Source: Caproicibacterium amylolyticum
Lineage (GTDB): Bacteria; Bacillota; Clostridia; Oscillospirales; Acutalibacteraceae
DNA length: 64,000 bases
Direction of reading: 5' to 3'
NCBI RefSeq assembly: GCF_014467055.1
Contig: NZ_CP060696.1
Span: 1,054,001 to 1,118,000 of the forward strand
Shown here: positions 1-64,000 of the stretch, piece by piece
Position numbering within the stretch: position 1 is the stretch's first letter
How the letters are laid out: every line of letters begins with the position of its first letter
Notes under the pieces: model-generated
Told to the model about the DNA's origin: nothing
Seen by the model: the letters and a program-made list of their open reading frames with translations, nothing else
Database searches by the model: none
Program-made: the position numbers and the translations under genes

Positions 1-2
1 AA

Positions 3-266
3 TACAGCGACCCGTGGACTAAGCGCACAGCTATATGGGGCAGGTTTGTGCCACCCAAAAAGCTATATAGTAGCTGGGACGGCGTCCCGGACAAGTTACC
101 GCTCTACACGCGACCCGGACGTGGCAAGCCCAATTTTGCATATCTGCACAAATCCGCACAAGCACTTATTCCACAGCTTGCATGGGCGCATCCACAGACC
201 GATGCAGATTTCAGAGCCATTACCCCACCCGGTTTTGCAGAAGCCTTTTGGAGGGCAAACAAATGA
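3..266 (+). CDS. C-terminal end of a phage DNA methyltransferase-like protein (partial)
   Basis: The reading frame is open from the window edge and ends in TGA at 264-266; the start lies to the left. The visible 87 residues include YSDPWTKRTAIWG near the left end and AITPPGFAEAFW at the end. Such a tail is seen in phage-encoded DNA (cytosine) methylase-like proteins, but the catalytic part is outside the window, so the call rests on the C-terminus only. The next small gene starts four bases before this stop, as expected in a tightly packed phage early operon. Confidence 0.45.
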   Translation, partial: YSDPWTKRTAIWGRFVPPKKLYSSWDGVPDKLPLYTRPGRGKPNFAYLHKSAQALIPQLAWAHPQTDADFRAITPPGFAEAFWRANK

Positions 267-391
267 TTATGTCAGACAACCCTTGTTACCTCTGCCAGCA
301 GCGCTCACTTGGCTGCCACGGCCGGTGCAAAGATTACATAGCATACACGCAGTGGCGGCGGTCAATTGGGAAAAGTAGGACGGAAACATGA
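263..391 (+). CDS. small cysteine-rich phage protein
   Basis: A 42-residue protein starting ATGATTATG behind GGAGG at 250. It contains CYLCQQ, then GCHGRC, so four cysteines and a histidine are placed like a small zinc knuckle. It overlaps the preceding gene by four bases. Small proteins of this form are common in Clostridia phage early operons; the function is unknown. Zinc binding is inferred from the cysteine spacing alone. Confidence 0.55.
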   Translation: MIMSDNPCYLCQQRSLGCHGRCKDYIAYTQWRRSIGKSRTET

Positions 392-526
392 CAAAGAAAA
401 AGCCGTTGTACATTTATATATGAGGACTGTCCAAAGTTGGACAGTCGATGCGGAGGTTTCAAACTCTGCGGTGGCAGAAACGAAAAACGCCTTAACTACA
501 TAGTACCAAATTGGAAAGGAAAATGT

Positions 527-757
527 ATGAAAGACTTTTTGACCGGAATTTTACAGCTGCTTTTTTCGATAATTACGCTGTTTGCATGGGCTGGATTTGC
601 CTTTGCCGGATTCGCGTTTTTGGGAGTTGCTTTTCATGTCACATCAATTCAATTGCTGATTATCGTTGGAATGATTGTTTTGGCCTTTATTATCGGCTGT
701 GCAGTCTATGCGGCTGTGCAAGATTGGAGGAAGCGTCACCATGAAAGCAAATATTAA
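527..757 (+). CDS. small two-helix membrane protein, unknown function
   Basis: 76 residues. I chose the ATG at 527 because AAAGGAAAA lies just upstream; the open frame extends further left but without a good ribosome site. Two hydrophobic segments are visible (about residues 5-35 and 42-66), followed by a basic tail (DWRKRHHESKY). It lies in the early operon, where superinfection-exclusion or host-takeover membrane proteins often occur, but nothing shows the role. The last bases overlap the next gene. Confidence 0.5.
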   Translation: MKDFLTGILQLLFSIITLFAWAGFAFAGFAFLGVAFHVTSIQLLIIVGMIVLAFIIGCAVYAAVQDWRKRHHESKY

Positions 758-1064
758 TCCAGTTGGCAAGCACACGCGGAAAGCAATTGCAGAAGAAGCG
801 GGCAAGTACATTGCAACGCAGGTTGATAAAATTCAGCAGGACGTTGCAAGACGTACCATGAAAATGATGTGTGTGGCTTTGTACGACGCATTTGACTTTG
901 ACTCGGATAAGTGCCGCACCGTACTAAAAGAGCTCTTCAAGATGGCAGAGGAACGGCAGGAACATGAGGAAACATTCTGGTGGACGTTGGACAAGATTTG
1001 CATGGGAGAGTTGAATTTGTCTGACCTACTGGAAAAGGAAAATTATGAGGTGATGGACAAATGA
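741..1064 (+). CDS. hypothetical phage early protein
   Basis: 107 residues, start ATG at 741 with GGAGGAAG eight bases upstream. Mostly helical and charged, with no hydrophobic segment and no recognised motif; two cysteines are scattered. It overlaps the preceding membrane-protein gene and shares ATGA with the following DUF3310 gene, so it is part of one transcription unit. Confidence 0.55.
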   Translation: MKANINPVGKHTRKAIAEEAGKYIATQVDKIQQDVARRTMKMMCVALYDAFDFDSDKCRTVLKELFKMAEERQEHEETFWWTLDKICMGELNLSDLLEKENYEVMDK

Positions 1065-1330
1065 GCGAAGTAAATCATCCCAATCATTACAATGCAGGAA
1101 AAGTAGAGTGCATTGATGCTATTGAATCAGCAGTGGCACATTGTAATGGATTTGAGGGCTTCTGCATCGGCAACGCTATCAAGTATCTATTCCGCTGGAA
1201 AGACAAAGGTGGCGTGCAAGACCTTGAAAAAGCTAAGTGGTATCTCGACAAAGTAATACCAATCGAAAAACAATCGGAGGAAGCTGAAAGGAAAAAGCGG
1301 TGGAAAGAAATTTATGAAAAAGGAGAATAA
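1061..1330 (+). CDS. DUF3310 protein
   Basis: 89 residues with the family hallmark HPNHYNAGKVECIDAI at the N-terminus, then GNAIKYLFRWKDKGG and DLEKAKWYLD. DUF3310 proteins are small helical proteins found almost only in phages, often close to nucleotide-metabolism genes; their role has been described as nucleotide-kinase-like, but this is uncertain. The gene overlaps the preceding one by four bases (ATGA). Confidence 0.85.
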   Translation: MSEVNHPNHYNAGKVECIDAIESAVAHCNGFEGFCIGNAIKYLFRWKDKGGVQDLEKAKWYLDKVIPIEKQSEEAERKKRWKEIYEKGE

Positions 1331-1675
1331 GTGCAAATGATTATTTTAAGTCAGGAGAAAAATAGGCTTATCGATTCAAGTGAAGTGAAAATTGCTAACG
1401 CTTTAAAGAGTCGAGATACAGGGGATTTCATAATTTCCCTTTTTCACAACCGTGATGATGCTTTCGGAATTACATTTGGAAGTTACAAATCGAAAGAGAA
1501 TGCTCAAGCAGTTATGATAGAACTTGCGGAAAATTTGGCGACGTGCGATTCCGAGGACATTTTTGAATTTCCGGCAGACGAGGAAGTCCAGAAAGTGAGC
1601 AATGAATATCAAACCCCCTTGGATGCAGCTAGACTTTTTGAAAGTAGACATAAAAAGGAGGACAACAATGATTGA
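1331..1675 (+). CDS. hypothetical phage early protein
   Basis: 114 residues from a GTG at 1331, six bases after AAAGGAGAA; an ATG two codons later is the alternative start. The N-terminal half (FHNRDDAFGITFGSYKSKEN) could be a small mixed alpha/beta fold. No known motif is seen. The end overlaps the next gene's start region. Confidence 0.5.
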   Translation: MQMIILSQEKNRLIDSSEVKIANALKSRDTGDFIISLFHNRDDAFGITFGSYKSKENAQAVMIELAENLATCDSEDIFEFPADEEVQKVSNEYQTPLDAARLFESRHKKEDNND

Positions 1676-2084
1676 ATACAAGTGCGACTTTTGCGGGAAA
1701 GTGATTTCGTTAGAGCCTTGCCAAATTCGTACAGCCGATGGGTACAATCCGGCTCACTGGTCGCAAGCATTCATTTATCACCTTTGTCCTCATTGCTTCC
1801 ACAAAATGAAACTGTTTATGAATATTCAGATAAGGAACGGCAGAAAAGCGGCAAAGCGTAACTTGCGGAAACAGGTTCAAACTGCATCTGATAATATTTG
1901 CAAAAAATGTGCTTCCGAAAGTGAATGCGTTCCAAAAGTTGTTGCTGAAGCAATGAAAGAAAGGCCACAAAACACAATTCACTGGCATATGAAGGATGGG
2001 TGCCCTTATGTCACGGAGGTATTTCCAGATGGGCACACAACAGAATGGACGACATTAGACCCAGTTAATCAGGAGGATAAATAA
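1668..2084 (+). CDS. zinc-binding phage protein with two Cys clusters
   Basis: 138 residues; start ATG at 1668 behind AAGGAGGACAACA. Two CxxC pairs (CDFCGKV at the N-terminus, then HLCPHC near residue 40) could form one zinc ribbon. A second group (CKKCASESEC) sits near residue 85, and a short tail ends in DPVNQEDK. The gene ends in TAA whose last A is the A of the ssb start codon, so translation is probably coupled to ssb. Confidence 0.55.
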   Translation: MIEYKCDFCGKVISLEPCQIRTADGYNPAHWSQAFIYHLCPHCFHKMKLFMNIQIRNGRKAAKRNLRKQVQTASDNICKKCASESECVPKVVAEAMKERPQNTIHWHMKDGCPYVTEVFPDGHTTEWTTLDPVNQEDK

Positions 2085-2521
2085 TGAGCAATCTTAATGT
2101 AGTAGCACTGACCGGCAGACTTACAGCAGACCCTGAACTGCGGCACACGCAGAGCGACCTTGCAGTGTGTAGCTTCTCTTTAGCAGTTGACGGAATCAAG
2201 AAAGATTCACCGGCAGACTTTATCGACTGCACGGCATGGCGGCAGACGGCAGAATTCGTTAGTCGGTACTTTGACAAAGGCTCCATGATTGCAATTCAGG
2301 GACACTTGCATACAGATACATATACCGACAAGGACGGAAACAAGCGTAAAAAAACAGAAGTTGTTGTGGATAATGTGTCATTCTGCGGCTCTAAAGGCAA
2401 CAGCAGTAGTAGTTCACCTGCACCGCAGAAATCAGCAAAGCAGGCAAAGCCAGAGTACAGCAAGGGGAAAGATTCAGGCGGATTTGAAAGTCTGCCGGAT
2501 GACTCGGATTTGCCTTTCTAA
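2084..2521 (+). CDS. ssb: single-stranded DNA-binding protein
   Basis: 145 residues with the OB-fold signature of bacterial/phage SSB: NVVALTGRLTADPELR at the N-terminus, then FIDCTAWRQTAEFV and GSMIAIQGHL. A disordered Ser/Pro/Lys linker follows. The acidic C-terminal tip PDDSDLPF is the usual docking site for replication and repair proteins. It coats single-stranded DNA during phage replication. Length and tail are normal, so it looks functional. Confidence 0.95.
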   Translation: MSNLNVVALTGRLTADPELRHTQSDLAVCSFSLAVDGIKKDSPADFIDCTAWRQTAEFVSRYFDKGSMIAIQGHLHTDTYTDKDGNKRKKTEVVVDNVSFCGSKGNSSSSSPAPQKSAKQAKPEYSKGKDSGGFESLPDDSDLPF

Positions 2522-2587
2522 AGTAGAATAGTTTGGCTGGGTGGGTGTGGTGGTACAAGCTAAACAAAATCATGGAGGATTACATGT

Positions 2588-2917
2588 ATGAACCTTACAG
2601 AATGGTCTAAAGAAGTAAACAAAACGGCGGTTGAACACGGATGGCATCCAGATGAAAAAGAACCGTCTTTCGGTGAAGTTGTAGCACTCTGTCACAGCGA
2701 ACTTTCGGAAGCACTACAGGCGTACAGAGAGGGTCAGCCAATGCGATATGTTGACGGTCACGGGAAACCGGACGGAATTGCCGTTGAAATGGCTGATTGC
2801 CTTATCCGCATTCTGGACTGGGCAGGTCAGAACGGCGTTGATATGGAATCAATTGTCAAGCAGAAAGACATTTATAACAAGTCAAGACCGTATAGACACG
2901 GCGGCAAGAAGCTGTGA
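2588..2917 (+). CDS. MazG-like NTP pyrophosphohydrolase
   Basis: 109 residues. The helical MazG-type metal site is visible: LCHSELSEALQAYREG (ExxE-type) and IAVEMADCLIRILDWAG (ExxD). Enzymes of this fold hydrolyse (d)NTPs or ppGpp-like nucleotides to monophosphates plus pyrophosphate; the substrate cannot be told from sequence. A 66-base gap separates it from ssb; GGAGG at 2574 supports the start at 2588 (an ATG at 2584 is out of frame). Confidence 0.85.
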   Translation: MNLTEWSKEVNKTAVEHGWHPDEKEPSFGEVVALCHSELSEALQAYREGQPMRYVDGHGKPDGIAVEMADCLIRILDWAGQNGVDMESIVKQKDIYNKSRPYRHGGKKL

Positions 2918-2963
2918 GCAAAAGTCAATACATACACATTCATCCGCCGTAAAGGAGGCACAT

Positions 2964-3209
2964 ATGGTTCATTGGAAAAAAGGAAACGGTCACATAAGAA
3001 CGGTTGAGGACAAGCATAGAATTGAAAAGCTAAAGGCACAGGGCTGCTATTACATCTATAGCAGTGACAACCGTTTGAAGCAAATGTACATTAGTGGATG
3101 CAGGTCACTTGCGAAAAACACAACTAACAGAAAAATCAGGCACACTTCAAATATTCCGAATTACGGCGGATATCAGAAGTATGTTGATTACGACTGGTAT
3201 TTGTGGTAA
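2964..3209 (+). CDS. hypothetical basic phage protein
   Basis: 81 residues from ATG 2964 behind AAAGGAGG. Very basic and tyrosine-rich (GCYYIYSS, KYVDYDWYLW). The longer upstream reading frame overlaps mazG and is not needed. It is the last gene before a terminator-like hairpin, so it closes the first early transcription unit. No family recognised. Confidence 0.5.
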   Translation: MVHWKKGNGHIRTVEDKHRIEKLKAQGCYYIYSSDNRLKQMYISGCRSLAKNTTNRKIRHTSNIPNYGGYQKYVDYDWYLW

Positions 3210-3212
3210 TGA

Positions 3213-3240
3213 ATTAGCACTCAGAAATGGGTGCTTTTTC
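3213..3240 (+). terminator. rho-independent terminator after the first early block
   Basis: Stem AGCAC.C paired with G.GTGCT around a short loop, followed by TTTTTC. It lies three bases after the stop of the preceding gene and just before the first copy of the phage promoter, so it separates two transcription units. Confidence 0.65.
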
Positions 3241-3261
3241 TTTACTGGCTTCACATTGTGT

Positions 3262-3304
3262 TCATGAGTTTTCAGTGACGAAATCCGTTCAAATTATATA
3301 CAAT
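3262..3304 (+). promoter_or_regulatory. phage-specific promoter, copy A
   Basis: GTTTTCAGTGACGAAAT followed exactly 14 bases later by TACAAT (3299-3304). Two further copies (11592-11632 and 27150-27192) share the GTTTT-AGT-CGAAAT block and the same 14-base gap to a TANAAT hexamer. The -35 position is a poor sigma-A match (TGACGA), so a phage activator or sigma-like factor probably helps. It would drive the genes from 3411 on. Confidence 0.7.
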
Positions 3305-3410
3305 ATATATGTAGAAAAATAATTATGGGGATGATTACACGGATATTTCTTATGAGTTTTGCAAGAAGAAAAGGTTTAAAAAGTTCGGAAAACCGGTAAT
3401 CCTTTTTGGC

Positions 3411-3716
3411 GTGAAAATGGTTGAGAGTCCAAAAGGAAACGGTCAGTATTTGGCCGTGATGGACAAGAACATTTTCAACGAAACATCGGTTTCTTTTATG
3501 CGTAAAAATCGGATGCAGACTTATTTGGTGATGGCGAATTGTACAGACGGCGAAATAGCTGCAACATTGTCAAGTGCAGTAATGATGAAGCTAGTATCAA
3601 TTGTACCGAATACAGGAGATAAAATCATTTTGCTGGTGCAGCTTTCAAAGCCTTTCCCAAACTTTAAGGAAGCAGCGCAGAAAGCGATTGATAATTATAG
3701 AAAGGAGGGACAATGA
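3411..3716 (+). CDS. hypothetical phage protein, start uncertain
   Basis: 101 residues if begun at ATG 3411 (GTG 3408 is the alternative); neither has a good ribosome site. The same frame remains coding-like upstream to about 3312 (it reads YEFCKKKRFKKFGKPV), but the only ATG there, at 3309, is followed directly by TAG and lies at the expected transcription start of promoter A. Either the true start is non-canonical, or this is a leaderless gene with a 14th in-frame amber codon. No family recognised. Confidence 0.45.
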   Translation: MKMVESPKGNGQYLAVMDKNIFNETSVSFMRKNRMQTYLVMANCTDGEIAATLSSAVMMKLVSIVPNTGDKIILLVQLSKPFPNFKEAAQKAIDNYRKEGQ

Positions 3717-4267
3717 TGGACGCTAAATATCTGGAAGAAATCAAGGCACGGTGCGAAAAAGCAACAACAGGAGAATGGAAAGTAATGTGCCAAGGAAACA
3801 CTGTGCCGTCACTACAGGTTGTAACAGAAACGACTTGGGAACATCCTGCACAAGTCAATGTTTGCTCATCTATTAGTCCAAAACGTGAAGCTGATTCCGA
3901 CTTTATCGCCCACTCTCGCACCGATATTCCAGCACTGCTTGCCGAGGTGGAACGGCTGCAAAAAGCTCTTACTGCTGTGATTAAAGGCTATCCTAACGAA
4001 GCTTTTGAGAATGCTGCGCTGACATATGAAGTGGAACAACTGAAAACGGAGAAAGCCACGCTGAAAAAGGCATTGGAACTGATGGCAAAGTATATTGTGG
4101 AATTCGGACGCGTTGATTATTTCCTTTGTGACAATATTCCACAGCTGCTTCATTTGCAATATCAGCCCAAAAACGACGGCAACTATGAAAATAAGCCGTG
4201 CATCAAATGTGTACAGGAATATTTCATTCAGCAGGCACAGGAGCAGGAGGAAGCGAATAAAACGTGA
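3713..4267 (+). CDS. Ead/Ea22-like phage protein
   Basis: 184 residues. The pattern EEIKARCEKATTGEW near the N-terminus and DFIAHSRTDIPALLAEVERL in the middle is typical of Ead/Ea22-like proteins, which are accessory phage proteins of unknown role. A coiled-coil region follows (about residues 76-125). Near the C-terminus is CIKC. It overlaps the previous stop by four bases and the next start by four bases. Confidence 0.65.
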   Translation: MMDAKYLEEIKARCEKATTGEWKVMCQGNTVPSLQVVTETTWEHPAQVNVCSSISPKREADSDFIAHSRTDIPALLAEVERLQKALTAVIKGYPNEAFENAALTYEVEQLKTEKATLKKALELMAKYIVEFGRVDYFLCDNIPQLLHLQYQPKNDGNYENKPCIKCVQEYFIQQAQEQEEANKT

Positions 4268-4449
4268 TGTATCTTTATGGTGCCCGTGACAAAATTACAG
4301 GGAAACTTGTAAGCAATATTACTAATCCTCGTCATAAGTTTTGGGAAAAAAGAGGAACTTGTGAAAAGGCTATTATAAGGTCACGCAGAAAAGAAAATTT
4401 AGAACTTGTTACATTTCAACTTATTGAAGTAAAGGAGGAAAAGAAATGA
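4264..4449 (+). CDS. hypothetical small basic protein
   Basis: 61 residues from GTG 4264 (ATG one codon later). Basic, with KLVSNITNPRHKFWEKRG and AIIRSRRKENLEL; probably a small beta protein. It overlaps both neighbours (GTGA and ATGA junctions). Function unknown. Confidence 0.45.
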   Translation: MMYLYGARDKITGKLVSNITNPRHKFWEKRGTCEKAIIRSRRKENLELVTFQLIEVKEEKK

Positions 4450-4709
4450 GCGAAATTCTTCACTGGGAGAATTGGACTACACGGAAGCCGCACCGTTGCT
4501 TTGGATGCGGAAAGACATATCCTGCCGGTTCGCAAATGGTAAATGCCGCATATGAAGATGATGGTTCCGTAGATAGCTGTTATTGGTGCAAAACATGTCA
4601 AGAATACATGCACCGCTATTTTGAATATGGCGACGAAACGGATTTCGGAGAAATTTTTGCAAATGACCCTGACGGCTGGAATACTTTGAGGGCAGAAATG
4701 GAGGAATAA
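4446..4709 (+). CDS. zinc-ribbon phage protein
   Basis: 87 residues. HRCFGCGKTYPAGSQMV followed by CYWCKTC makes two pairs of cysteines spaced as in a treble-clef or zinc ribbon. The acidic C-terminus lacks motifs. Overlaps the preceding gene by four bases. Likely a small nucleic-acid- or protein-binding factor; the role is unknown. Confidence 0.55.
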   Translation: MSEILHWENWTTRKPHRCFGCGKTYPAGSQMVNAAYEDDGSVDSCYWCKTCQEYMHRYFEYGDETDFGEIFANDPDGWNTLRAEMEE

Positions 4710-4711
4710 TC

Positions 4712-5053
4712 ATGCCTGACCTTACACCGAAAGAAGCAATTAAACCGCTGAATTACATGCTATGCTTGGATGATATCAGGAACAACGATAATTATTGTGA
4801 TGCCATTAATACAGCAATCAATTGTCTTAGAAAGATTGCATCCAGTGAATATGCGCCGGTGGTGCATGCGCACTGGGAGTACGACAAAAACGGGATAGAC
4901 TGGGGATTAGGTGCTTATCTTTGTTCAAACTGCCACACGAGGAATAACAACTTACCAGCAGACACAAAAATAAATCCGTTGGCGTTTGCAGGTTCACATT
5001 ACTGCCCACAGTGTGGTGCCATTATGGACGGTGAACCATGCGAAAAAGAGTAA
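4712..5053 (+). CDS. zinc-ribbon protein of a common phage type
   Basis: 113 residues. The N-terminus TPKEAIKPLNYM leads to a helical region with CLRKIA. The C-terminal half has HWEYDKNG, CSNCHTR and YCPQCGAIMDGE, a zinc ribbon seen in many Clostridia phage proteins annotated only as hypothetical. Its end overlaps the next gene by 16 bases. Confidence 0.6.
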   Translation: MPDLTPKEAIKPLNYMLCLDDIRNNDNYCDAINTAINCLRKIASSEYAPVVHAHWEYDKNGIDWGLGAYLCSNCHTRNNNLPADTKINPLAFAGSHYCPQCGAIMDGEPCEKE

Positions 5054-5361
5054 GAATCAATGTGAACCAGCGGCCAGCTTTTGAATTGAATCTATCCATG
5101 AATGATTTAGCAGTTGCAACATGGTTCAGACAGTATTTTAATACACATGGTACTGATTATAAAAGTATTCAGTACCAGAAAATTCTTGACGACTTGCCGA
5201 CTCTGCGAATGAAAAAGCAAGCACTCCAAAAGTTCCCAATTAAGAAATTAGTTGATGCAGGAGTGCTGAAACATTTGACAATAAGAGAGGGCGGGACATT
5301 TGCCATGTTTGCGCCCGGCGAAAACTTTGACAGATTGTTTGAGTTGAGAAAGGAAGGATGA
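5038..5361 (+). CDS. hypothetical phage protein
   Basis: 107 residues, basic N-terminus (MRKRVRINVNQRPAF). The middle (LRMKKQALQKFPIKKLVDAG) followed by LKHLTIREGGTFAMFAPGE resembles a winged-helix layout with a beta hairpin, so DNA binding is possible but not shown. It lies just before the replication-organiser region. Confidence 0.45.
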   Translation: MRKRVRINVNQRPAFELNLSMNDLAVATWFRQYFNTHGTDYKSIQYQKILDDLPTLRMKKQALQKFPIKKLVDAGVLKHLTIREGGTFAMFAPGENFDRLFELRKEG

Positions 5362-5413
5362 CAACGAGCGTTAAGAACGTCAAATACAGGAAGCAATCAG
5401 GGGGGAAGGAGAA

Positions 5414-5695
5414 ATGATTTTGCGCGAAGAAAAATTGATGAAACAGCTTTGTGACGAAATGGGAATTGAATGGATTGAGGGAAAGCATGAGCCAATGATT
5501 AATGGAGTTCCTTGTGGCGAATTGGATATGGAACAGCTTGCGCAGAATCATGTTTTCATAGTTCCAGAGGAACAAGCTGAAAACATTCCAGTCGTCACAA
5601 AAGAGCAAATGCAGCATTTGCAAAAGAAGTATGGGAAGTATCTGGTTAGCGAATCCCGCAAAGTTAATCACTTAAAAGGCGATGAAACACATTGA
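5414..5695 (+). CDS. hypothetical phage protein
   Basis: 93 residues from ATG 5414 behind GGGAAGGAGAA. Acidic, no transmembrane segment, no motif recognised. The 52-base gap before it has no clear feature. Confidence 0.45.
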   Translation: MILREEKLMKQLCDEMGIEWIEGKHEPMINGVPCGELDMEQLAQNHVFIVPEEQAENIPVVTKEQMQHLQKKYGKYLVSESRKVNHLKGDETH

Positions 5696-5743
5696 ACAAC
5701 ACAATTTACGGTTTCAACCAGCAGGCCAAAAAGGAACAATGGC

Positions 5744-6034
5744 ATGGAAAAAGTTAACCCACAGGTGAAGCTTGAAATAAAAGAATTTGTGTACCATACA
5801 TATCCGGACGCGTACACGAAAGTGACCGGAACCGAATATTCCAGAGAGAATGACGATACGTGTATTACACTTATATCGGGGCTGATTGAATGTGGCCTTG
5901 CCACTATTGATAGCATTAAAGCAGGAGCAGAAACTTTTCTGTTGCTTAACAGCCAGCAGCATAAGGAAATATGGTATTTCCTAAACTCTGCATTTGTTCG
6001 TATCCACGTAGTCAGCGGAGGAAAAGCGGATTGA
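5744..6034 (+). CDS. hypothetical phage protein
   Basis: 96 residues, mixed alpha/beta, with a helical C-terminal half (IKAGAETFLLLNSQQHKEIW). The ribosome site is weak (AAAGGAACAATGGC upstream). No family recognised. It directly precedes the replication organiser gene. Confidence 0.45.
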   Translation: MEKVNPQVKLEIKEFVYHTYPDAYTKVTGTEYSRENDDTCITLISGLIECGLATIDSIKAGAETFLLLNSQQHKEIWYFLNSAFVRIHVVSGGKAD

Positions 6035-6057
6035 TTCATCACAGCAAGAATAGCGCA

Positions 6058-6801
6058 ATGAATTATTTGCACATTCAGTTGAAAGAAACATTCATTGATG
6101 ACAAGTCACTATCGGCAAAGGCAAAAGGCATATTGCTTCAAATGCTAGCAAAGCCAGATGACTGGAAGTTTTACGAGTCAGCGATTGCTTCCGAATTTTC
6201 AGACGGTAACCGGTCAATCAGTTCAGGAATCAAGGAGCTCATTGAGAAAGGCTACATAGTCCGCAGAAAAATGCGAGATGGAAGCAAATTTGCGGGGTAT
6301 GAGTACGATGTTTATGACCACGCTTACAGCAAAGAAAACGATGAAATTCCGAAACCACATTCTCCGTTTATGCAAAACGCGAAAACGGAAAATGCGAAAA
6401 CGGAAAATGAAGCACTAGTTACTAATAACTGTACTTATGAATTAAAAAACTTACAATGCACCGGAGCTAATAAATGTAGCTCCAGTGACGATGAAATTTT
6501 CAATGGGATTTCAAATGAAGTAGTAAAATTCGTAAAGTCAACGTATCCAAAGCTATACAAAGAACATACCGGAAGCAAAATGGTACTTAACCCAGCATCA
6601 GGTAGAGCAGCAATGCTGAAAATTGAAAAGAGCATGAAAGAACTAGGACTTGATGAAAGTGACTTGGAAGCGGCAGCAAAGGAATTCTTTTTGAGCCAAG
6701 ACCATGGGGACGGAGGAATATTTCTATTTGCAGTTACAGGGATATTGAAGAACAGAGTAAAAAGAGCAGACGAAGATGTTAGAACTGAAATGGAGGAATA
6801 A
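6058..6801 (+). CDS. phage replisome organiser / DnaD-like replication protein
   Basis: 247 residues; the longer frame to 5971 overlaps the previous gene, and ATG 6058 fits conserved N-termini. Residues 8-90 form a winged-helix domain of the replisome-organiser type: DKSLSAKAKGILLQML, DWKFYESAIA, ISSGIKELIEKGYIVRR. A variable linker with a duplicated NAKTEN follows. The C-terminal part (about 150-245) is helical, ending RAGAML-type and FFLSQDHG motifs that could recruit helicase. No separate helicase loader is visible next to it. Confidence 0.7.
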   Translation: MNYLHIQLKETFIDDKSLSAKAKGILLQMLAKPDDWKFYESAIASEFSDGNRSISSGIKELIEKGYIVRRKMRDGSKFAGYEYDVYDHAYSKENDEIPKPHSPFMQNAKTENAKTENEALVTNNCTYELKNLQCTGANKCSSSDDEIFNGISNEVVKFVKSTYPKLYKEHTGSKMVLNPASGRAAMLKIEKSMKELGLDESDLEAAAKEFFLSQDHGDGGIFLFAVTGILKNRVKRADEDVRTEMEE

Positions 6802-6807
6802 TAAAGC

Positions 6808-7689
6808 ATGGACATTGTCAGTACAAGACAGTTACCAAGTGAAAAGCCGGAAGATGATACAGACCGCTACATAGTAAGAAAAGGGCACGCAGATAACGAG
6901 TCAAAGGCTAATGCAGCTTGCATAGCGCAAAGAGGAGAAAACGCTCCACTCAATTTAGGAACTGACAAAATGATTATGAGTGTAGCCAGAGGAATGGGAA
7001 GAAAGACATTTGAGAACCCAGTACAGATGGCTGCATCTATACAGGGATTTGAACAATGGACGATTGAAAAGAACATTGTGCCGTCTTTCGTAAGCTTAGC
7101 ACTCTATTTGAATATTTCAAAAAATGATTTATTGTCTTATGCAAGGAATACGGAAACATTTGAAGTAATCACTCTGACAGATGCAGAAACAGGGGAATAT
7201 GTGTTTTCTTCTGTTAGTCAGGATAAAGTGGATAGGTTTGCAGAAACGCATTATATTGTTGATGATTTGCCAATAAGTAAGAAAGATATGCTAGAATCGT
7301 CTGTAAGCGAAGAAAAAAGTGGTAGCGGCAACTTAACCGGAAATGCAAAAAAACGTAGTACAGAGGAAAATGGAAAGCAAGAAAGCATAATCACTGGAAG
7401 TTCTATGAAAGTCTCGTTAGCTATAGATAAAGGTATTATAAAAGAAAGCTATAGTACGCTGACTTACCAAGATGTAATGGCACCAACTATGGGGTTGCTT
7501 GAGCAAGCGACTCTTTCAAAAGGTTACAACATGAGGAATCCAGCATTGCCTATTTTCATGCTGAAAAACAAGTGTGGAGCGACCATGCATTACACTGATA
7601 GGCAGGAAGTTGCGCTGGAAGCACCGCGAACTAACATGGATATGGACGATGGTGAGATATTAGCCGCTGCTGGTAACCTGCCGAAGTAA
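6808..7689 (+). CDS. phage terminase small subunit-like protein
   Basis: 293 residues. Residues 55-110 (MAASIQGFEQWTIEKN ... FVSLALYLNISKNDLLSYA) look like the helix-turn-helix DNA-recognition part of terminase small subunits that pick the packaging site. The C-terminal NPALPIFMLKNKCGA ... YTDRQEVALEAP matches the usual small-subunit tail. The middle is longer and low in complexity, so the protein is larger than typical. It lies 2.2 kb upstream of terL, separated by the regulatory island, which is unusual. It has no internal TAG and ends in TAA. Confidence 0.65.
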   Translation: MDIVSTRQLPSEKPEDDTDRYIVRKGHADNESKANAACIAQRGENAPLNLGTDKMIMSVARGMGRKTFENPVQMAASIQGFEQWTIEKNIVPSFVSLALYLNISKNDLLSYARNTETFEVITLTDAETGEYVFSSVSQDKVDRFAETHYIVDDLPISKKDMLESSVSEEKSGSGNLTGNAKKRSTEENGKQESIITGSSMKVSLAIDKGIIKESYSTLTYQDVMAPTMGLLEQATLSKGYNMRNPALPIFMLKNKCGATMHYTDRQEVALEAPRTNMDMDDGEILAAAGNLPK

Positions 7690-8046
7690 TGCAAGAACTT
7701 GCACAATTACTGTATATATATTATATATAGTGATATTCGCGTGCGCACAACATTGTAAAGGGAAAGAGCATGAGGAGGGGAAAATGTATACTGCTGCATA
7801 GATTTTTTGGATGCAGTAAGTTGCTGAACCCCTTAACTTGCTAGGAAAAACTGCATAAATGAATAAAACCGCCTGTTTGGGCGGCTTTTTCTGTATATAA
7901 TCTGCATATTGTCCAAAATGCTCATTTTGTATAATTAGAAAAGTCCAGTAAATAAGCCACTTTCAAGACTTTTCAGGCAGTAATCCGGTATGCATTGAGA
8001 AATAAGAGCGCTTTGCTGCACGAATGAATATGCAGGAAGAATAAGC
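7690..8046 (+). other. gene-poor interval with promoter-like sequence, minigene and terminator
   Basis: The stretch begins with a GCAAG-AA-CTTGC palindrome (7691-7702) followed by a TATA-rich promoter-like segment. A strong ribosome site (GAGGAGGGG) precedes an ATG at 7784 whose tiny frame has TAG as its sixth codon (7799-7801) and TAA at 7817. A hairpin AACCGCC-loop-GGGCGGC with a T tract (7867-7890) is a good terminator for the early operon. From 7893 to 8046 I see nothing else. Confidence 0.45.
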
Positions 8047-8208
8047 ATGCTTTTTACAGTAAGAGCAAATCGCAGTAAGAGAGTAGTTACAGAAGAAAAA
8101 ATTCAGAAAAAAGTTTTTGAAAATTCGAGTTATAAGAGAAAGTTTGCAGCCAAAATGAAGCTGAATCAGGCTGAACGAGATGTAGGCAGCTCTATGTGGC
8201 ACGAATAA
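8047..8208 (+). CDS. small basic hypothetical protein
   Basis: 53 residues, ATG 8047 with AGGAAG seven bases before it. Strongly basic and helical (RANRSKRVVTEEK, SYKRKFAAKMKLNQAE). It is too short for confidence, and lies between a terminator and minus-strand genes, where its promoter is not obvious. It could be a small DNA-binding accessory protein or chance. Confidence 0.3.
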   Translation: MLFTVRANRSKRVVTEEKIQKKVFENSSYKRKFAAKMKLNQAERDVGSSMWHE

Positions 8209-8342
8209 AGCAGGCTTGTAAAGCCGCTGCGCAACGTTTTGACGCTCATAATTAACTTTACGCACTCAAATAAAAGCGGCTTAGAATCGATTGTAGAGCA
8301 TTGTATCAAAGCATGCAAAACTGGTGTGGACGGGTAGGCAAT

Positions 8343-8367
8343 AAAAAAGCAGCCTGTAGCGGCTGCT
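8343..8367 (-). terminator. rho-independent terminator (minus strand)
   Basis: On the minus strand AGCAGCC-loop-GGCTGCT is followed by TTTTTTATT. It backs up the closer minus-strand terminator at 8419-8445. Confidence 0.6.
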
Positions 8368-8418
8368 AAATGTATGACTGCGCAATTTTGCGCCGTCCTC
8401 ATGCACCAACATTTGGGC

Positions 8419-8445
8419 ATAAAAAAGCACCCACAGGGGGCGCTT
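8419..8445 (-). terminator. rho-independent terminator for the 8449-8658 gene
   Basis: On the minus strand AGCGCCC-loop-GGGTGCT followed by TTTTTTAT, four bases after the TAG stop of the upstream minus-strand gene. Confidence 0.65.
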
Positions 8446-8448
8446 ATC

Positions 8449-8658
8449 CTACCTCCAACCAACAACCTTAGGACGGTATGGAGTATCATCTATTATTGAG
8501 TATCCGGCCTCGGCTAAGGCGTCAAGCTTTTTTGCGCCCCGCTTAGATACTCCTACCAAGATGTCCTCGCTCCAGATGTGTTGCTCATGGCAATCGGCCA
8601 TGACCGAAAAATAGATTATGTCATTATCCTTGACCGCTGTTATGTTGTAACGCTCCAT
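8449..8658 (-). CDS. hypothetical protein of the regulatory island, ends in TAG
   Basis: 69 residues from ATG at 8658, chosen because AGGAGGAAAAACAA lies right before it (the frame is open to 8685). Residues ITAVKDNDIIYFSVMAD and GVSKRGAKKLDALAEAGYSII suggest a small alpha/beta protein, possibly with a helical DNA- or protein-binding C-terminal half. It is one of only two prophage genes seen to stop at TAG; readthrough would add about 57 residues, probably without meaning. Confidence 0.5.
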   Translation of the reverse strand: MERYNITAVKDNDIIYFSVMADCHEQHIWSEDILVGVSKRGAKKLDALAEAGYSIIDDTPYRPKVVGWR

Positions 8659-8689
8659 TTGTTTTTCCTCCTGTTTGTGCTTCACACGT

Positions 8690-8775
8690 TTATTTTTTTG
8701 TGTCGCTCCCTGTGCGGGAGCGTGAATTGAAATAGGGGCAATGGGAGCGGGCTACACTGGTAACCCGCTGGAACG
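8690..8775. other. two intercistronic hairpins between minus-strand genes
   Basis: CGCTCCC/GGGAGCG (about 8705-8722) and AGCGGG/CCCGCT (about 8746-8772) lie between the two minus-strand genes. Their T/A-rich flanks could attenuate or protect the transcript. One arm of a 14-base inverted repeat (8727-8740) lies between them. Confidence 0.4.
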
Positions 8776-8781
8776 TTGTGC

Positions 8782-9246
8782 TTATGCAATCTCCTGATAT
8801 CCCCATACGTTACCGCCATCATATCCCCACATCATGCGTGCCGCGTCCTGTGCATCCTGCAAGCTCTGTGCTGTGTACTCGCACTCATCTACTGTGTTTC
8901 CGTCTGCTGTCTCCGCTGTGAGTGCCTCGCCCTTGCCGTTATAGTAGATAGTCATTGTGCCTGCGTCTGTGTCAATCGTTGCGATAGCTGTCCTCATTGT
9001 GTTACCTCCTGCCGACTTGCCCGGCTGTTGTTGTGACTGTATTAGTGCTCGCGTTGTGTCTACTGCATCGTTTGTAATATCACGGCACATTGTGCTGCAC
9101 AGCCCTAATTGCTGCGTGCTTTTCTTCTTTTTCCCGTGCTTTTGCTTGTGCCGCCTGTGCTCCTTCTGGACGCTGTCAATCAGTCCCAACAGCATCCGTG
9201 CTATCAATAATAGCAATACGCCGCCCATTGCATCACTCCATTTCAT
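8782..9246 (-). CDS. membrane-anchored hypothetical protein with an in-frame internal start
   Basis: 154 residues if begun at 9246; the ATG six codons later (9228) has GGAGTG before it and is the likelier start. The N-terminal part has one hydrophobic helix (GVLLLLIARMLLGLI) and a very basic stretch (HRRHKQKHGKKKKS). Near 8997 lies a second ATG with a perfect GGAGGT site. From there a 72-residue domain (MRTAIATIDTDAGTMTIYYN ...) could be made alone. Thus a membrane-bound and a soluble form of the C-terminal domain may both exist. It is driven by the perfect minus-strand promoter at 9297-9325. Confidence 0.5.
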   Translation of the reverse strand: MKWSDAMGGVLLLLIARMLLGLIDSVQKEHRRHKQKHGKKKKSTQQLGLCSTMCRDITNDAVDTTRALIQSQQQPGKSAGGNTMRTAIATIDTDAGTMTIYYNGKGEALTAETADGNTVDECEYTAQSLQDAQDAARMMWGYDGGNVWGYQEIA

Positions 9247-9296
9247 AGTGGGGCGATTTTTTTATATCTGTATTGCCTTGCCTTGACTACTCCTAC

Positions 9297-9325
9297 ATTA
9301 TAACTGTTAACCAATTAGTTGTCAA
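9297..9325 (-). promoter_or_regulatory. minus-strand sigma-A promoter of the switch region
   Basis: On the minus strand TTGACA (9325-9320), a 17-base spacer and TATAAT (9302-9297), a perfect consensus. The -35 box is followed by ACT, so TTGACAACT is shared with the divergent plus-strand promoter at 9554, suggesting one protein binds both. Confidence 0.8.
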
Positions 9326-9486
9326 TAGATTTTTGCATATTTTTTCAATTAATTTTTGCGTGGTAAAGAGCACACATACATGCACAGCTAATCGATAGAT
9401 GCAGGGCGTGCCCCTATTTCAAGCCTATTCTTTCGGCGGGAGGACGTACCTCACCACCCTCAAAAAACAAACGCAAAATACAATTA

Positions 9487-9535
9487 TTCATAAATTTATG
9501 CATTAATATTCATAAAACAGCTTGAAATTCATAAA
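9487..9535. promoter_or_regulatory. three CATAAA repeats and a 12-base palindrome
   Basis: CATAAATTTATG (9489-9500) is a perfect palindrome. Two further CATAAA copies begin at 9511 and 9530, each inside ATTCATAAAA. They lie just upstream of the regulator's promoter, in the place expected of operators. The remaining part of the intergenic stretch (9336-9486) shows one arm of a 14-base inverted repeat (9409-9422) and no gene. Confidence 0.5.
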
Positions 9536-9553
9536 ATAAGCAACACTTATTAG

Positions 9554-9582
9554 TTGACAACTCCAAATTAACATGATATAAT
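9554..9582 (+). promoter_or_regulatory. perfect sigma-A promoter of the HTH regulator, with flanking inverted repeat
   Basis: TTGACA (9554-9559), 17 bases, TATAAT (9577-9582). The -35 lies inside AGTTG-A-CAACT, a perfect palindrome. The extended GTTGACAACTCC is repeated inverted as GGAGTTGTAAC just before the start codon at 9607. This arrangement suggests autoregulation by the encoded HTH protein. Confidence 0.85.
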
Positions 9583-9606
9583 TCAAGAAGAAATGGAGTT
9601 GTAACT

Positions 9607-9861
9607 ATGAAACAAGCAGGGAGCGAATTCTTGTCCAAAGCGATAGGAATTAAAGTAAAGCAGCTTAGAGAAAAGGCTGGAATGAGCGGCAGGGAAGCTG
9701 CTGACAAAATTGGAGTTACAAGACAATGGTTTGCAAAAATTGAGTGCGGCGTGTGTGAACCGTCAATATCATCCTTGCTGAAAGTGACAAAAGCGCTAGA
9801 CTGCTCAATTTTCGATATACTAGATGAACCGCTTGGGAGAAAGAAAACAAACAATAAATAG
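9607..9861 (+). CDS. XRE-family HTH regulator, ends in TAG
   Basis: 84 residues, almost entirely an HTH_3 (Cro/CI) domain: IKVKQLREKAGMSGREAAD, IGVTRQWFAKIECG and PSISSLLKVTKALDCSIFDIL. It has no dimerisation domain, so it resembles Cro more than CI. It lies behind a perfect promoter with repeats suited to self-control, and faces a minus-strand operon whose promoter shares TTGACAACT. Its stop is TAG (9859-9861). If read, and a second TAG at 9868-9870 too, the frame runs through the terminator hairpin and ends at TAA overlapping the terL ATG (TAATG). Confidence 0.85.
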   Translation: MKQAGSEFLSKAIGIKVKQLREKAGMSGREAADKIGVTRQWFAKIECGVCEPSISSLLKVTKALDCSIFDILDEPLGRKKTNNK

Positions 9862-9866
9862 AGTGC

Positions 9867-9901
9867 CTAGAGCGCCTACCGATATGGAGGCGTTCTTTTT
9901 T
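9867..9901 (+). terminator. terminator hairpin that also contains the terL ribosome site
   Basis: AGCGCCT pairs with GGAGGCGT-type sequence, followed by TTCTTTTTT. The 3' arm contains GGAGG (9886-9890), the only Shine-Dalgarno-like sequence before the terL ATG at 9903. So the hairpin can both end transcription and hide the ribosome site. Confidence 0.7.
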
Positions 9902-9902
9902 A

Positions 9903-11576
9903 ATGGCAGTAGATTATGCAAGAGCAAAAAAGCAACTAATACACGACATCAAATATCATATGTACGATATGGATGCATCTGAATTGGCATTGAAGCGAGA
10001 AGCGTTGCGGTCAATTTATCACAAAGAAAACAATATGCCTGCGGCACTGTTGGAGAATGATGGATTGCGGAAAACACTGAACATCATTTTGAGCAATCCA
10101 AAGGGACTCAAGCCGGTGCAGATGCAGAACTACACAGATAAATACTGGTAGACGTTTCTTTTTGCGGCACCGTATGATTTCCACTCCTACTTGATTTACA
10201 TGGAGAGGAACAGAGAGCCTGATAAGAAGTTCTACCCGCCGCGTGAGCGTGTGCTGCGGCCAATCGTGCAAGACCTGCAAGACTTGGAAGATGGAAAGTT
10301 AAAGCGGTTTGGACTGTCTCTGCCCCCGGGCAGTGGATAGTCCACACTAGGAATATTTTATATGGCGTGGGTGATTGGAAAACACCCTGATATGCCTTGT
10401 TTGGCATCCGCTTATGCTGACAAGCTGACAAATTCTTTCTACACTGGCGTGCTGCAGCTTATCAAGGATGATGAATACACCTACAAAGACATCTTTCCGG
10501 GTTCAAAGCTGGTAAACACAAACTCAAAAGAGGAAACGCTCGACTTACGGAATCAGCACCGGTTTAAAACGTTGACCTGCCGTTCCATTGATGGCGGTTT
10601 GACCGGCGCCACACGTTGTGAAAGCCTGCTGTATGCGGATGATATGGTTTCCGGTATTGAGGAAGCAATGAATCGAGACCGCATGGACACGCTATGGTAT
10701 AAGTTCACAAATGACCTTATGAGCCGTATGAAAATGGGCTGTAAGATGCTGATTATCGGTACTCGCTGGTCTGTGTATGACCCATTAGGGCGGCTTGAAG
10801 CAAGGTATGAGGGTGACGGATACAGCAAGTTTGTGCGCATTCCTGCACTGAACGAGGATGGAAGTTCAAATTTTGACTATGATTATGATGTTGGATTCTC
10901 ACGGGAATATTTTGAAGATATTCGCGACAACATGGACGATATTTCATGGGGTGCAATCTATCAGCAAAGGCCAATAGAGCGCGAGGGTGTGCTTTACCAT
11001 GAGGACGATTTCCACTATTTTGATGGCAAGTTGCCGCCGGATGCAAAACCTGATTCCATTGTAGCGGTCTGCGACTCTAAAAATCAGGGTAAAGACTATG
11101 TGGCAGCAATTTGTGGCTATGTTTATGGCGATACGGTGTACATACGCGATTTGGTATTCAATAATGGTTTGCCAGATGTCACAAAGCCTATGGTTGCAAA
11201 ACTATGCGTCAGGAATAAAGTATCACAGCTTGATGTTGAGGTGAACAACGGCGGCGGATACTATGCCGAAAGCGTTAGTGACATGATTTCACAAGGCAAC
11301 GGCAATACATCCGTCAGGACGTTCTTTTCATCTACCAATAAAATCACACGTATTGTTACAGAGTCGGACTACATCATAAAGCACTTCGTTTTCCTTCAAC
11401 CGTCAAAGCAGAGCAGAGAATATAAGGCCTTCATGCGCAACGTGTGCAGTTTTACAACGAACGGGAAAGCGAAGCACGATGATGCGCCGGACGCACTGTC
11501 TATGCTGAGTAACCTTGTAAAGAACTTGACTGCCTACAGCATACGGATGATAGACAGAAGTCAGATTCCTTTGTGA
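9903..11576 (+). CDS. terL: terminase large subunit, two in-frame TAG codons
   Basis: 557 codons, with TAG at codon 83 (10149-10151) and codon 146 (10338-10340). Read through both, the protein is a normal-length packaging ATPase/nuclease. The N-terminal part has FAAPYDFHSYLIYMERNREP. The Walker A is LPPGSG-UAG-ST, in which the amber codon takes the place of the conserved lysine. The Walker B-like segment LLYADDMV lies near residue 245, the RNase H-like nuclease starts at CDSKNQGKDYVAAIC, and HDDAPDALS is near the end. Without UAG decoding only 82 residues are made. This placement suggests lysine insertion and makes DNA packaging depend on the suppressor tRNA. Confidence 0.9.
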
Positions 11577-11591
11577 GTTCATAATTCTGTA

Positions 11592-11632
11592 ACAGGTTTT
11601 CAGTAGCGAAATTTATTCCTGTACGTTAAAAT
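11592..11632 (+). promoter_or_regulatory. phage-specific promoter, copy B, upstream of tRNAs and virion genes
   Basis: CAGGTTTTCAGTAGCGAAAT, then 14 bases, then TAAAAT (11627-11632), in the same geometry as copies A and C. Two hairpins follow (GTAAGAAATTTCTTAC palindrome near 11640, and GCGGCGC/GCGCCGC at about 11662-11690). It would transcribe the tRNA array, including the amber suppressor, together with the portal and capsid genes. Confidence 0.7.
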
Positions 11633-11698
11633 GTAAGTAGAGTAAGAAATTTCTTACAGGGCGGCGCTCTTTACACTCCTTTCTGCGCCGCTTAACAT

Positions 11699-11773
11699 GC
11701 CTAAATAGCATTAACCGGACAAAGCGCCGCACACAATGATGTGCACACGCGGGTTCGACTCCCGCTTTAGGCA
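11699..11773 (+). tRNA. tRNA-like gene, anticodon not assignable
   Basis: GCCTAAA pairs perfectly with TTTAGGC, and the T arm GCGGG-TTCGACT-CCCGC is perfect; total length is 75. The anticodon arm is odd: the best stem GCACA/TGTGC leaves a six-base loop (CAATGA) without the usual T33, and the D stem is weak. No CCA is encoded directly after A73. It is either a decaying tRNA or a tRNA-like element. Confidence 0.45.
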
Positions 11774-11867
11774 ACTATACAACCTGTGCAGCTGCATGAA
11801 GCACAGCTACCGGATGCAGCCGGTAAAGAAAAGCGGTACTGTATTTTGCAACAGTTCCGCTAAATAT

Positions 11868-11954
11868 GGCACTCGACAAATAGCTGGGAAAGTCGGCTGA
11901 CCGTAAATCAGTTTCCGTAAGGATTGCAAGGTTCGATTCCTTGGGGTGCCACCA
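11868..11954 (+). tRNA. tRNA-Tyr(GTA)
   Basis: Acceptor GGCACTC/GGGTGCC, T arm CAAGG-TTCGATT-CCTTG and encoded ACCA. The anticodon loop CCGTAAA gives GTA with C instead of T at position 33, which is unusual. A long variable arm fits class II tRNA-Tyr. It belongs to the phage tRNA array. Confidence 0.7.
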
Positions 11955-12066
11955 GAATAGCGGTATATCTTTGCGAAGATATAAGCGGATGAAAGCCCCG
12001 CTGCGCATTTTGCATATATGCGTTCAGGATTATGCGATGAGTCGCCTCTACCAATATGCTTAATAT

Positions 12067-12154
12067 GGAAGATTGTCTGAGTGGCTTAAAGAGCCTGCTT
12101 TGAAAGCAGGTAAGCAGAAATGCAGCAGGGGTTCGAATCCTCTATCTTCCACCA
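12067..12154 (+). tRNA. tRNA-Ser(TGA)
   Basis: Acceptor GGAAGAT/ATCTTCC, anticodon stem CCTGC/GCAGG with loop TTTGAAA (TGA), a long variable arm typical of serine tRNA, T loop TTCGAAT and encoded ACCA. Confidence 0.9.
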
Positions 12155-12445
12155 ATTCCTAAAGCCAACAGCGTACAGGGATTCAGATAACAGGATTGAA
12201 GCAATGCAAGCTTTTAAAAGGAATCCATCCTCCTCTATGGAGGAAGAATCCCAGTCGGCAAGGCGCTAGTCCATGCGAACTGGGCGGTTTAGCAAACTTT
12301 TCCGTATTAAGTTTGACTATGTGGGTAATACGCCCTCCGTGAAAGTCGGACGTAAGGCAGAACCGAAAAGCTGCCAGCGCTTATCCGGCGCTATACAAGA
12401 GGGTATATGCACCGATGGGCTGCAATGAAAAATGCCCATCAAAAT
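12155..12445 (+). other. 291-base non-coding spacer inside the tRNA array, structured
   Basis: No reading frame of note. Several hairpins are visible: CCCAG/CTGGG (about 12251-12290), GGCGC-type stems near 12380-12395, and GATGGGC/GCCCATC just before the suppressor tRNA (12415-12440). It may be a processing spacer, a lost tRNA or an unknown structured RNA. I could not match it to a known RNA family by eye. Confidence 0.4.
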
Positions 12446-12521
12446 GGGGAATTAACTTAGTTGGAAGAGCACCGGACTCTAAATCCGGGCGACCTCGGTT
12501 CGAGTCCGAGATTCCCCACCA
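12446..12521 (+). tRNA. amber suppressor tRNA, anticodon CTA
   Basis: Acceptor GGGGAAT/ATTCCCC (7 bp), anticodon stem CCGGA/TCCGG with loop CTCTAAA giving anticodon CTA, T arm CTCGG-TTCGAGT-CCGAG, discriminator A and encoded CCA. The D loop AGTTGGAAG and short variable loop are normal; one A-C mismatch ends the D stem. The loop differs from a lysine CTCTTAA loop (anticodon CTT) by one base. C32, A38, G1-C72 and A73 fit tRNA-Lys better than tRNA-Gln (usually U1-A72, T32, T38). It should decode the 13 in-frame UAG codons of the virion genes. Confidence 0.93.
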
Positions 12522-12542
12522 CATTGAAAACAAGGTGACTGT

Positions 12543-12752
12543 TTGAAAGCGTATAAAATCGGAGATAGACCAGTTCCAGATTGGGTAAAATCTCTTGTTG
12601 ACGCAGGAAACGTTATCTTCAAGACAGACGGATGGTGTGAAGCTGGCGACAAATTCACCAGATACAGCGCTCCAGCCGGATTTTACATAGTCCTTGATGA
12701 TGATGGGAAATGTAAGACTTGCCCACCAGATAGACTTAAAGGAAGTGAATAA
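12543..12752 (+). CDS. small hypothetical phage protein
   Basis: 69 residues starting TTTGAAAGCG with ATG or TTG context at 12543 and AAGGTGACTG upstream. It reads as a small beta-rich domain (VIFKTDGWCEAGDKF, GFYIVLDDDGKCKTC). It sits between the suppressor tRNA and the portal gene and ends three bases before the portal ATG. The function is unknown. Confidence 0.5.
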   Translation: MKAYKIGDRPVPDWVKSLVDAGNVIFKTDGWCEAGDKFTRYSAPAGFYIVLDDDGKCKTCPPDRLKGSE

Positions 12753-12755
12753 TAA

Positions 12756-14357
12756 ATGATTGAAGATATTTTATCAACTGCGTGGCTCGGAGAAGGTCAC
12801 ACATTTTTAGGAAGATAGGAAATCTGCACTTCAAGAGAAGTCAGCGAAGAAACTATACCCGAAATTGTCAGCGGCGCTATGATACAGTTTGCAAATAATC
12901 AGCAGGAAATCGAATACCTGTATAATTACTACAAAGGCAGTCAGCCAATCGTTTACCGTGAAAAAAAGGTTAGACCGGAAATCAATAACCGCATTGTAAT
13001 TAACAACGCTCTGGCTATTGTGCGTAACGCAAACGGCTATTTCCTCGGCGAGCCAATCAAGTACACTTCAAAAGGCGGTAGCGATAAAGAGCGCAGCGAT
13101 ATTGACTCTCTAAATGAGTATATGGACAGCGAAGATAAAGCCGCAAACGACATGGATGTTGGCGAAAGTGCTTCCGTTTGTGGCGTTGGATATCGTCTTG
13201 TTGCGGTGGATGAAAAATGCGATGAGGATGAAGCACCATTTGAGATTCCGACACTTGATGCACGTTCAACATTCGTCATTTATTCCACTGACTCTGTGAA
13301 AAAGCCTGTGCTAGGTGTTACATTCTCTGACATTCTGGATGATTACGGCAACGCAACCGGCAGAGTGTACACGGTGTATGACAACACATACCAATATCAG
13401 TATGAAGTCGCTGGAGTACAGACAACTATTACTGCAAAGGACCTTGTAAACGGATATCCAAAAGCACATTTGCTTGGTGCTGTTCCGATTGTGGAGTACA
13501 AAAACAATCAGTGCCGTATGGGCGACTTTGAATCCGTGCTGACAATTCTTGACGCGTTGAACAAGCTGCACAGTGACCGTGTAAACAGTGTTGAACAGCT
13601 TGTAAACAGCCTGCTTGTGTTTGTGAACTGCCACTTGAAAACGGCAAAAGAGAATGGTGGGACTTCTGATTTTGAAAAGATGAAGCAAGGCATGGCTCTT
13701 GAAATGACTTCCGACCAGCAGAATCCAGCAGACGTGAAGTATGTAAATTCCGGTGTCAATCAGAACGAAGCTGAAACGCTTGCACAGACTTTGATTGACT
13801 ATGTGTACGCCATTACCGGAATTCCTGACCGTAAGGCAAAGGGCGGCGGCACTGGCGACACAGGGGATGCAGTTTATCTGCGTGACGGATACCAGAGCCT
13901 TGAAGTTGTAGCACGGTGTAAACAGAGAAATTTCAAGAAGTCAGAAAAGCAAATGCTCCGTATGGTTTGCAAGATTTTAAAGCGATTCAGCAACATTGAC
14001 ATCAAGCCGATGGATGTTGAGGTAAACTTTGTCCGTAACCGCACAAACAATATGCTTAACAAGTCGCAGACACTTTCAACTTTGATGGCGACCAAAGTTC
14101 TCACTCCTACAGATGCGATTGAGCTTTCCAACTTTACAGAAATGCCTAACGAAATGGCAAAGCGTGGAGAAGAATATTGGAAACAGAAAGCAGATGAAGC
14201 GGCAGCTATGCTTGCGCCTACTGACAACACAGTTCCTACAGGAAATGAGGAATCTAATGCTAAGGGAAGTCAAGATGGAAAGCAATCTGCGAATCCCGCA
14301 GACGGCACCGGTTCTAAAGGAAGTACGGTGCAGAAAGTGCAACAAAAAGCTGGGTGA
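12756..14357 (+). CDS. SPP1-type portal protein, one in-frame TAG
   Basis: 533 codons from ATG 12756, which is preceded by GGAAGTG. TAG at codon 21 (12816-12818) interrupts the N-terminus (FLGR-UAG-EICTS). After it follows NNRIVINNALAIVRNANGYF and GYRLVAV of the phage_prot_Gp6/SPP1 portal family, then the stem/crown region and a disordered Gln/Gly/Lys-rich tail. The dodecameric portal is the DNA gateway of the head. A shorter reading from ATG 12879 would drop 41 residues. The C-terminal end overlaps a small zinc-finger gene in another frame. Confidence 0.9.
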
Positions 14358-14424
14358 ATTCAACGGATACTATGAAATCAAATGCCCACGTTGTGGAAAT
14401 ATGCAGAGTGGGTACATAAAATAA
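14275..14424 (+). CDS. Com-like zinc-finger protein overlapping the portal gene
   Basis: 49 residues from ATG 14275 (GGGAAG six bases earlier). VRCRKCNKKLGEFNGYYEIKC followed by PRCGNM carries two CxxC pairs, as in the Mu Com family of small translational activators. Whether this copy controls translation of a nearby gene is unknown. The first half overlaps the portal gene in a different frame. Confidence 0.7.
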   Translation: MESNLRIPQTAPVLKEVRCRKCNKKLGEFNGYYEIKCPRCGNMQSGYIK

Positions 14425-14436
14425 GAGTTCCTAAGA

Positions 14437-14482
14437 GAACCGAAACTTTCAGCCAATAGGCTGTCTGCTTCGGTTCTTTTTT
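14437..14482 (+). terminator. terminator-like hairpin inside the head operon
   Basis: GAACCGAA pairs with TTCGGTTC around a 24-base loop, followed by TTTTTT. It lies between the Com-like gene and the next gene, so transcription to the capsid genes must read through it or start again. Confidence 0.65.
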
Positions 14483-14499
14483 ATCAATGGAGGTAAACA

Positions 14500-14724
14500 A
14501 TGAAAGAAATTTATATTCCGACTTCGGTTCTTACGGTGCTGCTTCTAATTCTGAAGATGCTTGCGGTACCGGCTATTCCGTGGGTGGTAGTATTCTTGCC
14601 CCTGATTGTTGTAACTGCATTCTTTGCCGTGGCATCTGTGGCAATGACAATTATAATTGCTCGTTATCGTGACAGATTTGAAAAGTTTTTAAAAGACATC
14701 GGCCTTACAAAAGCAGATGAATGA
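14500..14724 (+). CDS. small membrane protein
   Basis: 74 residues, ATG 14500 behind ATGGAGGTAAACA. Two hydrophobic segments (VLTVLLLILKMLAVPAI and VVFLPLIVVTAFFAVASVA) precede a basic amphipathic end (ARYRDRFEKFLKDIG). It shares ATGA with the next small gene. The function is unknown. Confidence 0.5.
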   Translation: MKEIYIPTSVLTVLLLILKMLAVPAIPWVVVFLPLIVVTAFFAVASVAMTIIIARYRDRFEKFLKDIGLTKADE

Positions 14725-14875
14725 CAGCGTGAAACAGTGGCGTGATGTAAATAAGCAGATTGATAATATCCGCTTTTTACCGCGTCCAAGCAAAGAGCAG
14801 CTTGCGGAACTTGAACATCTAAAAGAAGTCAAAAAGCAAATGCTTCTGCAAATTGGAAGAAATCATTGCGGCTGA
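14717..14875 (+). CDS. small helical hypothetical protein
   Basis: 52 residues: ATG 14717 overlaps the preceding stop by eight bases. Residues SVKQWRDVNKQIDNI and PSKEQLAELEHLKEVKKQM form two amphipathic helices. The stop TGA lies within a hairpin (14868-14883) followed by TTTT. No family recognised. Confidence 0.45.
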   Translation: MNDSVKQWRDVNKQIDNIRFLPRPSKEQLAELEHLKEVKKQMLLQIGRNHCG

Positions 14876-14887
14876 AATGCCGCTTTT
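14866..14887 (+). terminator. short hairpin with T tract
   Basis: GCGGC-TGAAAT-GCCGC-TTTT directly at the end of the small gene. It could end transcription or help process the following tRNA-like element. Confidence 0.5.
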
Positions 14888-14889
14888 AT

Positions 14890-14941
14890 GGAAGAACAGG
14901 TGTGCACATGAAGTGAGGTTCGATTCCTCAATCTTCCACCA
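14890..14941 (+). tRNA. tRNA-like minihelix (acceptor plus T arm)
   Basis: GGAAGA pairs with TCTTCC, the T arm TGAGG-TTCGATT-CCTCA is perfect and ACCA is encoded. Only about 18 bases lie between the acceptor and the T stem, so there is no D arm or proper anticodon arm. The 3' end resembles tRNA-Ser at 12067. It is either a tRNA deletion relic or a deliberate tRNA mimic. Confidence 0.4.
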
Positions 14942-15008
14942 CGGCAAGTCTAATAGCCTACTGCCTGCAAAACGACCGCCACAGCGTGCGGTAAAGCTAT
15001 TCACTTAT

Positions 15009-15082
15009 GCGGATATAGTTCAACGGTAGAACTTCTGACTTCCAATCAGACGGTGCCAGTTCGATTCTGGTTATTCGCTCCA
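15009..15082 (+). tRNA. tRNA-Gly(TCC)
   Basis: Acceptor GCGGATA/TATTCGC (one G-T pair), anticodon stem TCTGA/TCAGA with loop CTTCCAA (TCC), T loop TTCGATT and encoded CCA. Last tRNA of the phage array. Confidence 0.9.
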
Positions 15083-15107
15083 TGTTATAGAACCATAAGC
15101 AAAGGAA

Positions 15108-15914
15108 GTGATTAGAATTCACATTGTTAAAGCAGACCTTCCAAGAAGCCTAAGTTCGGTTGAACTGAATGTAATAGGTGACCTACATATTGGTGATAAA
15201 GCCTGTGACAGGAAGCTGATTCAGCAACGCATAGACCATATTCATGACGCCGAAAATGCATATTGCATTCTTAATGGCGACCTAATGAACACGGCAACTA
15301 AAACAAGCGTATCAGATTGCTATGCTGAAAGGCTCTCCCCAATGCAAGAGATTGAAGAATGCTGCAACTTGCTTTTTCCGATAAAAGACAAGATTGTTTC
15401 TATGCAGGACGGCAATCACGAACGGAGAGTTTACCGGCAGGACGGAGTTGACATATCAAGACTGATTGCAAGAGAACTCGGCATAGAAGATAGGTATTGT
15501 GCAGAGGGAAACTTCATATTCCTTAGATTTGGAAGCACGTCTGACGGCCACAAGGAAACCAATGGAAGCGGCAAAAGCAGAATGGTATGCTACACCATTT
15601 ATGCAACGCACGGAAGCGGCGGTGGCCGCAAAGAGGGTTCAAAGATAAATCGCCTTGCTGATATGGAAAGCATTGTGGACGCAGACGTTTACATTCATAG
15701 CCATACGCACTTGCCTATGGTGTTAAAAGAATCTTTCTTTAGGGCAGACATTCGCAATAGCACCGTGTCATCGGTAGACAAGCTATTTGTAAACACGTCT
15801 GCTTGCCTTGATTATGGCGGATATGGGCAGACGGGTGAATTTAAACCATCTTCAAAAGATACACCGATAATTTACCTAGACGGCACACGGAAGAAATTTT
15901 CCGCTTGCTTATAA
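15108..15914 (+). CDS. metallophosphoesterase in the head operon
   Basis: 268 residues. All calcineurin-type motifs are visible: GDLHIGD near residue 23, NGDLMN near 56, DGNHERR near 100, THGSGGG near 165 and HSHTHLP near 198. The enzyme could be a phosphodiesterase or DNA nuclease of the Mre11/SbcD type. The first GTG at 15108 sits only a few bases from AAAGGAA, so the true start may be a nearby ATT. An unusual gene between portal and scaffold; it carries no TAG. The following 15915-16005 holds no convincing gene. Confidence 0.75.
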   Translation: MIRIHIVKADLPRSLSSVELNVIGDLHIGDKACDRKLIQQRIDHIHDAENAYCILNGDLMNTATKTSVSDCYAERLSPMQEIEECCNLLFPIKDKIVSMQDGNHERRVYRQDGVDISRLIARELGIEDRYCAEGNFIFLRFGSTSDGHKETNGSGKSRMVCYTIYATHGSGGGRKEGSKINRLADMESIVDADVYIHSHTHLPMVLKESFFRADIRNSTVSSVDKLFVNTSACLDYGGYGQTGEFKPSSKDTPIIYLDGTRKKFSACL

Positions 15915-16005
15915 ATCAAAAAAAACAATTAGACGCAACGGCACAGATTGAACACTTACGAGGGCTATATATCTGTTACGGTGCGGCACAACGGAGGAAA
16001 GAAAA

Positions 16006-16692
16006 ATGGCAGAAGAAGCTAATACAGCAGTCGGAACCGCTGTTCAGTCCAGCGCTGACGCAAATGTAAGCGCCGTTGCTAATGCATCAACAGGCGATTC
16101 AACGGTTGTAACGCAAAAAGCGGACGGAATTACAGTAAAGTCAGAGCCTTTTAAGACTTTTGAATCACAGGGAGATTATGACCGCGCGATTCAGCAGGCA
16201 TTGAAAACCCGCGAAACCAATCTGCGCGAAGAAATCAAGAGTCAAATGGAAGTAGAGTCCAAAATGACCGCAGACCAGTTGGCTAAAAAGCAGATTGATG
16301 ATGCAAAAGCGGAAATTGAAGCCGCAAAGAATGACCTTGCGAAAGACCGCAACAGGCTTTCAGCAGAACGCCAGTTCGTACTTGCAGGCGTTGATGAAAA
16401 GGCATACTCAAAGATTCTTGACACGGTTGTAACAGCCGACAAGGATACCACTGACGCGGCTGTGAAGTCCGTGATTGACGTTATCAAGGTACAGTCGGAA
16501 AAGATTGCCAATGATAAAATCAAGGCTGAAATGGCGAGCGCAAAGCCGCCAAAAGCAGGGAATGCGGACAGTAAGCCTGCAGGTGATTCTTCTACTAACA
16601 TTCTCAAAGCGCTTGGTAGGGACACTACTGAACACGCAAAAGCGGCAAAGTCCGCAATCGACCACTACAGATTGGGAGGTACAAATAAATGA
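16006..16692 (+). CDS. capsid scaffolding protein (GP20-like)
   Basis: 228 residues, acidic and helical with long coiled-coil (about residues 60-125, rich in K/E/A: AKKQIDDAKAEIEAAKNDL). It lies directly before the decoration protein and the major capsid gene, the normal place of scaffolding. GGAGGAAAG precedes ATG 16006. Unlike capsid and portal it has no in-frame TAG, so it could be made before amber decoding is available. Confidence 0.75.
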   Translation: MAEEANTAVGTAVQSSADANVSAVANASTGDSTVVTQKADGITVKSEPFKTFESQGDYDRAIQQALKTRETNLREEIKSQMEVESKMTADQLAKKQIDDAKAEIEAAKNDLAKDRNRLSAERQFVLAGVDEKAYSKILDTVVTADKDTTDAAVKSVIDVIKVQSEKIANDKIKAEMASAKPPKAGNADSKPAGDSSTNILKALGRDTTEHAKAAKSAIDHYRLGGTNK

Positions 16693-17003
16693 ATGTAAAA
16701 ACTGAAACGGTTACTGCAACAAAAGAAATTTTGTACAACGACCATTATGTTGGTAAGCCGTACACCGTTAGTGCTACTGGCGTAACCGCGAATTCAGAGG
16801 GAAAAAAGATTGTACCGGCTGGCACAATTCTCCCCGCAAACGATGCAACAGCAGAGGGTGTGTTGCTGTTTGACACAAATGTTACAGATGGTGACCGCAC
16901 CGCAACTATTGTTATCCACGGATTTATCAAAAGCGCGGCGCTTCCGGCAGCACCGGCAGCAGAAGCAAAAACCGCACTGAAAGATATTCAGTTTATCGGC
17001 TAA
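16689..17003 (+). CDS. head decoration / head fibre-like protein
   Basis: 104 residues. AEGVLLFDTNVTDGDRTATIV and HGFIKSAALP resemble small decoration or head-fibre N-terminal domains placed between scaffold and capsid genes. Overlaps the scaffold stop by four bases (ATGA) and ends 16 bases before the capsid ATG. Confidence 0.65.
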   Translation: MNVKTETVTATKEILYNDHYVGKPYTVSATGVTANSEGKKIVPAGTILPANDATAEGVLLFDTNVTDGDRTATIVIHGFIKSAALPAAPAAEAKTALKDIQFIG

Positions 17004-17018
17004 TAGGAGGAATAAAAT

Positions 17019-18098
17019 ATGGCTGAACTTTAGGACATTTTTACGGCAAATGCAGTTGCAAACGATTGGGCAACTGCGTATTCCAATGAAATCCCGTATC
17101 TTGGCAGTGCTTTCTTCGCACCGCGAAAGAAAACCGGGTTAACTGTGTCTTGGCTGAAAGGCACAAAGGGACTTCCGGTTGCAATCAATCTGTCTAGCTT
17201 TGATGCAAAGCCGACATTCCGCGACCGTGCAGGTGTGAGCCGTTCTGAAACGGAACTGGCATTCTTCCGTGAGTCTATGATTGTCAAAGAAAAGGACATT
17301 CAGGATTTGATGGAAGTGCAGAATCGTGACGCAAATGACCCATTTGTGCAGGACGTTTTGAACCGCATCTTTGATGATGCTGGTACTTTGCGTGATGGCG
17401 CTATGGTAGTGCCTGAAATTATGGCATTCAGCCTGCTTGCGCCAGTTGACGGAAGTCCTATCATCAATTTGACCGGAAAAGATGGTGCAAGTTACACCAT
17501 GAACTATGATGCTAACGGCACATGGAAAGCTAAGCACTACACTGCTCTAACCGGAACAAACTTGTGGAGCGATACGGCTAATTCTAAGCCGCTGTCTGAC
17601 ATTCGTACCATCAAGCGCAACGCTCTGAAAGAGAATGGGACAGTGCTGTCCACTGCCATTATGTCACAGGCAACGTTTGATAATCTGCTAGAGAATGCAC
17701 AGATTAAGTCCGCAATTCTGGCACAGAACGCTACTGCAAACATCTTCATGGATGATAATCTGCTTGCACAGTTCTTACGCATCAAGTGTGGCATTGATAT
17801 TATTGTCTACGATAAGATGTACAAGGGCATTGATGGCACTGCACATCCGTTTATGCCGGATGGCTATGTTACATTCCTGCCCGCTGGCGGCTCCGTTGGC
17901 ACTATGTGGTATGGCATGACACCGGAGGAACGCTCTGCACGTCAGGCTGGCAACCAGCTTGCTATCTTCAACACAGGTATCACCATCACCGTAAGTACCA
18001 CAAAAGAAGCGCCGTACCAGACCATTACCACCGCTTCCGAAATCCTTGCGCCGTCTTATGAGCGTATGGACGAAGTCTATGTTGCAAAGGTGGCTTGA
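17019..18098 (+). CDS. major capsid protein, in-frame TAG at codon 5
   Basis: 359 codons. AGGAGGAATAAAAT precedes ATG 17019; the frame reads MAEL-UAG-DIFTANAVANDW. The later part (GLTVSWLKGTKGLPVAI, TFRDRAGVSRSETELAFF, IPYLGSAFF upstream) is the HK97-fold capsid family of Clostridia siphophages. Without amber decoding only a tetrapeptide is made; a restart at GTG 17145 would remove 42 residues, including the N-arm. The neighbour order scaffold, decoration, capsid is normal. Ends in TGA. Confidence 0.92.
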
Positions 18099-18103
18099 TT
18101 GCT

Positions 18104-18250
18104 GTGAAATTCGACCACATTGTAAAACATGGTGACAAGTTTTATATGGCGGGTGAAGATGTGCCGGTAAAACAGCCGGTGCATACAGATTCTAAGCCTG
18201 CTGTAGCAGAATCCGTCACAGAGAAGAAACGAGTAACACGGAAAGGATAA
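18104..18250 (+). CDS. small protein following the capsid gene
   Basis: 48 residues from GTG 18104 with AAAGGTGG about ten bases before. KFDHIVKHGDKFYMAGEDVPV is a short beta-rich domain found after capsid genes in many siphophages; the C-terminus is a basic disordered tail. Role unknown, perhaps head assembly. Confidence 0.5.
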   Translation: MKFDHIVKHGDKFYMAGEDVPVKQPVHTDSKPAVAESVTEKKRVTRKG

Positions 18251-18255
18251 TATCA

Positions 18256-18576
18256 ATGGCTACTACACAGCTTGATTAGCTGAAAGTATGGCTTGATATT
18301 CCAGTAATCGACACTTCTTAGGATGAAAAGCTGAACCTTATGCTTGACCGGGCAGAGTCGAAAATTAAAGAGCGCAGACGGTCACCGCCTGATGCTCCAC
18401 TGGAAAGCCAATATAACGAACTGCAAATTCAGATTGCAATTTTTCTTTATAACAAGCAAGGAGCAGAGGGGGAAACGGCTCACAATGAGAACGGAGTCAA
18501 CCGCTCTTATGAAAATGCTGATATTCCTGATTCCCTGCTGAAAGAAATCATTCCTATGGCGGTGATGGTTTCATGA
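18256..18576 (+). CDS. head-tail connector (gp6-like), two in-frame TAG codons
   Basis: 106 codons from ATG 18256; TAG at codon 8 (18277-18279) and codon 22 (18319-18321). Reading through gives TTQLD-UAG-LKVWLDIP and IDTS-UAG-DEKLNLMLDRAE, the usual start of phage_connect_1/gp6 connector proteins. The rest is helical with LQIQIAIFLYNK. The intact frame on both sides of both TAGs shows these are not decay. Overlaps the next gene by four bases. Confidence 0.88.
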
Positions 18577-18977
18577 GAAGCCTGAACAAAGATAAAAAGT
18601 CAATCTGGTTTGCAAAGAAATTGCCACCTGTTCCCGAAAAAGACGAAAATGGGCTCGAAACAGGGAACATGATTTCCTGCTATGACGAACCTGCCGAATT
18701 CCATGTGAACGTGCAGCCAATAACCGATACGGCAGACATTCAAGAGTACGGTGCTGACGTTTCCAAAATGCAGAAATGTGTGTTCACGCCGTTTGATGTT
18801 GAAGGATATTCTCCAGAGGAATTTGAAGCGGCATGGTATGGAGTCACGCCAAACGGAAACTTGCGGGACGATGATGCAGAGCACCAGATGAACAACAACT
18901 ATACAGTCAAACAGGTAATTTTCACTGGTTGGCAGTATGCTGTGTACATTAAAAAGGTCGCAGGCACAGAAACATGA
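18573..18977 (+). CDS. head-tail joining / head closure protein
   Basis: 134 residues, predicted beta-rich, located between connector and gp10-like genes, as head closure proteins are. It has NVQPITDTADIQEYG and EFEAAWYGVTPNG. No TAG. Assigned mainly by position. Confidence 0.55.
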   Translation: MRSLNKDKKSIWFAKKLPPVPEKDENGLETGNMISCYDEPAEFHVNVQPITDTADIQEYGADVSKMQKCVFTPFDVEGYSPEEFEAAWYGVTPNGNLRDDDAEHQMNNNYTVKQVIFTGWQYAVYIKKVAGTET

Positions 18978-19465
18978 AAATCTCTTTTGATGCACTTTCT
19001 CCATAGTCTGTGGAAGAAGCAAAAAAGCAACTGGAAAGTCTGAATTCCAAGGTTGATTCTACCCTTGCAAGCGTGATTTCGCAGCTTACGCAAGAGGGGT
19101 GCGATTACATGAAATCAGTCGTCAAACGCTCTACGGGGGAACTGTCAGACAGCATTTCCAGCACGTTTGATGAATCAACCTGTACTGGAAGAATTTCGGT
19201 TGGTTCAGACTACGCTATCTTTGTTGAGTATGGAACCGGGATTAAAGGCGCAACCAGTCCACATCCTAATCCTGCTCCCGGATGGGTGTATGATTCAAAC
19301 AGTCATGGCACTGCCGGATGGTGGTACTTTGATGAAAAGGCGCAGAAACTACGTTGGACGCAAGGACAACCTGCTAACGCTTTTGTTTACAAGACGGCAC
19401 AGTATTTGAAACAACGTGCAAAAGAACTAACCGAAAAGGAATTGAGAGTGATTGTGAATGGTTGA
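18974..19465 (+). CDS. HK97 gp10-like neck protein, in-frame TAG at codon 11
   Basis: 163 codons from ATG 18974, overlapping the previous stop. The frame reads ISFDALSP-UAG-SVEEAKKQL, then VEYGTGIKGATSPHPNP and TAGWWYF, the hallmark of HK97 gp10/minor tail completion proteins. The TAG is at 19004-19006. GTG at 19010 right after the amber codon has no ribosome site, so readthrough is the simplest reading. Confidence 0.85.
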
Positions 19466-19856
19466 CCTTACAAATGCAGTTTATACATATGTCAAGAAAG
19501 CGGTACTTTCTGTATGTCCTGCTGCACTGGTTGTAAAGCCTTTTCAGAATCAGTCCACACAATTCCCGTATGTCACAGTACAAAATGTTGACTTCCCCGA
19601 AATTGAGCACACGCTTGATTATGGAGAACGCAAGTATTCATTTACCTGCCAAATTGAGATTTACACTAAAGGCGGCACTGCTGAAACCACAGCTATGAAA
19701 ATCCGTTCTGCTATTGCTGATTCTCTGGAAAATGATTTGCACATGAAGTGTGAGTTTTCCGGCACAATGCAGAACGTTTCAGACACGACAATTTATAGGT
19801 ACGTTATGCGGTATTCATGCCGGTATGACGCTTACCGAAACAAAATCTATTCGTAA
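19458..19856 (+). CDS. tail terminator / tail completion protein
   Basis: 132 residues starting eight bases before the previous stop. The pattern NQSTQFPYVTVQNVDFPE and SFTCQIEIYTKG fits gp11/gpU-like tail terminator proteins of siphophages, which cap the tail tube. No TAG. Assigned from pattern and position. Confidence 0.6.
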   Translation: MVDLTNAVYTYVKKAVLSVCPAALVVKPFQNQSTQFPYVTVQNVDFPEIEHTLDYGERKYSFTCQIEIYTKGGTAETTAMKIRSAIADSLENDLHMKCEFSGTMQNVSDTTIYRYVMRYSCRYDAYRNKIYS

Positions 19857-19876
19857 AAAATACGGAGGTATAAAAT

Positions 19877-20314
19877 ATGGCTGATGCAAATGTTATTGCA
19901 CTTACTGATATTGGCATTAAACTGATGAAGAAAAATGATGCTGGCTAGTATGAAAAGCTGGTATCCGTTGTTAAGACTCCTGACACCGGTGGCACTCCTA
20001 ACAAGCTGGAAGTTACCACATTGGACAGTGAATACAAGCAGTACGTTTCCGACCGTCCAGACACGCCTACATACGATTTCGAGTACAACCACACCGAAGC
20101 AAACTATACGGCTGTAAGCGGATATGTAAGTTTGAAAACTCCAAAGGATTTTCTCATTGTCTATCAGGATGGCAGTGGCGAACACTTTGTCGGAACCGGT
20201 GCAACATGGATTAGCGGTTATTCTGCTGGGCAGGCAGGCAAGTGCTCTCTGGCAGTCAACGTTTCCAGTCACGACCATGTAGCAGACACAAGCACAATGA
20301 TTGCTACTGTTTAA
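19877..20314 (+). CDS. major tail protein, in-frame TAG at codon 24
   Basis: 145 codons; ACGGAGGTATAAAAT precedes ATG 19877. The frame reads IKLMKKNDAG-UAG-YEKLVSV (TAG 19946-19948) and continues as a beta-rich tube protein with YQDGSGEHFVGTGATWISG. Located between tail terminator and chaperone genes, as in siphophages. Without UAG decoding only 23 residues are made. Confidence 0.85.
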
Positions 20315-20356
20315 CAGAAACTAAAATTTTAAGGAATGTAACGGAGGTATAACAAT

Positions 20357-20692
20357 ATGAATTCTTTTGATGTAAATGTGGGTGAAAAGACCTACAAACT
20401 ATTCTATGACCGCGCTTCTGTTCGTAAGTTTGAGAGCATCGGCGGCAATGTTTCCGACCTGTAGGACAAAATCTACACTTCTGCCGACAAACTGTTTTAC
20501 TGCGGGCTTGGTAAGTTCCACCCAAATATCAGCTATTCCGAAGCTGCTGAAATTTCCGATAAGGCAATCGAAGAATTCGGAGTGGATGAAATTTACAGTG
20601 CTCTGGTAGAGCCTTTCATGGAGGTTTTTACCGAGGGCGGGAAGTCTGCAAAGAGCAAGACATTTCTCGTGGCTCCGAAGAAAACAGCGTAA
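20357..20692 (+). CDS. tail assembly chaperone, in-frame TAG at codon 36
   Basis: 111 codons; ACGGAGGTATAACAAT precedes ATG 20357. TAG at 20462-20464 in NVSDL-UAG-DKIYTSADKLF. The family (gpG-like; FYDRASVRKFESIGG) helps wrap the tape measure. The -1 frame is open over the last part and runs into the next gene, which lacks a good start, so a gpG-gpGT type frameshift is possible. Confidence 0.8.
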
Positions 20693-20742
20693 CAGAACCG
20701 CAAAAGCAGTACAAAACTGCAACTGAACAATTTGAATGTGAA

Positions 20743-21114
20743 TTGTTCCCATTGGCCGTAATAGCAGGGTGTAGCTATGACGAGTTTTGGAACGCTGAAC
20801 CAGAATTGTTTTGGCTTTATGTGAATGCCTACAACATAAAGCATGAAGCTGAAATTGAGTTATGGCAGCAGCGGGCTGATACGGCTGCATGGTTGCAAGG
20901 CTACTATGTAATGCAGGCTGTTGGCGCTTGTTTAACTGACAGCGTACAGTATCCGACAAAGCCAGAATCAATGCTTGCTCCCAAGAGCAAGCAAGAGTCT
21001 GTAAAAGAGCAGCAACAGTCAATGGAAACATACTTCCGTAAGCGGTCAGAGGAGATTGATAAAATGCTTAACGGCACTGCTCCCAAAGTCATTACGGGAG
21101 AACGAAGATGTTAA
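20743..21114 (+). CDS. second tail assembly chaperone segment (gpGT-like), start uncertain
   Basis: 123 residues from TTG 20743. The same frame is open upstream through EPQKQYKTATEQFECELFPLA into the previous gene, but no ATG or GTG with a ribosome site is seen. Such a layout suggests synthesis by -1 frameshift from the upstream chaperone. The second part is helical with QQRADTAAWLQGYYVMQA and a Gln/Lys-rich tail. Confidence 0.6.
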   Translation: MFPLAVIAGCSYDEFWNAEPELFWLYVNAYNIKHEAEIELWQQRADTAAWLQGYYVMQAVGACLTDSVQYPTKPESMLAPKSKQESVKEQQQSMETYFRKRSEEIDKMLNGTAPKVITGERRC

Positions 21115-21178
21115 CGAAAACAGGGGTATGGCAGACGTGCTGTATCCCTATTTTTATATAGATGGAGTGTGATTATTT

Positions 21179-24100
21179 ATGGGAGAAGATAACAGCCTTG
21201 ACATTGAAATATAGGCTTCTGCCACAAAAGCAAATAGCGCATTAGACAAACTGATTGCTAAGATTGAGTCTTTCCAATCATCATTAACTAAATCAATTCC
21301 TACGCTGAAATCTTTTACGGCAGAAATGGACAAAATTGCATCATCTTCAAAAGCATTTGCTTCTCTTAAAAAGTTCTATGATACAGAAAAAGAGGGGGCA
21401 GAAGTTACAAACAAAAATGTGCAGGCCACCAAAAAAGCAGAATCAAACATGGCTATGTATCAGGCGCGCCTTGACCGTGCCAACGTGTCTATGCAGCGTT
21501 CACAGATTCAGGCTGAAAAGTTGTCTGCTGCTCTTGAAAAGACGGCGCAGGCTAAAAAATTTATGGCGGATTCTGACAATTCCATTACTGATTTAGTGGC
21601 AAAAGCCGCAGACAGATATGTCAATGGTGGCACTGATAAAATGTCAACCGAAGCTGCACAGTCTGCGTTGCAGCGTCAAGCAAGTGAATCTGTGAGTGCA
21701 AACCATTCTATGCAACCGAACGTTTCTGATTTGAGAAAGGCTATGAGCCAGCCTACGCAAGCGCAAGTCAACACGAGCCATTCTACAAAAGCCATTGAGG
21801 AAGTGACGCAGTATATTGAACGTCTGAAATCCTCCATGAATGGCATTTCTGGTGATTCTGCTGCACAATTTGCAAATCTTGAAGCACAGTTGCGGTCACT
21901 TGCCGCACAGATTGACAATGCCGCCACTGCGTACCAAAATCTGAAAGTAAAGGCACAAGAAGCAGTCGCTTCAAAGGGCGTTGGCAGTGAAGAATATTTA
22001 AAACTGGAAAGCAGAGTATTGAAAGCCAGTAATTCCATGAGCAGCCTAACCGCAAAGCAGCAGAAAGTTGTGGAGAAGATGGAGCAGATTGCTTCCGCTA
22101 CAAATGAAGCTGGCTCTGCTATGGATAAGTTTGGTAATAAATCAGAAAGAGCGGGGAACAAAGCAAGCAGGGGAAGTAACAGCACGCTAACTGTTGCAAA
22201 GCACATGATGACTGGAATGGTTTTCTTTCAGGCGTTTACTCTTTTAACAGAGGGAGTAACTACTGGCTTGCAGCACATGGCACTTGCAAATAGCCAAGCA
22301 AATGCTACAATGTCAGCGCTTGCTACAAACAGCTTGTACTTAAAAGATAGCATAGCGGCGGCACTTATGCCCGCAATTCAAGCTTCAATTCCGTTAATAA
22401 ACCTTTTGTCTGAATGCCTTGCAAATGTTTTCAATACGATTGGAATGCTTACTGCACGAATTTTCGGCCATGCTAAAACGGTTACTATTGCTAAAAAGTC
22501 TTATGTCGATTATGCTAAAACTATTAGTGAGTCTGGAAATAATGCAGCAGAAGTCGCTGCAAAAGAAGCAGATAAGGCGGCAAAGGTTGCAGCACAGAAC
22601 GACAAATCAGCTGCGGCGGCAGACAAGCACAACAAAAAGTTGAAAGAACTCAAACGTACTATCATGGGGTTTGATGAAATAAATGCTTTGCAGGACAAAA
22701 ACAAAGGCGAAGTGCAGACCCCTACCATTAAAACTCCTGACTATAGCAGCATTAAAGACAACGGTATGCCAGATCCATCAACTGAATTTGAAACAGTGAA
22801 AATTCCCGGTTGGATTGACAAAATTGGTGGAATGACAGACCAAGTTGAAAAATTCATCAAAGGCTGGTGGGATGGACTCACTGACAAGCAGAAGTGGGCT
22901 GCAAAAAAAGGTGCTACTGCCGGATTTGTAATAGGCGGCATCATTGGCGGCTTGCTGTTTGGGAAAAAAGGAATTTTGCTTGGTGCTGGTATTGGTGCCG
23001 GAGCTGGAGCATTCATTGGAGCATGGTGGGAAAAACTTACCACTCCTGAGAAATGGAGAGTTGGAATTGGCGCTAGCGTTGGTGGCATCATTGGTGGAAT
23101 CATTGGCGCTATAATTTTCAAGAACCCAAAGGCATTTTTGGCTGGAGCGTTGATTGGAAGTGGAGTAGGCGCATTAATTGCTGACTGGTGGGGAAAACTC
23201 ACAGACTCTCAAAAGTGGAGTACAGGCATTGGAGCCGGTGCTGGCTCAATAATTGGGGGAATAGTTGGTGGCATCTTGACTGACGGGAATCCAATAGGAA
23301 TAGCTGTTGGTGCTTTGCTTTTAGGCACAATTGGAGGAATTATTGGTGATTGGTGGAGCGGACTAACTGACTCTCAAAAATGGCAGTATGGCATTGGTGC
23401 AGGTGCAGGTGCTACAGTTGGAGGAATCATTGGAGGAATACTCACAGGTGGAAACCCAATTGGAATTGCAGTGGGGGCTTTACTCGGCGGGACCGCTGGA
23501 GCAATTATAAGTGATTTGTGGGGAAAACTTACCGATTCTCAAAGATGGGGAGTTGGAATTGGCGCGACCGCTGGAACCGTAATAGGTGGTATCATTGGCA
23601 CAATTATTTGTCCCGGAATTGGAACTGCGCTAGGAGCACTGCTTGGTGGCGCTGGTGGAATTGCCGCTGGAAAGTTTTGGACAGATATGACGCAAAAAGA
23701 AAAATGGTCTGCCGGAATTGGCGCTGGTGCTGGCGCAATTATAGGTGGAATCATCGGAACGCTTATCTGCCCCGGAATTGGAACAGTGCTTGGCGGACTT
23801 TTAGGAAGCGCCGGTGGAACAGTAATCGGAAAGTTTTGGGCAAACATGACAACAAACCAGAAGTGGAAAGTTGGGGCTGGTGCAACTGCCGGTACTGTTA
23901 TAGGAACAATTATAGGCACACTCATATGCCCCGGAATCGGGACTAAACTTGGCGCACTCCTTGGCGGTGCCGGAGGAACCGCTATAGCAACGTTCTGGTC
24001 TACTATGACAAAGAAGCAGCAGTGGAACGCTGGAATAGGTGCAACGGCTGGCACTGTTATTGGTGGAATCATTGGAACAATCATATGCCCCGGAATTGGG

Positions 24101-26866
24101 ACTGTATTGGGCGCGATGTTGGGCAATACAGCCGGTTCGATTGTCGGAAAATTTTGGGATGACTTAATCAATAATTTTAAAAACTATGGTGCGCAGTGGA
24201 AAGCGGCACTTTCTGGAGATTGGAAAAAGCTAAATTGGTTACAAAAGCATGATACTACAGACCCAGATAAGTACAATGCTAGAGAAGAAAATGGGTTTAG
24301 TTCCATATTCAACAAAAGCGGTACAAGTAGCCATCCGGGAGGCCCCGCTATCGTCAACGACGCACCGGGTTCCACATATCGTGAATTGATTCAGTATCCA
24401 AATGGAAAGAAGTTTATTCCGGATGGAAGAAATGTACTAATTCCCGACCTGCCCGTTGGAACTAAAATCTTTCCTGCCGATGTCACTCAAAGAATGATTC
24501 CACATTATGCAAAGGGAACGGTTGATGGAAATAGTGCATTGCAGGCTACACAACAATCTATTACCATAGCAAATGTATTCAATGTTGATGGTAAGACAGA
24601 TTCCAGCATTTTGGGAGAATCCGGTGCAAAGGTTAAGCAGATTACAGACAATCTTCGTACTTCTGCCGACACCCGCAAGAAAATTGTTTCAGACGAAACA
24701 GACTATACCGCAAAAAAGTATCAGGAAATCTCTGCAAGCCTGAACAATTCTGTGCCTACGCTTCTGAAAGGAATCAGCGCAAATGTTTCTGATACATCTT
24801 CCGCTATCCAGACAGACACAAACACAAAGTGGAATGGGATTAGCACATTCCTTGATGGAAAGTTCAGTGGGATTTCCAAGAGTGCAAACACAAATTTCTC
24901 TGCTGCAAAGTCTTTTGAACAGAGCAACTTTGCGTCTGCTGAACGTGATGTGAGTTCCAAAACTTCCAGAATGTACAGCAATGCTTCCGGTAAATTCAAA
25001 GCAATTTCATCTGATGCAAGTACTTATTTCAGTAAAGTGAAACAGTCGGCACAGATTTACATGAGCGATTCTGACAACATTGTGAATCAGCATTCCAAAG
25101 CCATCAACAACAATGTTGCTGATAAAATTGGCGGCGCAATTAACGGTGTAGTGGCAGGTATCAACTCTGTGCTGTCTGCGGTTGGTTCTAAGGCAACTGT
25201 AAAGCCAATCAGCATCAAGCGCTATGCCTATGGTTCAGGGCATCATCCCGGCGGTGCGGCACTTGTTAACGACCAGTCAGGCTCTACTTATCGTGAATTG
25301 GTTCAACTTCCAAGCGGCCATGCTTTCATTCCGCAGGGACGCAATGTGCTGATTCCTGATTTGCCTGCCGGTTCGTCTGTACTGCCTGCAAAACAGACAA
25401 AGCAGATGTTCCCACACTATGCGAATGGTGTAGGCGACTTCTTTGGCACTTCTAAGGCTGTTCTAGACACTTTTTCTACAAACATGTGGAATTACCTAGA
25501 CAAACCTGAAATGCTCTTACACGCCGCTGTAGACAAAAGCACAGCCATGCAATCAATTAACTTCCCATGGAATGAGATGGAAAGGAGCACAGTACAGTTC
25601 TTGACAAGTCATTCTGTTGACTTCATCAAAAAGCAACTTGCAGAGTTTACGGCACCTGGGAATGGCACTGTAGAAGCATTTTTGAAGATTGCGGAAGCAG
25701 AACTGGGCTATCTGGAAAAGGGTTCAAACAGCAGTCTGGACGATAAAGCAGCCAATGCCGGTCATGCAGATTTTACAAAGTTTGGGCGTGACTTCGGAAT
25801 GAACGGTGCCGCTTGGTGCGATATGTTCGTGTCTTGGTGTTTGAAACGTGCGGGAGTGGATGAATATCTATCTGCTTCCTGCGAGGATTCCATGAGCCAT
25901 TTCAAGTCAGCTAACCGCTGGACTAACAATCCTGCACGTGGCGATTTGATTTTCTATGATTGGGACAAGAACGGTACTGCCGACCATATCGGCATCGTTG
26001 AGAGCATTGCAAGTGGCCTTGTAAATACGATTGAGGGAAACACAAGCGGAAGCAATGGTGCAGAGGGTGTATTCAGGAAGCGCCGCAATGCAAATTCTGG
26101 AAACATCCTCGGCTATGGCATTCCACATTTCAAGAGCGCAATGGAAGCTGCAATAAGTGCAGTCGCAAATGTAGGCTCTGGAGTTGAGCAGTGGAGAAGC
26201 CTTGCATCTAAGGCGCTTATGATGACCGGCCATTACTCTACGCACAATGTTGATTTACTACTTTCGCAGATGCGCACAGAGTCAGACGGGCAGGTCGACC
26301 CGCCAGACCTGCATGACGTAAATTATTACGCCGGGCATCCGTCTAAAGGCTTGATGCAATTAATCCCTGAAACATTTTCGACTTACGCTTTGCCCGGATA
26401 CAACACGAACATTCTTGACCCGTTATCAAACATCATCGCGTCCATCCGTTACACATGGGCGCGTTATGGTTCTCCTGACGGCGTATGGGGGCAAGGACAC
26501 GGATACGCAAAAGGTATCGGAAACATCGATTGGGGCGGTTGGAACGCAAATGGAGGCATCTATGACGCACCTACGCTGATAGGCATAGGCGAAAAAGGAA
26601 AAGAAGCCGCTTTACCAATGCGTAAAGAGTCCTATGCAGAGATTGCACAGGGCATTGCTGAACAGCAGACAAATGGCAATTCAGCAAATTCATCCAATCA
26701 GAATGAACTTGTAAATCAGGTTGGCGCAATCCTTGCAATTTTGCAAAGTAACAGCGGAAAACCAATTCAACTTCATGTTACAGCAGACCTTGACGGCAAG
26801 AGCATTTACGATTCAACTCAAAATTACAAAGCAATCGATAGTAGACGTTACGTTCCAACTCATTAA
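21179..26866 (+). CDS. tape measure protein with CHAP and transglycosylase domains; in-frame TAG at codon 12
   Basis: 1895 codons from ATG 21179 (GATGGAGTG upstream). TAG 21212-21214 in SLDIEI-UAG-ASATKANSALDKL. Order: helical coiled coil (12-500); eight hydrophobic Gly-zipper repeats (564-992); two copies of a cassette with VND..GSTYRELxQ and GRNVLIPDLP; a CHAP/NlpC-like peptidase (1497-1645; AAWCDMFVSWC and DHIGIVE); and a lytic transglycosylase (1677-1780; RTESDG and KGLMQLIPETF). It sets tail length and can cut peptidoglycan at entry. One TAG in nearly 1900 codons, and that at codon 12, argues for a purposeful position. Confidence 0.92.
22868..24154 (+). repeat. eight tandem ~54-residue repeats in the tape measure gene
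   Basis: Each repeat begins with W-x-x-L/M-T-x-x-x-K-W, continues GIGAGAG/GIGATAG, IGGIIG and often CPGIGTxLGALLG, then ends GKFW or DWW. They are in frame and similar at DNA level. The repeats are strongly hydrophobic and glycine-rich, as in a Gly-zipper or membrane-inserting array. Confidence 0.9.
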
Positions 26867-26872
26867 CGATTA

Positions 26873-26904
26873 GGCTCACTTGATTTTTCAAGTGGGTCTT
26901 TTCT
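26873..26904 (+). terminator. terminator after the tape measure gene
   Basis: CTCACTTGA-TTT-TTCAAGTGGG followed by TCTTTTCTTTT, a few bases after the stop. The next stretch (26905-27033) is AT-rich without a gene. Confidence 0.7.
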
Positions 26905-27033
26905 TTTGCCCTTTTTCCCTTGACCGGAAATATTTTTTTCGCAAAGCGTTTTTACTTTCTGCGTGGAGATTTTTTTAAAAACTCCGCGCTTTATATATAT
27001 TATAATTATATTATATTTAAATAAAGGATTAGA

Positions 27034-27122
27034 GGTAGTCAAGAAACTAGACTACCCTAGTCAAATTATTTGACTACCCCTAGTCAAGAAATTAGACCAC
27101 CTAGTCAAGAAAATTGACTACC
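27034..27122. repeat. four tandem palindromic 22-base units TAGTCAA-n-TTGACTA
   Basis: Four units follow each other (27034-27056, 27057-27078, 27079-27101, 27102-27122). Each has TAGTCAA, a short A/T-rich centre and an inverted arm (TAGACTA, TTGACTA, TAGACCA or TTGACTA) and ends in CC. They end about 30 bases before promoter C. Repeat geometry suggests an array of binding sites; no protein is assigned. Confidence 0.75.
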
Positions 27123-27149
27123 AAATGGAAGCAGCTATTAACATTGAGT

Positions 27150-27192
27150 TCACAGGTTTTGAGTGGCGAAATCAGTTCAAGCATGCTAGAAT
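27150..27192 (+). promoter_or_regulatory. phage-specific promoter, copy C, for the tail-tip operon
   Basis: CACAGGTTTTGAGTGGCGAAAT, 14 bases, TAGAAT (27187-27192). Same geometry as copies A and B. A terminator-like hairpin (27237-27276) lies between its start point and the first gene. Confidence 0.7.
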
Positions 27193-27236
27193 AAAAATAT
27201 AATTAAAAAATTTTTCGTTTTCATAGAACGCCATAG

Positions 27237-27276
27237 GAGCGTCATATTCAGAAATGAGTGTGATGCTCTTTTTTTA
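27237..27276 (+). terminator. leader hairpin with T tract before the tail-tip genes
   Basis: GAGCGTCATA pairs with TGTGATGCTC, followed by eight T. Located about 45 bases after the start expected from promoter C and 23 before the gene, so it could attenuate the operon or stop readthrough. Confidence 0.6.
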
Positions 27277-27298
27277 TTGTAAAGGACGGTGAAGCTGA

Positions 27299-27676
27299 AT
27301 GGCACAATCAACATTGATGGTAAACGGAAATACCATTGAAACCCCGCAATCTATGGAATGGGCATTACAGGACATATCAGATTCGGAAGCAGGGCGCGAC
27401 CAGTAGGGGCAGATGCACAAAGATAGAGTTGCACAGTAGGTGAAGCTAACGTGCACATGGCCGCCATTGACGGAAGCAAGGGCATCTGTGCTGTTGCAAC
27501 ACGTTCAGCCAGAAACATTTCTGCTGACATATCCAGACATAAGGCTTGGAGGATACCGCACTGCAACGTTTTACGTAGGTGACAGAAGCGCACCAGTAAG
27601 TTACATGGTAAAGCAAAATGGACGGTTTGACCAGTCTATGATTTCAAACATAAAATTTGATTTTATCGAAGTGTAA
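27299..27676 (+). CDS. tail-tip associated protein, two in-frame TAG codons
   Basis: 125 codons from ATG 27299; TAG at codon 36 (27404-27406) and 47 (27437-27439). The frame reads EAGRDQ-UAG-GQMHKDRVAQ-UAG-VKLTCTW, as in DUF6711-like proteins that sit between tape measure and tail genes. Related proteins usually have a basic residue after MHKxRxxQ, consistent with lysine at the second TAG. Without decoding only 35 residues are made. Confidence 0.75.
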
Positions 27677-27689
27677 AGGTGGCGATAGA

Positions 27690-30086
27690 TTGAAACCAGT
27701 ATCGGACGATTTTTAGAAATTTGTTCTGCTGAATGGCAGAGAATTCCACTTCAAAGCAGATGTGAAGTTGGCAAACGGAACAGAATTCCCGCTAAAAGAT
27801 GCAGACATCATGCAAGGCAGTGTAACCATTGACAGCGGAGTTTCTTCAAAGTCTGATTATACAGTCGGCTCCGCGATTACAGACTTATGTACAATCATGC
27901 TGAATAACTTTGACGGAAAGTTTACGCAGTACGATTTCTGCAAAGCAAGCATTACCGTGTACATTGGAATGGTTGTCAAGCGCGATTATACCGGCGACAC
28001 GGTAGAATGGGTGAAGCAAGGTGTATACAACGTATATGACTACAAGGGTCGCAATACAATAACGGTTTCTGCATATGGAAATCTCTCTAAGTCAGACAGC
28101 AAAGTTGACATGGATGTTACTTATCCGGTCACATTGGGAAACCTTGCACAGCAGGTTTGTGACAAGTGCGGAATTTCACTGAAAACGAAAACTTTTCAGA
28201 ATAGTGATTACCAGATTTTCAGAGACCCGCAGTATTCATCTTCCACTTATCATGAAGTGATTGCGGATATTGCACAGCTATCAGGATGCTATGCACAATG
28301 CAATCCAGACGGAGAACTTGAATTCAAGTGGTTCGACTATTCAACCACGCCGTACAATATTAGCAGTTACCAGAAGTATGAGCCAGCAAAAGATGATATT
28401 ACCGTGACCGGCGTTAAGATTGACAGCAAAAATGTTGATGCAAAATCCGGCACAGACGGTTATGTAATTACGCTAAAAGACTCCGACAACAAGCTACTGC
28501 AAGCTGCTATCTATGAGCAAGTAATTTGTGACGAATGGGCAGTGAACATTAATTCTGCTATTACCAGCAAGGATACGGATGTACCTGCGCGACTGGCGGG
28601 AATCAAGTCACAATGCATTGAGTTGCAAAACTATTGCAGTCGGTACGGCGGCACATACAACCCCACAGACGCGGAACGTAAAACCTTTGTGGACAGCGCA
28701 AAACAGTATGATTCAGATGTGAAGTCCTGCATTGCGTATCTTAAAGACAGCGCAACAACTGTTGCAACTGCCGCATTTGAGCCAAAGCAGACTATGCCGG
28801 ACGGGTTGACGAAATATATCAGCAGTTATTATGAAACCGCTCAAACCAGTATGGCGCAGGAAGAAGCGGACTTAACCGCTGACTTAGGATATATCACGAA
28901 AAAGACGGACAAGGAAAGCGGCACAAACGCATGGACGTGCATAAATGCGCTGGTAGATGTGTTGTATAACGACATTGCGCGGATACAGGCTGATAATTGT
29001 TTTGCGGGAATTGATGCGGCAAAGATTGAATACAAGGGCAAGCTGCTGACGTCTGCTGATTTTTCGGATTTACCCGGCAGACTGGCTACAGTCCGGCAGC
29101 ACCGCGACGTGGCAAATGTGCAGCAGGTTGTGGACAACATAGCTCCACACCTGATAGGCAACACCATTACACCGTATTCGGCAACGATTTATAGCAACCC
29201 TGCACTGGAAGCGGGGGACATTGTGGACATTGAGGGACACAAGAGTGTCATTACAAATCTCACATACAAACTCAATTCTGCTGAAACAATCAGTGCAGAA
29301 GCAAAGTCACAGGCAGAAAATTCCTCCGATTTTTATTCTGAATCCGAAAAGCTGTGGGATGAATTACAATCGCTGAATACGAAGTCTGAAGAACTGCGTA
29401 TCAAAATCCAGAAGTTGGCAGATGGGCTGGAAAGCACTGTTTCGCGTGGCGACGAAATGAGCGACATTAAGCAACTGTACAATTCGATTGATTTGAGCGT
29501 GTCTGATTCTGAAAAGAAAACCAGTGCAGAAATCAAGATGACCGCCGACTCTATCACGTCATCCGTCAATGACAAGGTGGGCGGTTTGCAGTCGCAGATT
29601 ACACAGCAGGCAGACGAAATCAGCAGCAAGGTGTCGCGAACAGAAGTTAATTCGGTTGTTAGCACAGCAATTACGCAGAGTTCAGACGCTATTGTGTACG
29701 CATTCAACCACAAGGACGGTTCAAGCCAATCCGTACAGTTTACAGGTGACGGATTTGACTTTTACTACAATGGCTCTAAGCTGGGGCATTTGGGCGTGAA
29801 TAGTAACCCTGAAACAGGTACGTATGATATGTGTTTCCAGCCCACAAGCGGACATGGCACATATTTTAGTAACAGTGGCAGCTATGCACAGGTAGTTATT
29901 GGCAAAGTTAAAGCCGATGAATTCCACGCAAACGGATTGATTGCCACGAGTGGCACAGTAGATTGTAGTGGGCTTACGATTAACGGTATAAATGGCTGGA
30001 ATGGCTCAATCGGACCACTGACAAAATCTGATGGCGGGACGGTTACAATAAATTTCAGCAGTGGAATTATGACGGGGTGGAATTAA
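27690..30086 (+). CDS. tail-associated baseplate protein (endopeptidase-tail type), in-frame TAG at codon 9
   Basis: 798 codons from TTG 27690, seven bases after AGGTGG. TAG 27714-27716 in KPVSDDF-UAG-KFVLLNG. The N-terminal ~370 residues look like the gp27/Tal-like hub (GNLAQQVCDKCGISL, GCYAQCNPDGELEF, AGDIVDIEGHKSVIT near 500), followed by coiled coil and a beta-rich C-terminus. ATG 27762, 24 codons on, is an alternative start that would avoid the TAG but has no ribosome site. Confidence 0.75.
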
Positions 30087-30087
30087 T

Positions 30088-31353
30088 ATGGCAGGAATTG
30101 AACAGCCGCAGTATACGGTAAATGTATCGCAAGAAAATTTAATCAACAAATTTGCTGTGCAGGGCGAAGAAAATTCGCGCGTACTGACTCTGCATCTGGT
30201 TGAAAATGTCAGCACAGAAAATGCACTGCAACAAACAGAAATCCGGCAGAAGCCGCTTGACCTGACCGGTTGCACAGCACGGTTGTATACCAAAAAGCCG
30301 GACGGCAACGCAACGTTTATCAACGGCGAAATCATAGCCACAGGCGCAGACGGAAACCCGAATACCGTTACATTTGTGCTTTCCCAGCAGACAACGGCGG
30401 CAACGGGAAATGCACACTGCACAGTGGCAGTGTTTGGCAGCAACGGCACAGAGCTGAAAGCTACCGGCATTACGCTGGACATTGCGGCTGACGATATGGA
30501 ACAAACGATTGTGTCTACAAGCGAGTTTGTTTCGTTGGCAGAAGCACTAGGCTCTGTGCAGGAGTCAGAGCAGAAAGCCGATAAAGCTGTGCTCGATGCG
30601 CAAACAGCCGTAACAAACGCCACTACAGCAATTACAGACATTACGCAAAAGCAGGCAGCTATGGACACTGCGGAGAGCAACCGCGTAACCGCCGAGTCAG
30701 GGCGCGTCACAGCCGAGTCGGGCAGAGTTACGGCAGAGCAGTCACGTATAGCAGCGGAGCAAACGCGGCAGACAGCAGAAACAAAGCGTGAAACAGACTC
30801 ACAAGCTGCCATCACTGCCGCCAACGCTGCCACAGAAAAAGCAAACCATGTGCCGCAGCGTGATGCAAGTGGCGTGTGGAAAGATTGGGACACCGAAAGT
30901 CAGACGTACAAAAACAGTGCAGACCAGTGGAAAGGCGAAAAAGGCGACACCGGCGCGGCATTTGCGTATGGTGAGTCGTATACAACGGTTGATGCGCTGA
31001 AAGCAGCATACCCGACTGGCGATGCAAAAGGGCATCTGGTTAATGGTACAGCGTATGTGTGGGATGGTACGGCATGGGTAGCAACAAGTGTTGACTTGAC
31101 AGAGTATTACAAAAAGACAGAGTCCGACGCAAAATATGCAGGTATCAACCATACGCACACGGCTGCACAGGTTGGCGCACGGCCTGACACGTGGATGCCC
31201 ACTGCTGCGGATGTAGGTGCTCGACCGTCAACATGGACGCCTACTGCGTCCGATATCGGATTAGGCAGAGTCGCCAACGCTGCGAACATTGTTAGCACAT
31301 CTGCGCCAAGCGGCGGCAGTGACGGCGATACATGGGATGTGGTTGGCTCATGA
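30088..31353 (+). CDS. BppU-like baseplate upper protein / tail fibre
   Basis: 421 residues. The N-terminal domain (GEENSRVLTLHLVE, CTARLYTKKPDG, ATFINGEI) is the BppU_N type of baseplate proteins. The middle is coiled coil with a repeated RVTAESG. A short collagen-like GEKGDTGAA and repeated AAxVGARPxTW near the end suggest a trimeric fibre. No TAG. It overlaps the next start. Confidence 0.75.
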   Translation: MAGIEQPQYTVNVSQENLINKFAVQGEENSRVLTLHLVENVSTENALQQTEIRQKPLDLTGCTARLYTKKPDGNATFINGEIIATGADGNPNTVTFVLSQQTTAATGNAHCTVAVFGSNGTELKATGITLDIAADDMEQTIVSTSEFVSLAEALGSVQESEQKADKAVLDAQTAVTNATTAITDITQKQAAMDTAESNRVTAESGRVTAESGRVTAEQSRIAAEQTRQTAETKRETDSQAAITAANAATEKANHVPQRDASGVWKDWDTESQTYKNSADQWKGEKGDTGAAFAYGESYTTVDALKAAYPTGDAKGHLVNGTAYVWDGTAWVATSVDLTEYYKKTESDAKYAGINHTHTAAQVGARPDTWMPTAADVGARPSTWTPTASDIGLGRVANAANIVSTSAPSGGSDGDTWDVVGS

Positions 31354-32156
31354 GCAGGTATGCGAAAAGCGGAGGAGTTCTGCATGAAATAACAGGCAGA
31401 TATGCGAAGGTTAATGGCGTGTGGCAACAAGTCACAGCAAGATACGCTAAAAATAACGGCGCGTGGAATCAGGTATATTCCAGTGGAAAAAAGTTATCCG
31501 ATTTGCCAGTTGGCAGTCTGCTAAAAATCAATGAAAGTGGTGTGCCGCAACAATATATTGTCGTGCATCAAGGCAATCCTAATACGTCAATTTACGATAG
31601 TAGCTGCCATGGGACGTGGATACTTAGAAAAAACGTTGTGTCAAGTATGGCTTGGGAATTTGGCAACTATTCCAGTTCTCCAATTCATTCATATTTAAAC
31701 GGTTCTTTTTTAGCTACATTTGATTCTGATACACAGTCAAACATATTACAAATAAAAATTCCATACGCAGAGTCTTACGACAGTTCCACAATTAACGCGC
31801 TAGCCAATGGGTTATCAACAAAAATATTTATTCCTGCTGTGAAAGAACTTGGCATAGTGCAATATCCCTTGAGTACAGAGCAATCTACAATTCCAGACGA
31901 AGGTGCCGTGCTGTCCTACTTTGATTACCCAAACGGAAGCGATTTGTATTTATCAAGAAGTACGAATTCAGAATGGTGGACACGTTCTTTATCTTTGTCA
32001 GCAGCTAGATATGTGATTTATGTGCATTCAACCGGAGAAATCACGGCGTCAGAAAATTGCACTAATTCATCAGGCGTTCGTCCCGCCATGATTCTTAATT
32101 CTACTGCCCTTGTTTCCACGTCCCCTGATTCAGACAACTGCTATACACTACAATAA
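31350..32156 (+). CDS. DUF6273-type receptor-binding candidate
   Basis: 268 residues; ATG 31350 overlaps the previous stop. The N-terminus has three RYAK(V/S/N) repeats, then a domain with GTWILRKN, WWTRS and GVRPAMILN, features of DUF6273 (a C-type-lectin/formylglycine-like fold). It lies at the tail tip and is AT-richer than its neighbours, fitting a host-recognition gene acquired by exchange. No TAG. Confidence 0.65.
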   Translation: MSRYAKSGGVLHEITGRYAKVNGVWQQVTARYAKNNGAWNQVYSSGKKLSDLPVGSLLKINESGVPQQYIVVHQGNPNTSIYDSSCHGTWILRKNVVSSMAWEFGNYSSSPIHSYLNGSFLATFDSDTQSNILQIKIPYAESYDSSTINALANGLSTKIFIPAVKELGIVQYPLSTEQSTIPDEGAVLSYFDYPNGSDLYLSRSTNSEWWTRSLSLSAARYVIYVHSTGEITASENCTNSSGVRPAMILNSTALVSTSPDSDNCYTLQ

Positions 32157-32175
32157 ATTTTTGGAGGTATTTTAT

Positions 32176-32550
32176 ATGGCGACAACAATCAAATTCCCAG
32201 ACGGTTCTACGTTTCCGGCAGTTTCAGTAATTTCCGGTCAAACGTATATGCAAAACGCCCAGCGCAAAACGTTGGAGATTCACATCAACAAAGAAGATGC
32301 AGATTTCACAAAATTAGAAGCTGTGTCTCGCAATCCTGCATCGTTAACAATCAATGACGGAACCTGTGACAACGTTTACAGCAATTACTCATTGCGTGCT
32401 AATTTTGAACTGCGCCCGGTTGTGACTGCCGTTGCAACGGATACAACGCCGGAGCAGACGCATGAGCAGTACATAGTGACACTGGCACAGCTTAGCTACA
32501 TTGAGGTGCAACTTGCAGCAATTTTGGCAGCACAGGGAGGTATAAAATAA
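32176..32550 (+). CDS. tail-tip hypothetical protein
   Basis: 124 residues; TTTGGAGGTATTTTAT precedes ATG 32176 (the longer frame overlaps the previous gene). N-terminal beta-rich domain (TIKFPDGSTFPAVSVIS) and helical end (YIEVQLAAILAAQGG). Overlaps the endolysin start by one base. Function unknown. Confidence 0.5.
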   Translation: MATTIKFPDGSTFPAVSVISGQTYMQNAQRKTLEIHINKEDADFTKLEAVSRNPASLTINDGTCDNVYSNYSLRANFELRPVVTAVATDTTPEQTHEQYIVTLAQLSYIEVQLAAILAAQGGIK

Positions 32551-33398
32551 TGGCAAAAGTATATTTAGACCCCGGCCACGGCGGCTATGACAGCGGCGCG
32601 GTCGGATGTGGAAAACGCGAAGCAGATTGCGCACTGGAGATTGCGAAGCGCGTGTGCGCTCTCCTACCGGGCAAATATTTCGACTGCAAAATGAGCCGGA
32701 CAAGCAATCATACACCCAATGACAGCGACCCGAGCGCTGACCTTGGCAGACGTGCAGCAGAGGCAAATGCATGGGGCGCGGACGTGTTTGTTAGTATCCA
32801 CCTGAACGCAGGCGGCGGGCATGGAGTTGAAACCTACAGAAGCGTTGCGGGTGGCAAATCAACCACGCTGGCTATTGACATTCAGCAGGCGGTGCAGTCC
32901 ACAACCGGCATGCCTGCGCATGGGGAGCCGGTTAAAATCAAAATCGGTGACGGCGGGCGTGACTGGATTTGCGTAATCCGCGAAACAAATATGCCCGCGT
33001 GCCTTGTGGAATGTGGATTTATCGACAACCCGACTGACATGAACGGCTGGAATGCGGACAAATATGCACAGGGAATTTACAACGGAATCTGTAAATATTT
33101 CGGTATTACCACTGCTGTTCCTGTCACAAAGCCGACACTGCGGTATGCTCCTTCATCCGCTGCTGTACGCTCTGACACAACAATGGACGTTACAAAACCT
33201 GCTGGACAGTCTTACACCGTCAAACTGACTTGTGCCGCTGGATGCCCTTCTGTAACCGCTGGCAACGGTGCGGTTGTGGATATTACCCGGACAGGTGTTT
33301 CCGGCAACGCATACTTTTTCAAGCTGACAGGGAAGCGTCGCGGTGCGGCAGGTATCTTTGTCGGCGGCAAAAAGATTTTTGTGTTTAAGGTGGTGTGA
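32550..33398 (+). CDS. N-acetylmuramoyl-L-alanine amidase endolysin
   Basis: 282 residues. Amidase_3 domain in the first ~180: LDPGHGGYDSGAVG with the zinc histidine, READCALEIAKRV, SIHLNAGGGHGVE (second His) and CLVECGFIDNPTD with the catalytic glutamate. A C-terminal beta domain (YTVKLTCAAGCPSVTAGN) probably binds the cell wall. It cleaves the stem peptide from peptidoglycan at lysis. No TAG. Confidence 0.92.
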   Translation: MAKVYLDPGHGGYDSGAVGCGKREADCALEIAKRVCALLPGKYFDCKMSRTSNHTPNDSDPSADLGRRAAEANAWGADVFVSIHLNAGGGHGVETYRSVAGGKSTTLAIDIQQAVQSTTGMPAHGEPVKIKIGDGGRDWICVIRETNMPACLVECGFIDNPTDMNGWNADKYAQGIYNGICKYFGITTAVPVTKPTLRYAPSSAAVRSDTTMDVTKPAGQSYTVKLTCAAGCPSVTAGNGAVVDITRTGVSGNAYFFKLTGKRRGAAGIFVGGKKIFVFKVV

Positions 33399-33402
33399 CG
33401 GA

Positions 33403-33726
33403 GTGGACGTACTTAATACGCTAGTCAGCATCCTTGCAGGAGCGGCTACAACCGGACTTGTGACGCTCTGCACTCACTTATACCACAGCAAGCAAAGTGC
33501 CGACACAGAGGACGACACGATTAAAGACGGCATGATGGCGCTCTTGCATGACCGTATCTATCAGGCTGGACATTACTACTGCAACGTACAGGGATGGTGC
33601 AGCTTGCAGGACAAGCATAACATCGATTATATGTATAAGCCGTATCATGCGCTTGGTGGAAACGGCACTGGCACGGCGGCATACAAAGCAATTCTTGCGC
33701 TCCCAACGGAGCCGCCAACAAAATAA
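33403..33726 (+). CDS. lysis-module protein, holin-like
   Basis: 107 residues from GTG 33403 (AAGGTGG ten bases before). One hydrophobic N-terminal helix (VSILAGAATTGLVTLCT), then ALLHDRIYQAGHYY, YMYKPYHALGGNGTG and a Pro-rich end. Such proteins sit next to holins in Clostridia phages and are called holin or minor structural protein; the role is not proven. Confidence 0.6.
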   Translation: MDVLNTLVSILAGAATTGLVTLCTHLYHSKQSADTEDDTIKDGMMALLHDRIYQAGHYYCNVQGWCSLQDKHNIDYMYKPYHALGGNGTGTAAYKAILALPTEPPTK

Positions 33727-33741
33727 TGGAGGTAATACATA

Positions 33742-33999
33742 ATGAAAATTAATTGGACTGTACGAATCAAAAACAAGGCTTTTTGGGTAACTGCTATCCC
33801 CGCACTGTTGCTGCTGGTTGCACAGGTGTTACAGCTATTCGGTGTTACCGTTGACTTTGCGGGGCTGAGCAATCAGCTATTGGCGATTGTAGGCACTGTA
33901 TTTGGTCTGCTGACACTGCTTGGTGTAGTCAATGACCCGACCACCCCCGGCGTGTCGGACAGCAAACAGGCACTGACCTACGACGGCCAGGCAAAGTAA
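33742..33999 (+). CDS. phiLC3-family holin
   Basis: 85 residues with INWTVRIKNKAFWVTAIPALLLL, a second helix and VFGLLTLLGVVNDPTT-GVSDS, the family signature. It makes the membrane hole that releases the endolysin. TGGAGG precedes ATG 33742. A decayed copy lies inverted at 36188. Confidence 0.93.
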   Translation: MKINWTVRIKNKAFWVTAIPALLLLVAQVLQLFGVTVDFAGLSNQLLAIVGTVFGLLTLLGVVNDPTTPGVSDSKQALTYDGQAK

Positions 34000-34010
34000 A
34001 TTGAGATAAC

Positions 34011-34052
34011 AAAATCCCCCGGAATCCAATTAAGGAAACCGGGGGATTTTTT
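34011..34052. terminator. strong terminator at the end of the late operon
   Basis: ATCCCCCGG...CCGGGGGATTTTTT with an internal segment AATCCAATTAAGGAAA. A nearly identical sequence occurs inverted at 36130-36172. Confidence 0.85.
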
Positions 34053-34144
34053 GTTATAGCGTACCAGAAAGGTTGCACTATATGACAAAGTTTCAATCCA
34101 CAGCTGTTTGTGCGGCTGACAACATAAATATAGTACCATAACCA

Positions 34145-34465
34145 TTAAGTATTGTCAAGCGCGTAATCAAGATAATCTTCAAGATTTTCATTATCGATTA
34201 TTCCCCAGATATCCTCTTCTTGCTCCTCTGGCGTTTCATTCGCGGACACACTGTACTTCTCTGCTTCAAACCTTGCAATCTGGACATCTTTGCCTTTATA
34301 CACGCTTTCTGGGCAGTCGAGTGGACAAACGCAATTCCATTCATAAGCTTCGCCCGTTTCCCCGTCGATAGCAACTGAAAAAGTTAATGTGTCTTCGCAC
34401 TCGATTGCATCGCGCAAAGCTTTTTCTAGCGTTTCAAGTACTTGCGTACGATTAATTTCTTTCAT
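34145..34465 (-). CDS. acidic hypothetical protein of the lysogeny block
   Basis: 106 residues. GGAGGG precedes ATG at 34465. It is very acidic at the C-terminus (EEQEEDIWGI, ENLEDYLDYA). It has its own perfect promoter (34502-34530) sharing an operator with the repressor operon, so it is probably expressed in the lysogen or controlled by the repressor. Stop TAA. No family recognised. Confidence 0.55.
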   Translation of the reverse strand: MKEINRTQVLETLEKALRDAIECEDTLTFSVAIDGETGEAYEWNCVCPLDCPESVYKGKDVQIARFEAEKYSVSANETPEEQEEDIWGIIDNENLEDYLDYALDNT

Positions 34466-34501
34466 TTTTTTGTTCCCTCCGTTTATTTATCTTATGTATA
34501 T

Positions 34502-34530
34502 ATTATAACCTTTTGGCTATAAAGAGTCAA
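34502..34530 (-). promoter_or_regulatory. lysogeny promoter 1 with operator in the spacer
   Basis: Minus strand TTGACT, 17-base spacer, TATAAT. The spacer and -10 hold TATAGCC-AAAA-GGTTATA, an almost perfect palindrome. The same promoter plus operator recurs at 35715-35743. Confidence 0.8.
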
Positions 34531-34538
34531 GTACTTTT

Positions 34539-34991
34539 TTAATTTTTTTTAACAAATCTTACCCCAAAATTTTTATCCCACTCAATCATGCGGCTAATTG
34601 AGTTAATATACACACAATTACTGTCAACCATTTCCGCGCCCGCATCGGCCTTGCCTCTGTGATAAGCTGCATTAACACAATTTGCGACCTCTGTCAGCTG
34701 GTCTGATGTTAAGGAACTAGCGAGGGTATCTGGTATTTGTGCAAATACAGCATTGTTTGTATTGCCAAACTGCGCTGTGTCGCTCTGCTGTCGCGCTATT
34801 TCAAGCGTAAAATAATTGTCAGGCAAGCCGTAAGCGGCGGCTATTTTTGACAGAGTTGAAGGCTTTGGAATACGCCCGCCGTTTTCTAGACGGGAGTATG
34901 TGGACTGTGCCATGCCTGCCTTTTGGGCGATTTCCGTTGTAGTCAAGCCATGAGCTGTTCTCATATCGCGGAGCAAATCCTTAATTTCCAT
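34539..34991 (-). CDS. XRE-family phage repressor
   Basis: 150 residues. HTH_3 domain at residues 5-60 (LLRDMRTAHGLTTTEIAQ, AGMAQSTYSRLENGG, PKPSTLSKIAAAYGL), then a helical C-terminal part (LTSDQLTEVANCVNAAYHRG) likely for oligomerisation; no peptidase motif is seen. It lies downstream of the zinc-ribbon/HTH gene in one operon and is the best candidate for the lysogenic repressor binding TATAnCC-AAAA-GGnTATA. Stop TAA. Confidence 0.8.
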   Translation of the reverse strand: MEIKDLLRDMRTAHGLTTTEIAQKAGMAQSTYSRLENGGRIPKPSTLSKIAAAYGLPDNYFTLEIARQQSDTAQFGNTNNAVFAQIPDTLASSLTSDQLTEVANCVNAAYHRGKADAGAEMVDSNCVYINSISRMIEWDKNFGVRFVKKN

Positions 34992-34992
34992 G

Positions 34993-35532
34993 TTATTTCC
35001 TTTCTAGGCTCTCAACCTGAAAAAAATTGCAGATTTTTTCATAGTTTTTTTCGTCTGGCCTGCGGGTTCCTAGTTCCCACTGTGACACGTGAGATTGTGA
35101 GGAACCTATTGCTTCACCTAATTCCCTCTGCGTTATTTTAGCGGATGTGCGCAACTGTTTAATACGATTCTGCCAAAGCACTTTTCGCATGCGGCCATCA
35201 TTACGCTGTAAGAATTCGACGTTTGCTTTTTTAATTTTTTCGGGGTTCTTCTTTTTGTATTCAAGGCTGGCGGCGTTGTCAACCTCTTTCAGATGTTTTG
35301 CAGCGCAGGAAGCGCAGTATCGCTGTAATCCTCCTTCCACAATATACTCTTTCCCGCAAATTTGACAGTGGTCTATGCTGCCAAGTTTCCGTACCGCACC
35401 ATTGCGCTTACATCGGTTAGTCTGCTCACGTTTGCGCTCTGCGCGACACTCCGGGCAATACCAGGCGTGTGGACCTCCTAAAAATTCTCTGCCGCATTGG
35501 CGACAAATTCTTATTCTGATTACGCTGTTCAT
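34993..35532 (-). CDS. zinc-ribbon plus HTH regulator
   Basis: 179 residues from ATG 35532 (GTG 35541 is an alternative). N-terminal zinc modules CRQCGREF, YCPECRAERK, then CQICGKEYIV and YCASCAA; a basic linker; and a C-terminal XRE HTH (RTSAKITQRELGEAIGSSQ, VSQWELGTRRP). An unusual order: zinc ribbons in front of a Cro/CI-type domain. It lies directly upstream of the repressor gene. Likely a DNA-binding partner or anti-repressor; the role is inferred. Confidence 0.65.
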   Translation of the reverse strand: MNSVIRIRICRQCGREFLGGPHAWYCPECRAERKREQTNRCKRNGAVRKLGSIDHCQICGKEYIVEGGLQRYCASCAAKHLKEVDNAASLEYKKKNPEKIKKANVEFLQRNDGRMRKVLWQNRIKQLRTSAKITQRELGEAIGSSQSHVSQWELGTRRPDEKNYEKICNFFQVESLERK

Positions 35533-35584
35533 AATTTTCACCCGCCCGTATAGCCTGTTAGCACAGCGTGTTCTGAGTTTGTGA

Positions 35585-35638
35585 TTATTCTGCTGTCCAG
35601 TCCATCCGTGGGCTTCCGTTACTTAGGTTGATATACAT
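35585..35638 (-). CDS. 17-residue leader peptide candidate
   Basis: ATG at 35638 has a perfect AAGGAGGTG site, and the frame ends in TAA. The sequence (MYINLSNGSPRMDWTAE) lies between promoter 2 and the zinc/HTH gene. It could be a regulatory leader peptide or a short functional protein; chance is possible. Confidence 0.35.
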   Translation of the reverse strand: MYINLSNGSPRMDWTAE

Positions 35639-35714
35639 TAATGCACCTCCTTGAATTTGCGCGCCAAGCGGCACTTGTATGAGTGCTCTTGTTCTTTCTT
35701 TATCTTATGCATAT

Positions 35715-35743
35715 ATTATAGCCTTTTGGATATATAGAGTCAA
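35715..35743 (-). promoter_or_regulatory. lysogeny promoter 2 with the same operator
   Basis: Minus strand TTGACT, 17-base spacer, TATAAT. The spacer holds TATATCC-AAAA-GGCTATA. The bases after the -10 (ATATGCATAAGATAAA) also match promoter 1 closely, so the two regions are a duplication. It would drive the leader peptide, zinc/HTH and repressor genes. Confidence 0.8.
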
Positions 35744-35883
35744 TACTTTTTCAAACTAATTTTAAAAAAAATTGGTAATGTGTTGATTGCTTGGCTTAAC
35801 AGGACCATAATAGAAAAACAGATAGGTGAGTCAGCCGGTGCGTCAAAATACAATATTTCCGCATAGGTAAGCCATTCTTGCAC

Positions 35884-35930
35884 AGCTTCCCAAGCTGGTC
35901 ATGCGGGTTCGATTCCCGTCTTCTGCTCCA
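35884..35930 (+). other. attR: 3' part of tRNA-Gly(CCC)
   Basis: CAGC-TTCCCAA-GCTG anticodon arm (CCC), T arm GCGGG-TTCGATT-CCCGT, acceptor strand CTTCTGC and TCCA. The expected 5' strand GCAGAAG and D arm are missing: upstream bases read GCATAGG and do not fold into a D arm. This is how the far end of a prophage inserted in a tRNA gene looks. The intact tRNA and the integrase should be at the left end, outside the window. A tRNA-type terminator follows. Confidence 0.75.
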
Positions 35931-35935
35931 AAGAA

Positions 35936-35980
35936 AAAATCCTCGGAAGCCCAGTAAACATGCGGCTTCCGAGGATTTTG
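35936..35980 (+). terminator. host terminator of the disrupted tRNA-Gly gene
   Basis: AATCCTCGGAAGCC ... GGCTTCCGAGGATTTT, a 14-bp stem right after the tRNA 3' end. Confidence 0.8.
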
Positions 35981-36076
35981 CTATATAAAAATATTTTTAA
36001 GTTTTACGTTCAAAAATGTTCAAAAAGGCTCAAAAATTTCAAACGTACAAGTCAGGGACAAGTCAAAATTGGTTCT

Positions 36077-36117
36077 GCACTGACACCTGCCGGGGAGGTC
36101 AGTGCGAAATTTTTTTG
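36077..36117 (+). terminator. terminator-like hairpin
   Basis: GCACTGAC ... GTCAGTGC followed by seven T. No gene is seen between it and the tRNA remnant; the interval has several TTCAAAAA repeats. Confidence 0.55.
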
Positions 36118-36129
36118 AAAATAGGCACA

Positions 36130-36172
36130 AAAAATCCCCCGGTTTCCTTAATTGGATTCCGGGAGATTTTTT
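36130..36172 (-). terminator. inverted copy of the prophage late terminator
   Basis: Reads on the minus strand like 34011-34052 (CCCGG-AATCCAATTAAGGAAA-CCGGGGG) with one stem change. It follows the holin remnant in that orientation. Confidence 0.75.
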
Positions 36173-36187
36173 TATGCTTATATTAAA

Positions 36188-36320
36188 TTACTGCTTCGGC
36201 TGCTCATATCCCAGCGCCTTATCGCTGTCCGATACGCCCGCAGTGGTCGGGTCATTAACCACGCCGAGTAACGTTAACAGCCCGAATACAGTGCCTACAA
36301 TCGCCAGCAGCTGGTTAAGG
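36188..36320 (-). pseudogene. phiLC3 holin remnant
   Basis: The frame ends NQLLAIVGTVFGLLTLLGVV followed by NDPTTAGVSDSDK, matching the C-terminal half of the intact holin at 33742 but in the opposite direction. Sequence before it is unrelated. It is the only remains of a second related prophage, or the product of a rearrangement between terminators. Confidence 0.75.
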
Positions 36321-36439
36321 TTATATACCGGCTCTTTCCCAAGGATTACTGCAGATATATTGAGGTGTTCGGTGGCGGCGGCGCTGGGTATTGTTCGGCA
36401 AAAAGCCAAATCAAAACGCGACGGAGGTTTACAACGACT

Positions 36440-36805
36440 TTAGGCACCCATGGAGAGAAAGACCATAAGGATAACGGGAAATTCTTCCGGAATCATCGCC
36501 ATCGCCAGCGTTACTCCGGACAGAATGCTTTCGGTGATCCGTGCAGTGAAGGTATGGTCGGACAAGTCAAAATACGTAAAAACGCAGATCAGAACAAAAA
36601 GCATGATGGCACCGTCGCGCGGTTCACCCAGGAAAAAATAAATCGTTGCGGCAATCAGCAGAAGCAGAAACATGGGTTCACAGATCGTATGAAGTGCTTT
36701 GAGGATGAAACTTTGTTTCTTCTGAGGCGTCAGTTGGTTCTTGCCATACTTTTCCTGCAATTTCTGGCCAGCCCCACAAACCTGATTGGCTCATCGCCTG
36801 CGCAG
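36440..36805 (-). pseudogene. decayed P-type cation ATPase
   Basis: Minus-strand fragments read EKYGKNQLTPQKKQSF and CEPMFLLLLIAATIYFFLGEP, as in the N-terminal part of Ca2+-type P-ATPases, then jump to LAMAMIPEEFPVILMVFLSMGA of helix M4. The actuator domain is missing, a frameshift seems to lie near the start, and the frame stops before the DKTGT phosphorylation site. A non-functional remnant. Confidence 0.75.
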
Positions 36806-37041
36806 TTTGTACTGTGGATTTATATGCAGTGCAAAGAAATTCTCCAATAATAGTATATGGAGAATGTTTTGTCACAGTACTATTTCAGAGTAAGCGAAAA
36901 TTTCAAAGAGACGAATAAAATTAACTTAAACTAATCGTGTAGTTGTAAATAAAGGGAAAGAAAATCGCTTTTTATGCGGCATTTTGTTCGATGTGAATTC
37001 ATATAATAGAATAAAATCAATGGAGGAAGGGGCAGAAAAGC

Positions 37042-37461
37042 TTGCCTAATGAAGAATTAAAGGATTATGTCCCCATACCTATTGTTGTAAATATCGAAGA
37101 AGCGACCAAACAAAATGAAACATTTCGCACCGCCTTATGGACAGGAAATCACCTGCAGCTTACATTGATGAGTATAAATGTCGGGGAAGATATTGGCCTT
37201 GAAGTCCACCCATCAGTTGATCAGTTTATCCGCATCGAACAGGGGAGAGGGCTTGTAAGAATTGGAAACCCAAAAGACAACCTGGGTTTTCAAAAGAGGG
37301 CTGGATCAAGCGATGCCATCATTATCCCGTCAGGGACATGGTACAACGTTATCAATGTGGGGAATGTACCGTTAAAAGTATCTTCGATTTATGCACCGAC
37401 TCAGCATCCTCGAGGGGCAGTTCATAAAACGAGAGCCGATGTAGTGAAGACAAAAACATAA
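37042..37461 (+). CDS. cupin-domain protein
   Basis: 139 residues from TTG 37042 (GGAGGAAGG upstream). Cupin motifs GLEVHPSVDQFIRIEQG and PSGTWYNVINVG are visible, though the first motif has one histidine only. Cupins of this size can be isomerases, binding proteins or enzymes; no substrate can be given. The 190 bases before it hold no gene. Confidence 0.75.
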   Translation: MPNEELKDYVPIPIVVNIEEATKQNETFRTALWTGNHLQLTLMSINVGEDIGLEVHPSVDQFIRIEQGRGLVRIGNPKDNLGFQKRAGSSDAIIIPSGTWYNVINVGNVPLKVSSIYAPTQHPRGAVHKTRADVVKTKT

Positions 37462-37607
37462 TCAGCAATTCATTATCATTGAAGCATATTGATAAATCCA
37501 AGAAACATTAGCGCGGATACAGTATTCAGGGATGTCAACTATCATCATTTCATGGATAAATATGAGCAGCTTCCAAGGATCAGGCATTTGCATTTATGAA
37601 ACAAGGG

Positions 37608-37670
37608 TTGACAAACAGTGTTAATGTGGGTATCATATAGGCAACACTAAATATGATTCATGATTGTCTA
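37608..37670 (+). promoter_or_regulatory. arsR promoter and likely ArsR site
   Basis: TTGACA (37608-37613), 17 bases, TATCAT (37631-37636). AGTGTT and AACACT form an inverted repeat around the -10, and ATGATTCATGAT follows. Fits repression by ArsR until arsenite binds. Confidence 0.7.
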
Positions 37671-37688
37671 TGCATTAGGAGGGCCAAA

Positions 37689-38033
37689 ATGGAAAATAAG
37701 TATGCGGATTTCGCCCTGCTTTTCAAAGCCCTTTCGGATGAAACGCGGCTGAAAATCATTGATATGCTCTCTTGCGGGGAGCTCTGTGCCTGCGATATTT
37801 TGAAATACTTCAACATTACGCAGCCAACGCTTTCCTATCATATGAAAATTCTTACGCAATGCGGAATCGTAAATGCCAACCGGCAGGGTGCCTGGATGTA
37901 CTACACGCTCAATGAAAAGACGGTAAAAGAGATTTCCGAATACTGGAGCAAAAGCACCAGCAATAAGGAAAACTGCATCTGCCATGAATGTGAAAACAGA
38001 ACGTGCTCGGCGGGTAACTGTAAAGAATCATGA
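37689..38033 (+). CDS. arsR: arsenite-responsive repressor ArsR
   Basis: 114 residues from ATG 37689 behind TTAGGAGGGCC. Winged helix with FKALSDETRLKIIDML, the As(III) site GELCACDIL and recognition helix QPTLSYHMKILTQ. A Cys-rich tail (CICHECENRTC, GNC) may add metal ligands. It should repress the arsenic genes; the 270-base gap to arsD contains hyphenated ATATAGA repeats that could be a second binding site, but no convincing gene. Confidence 0.93.
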   Translation: MENKYADFALLFKALSDETRLKIIDMLSCGELCACDILKYFNITQPTLSYHMKILTQCGIVNANRQGAWMYYTLNEKTVKEISEYWSKSTSNKENCICHECENRTCSAGNCKES

Positions 38034-38304
38034 TGAAGCGCTAATCCACGGCAAAATGCGGCGTTTTCTTAAAAGCTCAGATTGTCTGTATCCTGTATGG
38101 AAATCCATCCCGGAACAATGGGCAGGCTATCTTCATAACTTGAATATAGAATACTATCAATCATATAGACATATAGAACTTATTGAATGCAATGCTGGCC
38201 CAGCCTAATGTACCGGTTAAAGCAAGTCAAGGTAGGTATCCCTGCCTTTGATATAGATATCTGTCTATCACCTTCATCAATCTAATTTTAAGGAGTTGTT
38301 TAGC

Positions 38305-38682
38305 ATGAGCAAAATGGAAATTTATGATCCTGCCATGTGTTGTTCAACAGGGGTATGCGGCCCTTCCGTAAACCCTGAACTGATCCGGGTTGCTTCCGTG
38401 ATTGAAAACCTGAAAAAGAATGGCATTGAGGTAAAACGGTATAACCTTTCTTCCAATCCGCAGGCTTTTTTGAACAATGCTGCAATCAACAGAGAACTGA
38501 ATACAAAAGGCGCAAAAATTCTGCCAATCACGATTGTCGACGGAAAAATCGTAAAGGAAGCCGTTTATCCAACAAACGAAGAATTTACCGTTTATCTTGG
38601 GGTGAGCCTTGACAAGATTCAATCTGTTCCGGTTAAGGTGAAAATTCATAAATGTAACTGTGGCCCCAAAGGCTGCTGCTGA
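38305..38682 (+). CDS. arsD: arsenic chaperone ArsD
   Basis: 125 residues from ATG 38305 (AAGGAG upstream). MEIYDPAMCCSTGVCGPSV carries the cysteines that bind As(III); QAFLNNAAINREL and the terminal CNCGPKGCC follow. ArsD hands arsenite to the ArsA ATPase. Genes arsD and arsA are 13 bases apart, as usual. Confidence 0.95.
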   Translation: MSKMEIYDPAMCCSTGVCGPSVNPELIRVASVIENLKKNGIEVKRYNLSSNPQAFLNNAAINRELNTKGAKILPITIVDGKIVKEAVYPTNEEFTVYLGVSLDKIQSVPVKVKIHKCNCGPKGCC

Positions 38683-38695
38683 AGGGATTATCTGA

Positions 38696-40450
38696 ATGAT
38701 GAATATGGAATTATACGATCCGCTTAAAACAGCAAAGACAAAATACCTGTTCTTCACCGGAAAAGGCGGCGTAGGGAAAACCTCAATTGCCTGTGCCACA
38801 GCCGTCGCACTTGCAGATTCCGGTCAAAAAGTTCTTCTTGTCAGTACTGATCCGGCTTCCAATCTTCAGGATGTTTTTGGTTTGGAGTTAAGCGATAAGG
38901 GAACTGAGATCAAAGAGGCTCCGGGGCTTGTCGTCGCAAATCTGGACCCTTTGGCGGCTGCTGCCGAATACCGTGAATCGGTGATCGGTCCTTACCGCGG
39001 CAAATTGCCTGAGTCTGCCATCCAAAACATGGAAGAGCAGCTTTCCGGTTCCTGTACGGTAGAAATCGCGGCGTTCAACGAATTTTCCGGTTTCCTGACG
39101 GATGACAAGAAAGCCGAAGATTTCGACTGCATCCTCTTCGACACGGCTCCAACCGGCCATACGCTTCGGATGCTTCAGCTTCCATCCGCATGGAGCGGGT
39201 TTATCAGCGAAAGTAAGCATGGTGCTTCCTGCCTTGGGCAGTTATCAGGCTTAGAGAGCAAAAAGGCAGTGTATAAAAAAGCCGCCGAAACTCTCGCGGA
39301 TGGCAGCCTTACGACACTCATCCTTGTCACCAGACCGGAAAAAGCCCCCATTCTGGAAGCAAAACGGGCTTCCGATGAGCTTGGTGCATTGGGAATTCGC
39401 AAGCAACTGCTTGTAATGAATGGGGTTCTGCAAAGCCATGATTCGATGGATAAAATTGAAGCTGCTTTGTTTGAAAAACAGCAGACCGCCATCAAAAGTA
39501 TTCCTGAAAGCCTTTTGCGGTATCCTATTACAGCAATGCCGCTTCGTGCCTACAATATAACCGGCATTGACAATGTGAGGCGCATGCTGTCTGATGCAGG
39601 CGCTACCTCCGAAAAATCCGTGGAAGGCCTTCCGCATTTTTACAAACTGGATGATATCGTTGATGAGATTCATCAATCCGGCAAAAAGATCATTTTTACA
39701 ATGGGAAAAGGCGGCGTAGGTAAGACGACAATCGCCGCAGCCGTTGCTCTCGGTTTGAGCCGGAAAGGCCAGAAGGTCCGGCTTGCGACGACAGATCCGG
39801 CCGACAATCTGAGCCTTGTTGTCGGGCAGGAAAAAGAGATTGCCGTCAGCCACATCAATGAAAAAGGCGAGCTGAAAAAATACCAGGAAGAAGTGCTTGC
39901 GAAGGCGCGGCAGACAATGTCCGAGAATGATCTGGAATATGTTAAGGAAGACCTTCGTTCTCCCTGCACTCAGGAGATTGCCATATTTCGGGCATTCGCC
40001 GATATTGTTGCGAAAAGTAAGGATGAAACGGTGATACTGGACACCGCTCCCACCGGACATACGATTCTTTTACTGGAATCCACGCAAAGTTATAATCAGC
40101 AGATTGAGAATTCCGGCGGCGATGTTTCAGACGCGGAACGAGAACTGCTTCCACGACTGAAAAATCCAAAGGATACGGAAGTTATCATTGTGACGCTCGC
40201 GGAGACCACCCCATTCTATGAAGCGCAGCGCCTTTCAGATGACTTGAAGCGTGCCGGGCTTACGGTCAGATGGTGGGTTGTCAACGCAAGTTATTCTCTG
40301 ACAGAGACGGCAAGCGGATTTCTAAGAACAAAAGCGAAGGAAGAAGTACACTGGATTCAAAAGGTTAATGAAATATCAGACGGAAATTATGCGGTAATTC
40401 CCTGGAAGCCCTTTGAGGTAAAAGGAAAAAATCTTTTTGAACTGCTGTAA
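38696..40450 (+). CDS. arsA: arsenite-stimulated ATPase ArsA
   Basis: 584 residues, the full two-domain enzyme. P-loops GKGGVGKTS near residue 22 and GKGGVGKTT near 337; signature DTAPTGHT in both halves; STDPASNL and TTDPADNL after each P-loop. Metal-site cysteines are in CTVEIAAF and CTQEIAIF. It energises arsenite efflux with the downstream permease. Confidence 0.96.
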   Translation: MMNMELYDPLKTAKTKYLFFTGKGGVGKTSIACATAVALADSGQKVLLVSTDPASNLQDVFGLELSDKGTEIKEAPGLVVANLDPLAAAAEYRESVIGPYRGKLPESAIQNMEEQLSGSCTVEIAAFNEFSGFLTDDKKAEDFDCILFDTAPTGHTLRMLQLPSAWSGFISESKHGASCLGQLSGLESKKAVYKKAAETLADGSLTTLILVTRPEKAPILEAKRASDELGALGIRKQLLVMNGVLQSHDSMDKIEAALFEKQQTAIKSIPESLLRYPITAMPLRAYNITGIDNVRRMLSDAGATSEKSVEGLPHFYKLDDIVDEIHQSGKKIIFTMGKGGVGKTTIAAAVALGLSRKGQKVRLATTDPADNLSLVVGQEKEIAVSHINEKGELKKYQEEVLAKARQTMSENDLEYVKEDLRSPCTQEIAIFRAFADIVAKSKDETVILDTAPTGHTILLLESTQSYNQQIENSGGDVSDAERELLPRLKNPKDTEVIIVTLAETTPFYEAQRLSDDLKRAGLTVRWWVVNASYSLTETASGFLRTKAKEEVHWIQKVNEISDGNYAVIPWKPFEVKGKNLFELL

Positions 40451-40471
40451 AATTATTTAGGAGGAACAGGC

Positions 40472-41557
40472 ATGGAAAAAGCCGGAGGCAGACTTTCGTT
40501 ATTAGACCGTTTTTTAACACTGTGGATCTTTATTGCCATGGCGCTTGGTATTCTTCTTGGAAACGTATTCCCTTCCGCAGCAAATGCGATCAGTAACCTG
40601 AGCACAGGTACAATCTCATGGCCAATTGCGATCGGTTTAATTTTAATGATGTACCCGCCGTTGGTCAAAGTGAAATTTGAGGAAATTGGCAAAGTCGCAG
40701 GCAACAAGAAAGTGTTTGGGTTTTCTCTATGGCAAAACTGGGTCATAGGCCCCTTCCTGATGTTCCTTCTGGCAGCAGTCTTTTTGCCGGATAAGCCGGA
40801 ATATGCCATTGGAATCATCGTCATTGGTCTTGCGCGCTGCATTGCAATGGTTATCATCTGGAATACTCTGGCGAAGGGAGACAATGAATATTGTGCGGCT
40901 CTTGTGGCAATGAACGCGATTTTTCAAATCCTCCTTTATTCCGTGTATATCTGGTTCTTTGCCACGATCTTACCGCAGGCGCTGCACCTTTCCTGGGGTG
41001 GGAAAGCAATCCATATATCGATGCTGGACATCGCGCGCAGCGTATTGTTTTACCTTGGAATTCCTTTTGCGGCAGGGATTATTACCCGCTTTGCTGTAAT
41101 CCATTTCAAGGGGAAAGAGTGGCTGAACAAGACTTTTATACCGAAGATTTCCCCGCTTGCCCTCATTTTTCTGCTCTACACTATTGTGATTATGTTTATG
41201 CTGAAAGGTAAATATATCGTAGAACTGCCGCTGGATGTGGTGCGTATTGCGATTCCGCTGCTTCTTTACTTTGTGCTGATGTTTTTGATCAGTTTCTTCA
41301 TTTCCTATAAGGGCGGATTCCAGTATGACCAGACGGCTACTCTTTCGCTCACTGCAGCAAGCAATAATTTTGAACTTGCCATTGCGGTTTCCGTTGCGGT
41401 ATTCGGTATTGGCTCCGGTCAGGCGTTTGCCGCCGTCATTGGGCCGCTGATTGAAGTGCCGGTCATGCTCCTTCTTGTGCGGCTGGCGCTTTATTGGAAG
41501 AGCAAATATTTTGATGCGGACGGTATGCCCATAAAAAAAGCGGGGACACCCAAATGA
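40472..41557 (+). CDS. acr3: arsenite efflux permease Acr3
   Basis: 361 residues, ten hydrophobic segments of the BART/ACR3 fold. [14 protein letters not shown] contains the conserved cysteine in TM4 needed for arsenite transport; other landmarks are [13 protein letters not shown] and [34 protein letters not shown] precedes ATG 40472. The stop overlaps the arsC remnant start (ATGA). Confidence 0.95.
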
Positions 41558-41589
41558 GCGGCAAACCGAAAGTAGCATTTATCTGTACC
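41554..41589 (+). pseudogene. arsC: arsC 5' remnant cut by an insertion sequence
   Basis: The frame starts ATGA over the acr3 stop and reads [12 protein letters not shown], the beginning of thioredoxin-type arsenate reductase up to just before the catalytic cysteine region. Then the sequence changes to TGGATAGGCTACAATAAAC of a transposon end, and the frame closes after 14 more codons. Arsenate reduction from this locus is lost. Confidence 0.8.
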
Positions 41590-41815
41590 TGGATAGGCTA
41601 CAATAAACTAGACAGATTTTTTAAGGACATGTAAAATAAAAGCAAATGAAAAGAGGATAAATCATGACCAATGAAAATCGAGCCAAGGCACGACGGACAT
41701 TCACGCCGGAATTAAAGCAACAAATTGTACAGCTCTACCATAGTGGAAAACGGAAATGCGATATTTTACGCGAATATGATATCGCATCTTCGCTGCTTGA
41801 TCGGTGCTGTCTTTA
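41590..41815 (+). mobile_element. truncated IS3-type insertion sequence, left end
   Basis: TGGATAGGCTAC at the junction looks like an IS left end. From 41664 an orfA-like start reads RRTFTPELKQQIVQLYHSG and KCDILREYDI, the helix-turn-helix of IS3-family transposases. The frame loses homology near 41810; orfB and the right end are missing. Confidence 0.65.
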
Positions 41816-42141
41816 CTACTCTTCGTTTAAGTACCATTTTACTTGCTGCGCCTCTTGTATAGATTTCTCTCATCAAAAGGTCCGGCGTTATATTTGCATT
41901 GAATCTGGGTTTTCCTTTATATTGCTGCGATGTTTTATGCAATTCGGGTTGAAAAACAGAAAAAGAGGTTCGATATCCAGACTTACAAAGAAATTCTTGC
42001 CTTTAATAGCAATGAAGATTTAAACTAAATTGAGAAGAACTGTGAGTACGGGAAACGGCCCTACCAGAAGTTCCTGCTGATATCAGGTACAGGTTTATTA
42101 ACGATTGTAGTTGCAATAATTATGTTCTGTATATTTTTATA
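41816..42141 (+). pseudogene. decayed membrane protein fragment
   Basis: In one frame the sequence reads LSTILLAAPLV-stop-ISLIKRSG, then FALNLGFPLYIAAMFYAI, FDIQTYKEILAFNSNEDLN-stop and LLISGTGLLTIVVAIIMFC. Two in-frame stops (TAG and TAA) and no start show decay. The family is unknown. Confidence 0.45.
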
Positions 42142-42199
42142 GTCAGATTATGAGCATAATTAGAACTCGTATCTACATTGAGCAAATGACACAAATAGA

Positions 42200-42243
42200 A
42201 TCCTCTGAAAGCTGCTGCTTTTAAAATTTTCAGGGGATTTTGC
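42200..42243 (+). terminator. terminator
   Basis: AATCCTCTGAAA ... TTTTCAGGGGATTTTG, a long stem with an inner A/T-rich part. It precedes the HD gene by about 70 bases. Confidence 0.65.
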
Positions 42244-42313
42244 TATTTGCTGTTATCAGAAAAGCTGTATTTATTATCAATATAAAAATATACGAGTCAA
42301 GAGGAAAATAGAA

Positions 42314-42919
42314 ATGAAGATTCCATCACAAGCGGAAGCGGAAAAAATGTTGGAGAATGCGGAGAAAAGGAATCCCGGCCCATGGGTAAAGCACAGCAGA
42401 CTTACGGCAGAGTGTGCACAGAAAATTGCGGAAAACTGCATAGATATGGACGCCCATGCTGCATATGTGCTGGGACTGCTGCATGACATTGGCAGACGCT
42501 TTGGTATTACTGGCATCCGCCATGTGTATGATGGCTGGCAGTATCTAAATAAGTTGGGCTTTGTGGATGCAGCACGCATTTGTTTAACACATTCCTTCCC
42601 TTATCAGAATATAGATTCCTTTCTTGGAGCAATCGACGTTTTGCCGGAACAGTTGGCAGAGTTGAAAGCTGCACTGGATACGGTTGTGTATGATGACTAC
42701 GACAAATTAATTCAGCTTTGTGACGCTTTTGCTTTTCCTGATGGAGTTACGTTGTTGGAAACACGGCTTGTAGATGTTGTACTGCGCCGCGGTGCAAATT
42801 CGTGTTTACAGCAAAAATGGAAAGCAACCTATGACTTGAAAGCTTATTTTGAGGAAAAGACACATCAAAACCTGTATGTTCTGCTCAATGCACATATTGG
42901 TGCTGAGTATGCACTATAA
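42314..42919 (+). CDS. HD-domain phosphohydrolase
   Basis: 201 residues. WVKHSRLTAECAQKIA holds the first histidine and GLLHDIGRRFG the HD pair (H57, D58); a later D lies in DDYDKLIQLCDAFAFPDG. Such enzymes hydrolyse nucleotides or phosphate esters; the substrate is unknown. Start behind AGAGGAAAATAGAA. Single gene. Confidence 0.85.
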   Translation: MKIPSQAEAEKMLENAEKRNPGPWVKHSRLTAECAQKIAENCIDMDAHAAYVLGLLHDIGRRFGITGIRHVYDGWQYLNKLGFVDAARICLTHSFPYQNIDSFLGAIDVLPEQLAELKAALDTVVYDDYDKLIQLCDAFAFPDGVTLLETRLVDVVLRRGANSCLQQKWKATYDLKAYFEEKTHQNLYVLLNAHIGAEYAL

Positions 42920-42975
42920 AAAAGCAGCTTCCCTTGCAGGAAGCCGCCTGTAAAAATTGTTTGGAGTTGAAATTT

Positions 42976-43227
42976 GTGAAACCGTCAATGATTATTTTGC
43001 TGATTATAATCGTTTTGCTGTTTACGCTTGCAGCAGAACTGATTCGCTATGTAATTTACCGAAAAAGCATGCATTTTACCTGCCCGAAATGCAAAACTGC
43101 TTTTAAACCAACTTTAAAAAACTTTCTGCTTTCGGGTACATCCAATTCTGCGTCTGCCGGAAAAATGCTGACTTGCCCTAAATGCGGCAAACGCGAATTT
43201 ATGGAACCGGAAAAGGACCGCCTTTAA
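42976..43227 (+). CDS. membrane-anchored zinc-ribbon protein
   Basis: 83 residues from GTG 42976 (GGAG eight bases before). One N-terminal membrane helix (MIILLIIIVLLFTLAAEL), then CPKCKTAF and CPKCGKREF. Its end overlaps the 3' end of the minus-strand LacI gene by four bases. A hairpin (CAGCTTCC/GGAAGC) lies upstream at 42925-42952. Function unknown. Confidence 0.6.
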   Translation: MKPSMIILLIIIVLLFTLAAELIRYVIYRKSMHFTCPKCKTAFKPTLKNFLLSGTSNSASAGKMLTCPKCGKREFMEPEKDRL

Positions 43228-44279
43228 GTTTTGTTTCGCTGTGTGCTGCCGCGCACGGTCAGGTGCGGGTAAATTTCGGTAACTGGTGCGCACGGTTCGC
43301 GGTGAATGCGCTTCATCAGCAGGTCAAACACACGCTGTGCAAAGTCCGGATAGTCAAACTCTGCAGTGGTAATGCCGGGATACACAATATCACTTAAAAA
43401 TTCACCGTCAAAGCCAGTCAGCAAAATGTCCTCCGGCACCCTTTTGCCGCAGCAGCGAAGCTGCTGAAGTGCACCTACGGCAATGGTGTCATTCATACAG
43501 CAGGCAGCATCGGGCAGACTTGCAGTTTCACACAGCTGGGCTGCGGCCTGCTTGCCGCCTTCAATGGAGAATGAGGTATTGGTGATCATCCACTCAGGCC
43601 GGGTTTCCATACCGAACTGATGCCCATATTCCAGCATCAAAGCACGGCGGTGGTGCAGCACACGGACTTCCTCTGTGCCGCCAAGTACTGCAAAGGTTTT
43701 GCAGCCCTGCTCGCTCAGGTGGCGCATTAGTGCACTGATAGCGCCGTCTTCATTGGAGCACAGCTGTGGAATTGAGGTGCTTTCCACCCGGGAGGTGAGC
43801 AGCAGCGGAACCAGCTGATTTGCTTTTTCCAGTTCCTGCACGCCTTCTTCACTGCATTGATAAGCGTCTGTACGGCCGCCCATGAAGACAATGGCATCCG
43901 CACGCCGGCCGGTCAGTGCACCTAAAAGTTTGCTTTCGTTTGCAAAATCCCCGCGGGAATTTGCCAGCAGAACGGAGTAGCCATTCTGCGAAGCGAGAAT
44001 TTCAACGTGGTAATAAATGCTGGAGAAATAGGGGTTTTTGATATCCGGTACAATAAAGCCGATGGTATGGGTCTGGCTGCTTGCAAGGCTTTGCGCCAGT
44101 GCGTTGGGCGTGAAACCGGAGTTTTTCACTGCCTGTAGAACAGCTTTGCGTTTCGCTTCAGAAACGCGCGCACTGCCGCTTAAAACACGCGAAACAGTTG
44201 CCGGAGAAACGCCCGACAATCTGGAAATATCATAAATTGTAACTGCTTTGTGGGATGGTCCAACTGCGTCGTTGTGCAC
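43224..44279 (-). CDS. LacI-family transcription regulator
   Basis: 351 residues. HTH with VTIYDISRLSGVSPATVSRV, hinge, then periplasmic-binding-like domain (IGFIVPDIKNPYFSS, DAIVFMGGRT, ALGGTEEVR-type and LTGFDGEFLS). Ligand and targets are unknown; no sugar genes adjoin it, but the uronate genes at 60-62 kb are possible targets. It lies behind a good promoter with a symmetric site upstream. Confidence 0.9.
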   Translation of the reverse strand: MHNDAVGPSHKAVTIYDISRLSGVSPATVSRVLSGSARVSEAKRKAVLQAVKNSGFTPNALAQSLASSQTHTIGFIVPDIKNPYFSSIYYHVEILASQNGYSVLLANSRGDFANESKLLGALTGRRADAIVFMGGRTDAYQCSEEGVQELEKANQLVPLLLTSRVESTSIPQLCSNEDGAISALMRHLSEQGCKTFAVLGGTEEVRVLHHRRALMLEYGHQFGMETRPEWMITNTSFSIEGGKQAAAQLCETASLPDAACCMNDTIAVGALQQLRCCGKRVPEDILLTGFDGEFLSDIVYPGITTAEFDYPDFAQRVFDLLMKRIHREPCAPVTEIYPHLTVRGSTQRNKT

Positions 44280-44338
44280 AGGATGACTTCCTTTCTTTAA
44301 GCTGAATCTTTCATAGAATCATAATTCCCCAACTTTTC

Positions 44339-44389
44339 ATTATAATAATATCCTGAAAAATGTCAAATTTTTGTGCAATTTAAGTGCAC
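44339..44389 (-). promoter_or_regulatory. lacI-type gene promoter with symmetric site
   Basis: Minus strand TTGACA (44366-44361), 16 bases, TATAAT (44344-44339). GTGCA-n7-TGCAC (44373-44389) lies just upstream of the -35 and may be an operator for this or another regulator. Confidence 0.6.
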
Positions 44390-44535
44390 GCGGGCGAACG
44401 TAAATTATTTACTTTTTTAAGAACCTGTGTCGCATTTTTACAGAATTCTCTGTTCTGAAAAGGAACGATATGCTATAATAATACAGATTGTCGCTTTGCA
44501 GGAAAGATATCTGTTTGGGTAATGAGGAGAGAACA

Positions 44536-45258
44536 GTGAAAAAAGTGAAGAAATTTATAACACACAATCTGCTGGTGTTTGTGTTGTGCGGTGCGGTGCT
44601 GATTGTTTTTAATTTGATCCTCTTTGCATTGTGGGGCGCGGGAATTTCCAAAGACAACAGTGTGCAGAACACACCGTGGATGCTGGCGGATGCAACTTCG
44701 GCGGCCCTGCAAAAGCAGAGCGGAAGGTTTGTGCTGAATACTTCGCAGGAAACGGACCTGCGAAAAAAGCATGTTTGGGCTATGCTGATTGACAATACCG
44801 GCAAGGTGGTTTGGAGTACAAATCTGCCGGGGGAGATTCCCAAGAACTATACAATTTCGGATATTGCGGAACTGTCACGCACGTACTTAAATGGGTACCC
44901 TACTTTTACCAGTCCGCACAAAGAGGGTTTGGTTGTGCTTGGCTACCAGAAAAACAGCTACCTAAAAGTGCCGCGCAATAATTTGAACAACACCTTTTTG
45001 GCCAATATGCCGGCGTTTCTGCTGATTATCTTCTTGTGTGACGCGTTTTTGTTTTTCCTTATCTATATAGTTGTAAAAAAGCGGCTGCTGTTTACTACTG
45101 AACCGCTGATTAAGGGACTGGAAGCTGTGCAGCGCGGAGAGCCGGTGCATTTGGAGGAAAAAGGTCCGCTTTCACAGGTGGCGGCTTCCATTAACCAGAT
45201 TGCAAAAGCAGCACAGGAACAGCCGAAAAAACATACACAGCAAAAAGGCAAACCCTGA
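44536..45258 (+). CDS. sensor-kinase-like protein without kinase domain
   Basis: 240 residues from GTG 44536 (GAGGAGAGAACA before it). Two membrane helices (residues about 12-34 and 160-182) flank an extracytoplasmic sensor domain. A HAMP-like stretch follows (TTEPLIKGLEAVQRGEPVHL), then INQIAKAAQEQPKKH and stop. In the related sensor kinases the DHp and ATPase domains come next; here they are missing, and the next gene starts 78 bases on. Either truncated or a kinase-less sensor. Confidence 0.65.
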   Translation: MKKVKKFITHNLLVFVLCGAVLIVFNLILFALWGAGISKDNSVQNTPWMLADATSAALQKQSGRFVLNTSQETDLRKKHVWAMLIDNTGKVVWSTNLPGEIPKNYTISDIAELSRTYLNGYPTFTSPHKEGLVVLGYQKNSYLKVPRNNLNNTFLANMPAFLLIIFLCDAFLFFLIYIVVKKRLLFTTEPLIKGLEAVQRGEPVHLEEKGPLSQVAASINQIAKAAQEQPKKHTQQKGKP

Positions 45259-45335
45259 GCAGCTTGCATTCTGTTCCATACTTTGCTACAATAAATTTAT
45301 TTATTCCATCGGCGCGTAAGAGCAGAAAGGGGACG

Positions 45336-45716
45336 ATGCATTTGAAAGTACAGGAATCAAGGGAAAACTATCTGGAGACTATCCTTATTCTGCAGAACCG
45401 AAACGGCTATGTGCGTTCCGTGGATATTGCCAGAGAGATGGGTTTCAGCAAGCCCAGCATCAGCCGGGCAATGTCTGTACTGCGCAAAGCCGACAGCATC
45501 ATTATGGAGGACAGCGGACTGATTACACTGACTGATTCCGGGCGAAAAATCGCTGAAAACATTTATGCACGTCACCAGCTGCTCACCTCCTTTTTTATCG
45601 GGCTGGGGGTCAATGCACAGACTGCGGCGGAGGATGCCTGCCGGGTGGAGCATGACATCAGCGAGGAAACGTTTGAGCGCTTAAAAGTATATATGGAACA
45701 ATCCGGCAAAAGCTAA
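45336..45716 (+). CDS. DtxR/MntR-family metal-dependent regulator
   Basis: 126 residues from ATG 45336 (AAAGGGGACG before it). QESRENYLETILILQ, REMGFSKPSISRAMSVL winged helix, RHQLLTSFFIGLGV and DACRVEHDISEETFERL, the metal-binding and dimer part of MntR/IdeR-like proteins; no SH3 domain, as in MntR. It probably controls Mn or Fe transport; no transporter gene adjoins. Confidence 0.88.
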   Translation: MHLKVQESRENYLETILILQNRNGYVRSVDIAREMGFSKPSISRAMSVLRKADSIIMEDSGLITLTDSGRKIAENIYARHQLLTSFFIGLGVNAQTAAEDACRVEHDISEETFERLKVYMEQSGKS

Positions 45717-45915
45717 GATGCAGCAGGAATGATTTATGACAATTTCTTTTTTTTGTCATACTTTAAGACTTTATTTTCAGGTTGTCTAAGGACAAATGGG
45801 GGTTTCATTCTTATAATGGAATTCATGACGGAGTGAAATAGCATTTGCTGCACTAAATTTAGAAATGCTTTGTGCTTTTCATGTTTATTTATCTATCTTT
45901 AGGAGGAAGTAAGTA

Positions 45916-47403
45916 ATGGCAGACTACGGACTTAAAGAACAGCTCGAAAAATTTGGTATTAAGAAAGCCCTTGGCTACCTGGGTAAGGACCCTGAGAAAA
46001 ATATCCCCAAACTGCTCAACATGATTGACAAATTCGATAAGGATGATATGTACAAGGGCCAGCGCGCCATGTTCCACCGCGTTATCGATAACCCGGACAA
46101 CAACTGGTTTAAACTTATCAAAAAGCTGTACACCAACATTGACCTGCACGTGCTGCAGACCATCTTCTCCAACTTCATTGTCAACGCTACTTTGGTTGGC
46201 GGTAAGCGTCAGGATGTTGTCCGTAAAGAGCACGGCTGCAACGTGCCGTGGACAATTTTGCTGGATCCGACCAGCGCCTGCAACCTGCACTGCACTGGCT
46301 GCTGGGCTGCTGAGTACGGCAACAAGCTGAACCTGTCTTTTGACGAGATTGATGACATCATCAATCAGGGCGTTGCCATGGGTACCTATATGTACATCTA
46401 CACCGGCGGTGAACCGCTGGTTCGTAAAGATGACATCATTAAACTGTGCGAGAAGCACAACGACTGTGTGTTCCTCTGCTTCACAAACTCTACTCTGATT
46501 GACGACAAGTTTGCAGAAGATATGCTGCGCGTCGGCAACTTCGTTCCGGCTATCAGCGTTGAGGGCACAGAGGCTTCTACGGATGCCCGCCGCGGCGAAG
46601 GCACCTTCCAGAAGGTTGCTAAGGCTATGGAAATCCTGCGCAACCATAAGCTGCCGTTCGGTGTTTCCTGCTGCTATACAAGCCAGAACGTTGACGCTGT
46701 AAGCAACGAGAAATTCTTTGACTGGATGATTGACCAGGGTGCACTGTTCAGCTGGTTCTTCACCTATATGCCGGTTGGCGTGGACGCGCCGACAGACCTG
46801 ATGGTTCCTGCTGACAAGCGCGAACTCATGTATCATCAGGTACGCAAGTTCCGTGAAACCAAGGAGCTGTTCACACTGGACTTCTTCCTGGACGGCGAAT
46901 ATGTGTATGGATGTATTGCAGGCGGCCGTTATTACCTGCATATCAACGCAAACGGCGATATCGACCCCTGCGTGTTCATTCATTACTCTGATTCCAATAT
47001 CCGTGAAAAGACTTTGCTGGAAGCTTATACTTCTCCACTCTTTATGGAATACCACAAGAATCAGCCGTTTAACGAGAACATGCTGCGTCCCTGCCCGCTG
47101 CTGGATAACCCCTATAAGCTGGAGAAGGTTGTTAAGGCAACCAACGCACACTCTACTGACCTTGTTAAACCGGAAGACGTTCATGATTTGTGTGCAAAGT
47201 GCGAAGTACGCGCAAACGAATGGGCACCGGTTGCAGAACGTCTGTGGGTTAATAGCGAAGGCAACAAGCATGGCCTCGGCTGCGAAAACACTATTTTGCC
47301 TGAGAACCGCATTGACCACTCCAAGGTGCGCCTGATGCGTGACGTGATTCAGGAAGATATTGAAGAAGACAATGCAAAGCGCGCTGCTAAGAACCAGAAA
47401 TAA
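45916..47403 (+). CDS. radical SAM/SPASM protein
   Basis: 495 residues. Radical SAM cluster cysteines C122, C126 and C129 in ACNLHCTGCW; SAM-binding YTGGEPLVR; later cysteines in YGCIAGGRYYLHINANGDIDP, CPLLDNP and DLCAKCEVRANEW look like a SPASM-type region for extra clusters. The first 90 residues form a helical domain. The gene has a strong ribosome site, stands alone and has its own terminator. The substrate is unknown. Confidence 0.85.
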   Translation: MADYGLKEQLEKFGIKKALGYLGKDPEKNIPKLLNMIDKFDKDDMYKGQRAMFHRVIDNPDNNWFKLIKKLYTNIDLHVLQTIFSNFIVNATLVGGKRQDVVRKEHGCNVPWTILLDPTSACNLHCTGCWAAEYGNKLNLSFDEIDDIINQGVAMGTYMYIYTGGEPLVRKDDIIKLCEKHNDCVFLCFTNSTLIDDKFAEDMLRVGNFVPAISVEGTEASTDARRGEGTFQKVAKAMEILRNHKLPFGVSCCYTSQNVDAVSNEKFFDWMIDQGALFSWFFTYMPVGVDAPTDLMVPADKRELMYHQVRKFRETKELFTLDFFLDGEYVYGCIAGGRYYLHINANGDIDPCVFIHYSDSNIREKTLLEAYTSPLFMEYHKNQPFNENMLRPCPLLDNPYKLEKVVKATNAHSTDLVKPEDVHDLCAKCEVRANEWAPVAERLWVNSEGNKHGLGCENTILPENRIDHSKVRLMRDVIQEDIEEDNAKRAAKNQK

Positions 47404-47446
47404 ATTTAAAACTTTATCGGTAAGCTGTTTATGGCTGGCCACAGTG

Positions 47447-47477
47447 AAGGAACCTCTCTGCGAGGTTCCTTTTTTGT
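47447..47477 (+). terminator. terminator of the radical SAM gene
   Basis: AAGGAACCTC-TCTGC-GAGGTTCCTTTTTTG. Confidence 0.9.
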
Positions 47478-47615
47478 ATGTGCACAATTTTTCGCAAAAA
47501 AGGTGTGAAAATTTCGGTACCTGCTCAAGTGTGCTTGCTATTTCTTTTAAGAAATATTTGTGCTAAACTGATAACAAATAGTGTGAAAACGTTTGAGAGC
47601 GAGGGAGAAACAATT

Positions 47616-47978
47616 ATGCAGGCTTGTTTGCTTGTGGCTGCGGGCGGCGCAGTTGGCGCCGTTGCCCGGTACTTACTGGGGCTGATTCCAATTTCAATGG
47701 ATTTTCCGATTATGACGATGCTAATTAATTTTTTCGGTTCAGTTTTAATTGGATTTGTGGCATCTTCACCGAATTTTTCTAAAGAAGCAATTCTCTTTTT
47801 GAAAACTGGTGTCTGCGGCGGCTTTACCACGTTTTCAACTTTTTCGCTGGATACGGTACATCTGCTGCAGGGAGAAAAGGCAATGTTGGGTGTTGCAAAC
47901 GCGGCTGTCAGTGTTGGAGTTTGTTTGATTGGTGTGATGATTGGCGAGTACCTTGGACGAATGCTGCGGACAGCTTAA
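47616..47978 (+). CDS. crcB: fluoride channel CrcB/FluC
   Basis: 120 residues from ATG 47616, behind GAGGGAGAAAC. Four membrane helices; GGAVGAVARYLLG, INFFGSVLIGF and GVCGGFTTFSTFSLDT are the pore signature of Fluc channels, which export fluoride as dimers. No fluoride riboswitch can be recognised in the 138 bases upstream. Confidence 0.93.
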   Translation: MQACLLVAAGGAVGAVARYLLGLIPISMDFPIMTMLINFFGSVLIGFVASSPNFSKEAILFLKTGVCGGFTTFSTFSLDTVHLLQGEKAMLGVANAAVSVGVCLIGVMIGEYLGRMLRTA

Positions 47979-48197
47979 TTGATTTACTTTCAGAAGTTAA
48001 GTAAAATGATTCAAGTGTTTGTCATTATAACGACTTAAATTTATAAATTAGCTTTTGAAACCAATAATATGTTAAAAATATCAAAATAATATAATGACTT
48101 GTTTAGGTAAATGGGGTATAATTTTAATTAATGTTTGACTTTGCCTGCAAGTCCTGTTTGAATACAGATTTTAATAATTACAGCACTACTCTCCAAT

Positions 48198-48237
48198 GAG
48201 ATCGGCACATTTCCGGCAGTGGAAGTGTGCCGATTTT
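48198..48237 (+). terminator. terminator between crcB and purL
   Basis: ATCGGCACA ... TGTGCCGATTTTCT. The interval 47979-48197 is AT-rich; nothing else is supported there. Confidence 0.7.
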
Positions 48238-48462
48238 CTATAGCCGGCTGTATCGCTGCGGAGTGGACGGATTTTTTTATTTGGAAACACTTGGTTTTGT
48301 GTCTTTCTGCTCTTTTATTGGATGAATATTTATGATAAAATAAAAAAATACGGCATAGAGTTCGAAGTAATCACATTTTCTGCTGCCGCCTGCGGGCAGC
48401 GGCACGAAAACCGTGAGCTTCAGCACACAAAAAGCCGGGAAACCGGCGGAACGGGGGAAACG

Positions 48463-51400
48463 ATGTCTAACGTTAGCAGAGTTTTTGTGGAAAAGAAGCC
48501 CGGCTTCGACGTAGAAGCGCAGCATATTCGGGAGGATTTGGTCAACAATCTGGGCCTTACGGCAATCACTGCCCTGCGGCTCATCAACCGCTACGATGTG
48601 TCTGGCCTTTCGGCAGAGGAATTTGCCACGGCCCGCGACACCATTCTTTCAGAACCCAATCAGGATGCGGTGTATGATGAAGTATGCCCACTGGATGGTT
48701 GGCAGGTTTTTGCAATGGAGTATCTGCCCGGTCAGTACGACCAGCGCGCGGACAGCGCCGCACAGTGCGTGCAGCTGCTGACGCAGGGCGAACGCCCGCA
48801 GGTTGTCACCGCAAAGGTGGTTGCTGTGCAGGGAAATCTCACTGCGGCAGAGATGGAACGCATGGAAAACTACCTGATTAACCCGGTGGAAAGCCGCCTT
48901 GCTTCTATGGACAAGCCCCAGACACTGGAAATGCGCGTTCAGCGTCCGGCGGATGTTGCCCGTGTGCAGGGCTTTACTGCGTGGGATGAAGCGCAGATGA
49001 AAGAATATTACGCCAAAATGGGTTTTGCCATGACGCTGGAAGACCTGCTGTTTGTGCGTGATTACTTTAAGACAGAAGAACACCGCGACCCGTCCGTTAC
49101 CGAACTGCGTGTAATTGATACCTACTGGAGCGACCACTGCCGCCACACAACGTTCAGCACAAAGCTTTTAAACATTGCAGTTGCCAAAAGCGCTGTCAGC
49201 GGCACGATTGAACAGGCGCTGCAGGCTTACTATGATGTGCGTGACGAAGTGTACGGCAAGAATACAAAGCGTCCGGTTTCGCTGATGGATATGGCAGTAA
49301 TCGGCATGAAAGTGCTGAAAAAGCGCGGCCTGATTCCCGACCTTGACCAGAGCGAGGAAATCAATGCCTGCTCCATTGAAGTACCGGTGACCATTGACGG
49401 CAAAACCGAGCAGTGGCTGGTACAGTTTAAAAATGAAACACACAACCATCCGACGGAAATCGAGCCGTTCGGCGGCGCGGCAACCTGCCTCGGCGGCGCA
49501 ATCCGCGACCCGCTTTCCGGGCGTGCTTATGTGTATCAGGCCATGCGTGTAACCGGCAGCGGTGACCCGCGCGTATCTGTTGAGGATACGCTGCACGGCA
49601 AACTGCCCAGCCGGAAAATCACCACTGGCGCGGCACATGGCTACTCTTCCTACGGCAACCAGGTTGGTCTGGCGACCGGCCAGGTGCAGGAACTCTATGA
49701 CCCCGGTTACGTTGCGAAGCGCATGGAAATCGGCGCTGTTGTCGGCGCTTCCCCCAAAGCAAACGTTGTGCGTGAAGAACCCGCTCCCGGCGACAGCATT
49801 GTTCTGCTCGGCGGCGCGACCGGCCGCGACGGCATTGGCGGCGCAACCGGCTCCAGCAAGGCACACACCGAGGAAAGCGTAGAGGACTGCGGCGCTGAAG
49901 TGCAGAAAGGCAATCCGCCCACAGAACGTAAAATTCAGCGGATGTTCCGCAAGCCGGAAGTTGCACACATGATTAAGCGTTGCAATGACTTCGGCGCGGG
50001 CGGCGTCAGCGTTGCCATCGGCGAACTGGCACCCGGCCTGAAAATAGATTTAGACAAGGTTCCGAAAAAATATGAGGGTCTTGACGGCACCGAACTTTCT
50101 ATTTCTGAAAGTCAGGAACGCATGGCAGTTGTGCTGGACCCGAAAGATACAGCAAAATTCATTGCGGAAGCGGAAAAAGAAAACCTGGCGGCTACTGAGG
50201 TTGCAGTAGTTACCGAAGAACCGCGCCTGCGGATGTTCTGGCGCGGGGATGAAATTGTGAGCATTACGCGCGCATTTTTGGACACAAACGGCGTTACACA
50301 GGAAACAAATGTGGAAATTGCGCCGGTTGATCCGCAGCAGAACTACCGTGAACAGGTGCCGGCGTGCCTTACCGGCAAACCGCTGGCAGAAGCGTTCCGC
50401 GAAAACCTGACCCGCTTGGAAGTCTGCGGGCAAAAGGGACTTTCTGAGCGCTTTGATGCTTCCATCGGTGCGGCTACGGTACTGATGCCGTTTGCGGGCA
50501 AGTATCAGCTGACACCGGAGGAGGGTATGGCCGCGAAGATTCCGACCGCCGGTGAAACAGATGATGCCACAGCAATGGCGTACGGCTTTATTCCGGGCAT
50601 TTCCAAGTGGAGTCCGTTCCACGGCGCGGCATGGGCGGTTACTGAAAGCCTTTCCAAGCTCTGCGCACTGGGTGCTGACCCGCTGAAAGCACGATTGACT
50701 TTCCAGGAGTACTTTGAGCGCATGACAGAAGACCCGAAGCGCTGGGGAAAGCCGACTGCCGCACTGCTGGGCGCACTTTCCGCACAACTGGGCATGGGTC
50801 TGCCCGCAATCGGCGGCAAGGACAGCATGAGTGGCACCTTTGAAAAGCTGGATGTACCGCCCACACTGGTCAGCTTTGCCATTTCCATGACCAAGGCGAG
50901 CAAGACACTTTCCGCGGCACTGCAGGGTGCAGGCCACGCAATCGTGCTGTTCCCGCTGCCGGTGGATGCGGAGACCCTGCTGCCGGACTGGGAAGCCCTG
51001 AAAAACTACTATACCGAAATTGAAAAGCTGACTGCTTCCGGCGCGGTGCTTGCTGCTGCGGTCGTCAAAGAAGGCGGCACAGCGGCTGCTGTGGCAAAGA
51101 TGGCCTTCGGCAACAAAGTCGGTGTTTCCTTTGACCGCAATATGGAGGACGCACAGGCGCTCTTTGCACCGCGCTGCGGCGCACTGGTGCTGGAACTGAA
51201 AGAGGGCACCGCGTTCCCGAAGAACGCAGTAAAAGTGGGCGATACCATTCCGGACAAAGAATTTGTTCTGGGCGGTGCCCATATGATGCTGGATGACCTG
51301 ATTGCTGCGTGGAGCGGAACGCTGGAAGCAGTTTTCCCGAGCAAGGCAAAGGAAGTTCCCGTTTCGCGCGACATTCCGCTTTATAAGGAGTATTCTGCAA

Positions 51401-52221
51401 AGGCGCTTGCCATAAAAGCAGCAAAACCGCGTGTGTTCATTCCGGTTTTCCCGGGCACCAACTGCGAATACGACAGCGCAAAAGCGTTTGAGCGCGCGGG
51501 TGCTGAAGCGAATGTGCTGGTTGTGAAGAACCTGACACCGGCCGGCATTGAGGAAACTATTGATGCCATGGCCAAGGCCATTGCACAGAGCCAAATGATT
51601 ATGCTGCCCGGCGGTTTCTCCGGCGGCGATGAGCCGGACGGTTCCGGCAAGTTTATTGCCACCACTTTCCGCAATCCGAAGATTGCAGAAGAAGTGACCC
51701 GCCTGCTGGAGCAGCGCGACGGCCTGATGCTGGGTATCTGCAACGGATTCCAGGCACTGATTAAGCTGGGACTGGTGCCGTACGGTAAAATTATGGAGCC
51801 GAGTGCCGCGGCACCGACCCTGACCTTTAACACACTGGGCCGCCACGTTTCCCGCATGGTGTATACGCGTGTGACCAGTGTGAAATCCCCGTGGTTTGCC
51901 GCGGTCAAGCCGGGCGATGTTTTTGCGGTGCCGGTTTCTCATGGTGAGGGACGTTTTGTGGCAAGTGACGAAGTTCTGGATACGCTGATTCAGAACGGAC
52001 AGGTTGCCACACAGTACACAGCCCCCTGCGGCTGCCCAAGCGGAAAAATTGAGTGGAATCCCAATGGCTCAGTCTGCGCGATTGAGGGTATTACCAGCCC
52101 GGACGGACGCGTTCTGGGCAAGATGGGCCACAGCGAGCGGCGCGGTACGGATCTGTACAAAAACGTACCCGGCGAAAAGGATCAAAAACTGTTTGAATCG
52201 GGTGTAAAATACTTTGAATAA
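48463..52221 (+). CDS. purL: phosphoribosylformylglycinamidine synthase
   Basis: 1252 residues from ATG 48463 (ACGGGGGAAACG before it); the upstream in-frame extension to 48322 is not needed. Single-chain PurL: N-terminal PurS-like part, two AIRS-like domains (THNHPTEIEPFGGAATC, GGKDSMSGTF) and a glutaminase domain (FPGTNCEYDSAKAF, GICNGFQALI with the catalytic Cys, SHGEGRF). It makes FGAM in purine synthesis. Upstream a GC hairpin (CTGCCGCC..GGGCAGCGGC) may regulate it. Confidence 0.96.
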   Translation: MSNVSRVFVEKKPGFDVEAQHIREDLVNNLGLTAITALRLINRYDVSGLSAEEFATARDTILSEPNQDAVYDEVCPLDGWQVFAMEYLPGQYDQRADSAAQCVQLLTQGERPQVVTAKVVAVQGNLTAAEMERMENYLINPVESRLASMDKPQTLEMRVQRPADVARVQGFTAWDEAQMKEYYAKMGFAMTLEDLLFVRDYFKTEEHRDPSVTELRVIDTYWSDHCRHTTFSTKLLNIAVAKSAVSGTIEQALQAYYDVRDEVYGKNTKRPVSLMDMAVIGMKVLKKRGLIPDLDQSEEINACSIEVPVTIDGKTEQWLVQFKNETHNHPTEIEPFGGAATCLGGAIRDPLSGRAYVYQAMRVTGSGDPRVSVEDTLHGKLPSRKITTGAAHGYSSYGNQVGLATGQVQELYDPGYVAKRMEIGAVVGASPKANVVREEPAPGDSIVLLGGATGRDGIGGATGSSKAHTEESVEDCGAEVQKGNPPTERKIQRMFRKPEVAHMIKRCNDFGAGGVSVAIGELAPGLKIDLDKVPKKYEGLDGTELSISESQERMAVVLDPKDTAKFIAEAEKENLAATEVAVVTEEPRLRMFWRGDEIVSITRAFLDTNGVTQETNVEIAPVDPQQNYREQVPACLTGKPLAEAFRENLTRLEVCGQKGLSERFDASIGAATVLMPFAGKYQLTPEEGMAAKIPTAGETDDATAMAYGFIPGISKWSPFHGAAWAVTESLSKLCALGADPLKARLTFQEYFERMTEDPKRWGKPTAALLGALSAQLGMGLPAIGGKDSMSGTFEKLDVPPTLVSFAISMTKASKTLSAALQGAGHAIVLFPLPVDAETLLPDWEALKNYYTEIEKLTASGAVLAAAVVKEGGTAAAVAKMAFGNKVGVSFDRNMEDAQALFAPRCGALVLELKEGTAFPKNAVKVGDTIPDKEFVLGGAHMMLDDLIAAWSGTLEAVFPSKAKEVPVSRDIPLYKEYSAKALAIKAAKPRVFIPVFPGTNCEYDSAKAFERAGAEANVLVVKNLTPAGIEETIDAMAKAIAQSQMIMLPGGFSGGDEPDGSGKFIATTFRNPKIAEEVTRLLEQRDGLMLGICNGFQALIKLGLVPYGKIMEPSAAAPTLTFNTLGRHVSRMVYTRVTSVKSPWFAAVKPGDVFAVPVSHGEGRFVASDEVLDTLIQNGQVATQYTAPCGCPSGKIEWNPNGSVCAIEGITSPDGRVLGKMGHSERRGTDLYKNVPGEKDQKLFESGVKYFE

Positions 52222-53404
52222 TTCACTGAAACGTACCTGGGCGGAAATCGACTTGGATGCCGCTGCTCACAATTATAAAGCAATTCGGGAGGCTATGCGC
52301 CCCGGTGCAAAAATGTGCTGTGTGGTCAAGGCGGATGCCTACGGCCACGGCGCAGAGCAGCTGGCACATCTGTATGAACGCCTGGGTGCGCAGTGGCTGG
52401 CTGTTTCCAATCTGGAGGAAGCCATACAAATTCGGGCCTGCGGAGTTGGCCTGCCGATTTTGATTCTTGGCTATACGCCGCCGACAGAAGCCAAAAAGCT
52501 TGCTGATTTGAACATTGCGCAGGCGGTGCTTTCTGAAAAATATGCGCAGGAACTGGATGCGGAAGCGGCCAAAGCAAAGGTGAAGGTTCGCACACACATC
52601 AAGGTGGACACCGGCATGAGCCGGATTGGCTTTGTGTATCAGGAACCGCAGCGGGACGGTGAGTCATTGCTGGAGATTCAGCGTGTTTGTACGCTGCAAA
52701 ACCTGTTGCCGGAGGGTATTTTTACTCACTTCGCGGTTGCGGATGAGGGTGCAGGCGGAGAAGAATTTACCCGCCAGCAATACAAATGCTTTACCAGTGC
52801 GATTGAAAAGCTGGAGTCAGTTGGTGTTCGTTTTCGCATTCGTCATTGCGACAATTCCGCCGGACTGATGGATTATCCGGAGTTTCAGCTGGATATGTGC
52901 CGCCCCGGTGTCATTCTGTACGGCATGATGCCTTCCAGCAAGGTGCAGAAGCAGCTTGACCTGCAGCGCGTTATGCGCCTGAAAAGTGTTGTTTCTCTGA
53001 TTAAGGTCATTCCGGCGGGAACACCGGTCAGCTATGGTTGCACTTATCGCACGGAACGCGAAACCAAAGTAGCAACGGTGCCGATTGGCTATGCGGATGG
53101 CTACCCGCGTATGCTTTCCGGCAAGGTGGACGTGCTGATTCGCGGCAAACGCGCGCATAGCATTGGCCGCATCTGCATGGACCAGATGATGGTGGATGTA
53201 ACCGATATACCGGATGTGCAGGAAGAGGATATTGTAACGCTGATTGGTGCAGACGGCGACGAAACCGTTACAGCGGATGAAATGGCGGAGTTGATTGGTA
53301 CCATCAATTATGAAATTACCTGTGATATCAGTAAGCGCGTACCACGGATTTACTACAAAAAGGGCCGCGCAGTTGCGGAAATGAATCTGATTTGCGGCAA
53401 CTGA
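52214..53404 (+). CDS. alr: alanine racemase
   Basis: 396 residues from TTG 52214, overlapping the purL stop by eight bases; the ribosome site is weak, so translation is probably coupled. VVKADAYGHG holds the PLP lysine, KVDTGMSRIGF and SYGCTYRTE the second catalytic tyrosine area. It makes D-alanine for the cell wall. The neighbour purL has no functional link. Confidence 0.94.
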   Translation: MNNSLKRTWAEIDLDAAAHNYKAIREAMRPGAKMCCVVKADAYGHGAEQLAHLYERLGAQWLAVSNLEEAIQIRACGVGLPILILGYTPPTEAKKLADLNIAQAVLSEKYAQELDAEAAKAKVKVRTHIKVDTGMSRIGFVYQEPQRDGESLLEIQRVCTLQNLLPEGIFTHFAVADEGAGGEEFTRQQYKCFTSAIEKLESVGVRFRIRHCDNSAGLMDYPEFQLDMCRPGVILYGMMPSSKVQKQLDLQRVMRLKSVVSLIKVIPAGTPVSYGCTYRTERETKVATVPIGYADGYPRMLSGKVDVLIRGKRAHSIGRICMDQMMVDVTDIPDVQEEDIVTLIGADGDETVTADEMAELIGTINYEITCDISKRVPRIYYKKGRAVAEMNLICGN

Positions 53405-53425
53405 CCTTAAAATCATAAAATGAAA

Positions 53426-53464
53426 TCCGGCACACAGAGTGAAATCTGTGTGCCGGATTTTTAT
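53426..53464 (+). terminator. terminator of alr
   Basis: AATCCGGCACACAGA ... TCTGTGTGCCGGATTTTT. Confidence 0.9.
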
Positions 53465-53871
53465 GTTTTTGCCCGTACATGAGAAGTTCCGCCCACCCTT
53501 TCAAGGGCGGTAGGTGCGGCGAAGCCCACGGTCTTGATCTTTGACCGTAAAGTCATTGTATTGGGAAAAGGGAATACAGCAGTGTTTCCTTGCGGCGGGC
53601 GGAGCCACGCAACAAGTGCCAGACCTTGGATGACTCCGGTATTGACGGCTGTGGGAGGAAAAGGGTCAGCAAAGTCTTGCCCCTTGCAGAACACTTTGTC
53701 AGTCACCACAGACATTTTACCAAGGCAACTCTTTGCGGCGCCGCTTCGCCGCCGCAGGGGAACGTTACTGCTATCCTTTTTTACACGAAGGGGGCTTTAC
53801 GGTTAAGAGCCGAGGTCGCGGGGCTCGGCCCCACACCCCGCAGCCTTGTGAACAAGGCTGGCGAAAACTTC
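53465..53871. other. 407-base GC-rich intergenic segment with spurious frames on both strands
   Basis: Short frames exist on both strands (for example minus 53461-53715, plus 53534-53910), but none has a ribosome site or known domain. Several hairpins are visible (CCGCCC..GGGCGG, GCGGCGCCGC, GGGGCTCGGCCCC). The sequence looks like a dispersed intergenic element rather than a gene; I cannot confirm other copies from this window. Confidence 0.4.
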
Positions 53872-55134
53872 TTAGCTGATAACTTCTTCGTAAAAATCAA
53901 ACCTCTTTAAAATACGCATAACAGTCAGACGGTTGCGAACATACGGTGAAAGCCGCAGAGAATCGGTGCGCAGGGAAGCGTCAAGCCCAATATCTGCCAT
54001 CGTGCGGACACCGCCGACCTGTTCCAGAATTGCGGAAAGTTCTGCGGTAGTGGGTACAGCATCCAGAATGTCAGCCAGTTCCGTTTCCTTTGCGAGCAGT
54101 GTTTCATCTGTCAAGTTTGCCATGGGGTCAGGATCGTTTTCTTTCAAAATGCTGTGCAGCAGATGTTCGGGGAACTTTTCTTTCAGCAACGCTGTTTCAA
54201 TACTGTGGTAAGGAACTGTACCGGCACCTGCACGCAGCTTTTTGGCGGCGCGATGGTAAACATCTGCGGCAAGCAAAAGGCCAACACCCACTTTTTGACC
54301 GTGATAGGCATCCACGTAAGAATTGATGGCTTCCATTTCCCACAAATGCGAAAGGTGATGTTCCGCGCCGGAAGCCGGACGGCTGTTTCCGGCCATCTGC
54401 ATGGCAAGGCCGGAAAGCAGCAGGCCGTACATCAGCGTTTCATAGGCTTCTTTACTGCCTTTTGCAAGTTCCGGCAGGCATCCGCGCAGTGTTTGAAGCG
54501 CCTTGTCCTCTAACTCACAAATGTGCGGGCAGATGTATTCTCCGGTCAGCAGATGAGAAGCTTTCCAGTCGGCAAGTGCGGTGTACTTGCCGAGTAGGTC
54601 TGCAACGCCGGAAGCAGTCAGGCACTGCGGTGCCTTTGAAAAAATATCGGTGTCCGCAAGTACATAGAGTGGTGAAACCGCAGAAAATGTCTTTTTAAAG
54701 CCTTCCCATGTCATGGCTGCAACCGTGGAAACAAAGCCGTCTACGCTGGCAGCGGTAGGTACAGAAATAAAAGGAATCCCTTTTTCGTGCGCGATAAATC
54801 TTGTAATGTCATGAACTGTACCGGAGCCGGCAGCGACCAGAATGTCAGGAGCGTTTTTCAGCTGTTCTTTGGCGAGTGCAACACCACGTTCATTAGCGTG
54901 CAGATTCCGTGCAGGAAGTTTTATGCAGACGCAGTTTGGCAGCATGGCACAGGCAGTTTTGCCGGCTGCGGCGTAGGTGTTTTCATCGCAAATTACAGCG
55001 GGGCTGTGGTATGCATGCAACAGCTCCGGCAGGCGACGTAGTGCGCCCGACTCAATCCACAGGTCATTCACAAACAAGGGATGTGTTTTTCCGCAGATGC
55101 ATGGTGCTTTCAAGGATTCTATTGAAATTTCCAT
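53872..55134 (-). CDS. sn-glycerol-1-phosphate dehydrogenase-like protein
   Basis: 420 residues from ATG 55134, behind GGAGGTTGATCCC. NAD-binding AAGSGTVHDITRF, PTAASVDGFVS and metal ligands in HHLSHLWEM and the SYVDAYHGQKVGVG region place it in the EgsA/AraM branch of iron-type alcohol dehydrogenases. It would reduce dihydroxyacetone phosphate to glycerol-1-phosphate; the exact substrate is inferred. Single minus-strand gene. Confidence 0.82.
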   Translation of the reverse strand: MEISIESLKAPCICGKTHPLFVNDLWIESGALRRLPELLHAYHSPAVICDENTYAAAGKTACAMLPNCVCIKLPARNLHANERGVALAKEQLKNAPDILVAAGSGTVHDITRFIAHEKGIPFISVPTAASVDGFVSTVAAMTWEGFKKTFSAVSPLYVLADTDIFSKAPQCLTASGVADLLGKYTALADWKASHLLTGEYICPHICELEDKALQTLRGCLPELAKGSKEAYETLMYGLLLSGLAMQMAGNSRPASGAEHHLSHLWEMEAINSYVDAYHGQKVGVGLLLAADVYHRAAKKLRAGAGTVPYHSIETALLKEKFPEHLLHSILKENDPDPMANLTDETLLAKETELADILDAVPTTAELSAILEQVGGVRTMADIGLDASLRTDSLRLSPYVRNRLTVMRILKRFDFYEEVIS

Positions 55135-55231
55135 GGGATCAACCTCCGATATCTTATTTATCATGCATTTGTAATTGTATCGCATTGCTTTACGGAAGAC
55201 AAGCTGGTTTTGGTAAAAGTCAAGACAACGC

Positions 55232-55276
55232 AAAAAAATCCCCGTATGCTGCTTATCAGCGGCCGGGGGATTTGCA
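55232..55276 (-). terminator. terminator of the HPt/EAL operon
   Basis: On the minus strand AAATCCCCCGGCC ... GGGGATTTTTTT, directly after the HPt gene. Confidence 0.75.
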
Positions 55277-55283
55277 AATTCGA

Positions 55284-55631
55284 TTATTGCAGAATGATTT
55301 TTTCCATTCTGACTTTTTCAATTTTTATGTCGTGAAGCTGTTGGTCACAATTTGCATAATCGTGCGTACGTAGTGCTTCCACAAGAACACAGATCGTTTT
55401 GTAAAGCGGAGTGAGTCCCAAATTTGCAGCGACACCTTTTAACATATGGGCATCGTCAAATGCCGCAGAAAAGTTTTTTTCCTGCAGGGCGGCCTCAAGT
55501 TTTTGGAAACCTTCATCCTTAGAGAAGGAAAGTAAGCAGTCCAAGTACATTTCTTCATCTTGAAGAAAACGTTCCATGGTAGGGATTGTATCAGCACCAT
55601 AAACATTCAATAAATCCGTTAGTTTACTCAT
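55284..55631 (-). CDS. HPt (histidine phosphotransfer) protein
   Basis: 115 residues, four-helix type. DDAHMLKGVAANLG holds the phospho-accepting His62. It is 20 bases downstream of a response regulator-GGDEF-EAL gene on the same strand, so it likely passes phosphate to that receiver. Start behind GGAGAATTTTC. Confidence 0.85.
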   Translation of the reverse strand: MSKLTDLLNVYGADTIPTMERFLQDEEMYLDCLLSFSKDEGFQKLEAALQEKNFSAAFDDAHMLKGVAANLGLTPLYKTICVLVEALRTHDYANCDQQLHDIKIEKVRMEKIILQ

Positions 55632-55651
55632 GAAAATTCTCCTCTGAACCG

Positions 55652-57760
55652 TTAGGCGGTTGTACTGTTTAACTCAGATACATTCGAAACAAAATCTGCG
55701 GAAGCCATTACAAGCGTTTTGTGTGTGCTTTGGCAAATGAGCTGCATCCGCATTCGAACCGTATATTCTTTATTTGGAATGCTGTAGAATACTTGCGAAA
55801 ACGGTTCTCCATTTTGCATTCCATCCTGCAGAATTTTCTGAAATTTTTCTGCGTCTGAAACACAAAAAATAGTAGTAAGGCTTGCACCAACATAGCCGTT
55901 TATAAAACTGCACTTCTGCATGAAGGCGTCGTTCGGTCGAATTAACAGCAGCTTTCCATTTTGATATTCAAACAACGCGAGTGCACCGATAAAACCATTA
56001 AATACGCGGTTAAACGTAGAGTCCATTTTCCAGATTTCTTCCTGCGGAATCAGATTCGCTTTTTCACAGGAGAGTATGGACACAGCAAGCTTGTTTTTGT
56101 TTGCTGTTTGTATCGAAAGCAGGTGCTGATAATCGTCGGACGGCATGGGTTTTGCGAAGTAATATCCCTGTCCATAATTGCAGCCTAGACCGCGCAGGTA
56201 TAGCATCTGTTCACGTGTTTCAATACCCTCTGCAACGACGGTGACTTCCAGCCATTTGGCGAGGTTCATGATAAAAAATAAAATATTGCCGCCGCGGCTG
56301 GTTGTCTGTGCACCTCGCAGAAAGCGCATGTCCAGCTTTAGTGTATCAACCGGCACTTCGTTCAGCATGTTCAGGGAAGAATAGCCGGAACCAAAGTCAT
56401 CCATGTCAATTTGGAAGCCGTATTGTTTCAGGCGGTCAACCGTTGCAATCAACTGTTTCGGATTGTCCATATAAGCAGTTTCTGTAATTTCCAACTGTAT
56501 GTATTCTGGCTTTAGCTGCTGCTGATTTAAAATATCAATGATAATTTCCGGCAGCTGCGGATTATAAATATCTACACGTGAAAGATTGATGGAAACCGGT
56601 ACACAGGGCAGGCCGCTGTCTAACCATTCACGCATTTGTCCGCACACAGTTTTCCAAACAAAGATGTCCAGCTGTGTAATGAAACCATTTTGCTCAAATA
56701 AGGGTACAAAAGTGTCGGGCGGCAGGAACCCCCTTTTCGGGTGTTTCCAACGTACCAACGATTCAGCACCAATCAATTTTTCTGTTTCCAAGTCATATTT
56801 TGGCTGATAATAGACAACAAATTCACCGTTAAGCAGAGCCTGATTCATTTCCGCAGTAATCTGCTGTTCTTCACTCAGGCGGTCGCCAATGGCTTTGCTG
56901 TAGAATGCCAGGTTTGTACCGTACATTTGGGTAATGGATTTGCATGCAATCTTTGCTCGGTCACACATGGCGCGAACCGTAATACTGCGGTCATCAACTG
57001 GGTAAATTCCGAATTTCAGCTGCAGATTCATGTGAATCGGCTGCTCTTTCAGAACTGCTTTCATTTTAGAGATAATTGGTGAATAGGTAGCCTGCCTTGG
57101 CAGAATTGCGGCAAAAATATCACCGCCGTGGCGGCAGACACAGCCGTTTGGAATACAGTCCTTCAGCAATTTTGCAAGGAAGCAGAGCAGCCAGTCGCCT
57201 TTGCTTTCTCCAAACACATCGTTTACTAATTTAAAGTTTTTAATATCCATGCAAAGAATATCGTATTCGTTGTCTGGATTCTGACTAAGCATTTCCTTGG
57301 CACGCATGTAGAAAGCTTCTTTGGTATACAGATGTGTTAAGGCATCGCGTTCCACCATATTGACAAATGCAGAGGTTTCGTGCAATTTAATAATATTTGC
57401 AAGGCGCTGACGAACCAGTGCTGGATTATAAGGCTTTGTAAGAAAATCGGATGCACCGCGCGCCAGTGCGTCAATTTCAGAATCTGTGCCCTCACGCTGT
57501 GTTTCCACGATAACCGGAACGGCTGCCAGTTCTTTGTCAGTCTGTTGGATATCTAAAAATTCATATCCGTTCATTACGGGCATAATTAAATCCAGCAGCA
57601 CAGCGGAAATAGCTTCCGGCTGCTGGCGCAAAATTTGCAGTGCTTCTTTGCCATTAGCAGCCTGCAGGGTATCGTAAGTGTCGGAGAGAATTTTGCAGAG
57701 AATCTGGCGGTTAATCTGGCTGTCATCCACAATTAGGACGAGCCGTTTGTCTGAGACCAT
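55652..57760 (-). CDS. response regulator with GGDEF and EAL domains
   Basis: 702 residues from ATG 57760 (AAAGGAGAAGTTG before it; the longer frame is open to 57817). Receiver with D12-D13 and D57 in LLDLIMP; GGDEF-like domain whose motif is RHGGDIF, probably inactive as a cyclase; EAL domain with ESLVRW, NLSRVDI, EITETAY, DDFGSGYSSL and VAEGIE, apparently able to hydrolyse c-di-GMP. A C-terminal PAS-like part follows. Forms an operon with the HPt gene. Confidence 0.88.
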   Translation of the reverse strand: MVSDKRLVLIVDDSQINRQILCKILSDTYDTLQAANGKEALQILRQQPEAISAVLLDLIMPVMNGYEFLDIQQTDKELAAVPVIVETQREGTDSEIDALARGASDFLTKPYNPALVRQRLANIIKLHETSAFVNMVERDALTHLYTKEAFYMRAKEMLSQNPDNEYDILCMDIKNFKLVNDVFGESKGDWLLCFLAKLLKDCIPNGCVCRHGGDIFAAILPRQATYSPIISKMKAVLKEQPIHMNLQLKFGIYPVDDRSITVRAMCDRAKIACKSITQMYGTNLAFYSKAIGDRLSEEQQITAEMNQALLNGEFVVYYQPKYDLETEKLIGAESLVRWKHPKRGFLPPDTFVPLFEQNGFITQLDIFVWKTVCGQMREWLDSGLPCVPVSINLSRVDIYNPQLPEIIIDILNQQQLKPEYIQLEITETAYMDNPKQLIATVDRLKQYGFQIDMDDFGSGYSSLNMLNEVPVDTLKLDMRFLRGAQTTSRGGNILFFIMNLAKWLEVTVVAEGIETREQMLYLRGLGCNYGQGYYFAKPMPSDDYQHLLSIQTANKNKLAVSILSCEKANLIPQEEIWKMDSTFNRVFNGFIGALALFEYQNGKLLLIRPNDAFMQKCSFINGYVGASLTTIFCVSDAEKFQKILQDGMQNGEPFSQVFYSIPNKEYTVRMRMQLICQSTHKTLVMASADFVSNVSELNSTTA

Positions 57761-58411
57761 CCAACAACTTCTCCTTTCTGCTTTGAGCAGCAAAATCTGC
57801 TCAATGTATATTTCCACAGAGTAGCTAGGGGAAAAACTTTCTGTGGATAAAAGCAGGTGCAGGTCCGGTTAATAGATTCATTGATTAGACGAAATCCAGT
57901 TAGCTTAAAAACTAAGTAAAAAGACAAATTGCATTTTAAGCGGGAAATCAAATGACGATGTAAATAAAATAAAGAATCAATATACAGAAAATTATATACT
58001 TTTATGAGTATCATTTCAATATCATGGAACACATAAAATTCAGATAAATTTTATAAACCTACATAAAGTAACTGTAAAATGCATTTAAATTAGGATTATT
58101 TAGAAAATATAAGTAAATCATGTTTACATAAAATTGTAGCATGAATAAAAATCTGCACATTTTATATTTGTATTTTATCAACTATTGAATGCAGTTTTTT
58201 GCATGTGGGTTGAAAATTGAAAATGTGCTGTTTGTGTTTCTTTCACGGAGATGATCGGAAGAACAATGAAAGCAGCGACGCTTTTTTGAGGCAGGAAAGA
58301 AACAATAGAATTACTTAATCTAATGAATCTATCTGTAAAATAAAACAAATTCGGAAAATTTCCATAAGAGAAGGCTGCTGCATTAAAAATTGCAGCAGCC
58401 TTTGTAAAAAT
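57761..58411. other. 651-base AT-rich intergenic region
   Basis: No gene is supported. It contains the upstream region of the response regulator gene. A GC-rich stem AAGGCTGCTGC ... GCAGCAGCCTT (58370-58392 area) lies after the EAL gene at 58412 and can end its transcript, though the T tract is poor. Confidence 0.5.
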
Positions 58412-60061
58412 TTATGATGCAGAGTATGAACACAGGTATTGTTTTGCAAATTGTTCGGCGGGGATTGGCCGACTAAAATAAAATCCCTGAATAATGTCAC
58501 AGCCGTAATCCATCAGCAGCTGAGCCTGCTCAGGTGTTTCTACGCCCTCCATAACAATCTGCATGCCCAGCTCCCGCGCCATGACAATCATGTGCCGCAG
58601 AATGGTGCGGCTGCGGGGAGAAATATTGTGCCCTTTTAAAAAGCCGCAGTCCAGTTTCAGTACGTCTACTTCCAAACCGTCCAGAAAATTCAGGGAGGAG
58701 TAGCCATTTCCAAAGTCGTCCATATTTATGGAGAAACCATCACTGCGCAGTGACTGAAGAACCTGCGCAAGTTCATCGGCATCCTGTATGAACAGGCTTT
58801 CGGTCAGTTCAAGTTCCAGCATTTTAGGCGACAGGCGGTAGTGGTTGGTTAGACTGACAACAGTTGAACGAAATTCCGAGTTGCACAGGTGCAGCCGTGA
58901 AACATTCACAGAGATTGGTACAGTTGAAAGTCCCTGGTCAATCCAGCTGCGCTGCAGACGGCAGGTTTCCCGCCAGATGTAGGAATCCAGCTGCAGAATA
59001 AAGCCGTTGCGCTCAAACAGCGGAATGAACTGGTCAGGCGGAATAATACCCAGTGTAGGATGGTTCCAGCGAACCAGCGCCTCAGCACCAACCACATGGT
59101 GTGTATGCAGGTCATATTTCGGCTGCAGATACACCAAAAATTGACCGGATTTCAAAGCATCTTCCATTTGAAATTCAATCATTTTTTCGCGGCGCTGCTG
59201 CTCGCGGATACTGTCATTGTAAAACTTGCAGTGCGGCAAAGGGGCAGTCTTTGCAAACTTGTGTGCAAAGCCGGCTTTTTCCAGACAGGCAATGGAGAGC
59301 TCACAGTTGTCTGCGGGGCGGTAAATGCCTGCAGCCGGCAGCAGCGGCGTGCTTTTTAAGGATGTGCCGACATTAGGCAGACAAAAGGAACCGCCAATAC
59401 TGCTCATGAATTTTTCTGCAGCGTCGTTGGTTGGCTGGTCTGTCATTACGCAGAAAACATCTGCAAACATATGCCCACAGCAGTCATGAGGTCCAATGTG
59501 CTGCCGCAGCGTTTGCGCGATGAACGAAAGCAGGCGGTTACCTTCCTGCATACCGAATGCGTCATTAAAAATCCTGAATTTATCCACATCCATCCGGATG
59601 AAAACATAATGTGACTGCGGGAATTCATGGCGTAGCCGATCAGCCTGCCTACAAAATTCTGCCTGTGAAAAAAGACCGGTGATTGGGTCACGCTCTGCAA
59701 AACTGCTGATATTTTTATTCGCGGCAGAGAGAGACAGACATGAAATGTCCGTACCGGTTACTAAAATAGAACTGCGCCCGTTTAATTCTGTAATCGATCT
59801 TCGCATAAGGTAGCTGCGTCCGGTTCGCGCGTCAGCATATTGTTTTTGGCAGCCGTTTTCAGATAATAGACTGTGCTGACAGTTGAGGCATGGCTCTGTT
59901 TGCCCGAATAGTGCCTGATAGCATTTGCAGCCGCTGCCGGGTACAGCATTTCTATTGTATGCAAAATTTTGAGCAGATTGATTCCAGTAAAGCAGTTCAT
60001 AGGTCTGCGCGTCACTGATATATGTCAGGATGTCTAATACATCCAAGAGGTTTTGTTCCAT
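58412..60061 (-). CDS. EAL-domain c-di-GMP phosphodiesterase with degenerate GGDEF
   Basis: 549 residues from ATG 60061 (GAGGAACATGTA before it). N-terminal PAS-like part with Cys cluster (CKCYQALFGQTEPCLNC), degenerate GGDEF (the motif is replaced by GHMFADVF), then a full EAL domain: EALVRW, NVSRLHL, ELTESLF, DDFGNGYSSL and VMEGVET. It likely degrades c-di-GMP. Related to the gene at 55652 but without receiver domain. Confidence 0.85.
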   Translation of the reverse strand: MEQNLLDVLDILTYISDAQTYELLYWNQSAQNFAYNRNAVPGSGCKCYQALFGQTEPCLNCQHSLLSENGCQKQYADARTGRSYLMRRSITELNGRSSILVTGTDISCLSLSAANKNISSFAERDPITGLFSQAEFCRQADRLRHEFPQSHYVFIRMDVDKFRIFNDAFGMQEGNRLLSFIAQTLRQHIGPHDCCGHMFADVFCVMTDQPTNDAAEKFMSSIGGSFCLPNVGTSLKSTPLLPAAGIYRPADNCELSIACLEKAGFAHKFAKTAPLPHCKFYNDSIREQQRREKMIEFQMEDALKSGQFLVYLQPKYDLHTHHVVGAEALVRWNHPTLGIIPPDQFIPLFERNGFILQLDSYIWRETCRLQRSWIDQGLSTVPISVNVSRLHLCNSEFRSTVVSLTNHYRLSPKMLELELTESLFIQDADELAQVLQSLRSDGFSINMDDFGNGYSSLNFLDGLEVDVLKLDCGFLKGHNISPRSRTILRHMIVMARELGMQIVMEGVETPEQAQLLMDYGCDIIQGFYFSRPIPAEQFAKQYLCSYSAS

Positions 60062-60189
60062 TACATGTTCCTCGCTGCAGCAGATAGTATTCATAAATTG
60101 CTTAAAATTTCTAACCAGAACCATTCTACTACATCAATGTGAGAAAGAAAAGTGATTGATTTGAATATTTTTAACTTTTCTGAAAGTTT

Positions 60190-60232
60190 GTGCAAAAAGA
60201 CCACAGTGATAAGAGGATCCACTGTGGTCAAT
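60190..60232 (-). terminator. terminator of the uronate operon
   Basis: On the minus strand GACCACAGTG ... CACTGTGGTCTTTTTG, downstream of the KDPG aldolase gene. Confidence 0.8.
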
Positions 60233-60269
60233 AAATCAATATGCAATCTTTTGAAAGCAACGATTGTTT

Positions 60270-61238
60270 TTACGCCGGTTCGTTTTCCAGAAGATGTATT
60301 GCAAAGCCGCCGAATTCCCCTTTCAGGTAGATTAGCCGCAGTTCGCCGTTTTCCTTATACTGGCAGCTTTCTTCATCAAAGCAGACTCCGCGCAGCTTCA
60401 GGTACTCAACTGCACGCTGCAGATGGTTGACACCCAGTGCAATGTGACCATGCGTGCCGCGTCCCGGCTGTTTCATCAGTTCAAAAAGACTGCCGCTGAA
60501 ATAGGAAAGTGGCTGTTCTTCTTTTGGCAGGGAAAGCATGCTGAGAGTGTCACCAAGTGCGGAGGCTTCGTCGTTACTGGTGCAGTTGATGCCGACATGC
60601 TGAACGCGCAGTCCCAGTATCGTTTGTACAGCCTGCCGGGTCAGGCGCTCAATTTCGTCAAACTGATGGTTTACAATCAGGTTTTCCTTTACCATCCACG
60701 TGCCGCCGCAGGCAAGAATCTTATTGAAAGAGAGGTAACTGTCCAGATTTTCCGGCTTTATGCCGCCGGTCGGCATGAAGTGCAGATTAGAATAAGGGGC
60801 GCACATTGCCTTAATCATGCTGATGCCGCCGGCCGGTTCTGCCGGGAAAAACTTAACGGCATCAAGACCAAGTTCCATAGCACCTTCACACTCGGCAGGT
60901 GTTGCGCAGCCCGGCAGCATGGCAACGCCGCGCTCTAAAACGTGTTTGGTGACTTTGGGGTTAAACCCCGGGCTGACAATAAACTGTGCACCGGCCTCAA
61001 TGGCTTTGTCCGCTTGTTCGGTTGTCAGTACGGTGCCGGCACCGACAAGCATTTCCGGTACAGCGGCGCGGATGCGGCGAATCGCTTCATCTGCTCCGGC
61101 GGCGCGGAATGTCACTTCCGCAGCTGGCAGACCGCCGCGACAGAGTGCCTGTGCCAGTGGAACAGCATTTTCGATATCATTGATTTTGATGACCGGCACA
61201 ACGGTGACTGCACTAATTCGTTTTAAAATGTCATTCAT
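60270..61238 (-). CDS. kdgA: KDPG aldolase fused to a VOC domain
   Basis: 322 residues. Residues 1-205 are KDPG/KHG aldolase: E41 in AAEVTFR, GAGTVLT, FNPKV, and Schiff-base K128 in DAVKFFPAE. Residues about 210-322 are a VOC/glyoxalase-like domain (VQHVGINC, GHIALGVNHLQRAVEYLK, GFAIHLLENEPA). KDPG aldolase ends uronate breakdown, giving pyruvate and glyceraldehyde-3-phosphate. The fusion is uncommon; the VOC part could sense or detoxify a product. It follows uxaC by 15 bases. Confidence 0.88.
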   Translation of the reverse strand: MNDILKRISAVTVVPVIKINDIENAVPLAQALCRGGLPAAEVTFRAAGADEAIRRIRAAVPEMLVGAGTVLTTEQADKAIEAGAQFIVSPGFNPKVTKHVLERGVAMLPGCATPAECEGAMELGLDAVKFFPAEPAGGISMIKAMCAPYSNLHFMPTGGIKPENLDSYLSFNKILACGGTWMVKENLIVNHQFDEIERLTRQAVQTILGLRVQHVGINCTSNDEASALGDTLSMLSLPKEEQPLSYFSGSLFELMKQPGRGTHGHIALGVNHLQRAVEYLKLRGVCFDEESCQYKENGELRLIYLKGEFGGFAIHLLENEPA

Positions 61239-61253
61239 GTTGAGAACTCCTTT

Positions 61254-62654
61254 TCACTTTGTCAAATAAGCCGCAATATTATTGTAACAAATATCTTCCA
61301 CCATGCCGCCCAAAAGGTCATAGTCCATCGGCAGTTCGCCACGCTCCGTCCACTCGCCGAGCAGGTTGCACAGGATACGGCGGAAATACTCGTGCCGTGT
61401 GTAGGAAAGGAAACTGCGGGAATCGGTCAGCATACCGACAAAGCCGGAGAGCAGGCCGGTGTTGGCAAGTGCTTTCATCTGTGCTTCCATGCCGTCGCGG
61501 TGGTCGTTGAACCACCATGCTGCACCCAGCTGCATTTTTTGCGGAAAAACATTTTCCTGGAAGCAGCCGAGTACGCTGGCAAGTTTGTCGTTGTCATTTG
61601 CGTTGAGTGAATAGACAATCGTTTTCGGCAGTTCACCGGTTTTGTCAAGTGAATCCAGAAGTGCAGCAAGGGAAGCGGCAGAAATGCCGTCGCCGACCGC
61701 GTCGAAGCCGGTGTCAGCACCGCACTCTGCAAACATGCGGGTGCTGCAGCTGCGAATCACGCCGAAGTGCAGCTGCATGACAAAACCGATTTTGTGGTAA
61801 ATGCGTCCCAATGAAATCATCAGTTGATTTTGGTAGGCATTGCTTTCTTCATTGGTCAGTTTATTGCCGGACATGCGCTTTGTAAATGCGGCTTCCGCTT
61901 CTGCGCGCGTACCGCAGCAAAAATCTGGAGAAGCAAGGCTCTGGTCTGCCACTAAGCATCCTGCAGCCTTGAAATATTCCGCGCGTTTTTCCAGCGCGGT
62001 TTCCAGTTCCGCAAATGTTGTAACGGGTGTACCGACTGCTGCAGACAGCTTCTGCATCCAGCTGACAAAATTTTGATCTTCCGGATGCAGTGCTGTTTCG
62101 GGGCGGAAAGACGGCAGAACCTTTGTCGCAAAGCTTGTATCCGCGGCGAGTGCCTTGTGGCAGTGCAGATCATTAACAGGATCGTCCGTTGTGCACAGCG
62201 CTGCAACATTGCTGCGGCGAATCAGGGAGCGTACAGAAAATTCCGGCTTCTGCAGCTGTTCATTGCAGGTCTTCCAAATGCGCGGCGCACTTTCTGGTGT
62301 CAGCAGGTCATCTACATGAAAGTAACGTTTCAGTTCCAGATGTGTCCAGTGATACATCGGATTGCCCGCACAGCGGGGAATCGTTTCCGCAAATTTCAGA
62401 AATTTTTCGTAAGGATCGGCATTACCGGTGATGTATTTCTCCGGGACACCGGCGGCACGCATCAGGCGCCATTTGTAATGGTCTCCGGAAAGCCAGATTT
62501 CCGTCATATTGCTGTAGGTTTTGTCCTGCAGGATTTCTTCCGGATTCAGGTGGCAGTGGTAGTCAAATATCGGTGCTTTCTCCGCAAAGCGGTGGTACAG
62601 CAGGGAAGCTGTGCCGTTGTGCAGCATAAAATCATCATGAATCAGAGGTTTCAA
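61254..62654 (-). CDS. uxaC: glucuronate isomerase
   Basis: 466 residues from TTG 62654 (AAAGGAGTGAATATTC before it), which gives the normal length and the N-terminus KPLIHDDFML; the frame is open to 62723. FDYHCHLNPEEI holds metal-site histidines; DHRDGMEAQ-type and GGMVEDICYNN near the end are typical. It converts glucuronate to fructuronate and galacturonate to tagaturonate. Divergent from the AraC gene. Confidence 0.94.
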   Translation of the reverse strand: MKPLIHDDFMLHNGTASLLYHRFAEKAPIFDYHCHLNPEEILQDKTYSNMTEIWLSGDHYKWRLMRAAGVPEKYITGNADPYEKFLKFAETIPRCAGNPMYHWTHLELKRYFHVDDLLTPESAPRIWKTCNEQLQKPEFSVRSLIRRSNVAALCTTDDPVNDLHCHKALAADTSFATKVLPSFRPETALHPEDQNFVSWMQKLSAAVGTPVTTFAELETALEKRAEYFKAAGCLVADQSLASPDFCCGTRAEAEAAFTKRMSGNKLTNEESNAYQNQLMISLGRIYHKIGFVMQLHFGVIRSCSTRMFAECGADTGFDAVGDGISAASLAALLDSLDKTGELPKTIVYSLNANDNDKLASVLGCFQENVFPQKMQLGAAWWFNDHRDGMEAQMKALANTGLLSGFVGMLTDSRSFLSYTRHEYFRRILCNLLGEWTERGELPMDYDLLGGMVEDICYNNIAAYLTK

Positions 62655-62730
62655 TAGAATATTCACTCCTTTGCAGCGATAAGCTGCATTTATCTGCTTT
62701 TCAGTATACTCTGTTTTTTGCATAATACTT

Positions 62731-62765
62731 TGCGAAAATTGCGGAACTGGTATGCAAAAATTGCG
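62731..62765 (+). promoter_or_regulatory. two direct repeats, likely AraC-type operator
   Basis: TGCGAAAATTGCG (62731-62743) and TGCAAAAATTGCG (62753-62765), 22 bases apart from start to start, lie between the divergent uxaC and araC-type genes. Direct repeats two helix turns apart are typical AraC-family half sites. Confidence 0.55.
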
Positions 62766-62835
62766 CAGTTATACCTTGCTTTTTTGGAAAGCATGCGGTA
62801 CTATAAATAGAAATCAACATTGCGGAGATAGAACA

Positions 62836-63711
62836 GTGAAGCAGCTATTTGGCGAATTTACCGACCGGCAGGAAATGATACGGCCGGACTTTGAATATTT
62901 TCATTCTGTAAACCGCGAGCCGGTACAGGTGCCGTACCACAGCCATGATTTTTATGAAGTCCTGCTTTTCTTTTCCGGCAATGTGGACTATGTAGTCGAG
63001 GGGCGGGTATATCATCCGCAGCAGGGGGACGTGCTGCTGACCAATAACCGGGAACTGCACCGTCCGCAGGTGCGGGAGGGGCAGACCTATGAACGCATTG
63101 TGCTGTGGCTGCAGCCTGGCTACGTACGTTCGTTGGGCGGCAGCGAAAACTTGGCACTGTGTTTTGAAGCGTCTTCGCGGCAGCATTCCAACCTGCTTCG
63201 TCCGCAGGAGGAGATACGCCGAAAACTTCAAAACCTCTGCGGTGAGTTGGAGCAGGTCTATATTAGCGATGCTTACGGCAGTGCTGCGCTGCGGCGTGCG
63301 TACTGTATGCAGCTTTTGGTTTGGCTGAACCGTGCTTATTTTTCAGCATCGCCGGAGGAACAGAGTGTTGACTGTGACAGCAAGGTGGATGAAATTGTAC
63401 GGTATATCAATGAACATTTAAAAGAGGAATTATCCCTCGATGTGCTTTCCGCACGTTTTTATTTGAGCAAGTATCATTTAACGCGGCAGTTTAAAAAATA
63501 TATGGGCTTTTCCGTGCATCAGTATGTTGTGCGAAAGCGGCTGATTGCAGCGCGGCTGGCTTTGCAGTCCGGCAGTACGCCCGGCGAAGCCTTTGCACAG
63601 AGCGGTTTTGCGGATTATACAAATTTTTCCCGTGCGTTCCGCGCGCAGTACGGCATTTCACCGCGTTCCGTACAGGAGGAAAAATTAACAAAAGGAAGGA
63701 AGAATAGTTGA
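62836..63711 (+). CDS. AraC-family transcription regulator
   Basis: 291 residues from GTG 62836 (GCGGAGATAGAACA before it). Cupin N-terminal domain (PYHSHDFYEVLLFFSGNVDY, GDVLLTNNRELH) for ligand binding, and a C-terminal AraC DNA-binding domain (LSLDVLSARFYLSKYHLTR, FADYTNFSRAFR, GISPRSVQ). Divergent from uxaC; likely activates the uronate genes on binding a uronate or breakdown product. Confidence 0.88.
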   Translation: MKQLFGEFTDRQEMIRPDFEYFHSVNREPVQVPYHSHDFYEVLLFFSGNVDYVVEGRVYHPQQGDVLLTNNRELHRPQVREGQTYERIVLWLQPGYVRSLGGSENLALCFEASSRQHSNLLRPQEEIRRKLQNLCGELEQVYISDAYGSAALRRAYCMQLLVWLNRAYFSASPEEQSVDCDSKVDEIVRYINEHLKEELSLDVLSARFYLSKYHLTRQFKKYMGFSVHQYVVRKRLIAARLALQSGSTPGEAFAQSGFADYTNFSRAFRAQYGISPRSVQEEKLTKGRKNS

Positions 63712-63712
63712 A

Positions 63713-64000
63713 ATGAGTCGGAAAGGAACACTGACAGAACTGCCGTGTGGTAAGCGCTCAGTGTTGGTTTACTGTCCTTCTGCGGAATTTTGTAAAGCGC
63801 AGCTGCCGATTGCGTGGATCTGCGCTGGTGACGAGGTACGAACCACATTGGAACAGATACTTTTACAGTTGGAACCGCAGTTTGGCAGAACGTGTGCACC
63901 CTTCTGTATCTGCAGTGTTGTGCCGGCGGAGTGGGGGCGGGATTACACACCGTGGCCGGTACCCTCTCTGTGGAAAAGCGGCGAGCCTTTTACCGGCGGC
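63713..64000 (+). CDS. esterase/hydrolase-like protein (partial)
   Basis: 96 codons to the window edge, ATG 63713, overlapping context with the regulator stop (TGAAATG). VLVYCPSAEFCK and WGRDYTPWPVPSLWKSG resemble the N-terminal part of small alpha/beta hydrolases related to putative esterases. The catalytic part is beyond the window. Confidence 0.45.
   Translation, partial: MSRKGTLTELPCGKRSVLVYCPSAEFCKAQLPIAWICAGDEVRTTLEQILLQLEPQFGRTCAPFCICSVVPAEWGRDYTPWPVPSLWKSGEPFTGG

Follow-up and report, generated by a model that had tools for sequence, protein, structure and literature searches.

In-frame TAG codons near virion gene starts and a lysine-like amber suppressor tRNA in a Caproicibacterium amylolyticum prophage: a candidate gate on particle production

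The prophage and its TAG-bearing genes

The stretch of DNA analysed here (the window) comprises 64,000 nucleotides of the Caproicibacterium amylolyticum genome (NZ_CP060696.1, positions 1,054,001 to 1,118,000) and carries part of a 58-kb prophage that is inserted in a host tRNA-Gly gene. The host chromosome is a single contig and the attachment site is defined, and a Phage_integrase match (E 3.6e-21) adjoins attL; the att repeat, the integrase and the repressor-like HTH_3 regulators of the element together argue that it is a temperate phage. The host genome encodes RF1, and TAG terminates 46/417 of its sampled ORFs, as expected of a standard-code host. The attachment sites and the late genes with in-frame TAG codons are as follows.

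genome 1031877, left of the window: attL, the pair of attR
9903..11576, + strand: terL; TAG at codon 83 (10149) and codon 146 (10338, the Walker A lysine of PPGSG-X-ST)
12756..14357, + strand: SPP1 gp6-like portal (PHROGs/Pfam); TAG at codon 21 (12816), also in L003
17019..18098, + strand: major capsid protein, Phage_cap_E; TAG at codon 5 (17031), also in L003 and L011
18256..18576, + strand: head-tail connector; TAG at codons 8 and 22 (18277, 18319), also in L003 and L011
18974..19465, + strand: HK97 gp10-like neck protein (PHROGs/Pfam); TAG at codon 11 (19004)
19877..20314, + strand: major tail protein (PHROGs/Pfam); TAG at codon 24 (19946)
20357..20692, + strand: probable tail assembly chaperone, named from its position alone; TAG at codon 36 (20462)
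21179..26866, + strand: tape measure protein; TAG at codon 12 of 1895 (21212)
27299..27676, + strand: DUF6711 protein, between tape measure and hub; TAG at codons 36 and 47 (27404, 27437)
27657..30086, + strand: tail protein, hub by position; TAG at codon 20 (27714); start uncertain (TTG 27657 or TTG 27690)
35883..35938, + strand: attR, 56 bp identical to the 3' part of the tRNA-Gly(CCC) gene of the host

An earlier note on this DNA had listed 13 in-frame TAGs in these ten genes, and each codon proved to be TAG, with the ORF open on either side; as the note had also stated, no TAA or TGA lies in frame within any of them. By opportunity alone TAG should make up 39% of nonsense changes, which gives P ~5e-6 for 13/13. 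A 14th TAG occurs at codon 28 of a RusA gene to the left of the window (genome 1047102-1047518, window coordinates -6898 to -6482), making 14 TAGs in 11 genes; a gene at 14382 (TAG at codon 26) was excluded from every count because its status as a gene is doubtful. The description of the set as virion genes thus holds for the ten late-block genes, but RusA too has a TAG and several virion genes have none. The TAG-free late genes are the phosphodiesterase-like gene at 15108, the scaffold, decoration, 18573, tail terminator, 20743, BppU-like, 31332, amidase and holin genes, so any lock on the late block would be partial and would leave lysis ungated.

Two further statements of the note stand in part. 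A good ribosome site, taken as an SD-like match of at least 4 bases at the chosen start, precedes eight of the ten genes, but not the gp10-like gene, which overlaps the gene before it. PHROGs and Pfam bear out eight of the ten names (terL, portal, capsid, connector, gp10-like, major tail, tape measure and, as 'tail protein', the hub), whereas for the 'tail-tip' protein the matches are all to families of unknown function (phrog_1194, DUF6711) and the 'tail chaperone' has no PHROG or Pfam match. The att sites, the lysine identity, the concentration of TAGs near gene starts and the 14th TAG were absent from that note.

The suppressor tRNA and the amino acid read at UAG

A tRNA array lies between terL and portal and includes one gene with the anticodon that is cognate to UAG.

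12446..12521, + strand: amber suppressor tRNA, anticodon CTA, lysine-like (ARAGORN; Rfam 60.7 bits)

That a CTA tRNA accompanies the interrupted genes had been claimed earlier, and both ARAGORN and Rfam agree that it is real. Comparison with the L003 copy reveals five compensatory pairs and zero one-sided changes, with 20/21 pairs intact in each. No second CTA anticodon occurs among the own-genome tRNAs typed, and near the suppressor no Rfam family besides tRNA reaches its gathering score. A lysine-like CTA tRNA pattern was found in 1/398 family genomes (the own genome only) and in three viral contigs, namely a 72-kb relative, a 48-kb relative and the unrelated 96.5-kb L105, in which clear recoding was not found in the 10 kb read; a stricter form of the pattern had zero matches.

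We consider it most likely that UAG is read as lysine rather than glutamine, a reading that draws on the TerL Walker A lysine, a homologue test and the kinship of the tRNA. The TAG at TerL codon 146 aligns with Lys in 17/17 homologues. Alignment with homologues, akin to a check that the earlier note had proposed, favours Lys over the 12 columns available: with nearest homologues the posterior for Lys is 0.9999, and Lys exceeds Gln by 9.3 nats (7.8 nats with all homologues). At 5/12 aligned columns the nearest homologue has a residue other than Lys (N, G, Q, S, D), Gln being that residue at 1/12. The closest of 48 distinct own-genome tRNA sequences to the suppressor is tRNA-Lys(CTT), at 57/76 positions, and among these the relative's suppressor is likewise nearest to tRNA-Lys(CTT), at 64/76 positions. 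A glutamine (code 15) or pyrrolysine reading seems very improbable to us: glutamine is the usual reading among recoded phages in the cited parts of PMC9523058 and PMC10879173, and ARAGORN labels this tRNA Pyl, but the margin of Lys over Gln in the homologue test, the Walker A position and the proximity to tRNA-Lys all point the other way, and a search of the genome for PylS found no match above the cut-off (best 23 bits against 178; one control genome exceeded the cut-off).

Conservation and position of the TAG codons

Of the TAGs in the ten genes, all 12 that can be compared, and the RusA TAG as well, are common to the prophage and its 72-kb relative (13/14); the exception is the Walker A TAG of TerL, which is AAA in that relative (in L003 TerL an intein-like insertion follows the AAA). 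The 72-kb relative and the 48-kb one do not differ in any compared stretch and hence count as one witness. Sequencing error is unlikely, since the same TAGs are present in IMG/VR contigs. The ratio pN/pS is 0.084 before the first TAG and 0.112 after it. Ordinary Lys codons are unchanged in the relative at 187/215 positions, so TAG conservation is no stronger than theirs, and we dropped it as an argument for gating.

At E 1e-20 or better TerL was found in 8/300 family genomes, and at E 1e-60 or better in 8/394 order genomes, in both cases with the own genome included and the genomes sampled from a larger group; the portal is present in 2/11 genus genomes, own included. A phage collection gave no close DNA match to the prophage, and its TerL matches, in 376 records, are every one below 60% identity. 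Among these genomes, apart from the own one, a TerL TAG was seen only in G108, where it lies at a Trp position with no suppressor on the 19-kb contig; this case was not counted as the same system.

These observations bear on two readings in which UAG is simply a stop. That the prophage is decaying through amber nonsense mutations, with the tRNA incidental, would accord with the over-representation of bacterial in-frame stops in the phage/transposon category, as given in the cited part of PMC7918605. A diverged relative with 13/14 of the TAGs, pN/pS of ~0.1 on both sides, interruption by TAG and never by TAA or TGA, and the covariation of the tRNA nevertheless make decay hardly credible, and the earlier note's rejection of it is upheld. 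Similarly, internal starts might make the post-TAG pieces, the TAG merely closing short leader peptides; start codons do exist past the TAGs, and terL codon 154 has a 4-base SD-like match. Yet such a match is missing in 7/10 genes at the start codon next downstream of the last TAG, the pre-TAG parts are under purifying selection and many align with homologues, the terL internal start would delete the Walker A motif, and the RusA domain spans the RusA TAG, all of which renders internal initiation extremely improbable. Intact, selected genes with in-frame TAGs, and a cognate suppressor tRNA of the prophage's own in a standard-code host, argue instead for a stop-codon recoded phage. The earlier proposal that the prophage's own tRNA reads UAG as sense is thus supported by the TAGs shared with a relative, the selection on both sides, the tRNA covariation and the lack of another CTA anticodon among the tRNAs typed.

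Whether such recoding is regulatory is a separate matter. UAG might mean Lys all through the lytic cycle, the TAGs being rare synonymous Lys codons of no regulatory consequence, and in favour of this plain code drift are the existence of the suppressor, the retention of TAGs no better than AAA/AAG, and the avoidance of TAG as terminator by early + strand genes (0/48 called ORFs of at least 60 aa, against 46/417 in the host sample). What speaks against drift is position. Within the first 50 codons lie 12/14 TAGs where 2.5 are expected (0/200,000 draws as extreme), the two terL TAGs being the ones beyond; the tape measure gene has its single TAG in 1895 codons at the first of 139 Lys slots; and no such clustering is seen in two control stretches of Lak (code 15), in which 14/75 and 14/159 TAGs fall in the start region, near the Gln background. 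We therefore regard drift as unlikely. The expression 'amber-gated late programme', used earlier, would fit the start clustering.

The proposed gate and its relation to known systems

Several candidate regulatory sequences flank the TAG-bearing genes.

3267..3304, + strand: third copy of the promoter-like motif, differing from the first pattern at one position; between genes of the early/middle region; putative function
9554..9582, + strand: perfect sigma-70 promoter (12/12, TG before the -10), preceding the HTH gene; same sequence in L003
9607..9861, + strand: HTH_3 regulator immediately ahead of terL, with TAG (9859) as its stop
9869..9900, + strand: terminator-like hairpin with a T run, sharing sequence with the terL ribosome site (-16.5 kcal/mol, z -3.5)
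11595..11640, + strand: promoter-like motif GGTTTTNAGTNRCGAAAT, specific to the phage, shortly past terL and ahead of the tRNA array; TANAAT lies downstream; putative function
27155..27200, + strand: second copy of the promoter-like motif, exact, ahead of the DUF6711 gene and the hub gene; putative function

The promoter-like motif has 3 copies in the prophage and 0 in a 400-kb sample of host DNA; at three mismatches its copies are not rarer than chance allows (6/100 shuffles). A palindrome, AGTTGNCAACT, was considered as a signal and rejected, its frequency being not above chance. The HTH_3 gene has a second in-frame TAG at 9868, and if both were read through, translation would continue to a TAA sharing bases with the terL ATG. 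The hairpin has z -4.3 in its L003 copy and was not listed by a terminator scan.

We think it likely that particle production is gated by a lysine-type amber suppressor tRNA. In most of the 11 genes a TAG stands close to the start, probably in the place of a lysine codon, and in the lysogen host RF1 would terminate leaked messages early, giving no portal, capsid, tail or active packaging ATPase. Upon induction, a phage-controlled promoter just after terL would transcribe the tRNA array and the downstream genes together; terL lies before that promoter and would need transcription by another route. Abundant Lys-tRNA(CUA), if charged and efficient as supposed, would then compete with RF1, lysine would be inserted at UAG, and full-length forms of the gated proteins would result. 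As suppressor and message would both be required, the lock would have two inputs. A more specific form, in which the system is a dedicated nonsense-gate circuit and not a genetic code, with one or two UAGs selected at the starts of lysogen-silent genes, one promoter for suppressor and targets, and HTH-TAG/hairpin de-attenuation before terL, is a serious possibility that we advance tentatively; in the last step, which would depend on the suppressor, ribosomes that read both HTH TAGs would pass through the hairpin and terminate where terL begins.

Stop recoding in phages is debated as either regulation or drift, and this layout speaks for regulation. The earlier note thought a temperate recoded phage with so sparse a pattern in a standard-code host worth describing. 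Recoded temperate phages are already known, and a switch from lysogeny to lysis by recoding has been proposed for them (cited part of PMC10607447); the novelty seems to lie in lysine as the residue read and in sparse TAGs clustered at gene starts. If true, lysine would join the phage readings of UAG.

The Borges 2022 model reportedly concerns a delay of late proteins in code-15 recoded gut phages (crAss-like, Lak, phAss-1). The prophage resembles these phages in its phage-borne CTA suppressor tRNA, its standard-code host, the TAGs in structural genes and the proposed late-protein delay, which has been suggested for temperate phages too. It differs in having Lys rather than Gln, with 1-2 TAGs per gene at gene starts, and in having TAGs in structural genes and none in amidase or holin, whereas the code-15 group tends, though not strictly, to carry them in structural and lysis genes alike. 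Under code 11 it would lose 1590 nt, ~2.7% of 58 kb, as sequence upstream of the next start codon past the last TAG, a rough, lower figure obtained without a gene caller; the code-15 criterion for coding-density gain is 10% for contigs <100 kb (cited part of PMC10879173). Such sparse recoding should escape screens for a large gain in coding density, and the class may be much wider. With the theta-ribozyme associated suppressor tRNAs the prophage shares a phage suppressor in a tRNA array and the concentration-switch idea, but the 180 examples in the cited part of PMC10879173 are Gln, Trp, Ile and Tyr, with no Lys, and beside the present suppressor the Rfam search gave no family but tRNA at its gathering score.

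In laboratory phage amber mutants, late genes are conditional on a suppressor tRNA, and the lysine-inserting amber suppressors of E. coli illustrate that a Lys tRNA can turn amber suppressor. Unlike those mutants, conditional codons and suppressor here share one natural prophage.

In-frame TAG codons of the prophage

The earlier note described 13 in-frame TAG codons in ten genes (terL, portal, capsid, connector, gp10-like, major tail, chaperone, tape measure, DUF6711 and hub), and all 13 were confirmed in position and frame, the genes being otherwise open. Eight of its ten gene names were upheld by profile search, while its 'tail-tip' protein (DUF6711) matches only families of unknown function and its chaperone had no match. 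A plus-strand scan for TAG-containing ORFs of at least 80 codons with an SD-like site gave 15 rows. Eight are genes of the original ten at their chosen start, one is the hub, caught at a later start, and another is the HTH gene (an HTH_3 regulator just before terL, 9607..9861) with a read-through tail. A further row adds a RusA-type resolvase to the left of the window (genome 1047102-1047518), with TAG at codon 28, and the remaining four frames (-15148, 2289, 2679 and 10873) we took as probable chance. With the RusA codon the count rises to at least 14 TAGs, spread over 11 genes. A possible small gene at 14382-14672 has a TAG at codon 26 that is common to a 72-kb related viral contig (L003, hereafter the relative), where the gene is split by extra DNA. 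Residues about 1497-1668 of the tape measure (21179-26866) hit endolysin profiles, which suggests that the protein contains a lytic domain.

The genome is a single contig of 2,996,201 bases. A 56-bp sequence is repeated exactly at the 3' part of the host's tRNA-Gly(CCC) gene (attL, genome 1031877) and at window 35883-35938, and the prophage unit measures 58.0 kb. Next to attL is an integrase of 395 aa (Phage_integrase, E 3.6e-21), with an HTH_3 regulator further in, followed by a Rha-like antirepressor and sigma-factor-like, SSB-like, helicase and DnaB proteins. The HTH gene, terL and the tRNA array come next, then the head and tail genes, with amidase and holin after them. The host code is standard, because the genome encodes RF1 and TAG is the terminator of 46 of 417 host ORFs (at least 60 aa, from 20 stretches).

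Conservation and the residue at TAG

Close relatives were found in two IMG/VR contigs, of 72 kb and 48 kb, and in one of 6.6 kb; since the first two are identical wherever they were compared (overlapping stretches of 21,233 and 20,969 bases), they count as one witness. In the 72-kb contig, which also shares the RusA TAG, all 12 TAGs of the ten genes that could be compared are likewise TAG, and the 6.6-kb contig has TAG at all seven positions that it covers. The exception is the second TAG of terL (9903..11576), codon 146 in Walker A, which is AAA in the relative. Directly after this lysine the relative has an insertion (8936-9997), absent from the window, which matches homing-endonuclease profiles and holds its own in-frame TAG at 9593; we call it intein-like from its position and domain, no intein profile having matched in the profile search.

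The view that these interruptions are not decay was borne out. Pooled over the ten genes (the tape measure by its first 136 codons only, from the 6.6-kb contig, and terL without its second part), pN/pS was 0.084 ahead of the first TAG and 0.112 beyond it; for that second part alone it was 0.026. Under a random-nonsense model, by opportunity, 13 of 13 stops being TAG has a probability of about 5e-6. Decay with random nonsense is made very unlikely by the TAGs kept in the relative, the low pN/pS and the restriction of the stops to TAG. In a 64%-identical relative (G108), terL has a lone in-frame TAG at a Trp position (contig L028, 767), and no suppressor tRNA was found on the 19-kb contig that carries it. 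A distant relative without TAGs (L005) carries a type-P5 twister ribozyme (46 bits) upstream of terL, at 6982-7037 on the minus strand.

Alignment with unrecoded relatives, as the earlier note had proposed, favoured lysine at the TAG positions. The second terL TAG falls on the Walker A lysine (PPGSG-X-ST), which is Lys in 17 of 17 aligned homologues. The calculation covered 12 alignable columns and 20 relatives without TAG at these positions (L028 has a TAG elsewhere, several are terL alone, and L023 and L027 seem almost identical in four genes), with substitution frequencies from the same alignments; the Lys posterior was 0.9999 (9.3 nats ahead of Gln) when the nearest homologue alone was used and 0.999 (7.8 nats ahead) with all homologues. 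The nearest homologue has Lys in seven of the 12 columns and N, G, Q, S and D in the other five; in calibration, window Lys faced nearest Lys in 55% of cases and window Gln faced Lys in 11%. Tape measure codon 12, with no TAG-free homologue in this set, lay outside this test, as did the RusA alignment, in which a relative of 43% identity has YTPAKTVNYEKQ opposite window YTPA-TAG-TVNYEKQ. We conclude that UAG is very probably read as lysine in this prophage.

The suppressor tRNA and promoter-like sites

The putative suppressor, a tRNA with a CTA anticodon, lies at 12446-12521, between terL and portal. This anticodon was found in none of 48 distinct tRNA sequences typed by ARAGORN in own-genome stretches apart from the suppressor locus (one being the prophage tRNA-Gly); Rfam gave 61 tRNA-like places, 150 of its 166 candidates having been scored. 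Among the 48, tRNA-Lys(CTT) comes closest both to the window suppressor (57 of 76 positions identical) and to that of the relative (64 of 76). Between the two suppressors five base pairs differ, all changed on both sides and none one-sided, and 20 of 21 cloverleaf pairs are intact in each. The lysine identity elements A73 and U35 are retained. A search of the genome for PylS gave no match over the cut-off. Between terL and the suppressor is a tRNA-like gene (11699-11773; Rfam, 35 bits) with a 6-nt anticodon loop, and at about 11868-11955 there is a Tyr-like tRNA (GTA, with C at position 33, by eye) that is not in the ARAGORN list. A CTA tRNA with a lysine-like D arm occurs in an unrelated 96,542-bp viral contig (L105, 8227-8300).

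A promoter-like motif, RGTTTTNAGTNRCGAAAT followed at a fixed distance by TANAAT (by eye), has three copies in the part of the prophage from window -20 kb onward, and a sigma-70 promoter scan returned 12 sites, two of them perfect, against 7.7 in shuffles.

Promoter-like sites (window coordinates)
3267, plus strand, copy of the motif, between genes
11595, plus strand, copy of the motif, between genes
27155, plus strand, copy of the motif, between genes
9297-9325, minus strand, perfect 12-of-12 sigma-70 match from the promoter scan
9554-9582, plus strand, perfect 12-of-12 sigma-70 match from the promoter scan, before the HTH gene

All three motif copies have counterparts at the corresponding positions of the relative, and no match was found in a 400-kb sample of host DNA. 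When up to three mismatches are allowed, four copies are counted in the whole window, a number that 6 of 100 shuffles reached, so the argument for the motif depends on the close copies and on their conservation and location. The tRNA array and portal lie downstream of the copy at 11595, and the last two putatively gated genes downstream of that at 27155; the phage sigma-like protein would be a candidate reader. An ORF at 3309-3716, directly after the motif copy at 3267, would start ATG-TAG, with identical bases in the relative. Direct and inverted TAGTCAA/TTGACTA repeats cluster at 27030-27125 (by eye), adjoining the motif, in the gap between the tape measure and DUF6711 genes.

The two perfect sigma-70 matches face apart, with about 230 bases between them, ahead of the HTH gene and terL. 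The HTH gene terminates in TAG in the window and, at another codon, in the relative. After it come a hairpin and T run that overlap the ribosome site of terL (z -3.5 in the window, -4.3 in the relative); ribosomes reading the HTH-gene TAGs would, as we propose, pass through this hairpin. A minus-strand ORF at 8449-8658 (69 aa) likewise terminates in TAG.

TAG layout and known recoded phages

A recoding role in temperate phages was reportedly proposed by Borges in 2022. In the passages covered, PMC10607447 repeats that proposal, PMC9523058 reports Gln at TAG by proteomics, PMC10879173 gives Gln, Trp, Ile and Tyr as suppressor isotypes (180 examples), PMC11210395 counts tables 15 and 4, PMC12386605 deals with the suppression of TGA and TAG by Zeta crAss-like phages, and PMC8629427 mentions lysine only for codons other than UAG. 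Neither UAG as lysine in phages nor start-clustered stops were found reported in the literature searched on recoding, suppressors, lysine and in-frame stops at gene beginnings, most subscription papers lying outside this search.

Of the 13 TAGs in the 16 late genes, 11 fall within the first 50 codons, where 2.28 would be expected; none of 200,000 draws of 13 from the 426 Lys slots (AAA, AAG and TAG) of these genes reached that number. With draws made within genes, one of 200,000 was as far forward. Including RusA gives 12 of 14 against 2.5 expected (440 slots; none of 200,000 draws), and the clustering survives dropping the tape measure, hub, portal, connector and DUF6711 genes singly (1, 0, 0, 0 and 0 of 20,000). 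Given a sense reading, the clustering is likely to reflect a gate on particle production, a UAG lock opened by the suppressor tRNA. The amber-gated late programme claimed earlier would fit the start clustering; RusA, outside the late block, also has a TAG. The account as a whole, an amber-suppressor gate on particle production, we consider probable.

As a control, two Lak genomes (code 15, from unannotated records) were sampled by a single 50-kb stretch each, in which ORFs of at least 100 codons were called mechanically (48 and 23 ORFs). Their TAGs fall in the first 50 codons in 14 of 75 (18.7%) and 14 of 159 (8.8%) cases, and their Gln codons in 14.6% and 6.2%; TAG density per 1000 codons is 5.6 and 10.8 there and 2.2 here. 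In these two stretches, the sole recoded phages measured, TAGs are denser and near the Gln background, whereas those of the prophage are sparse and clustered at gene starts.
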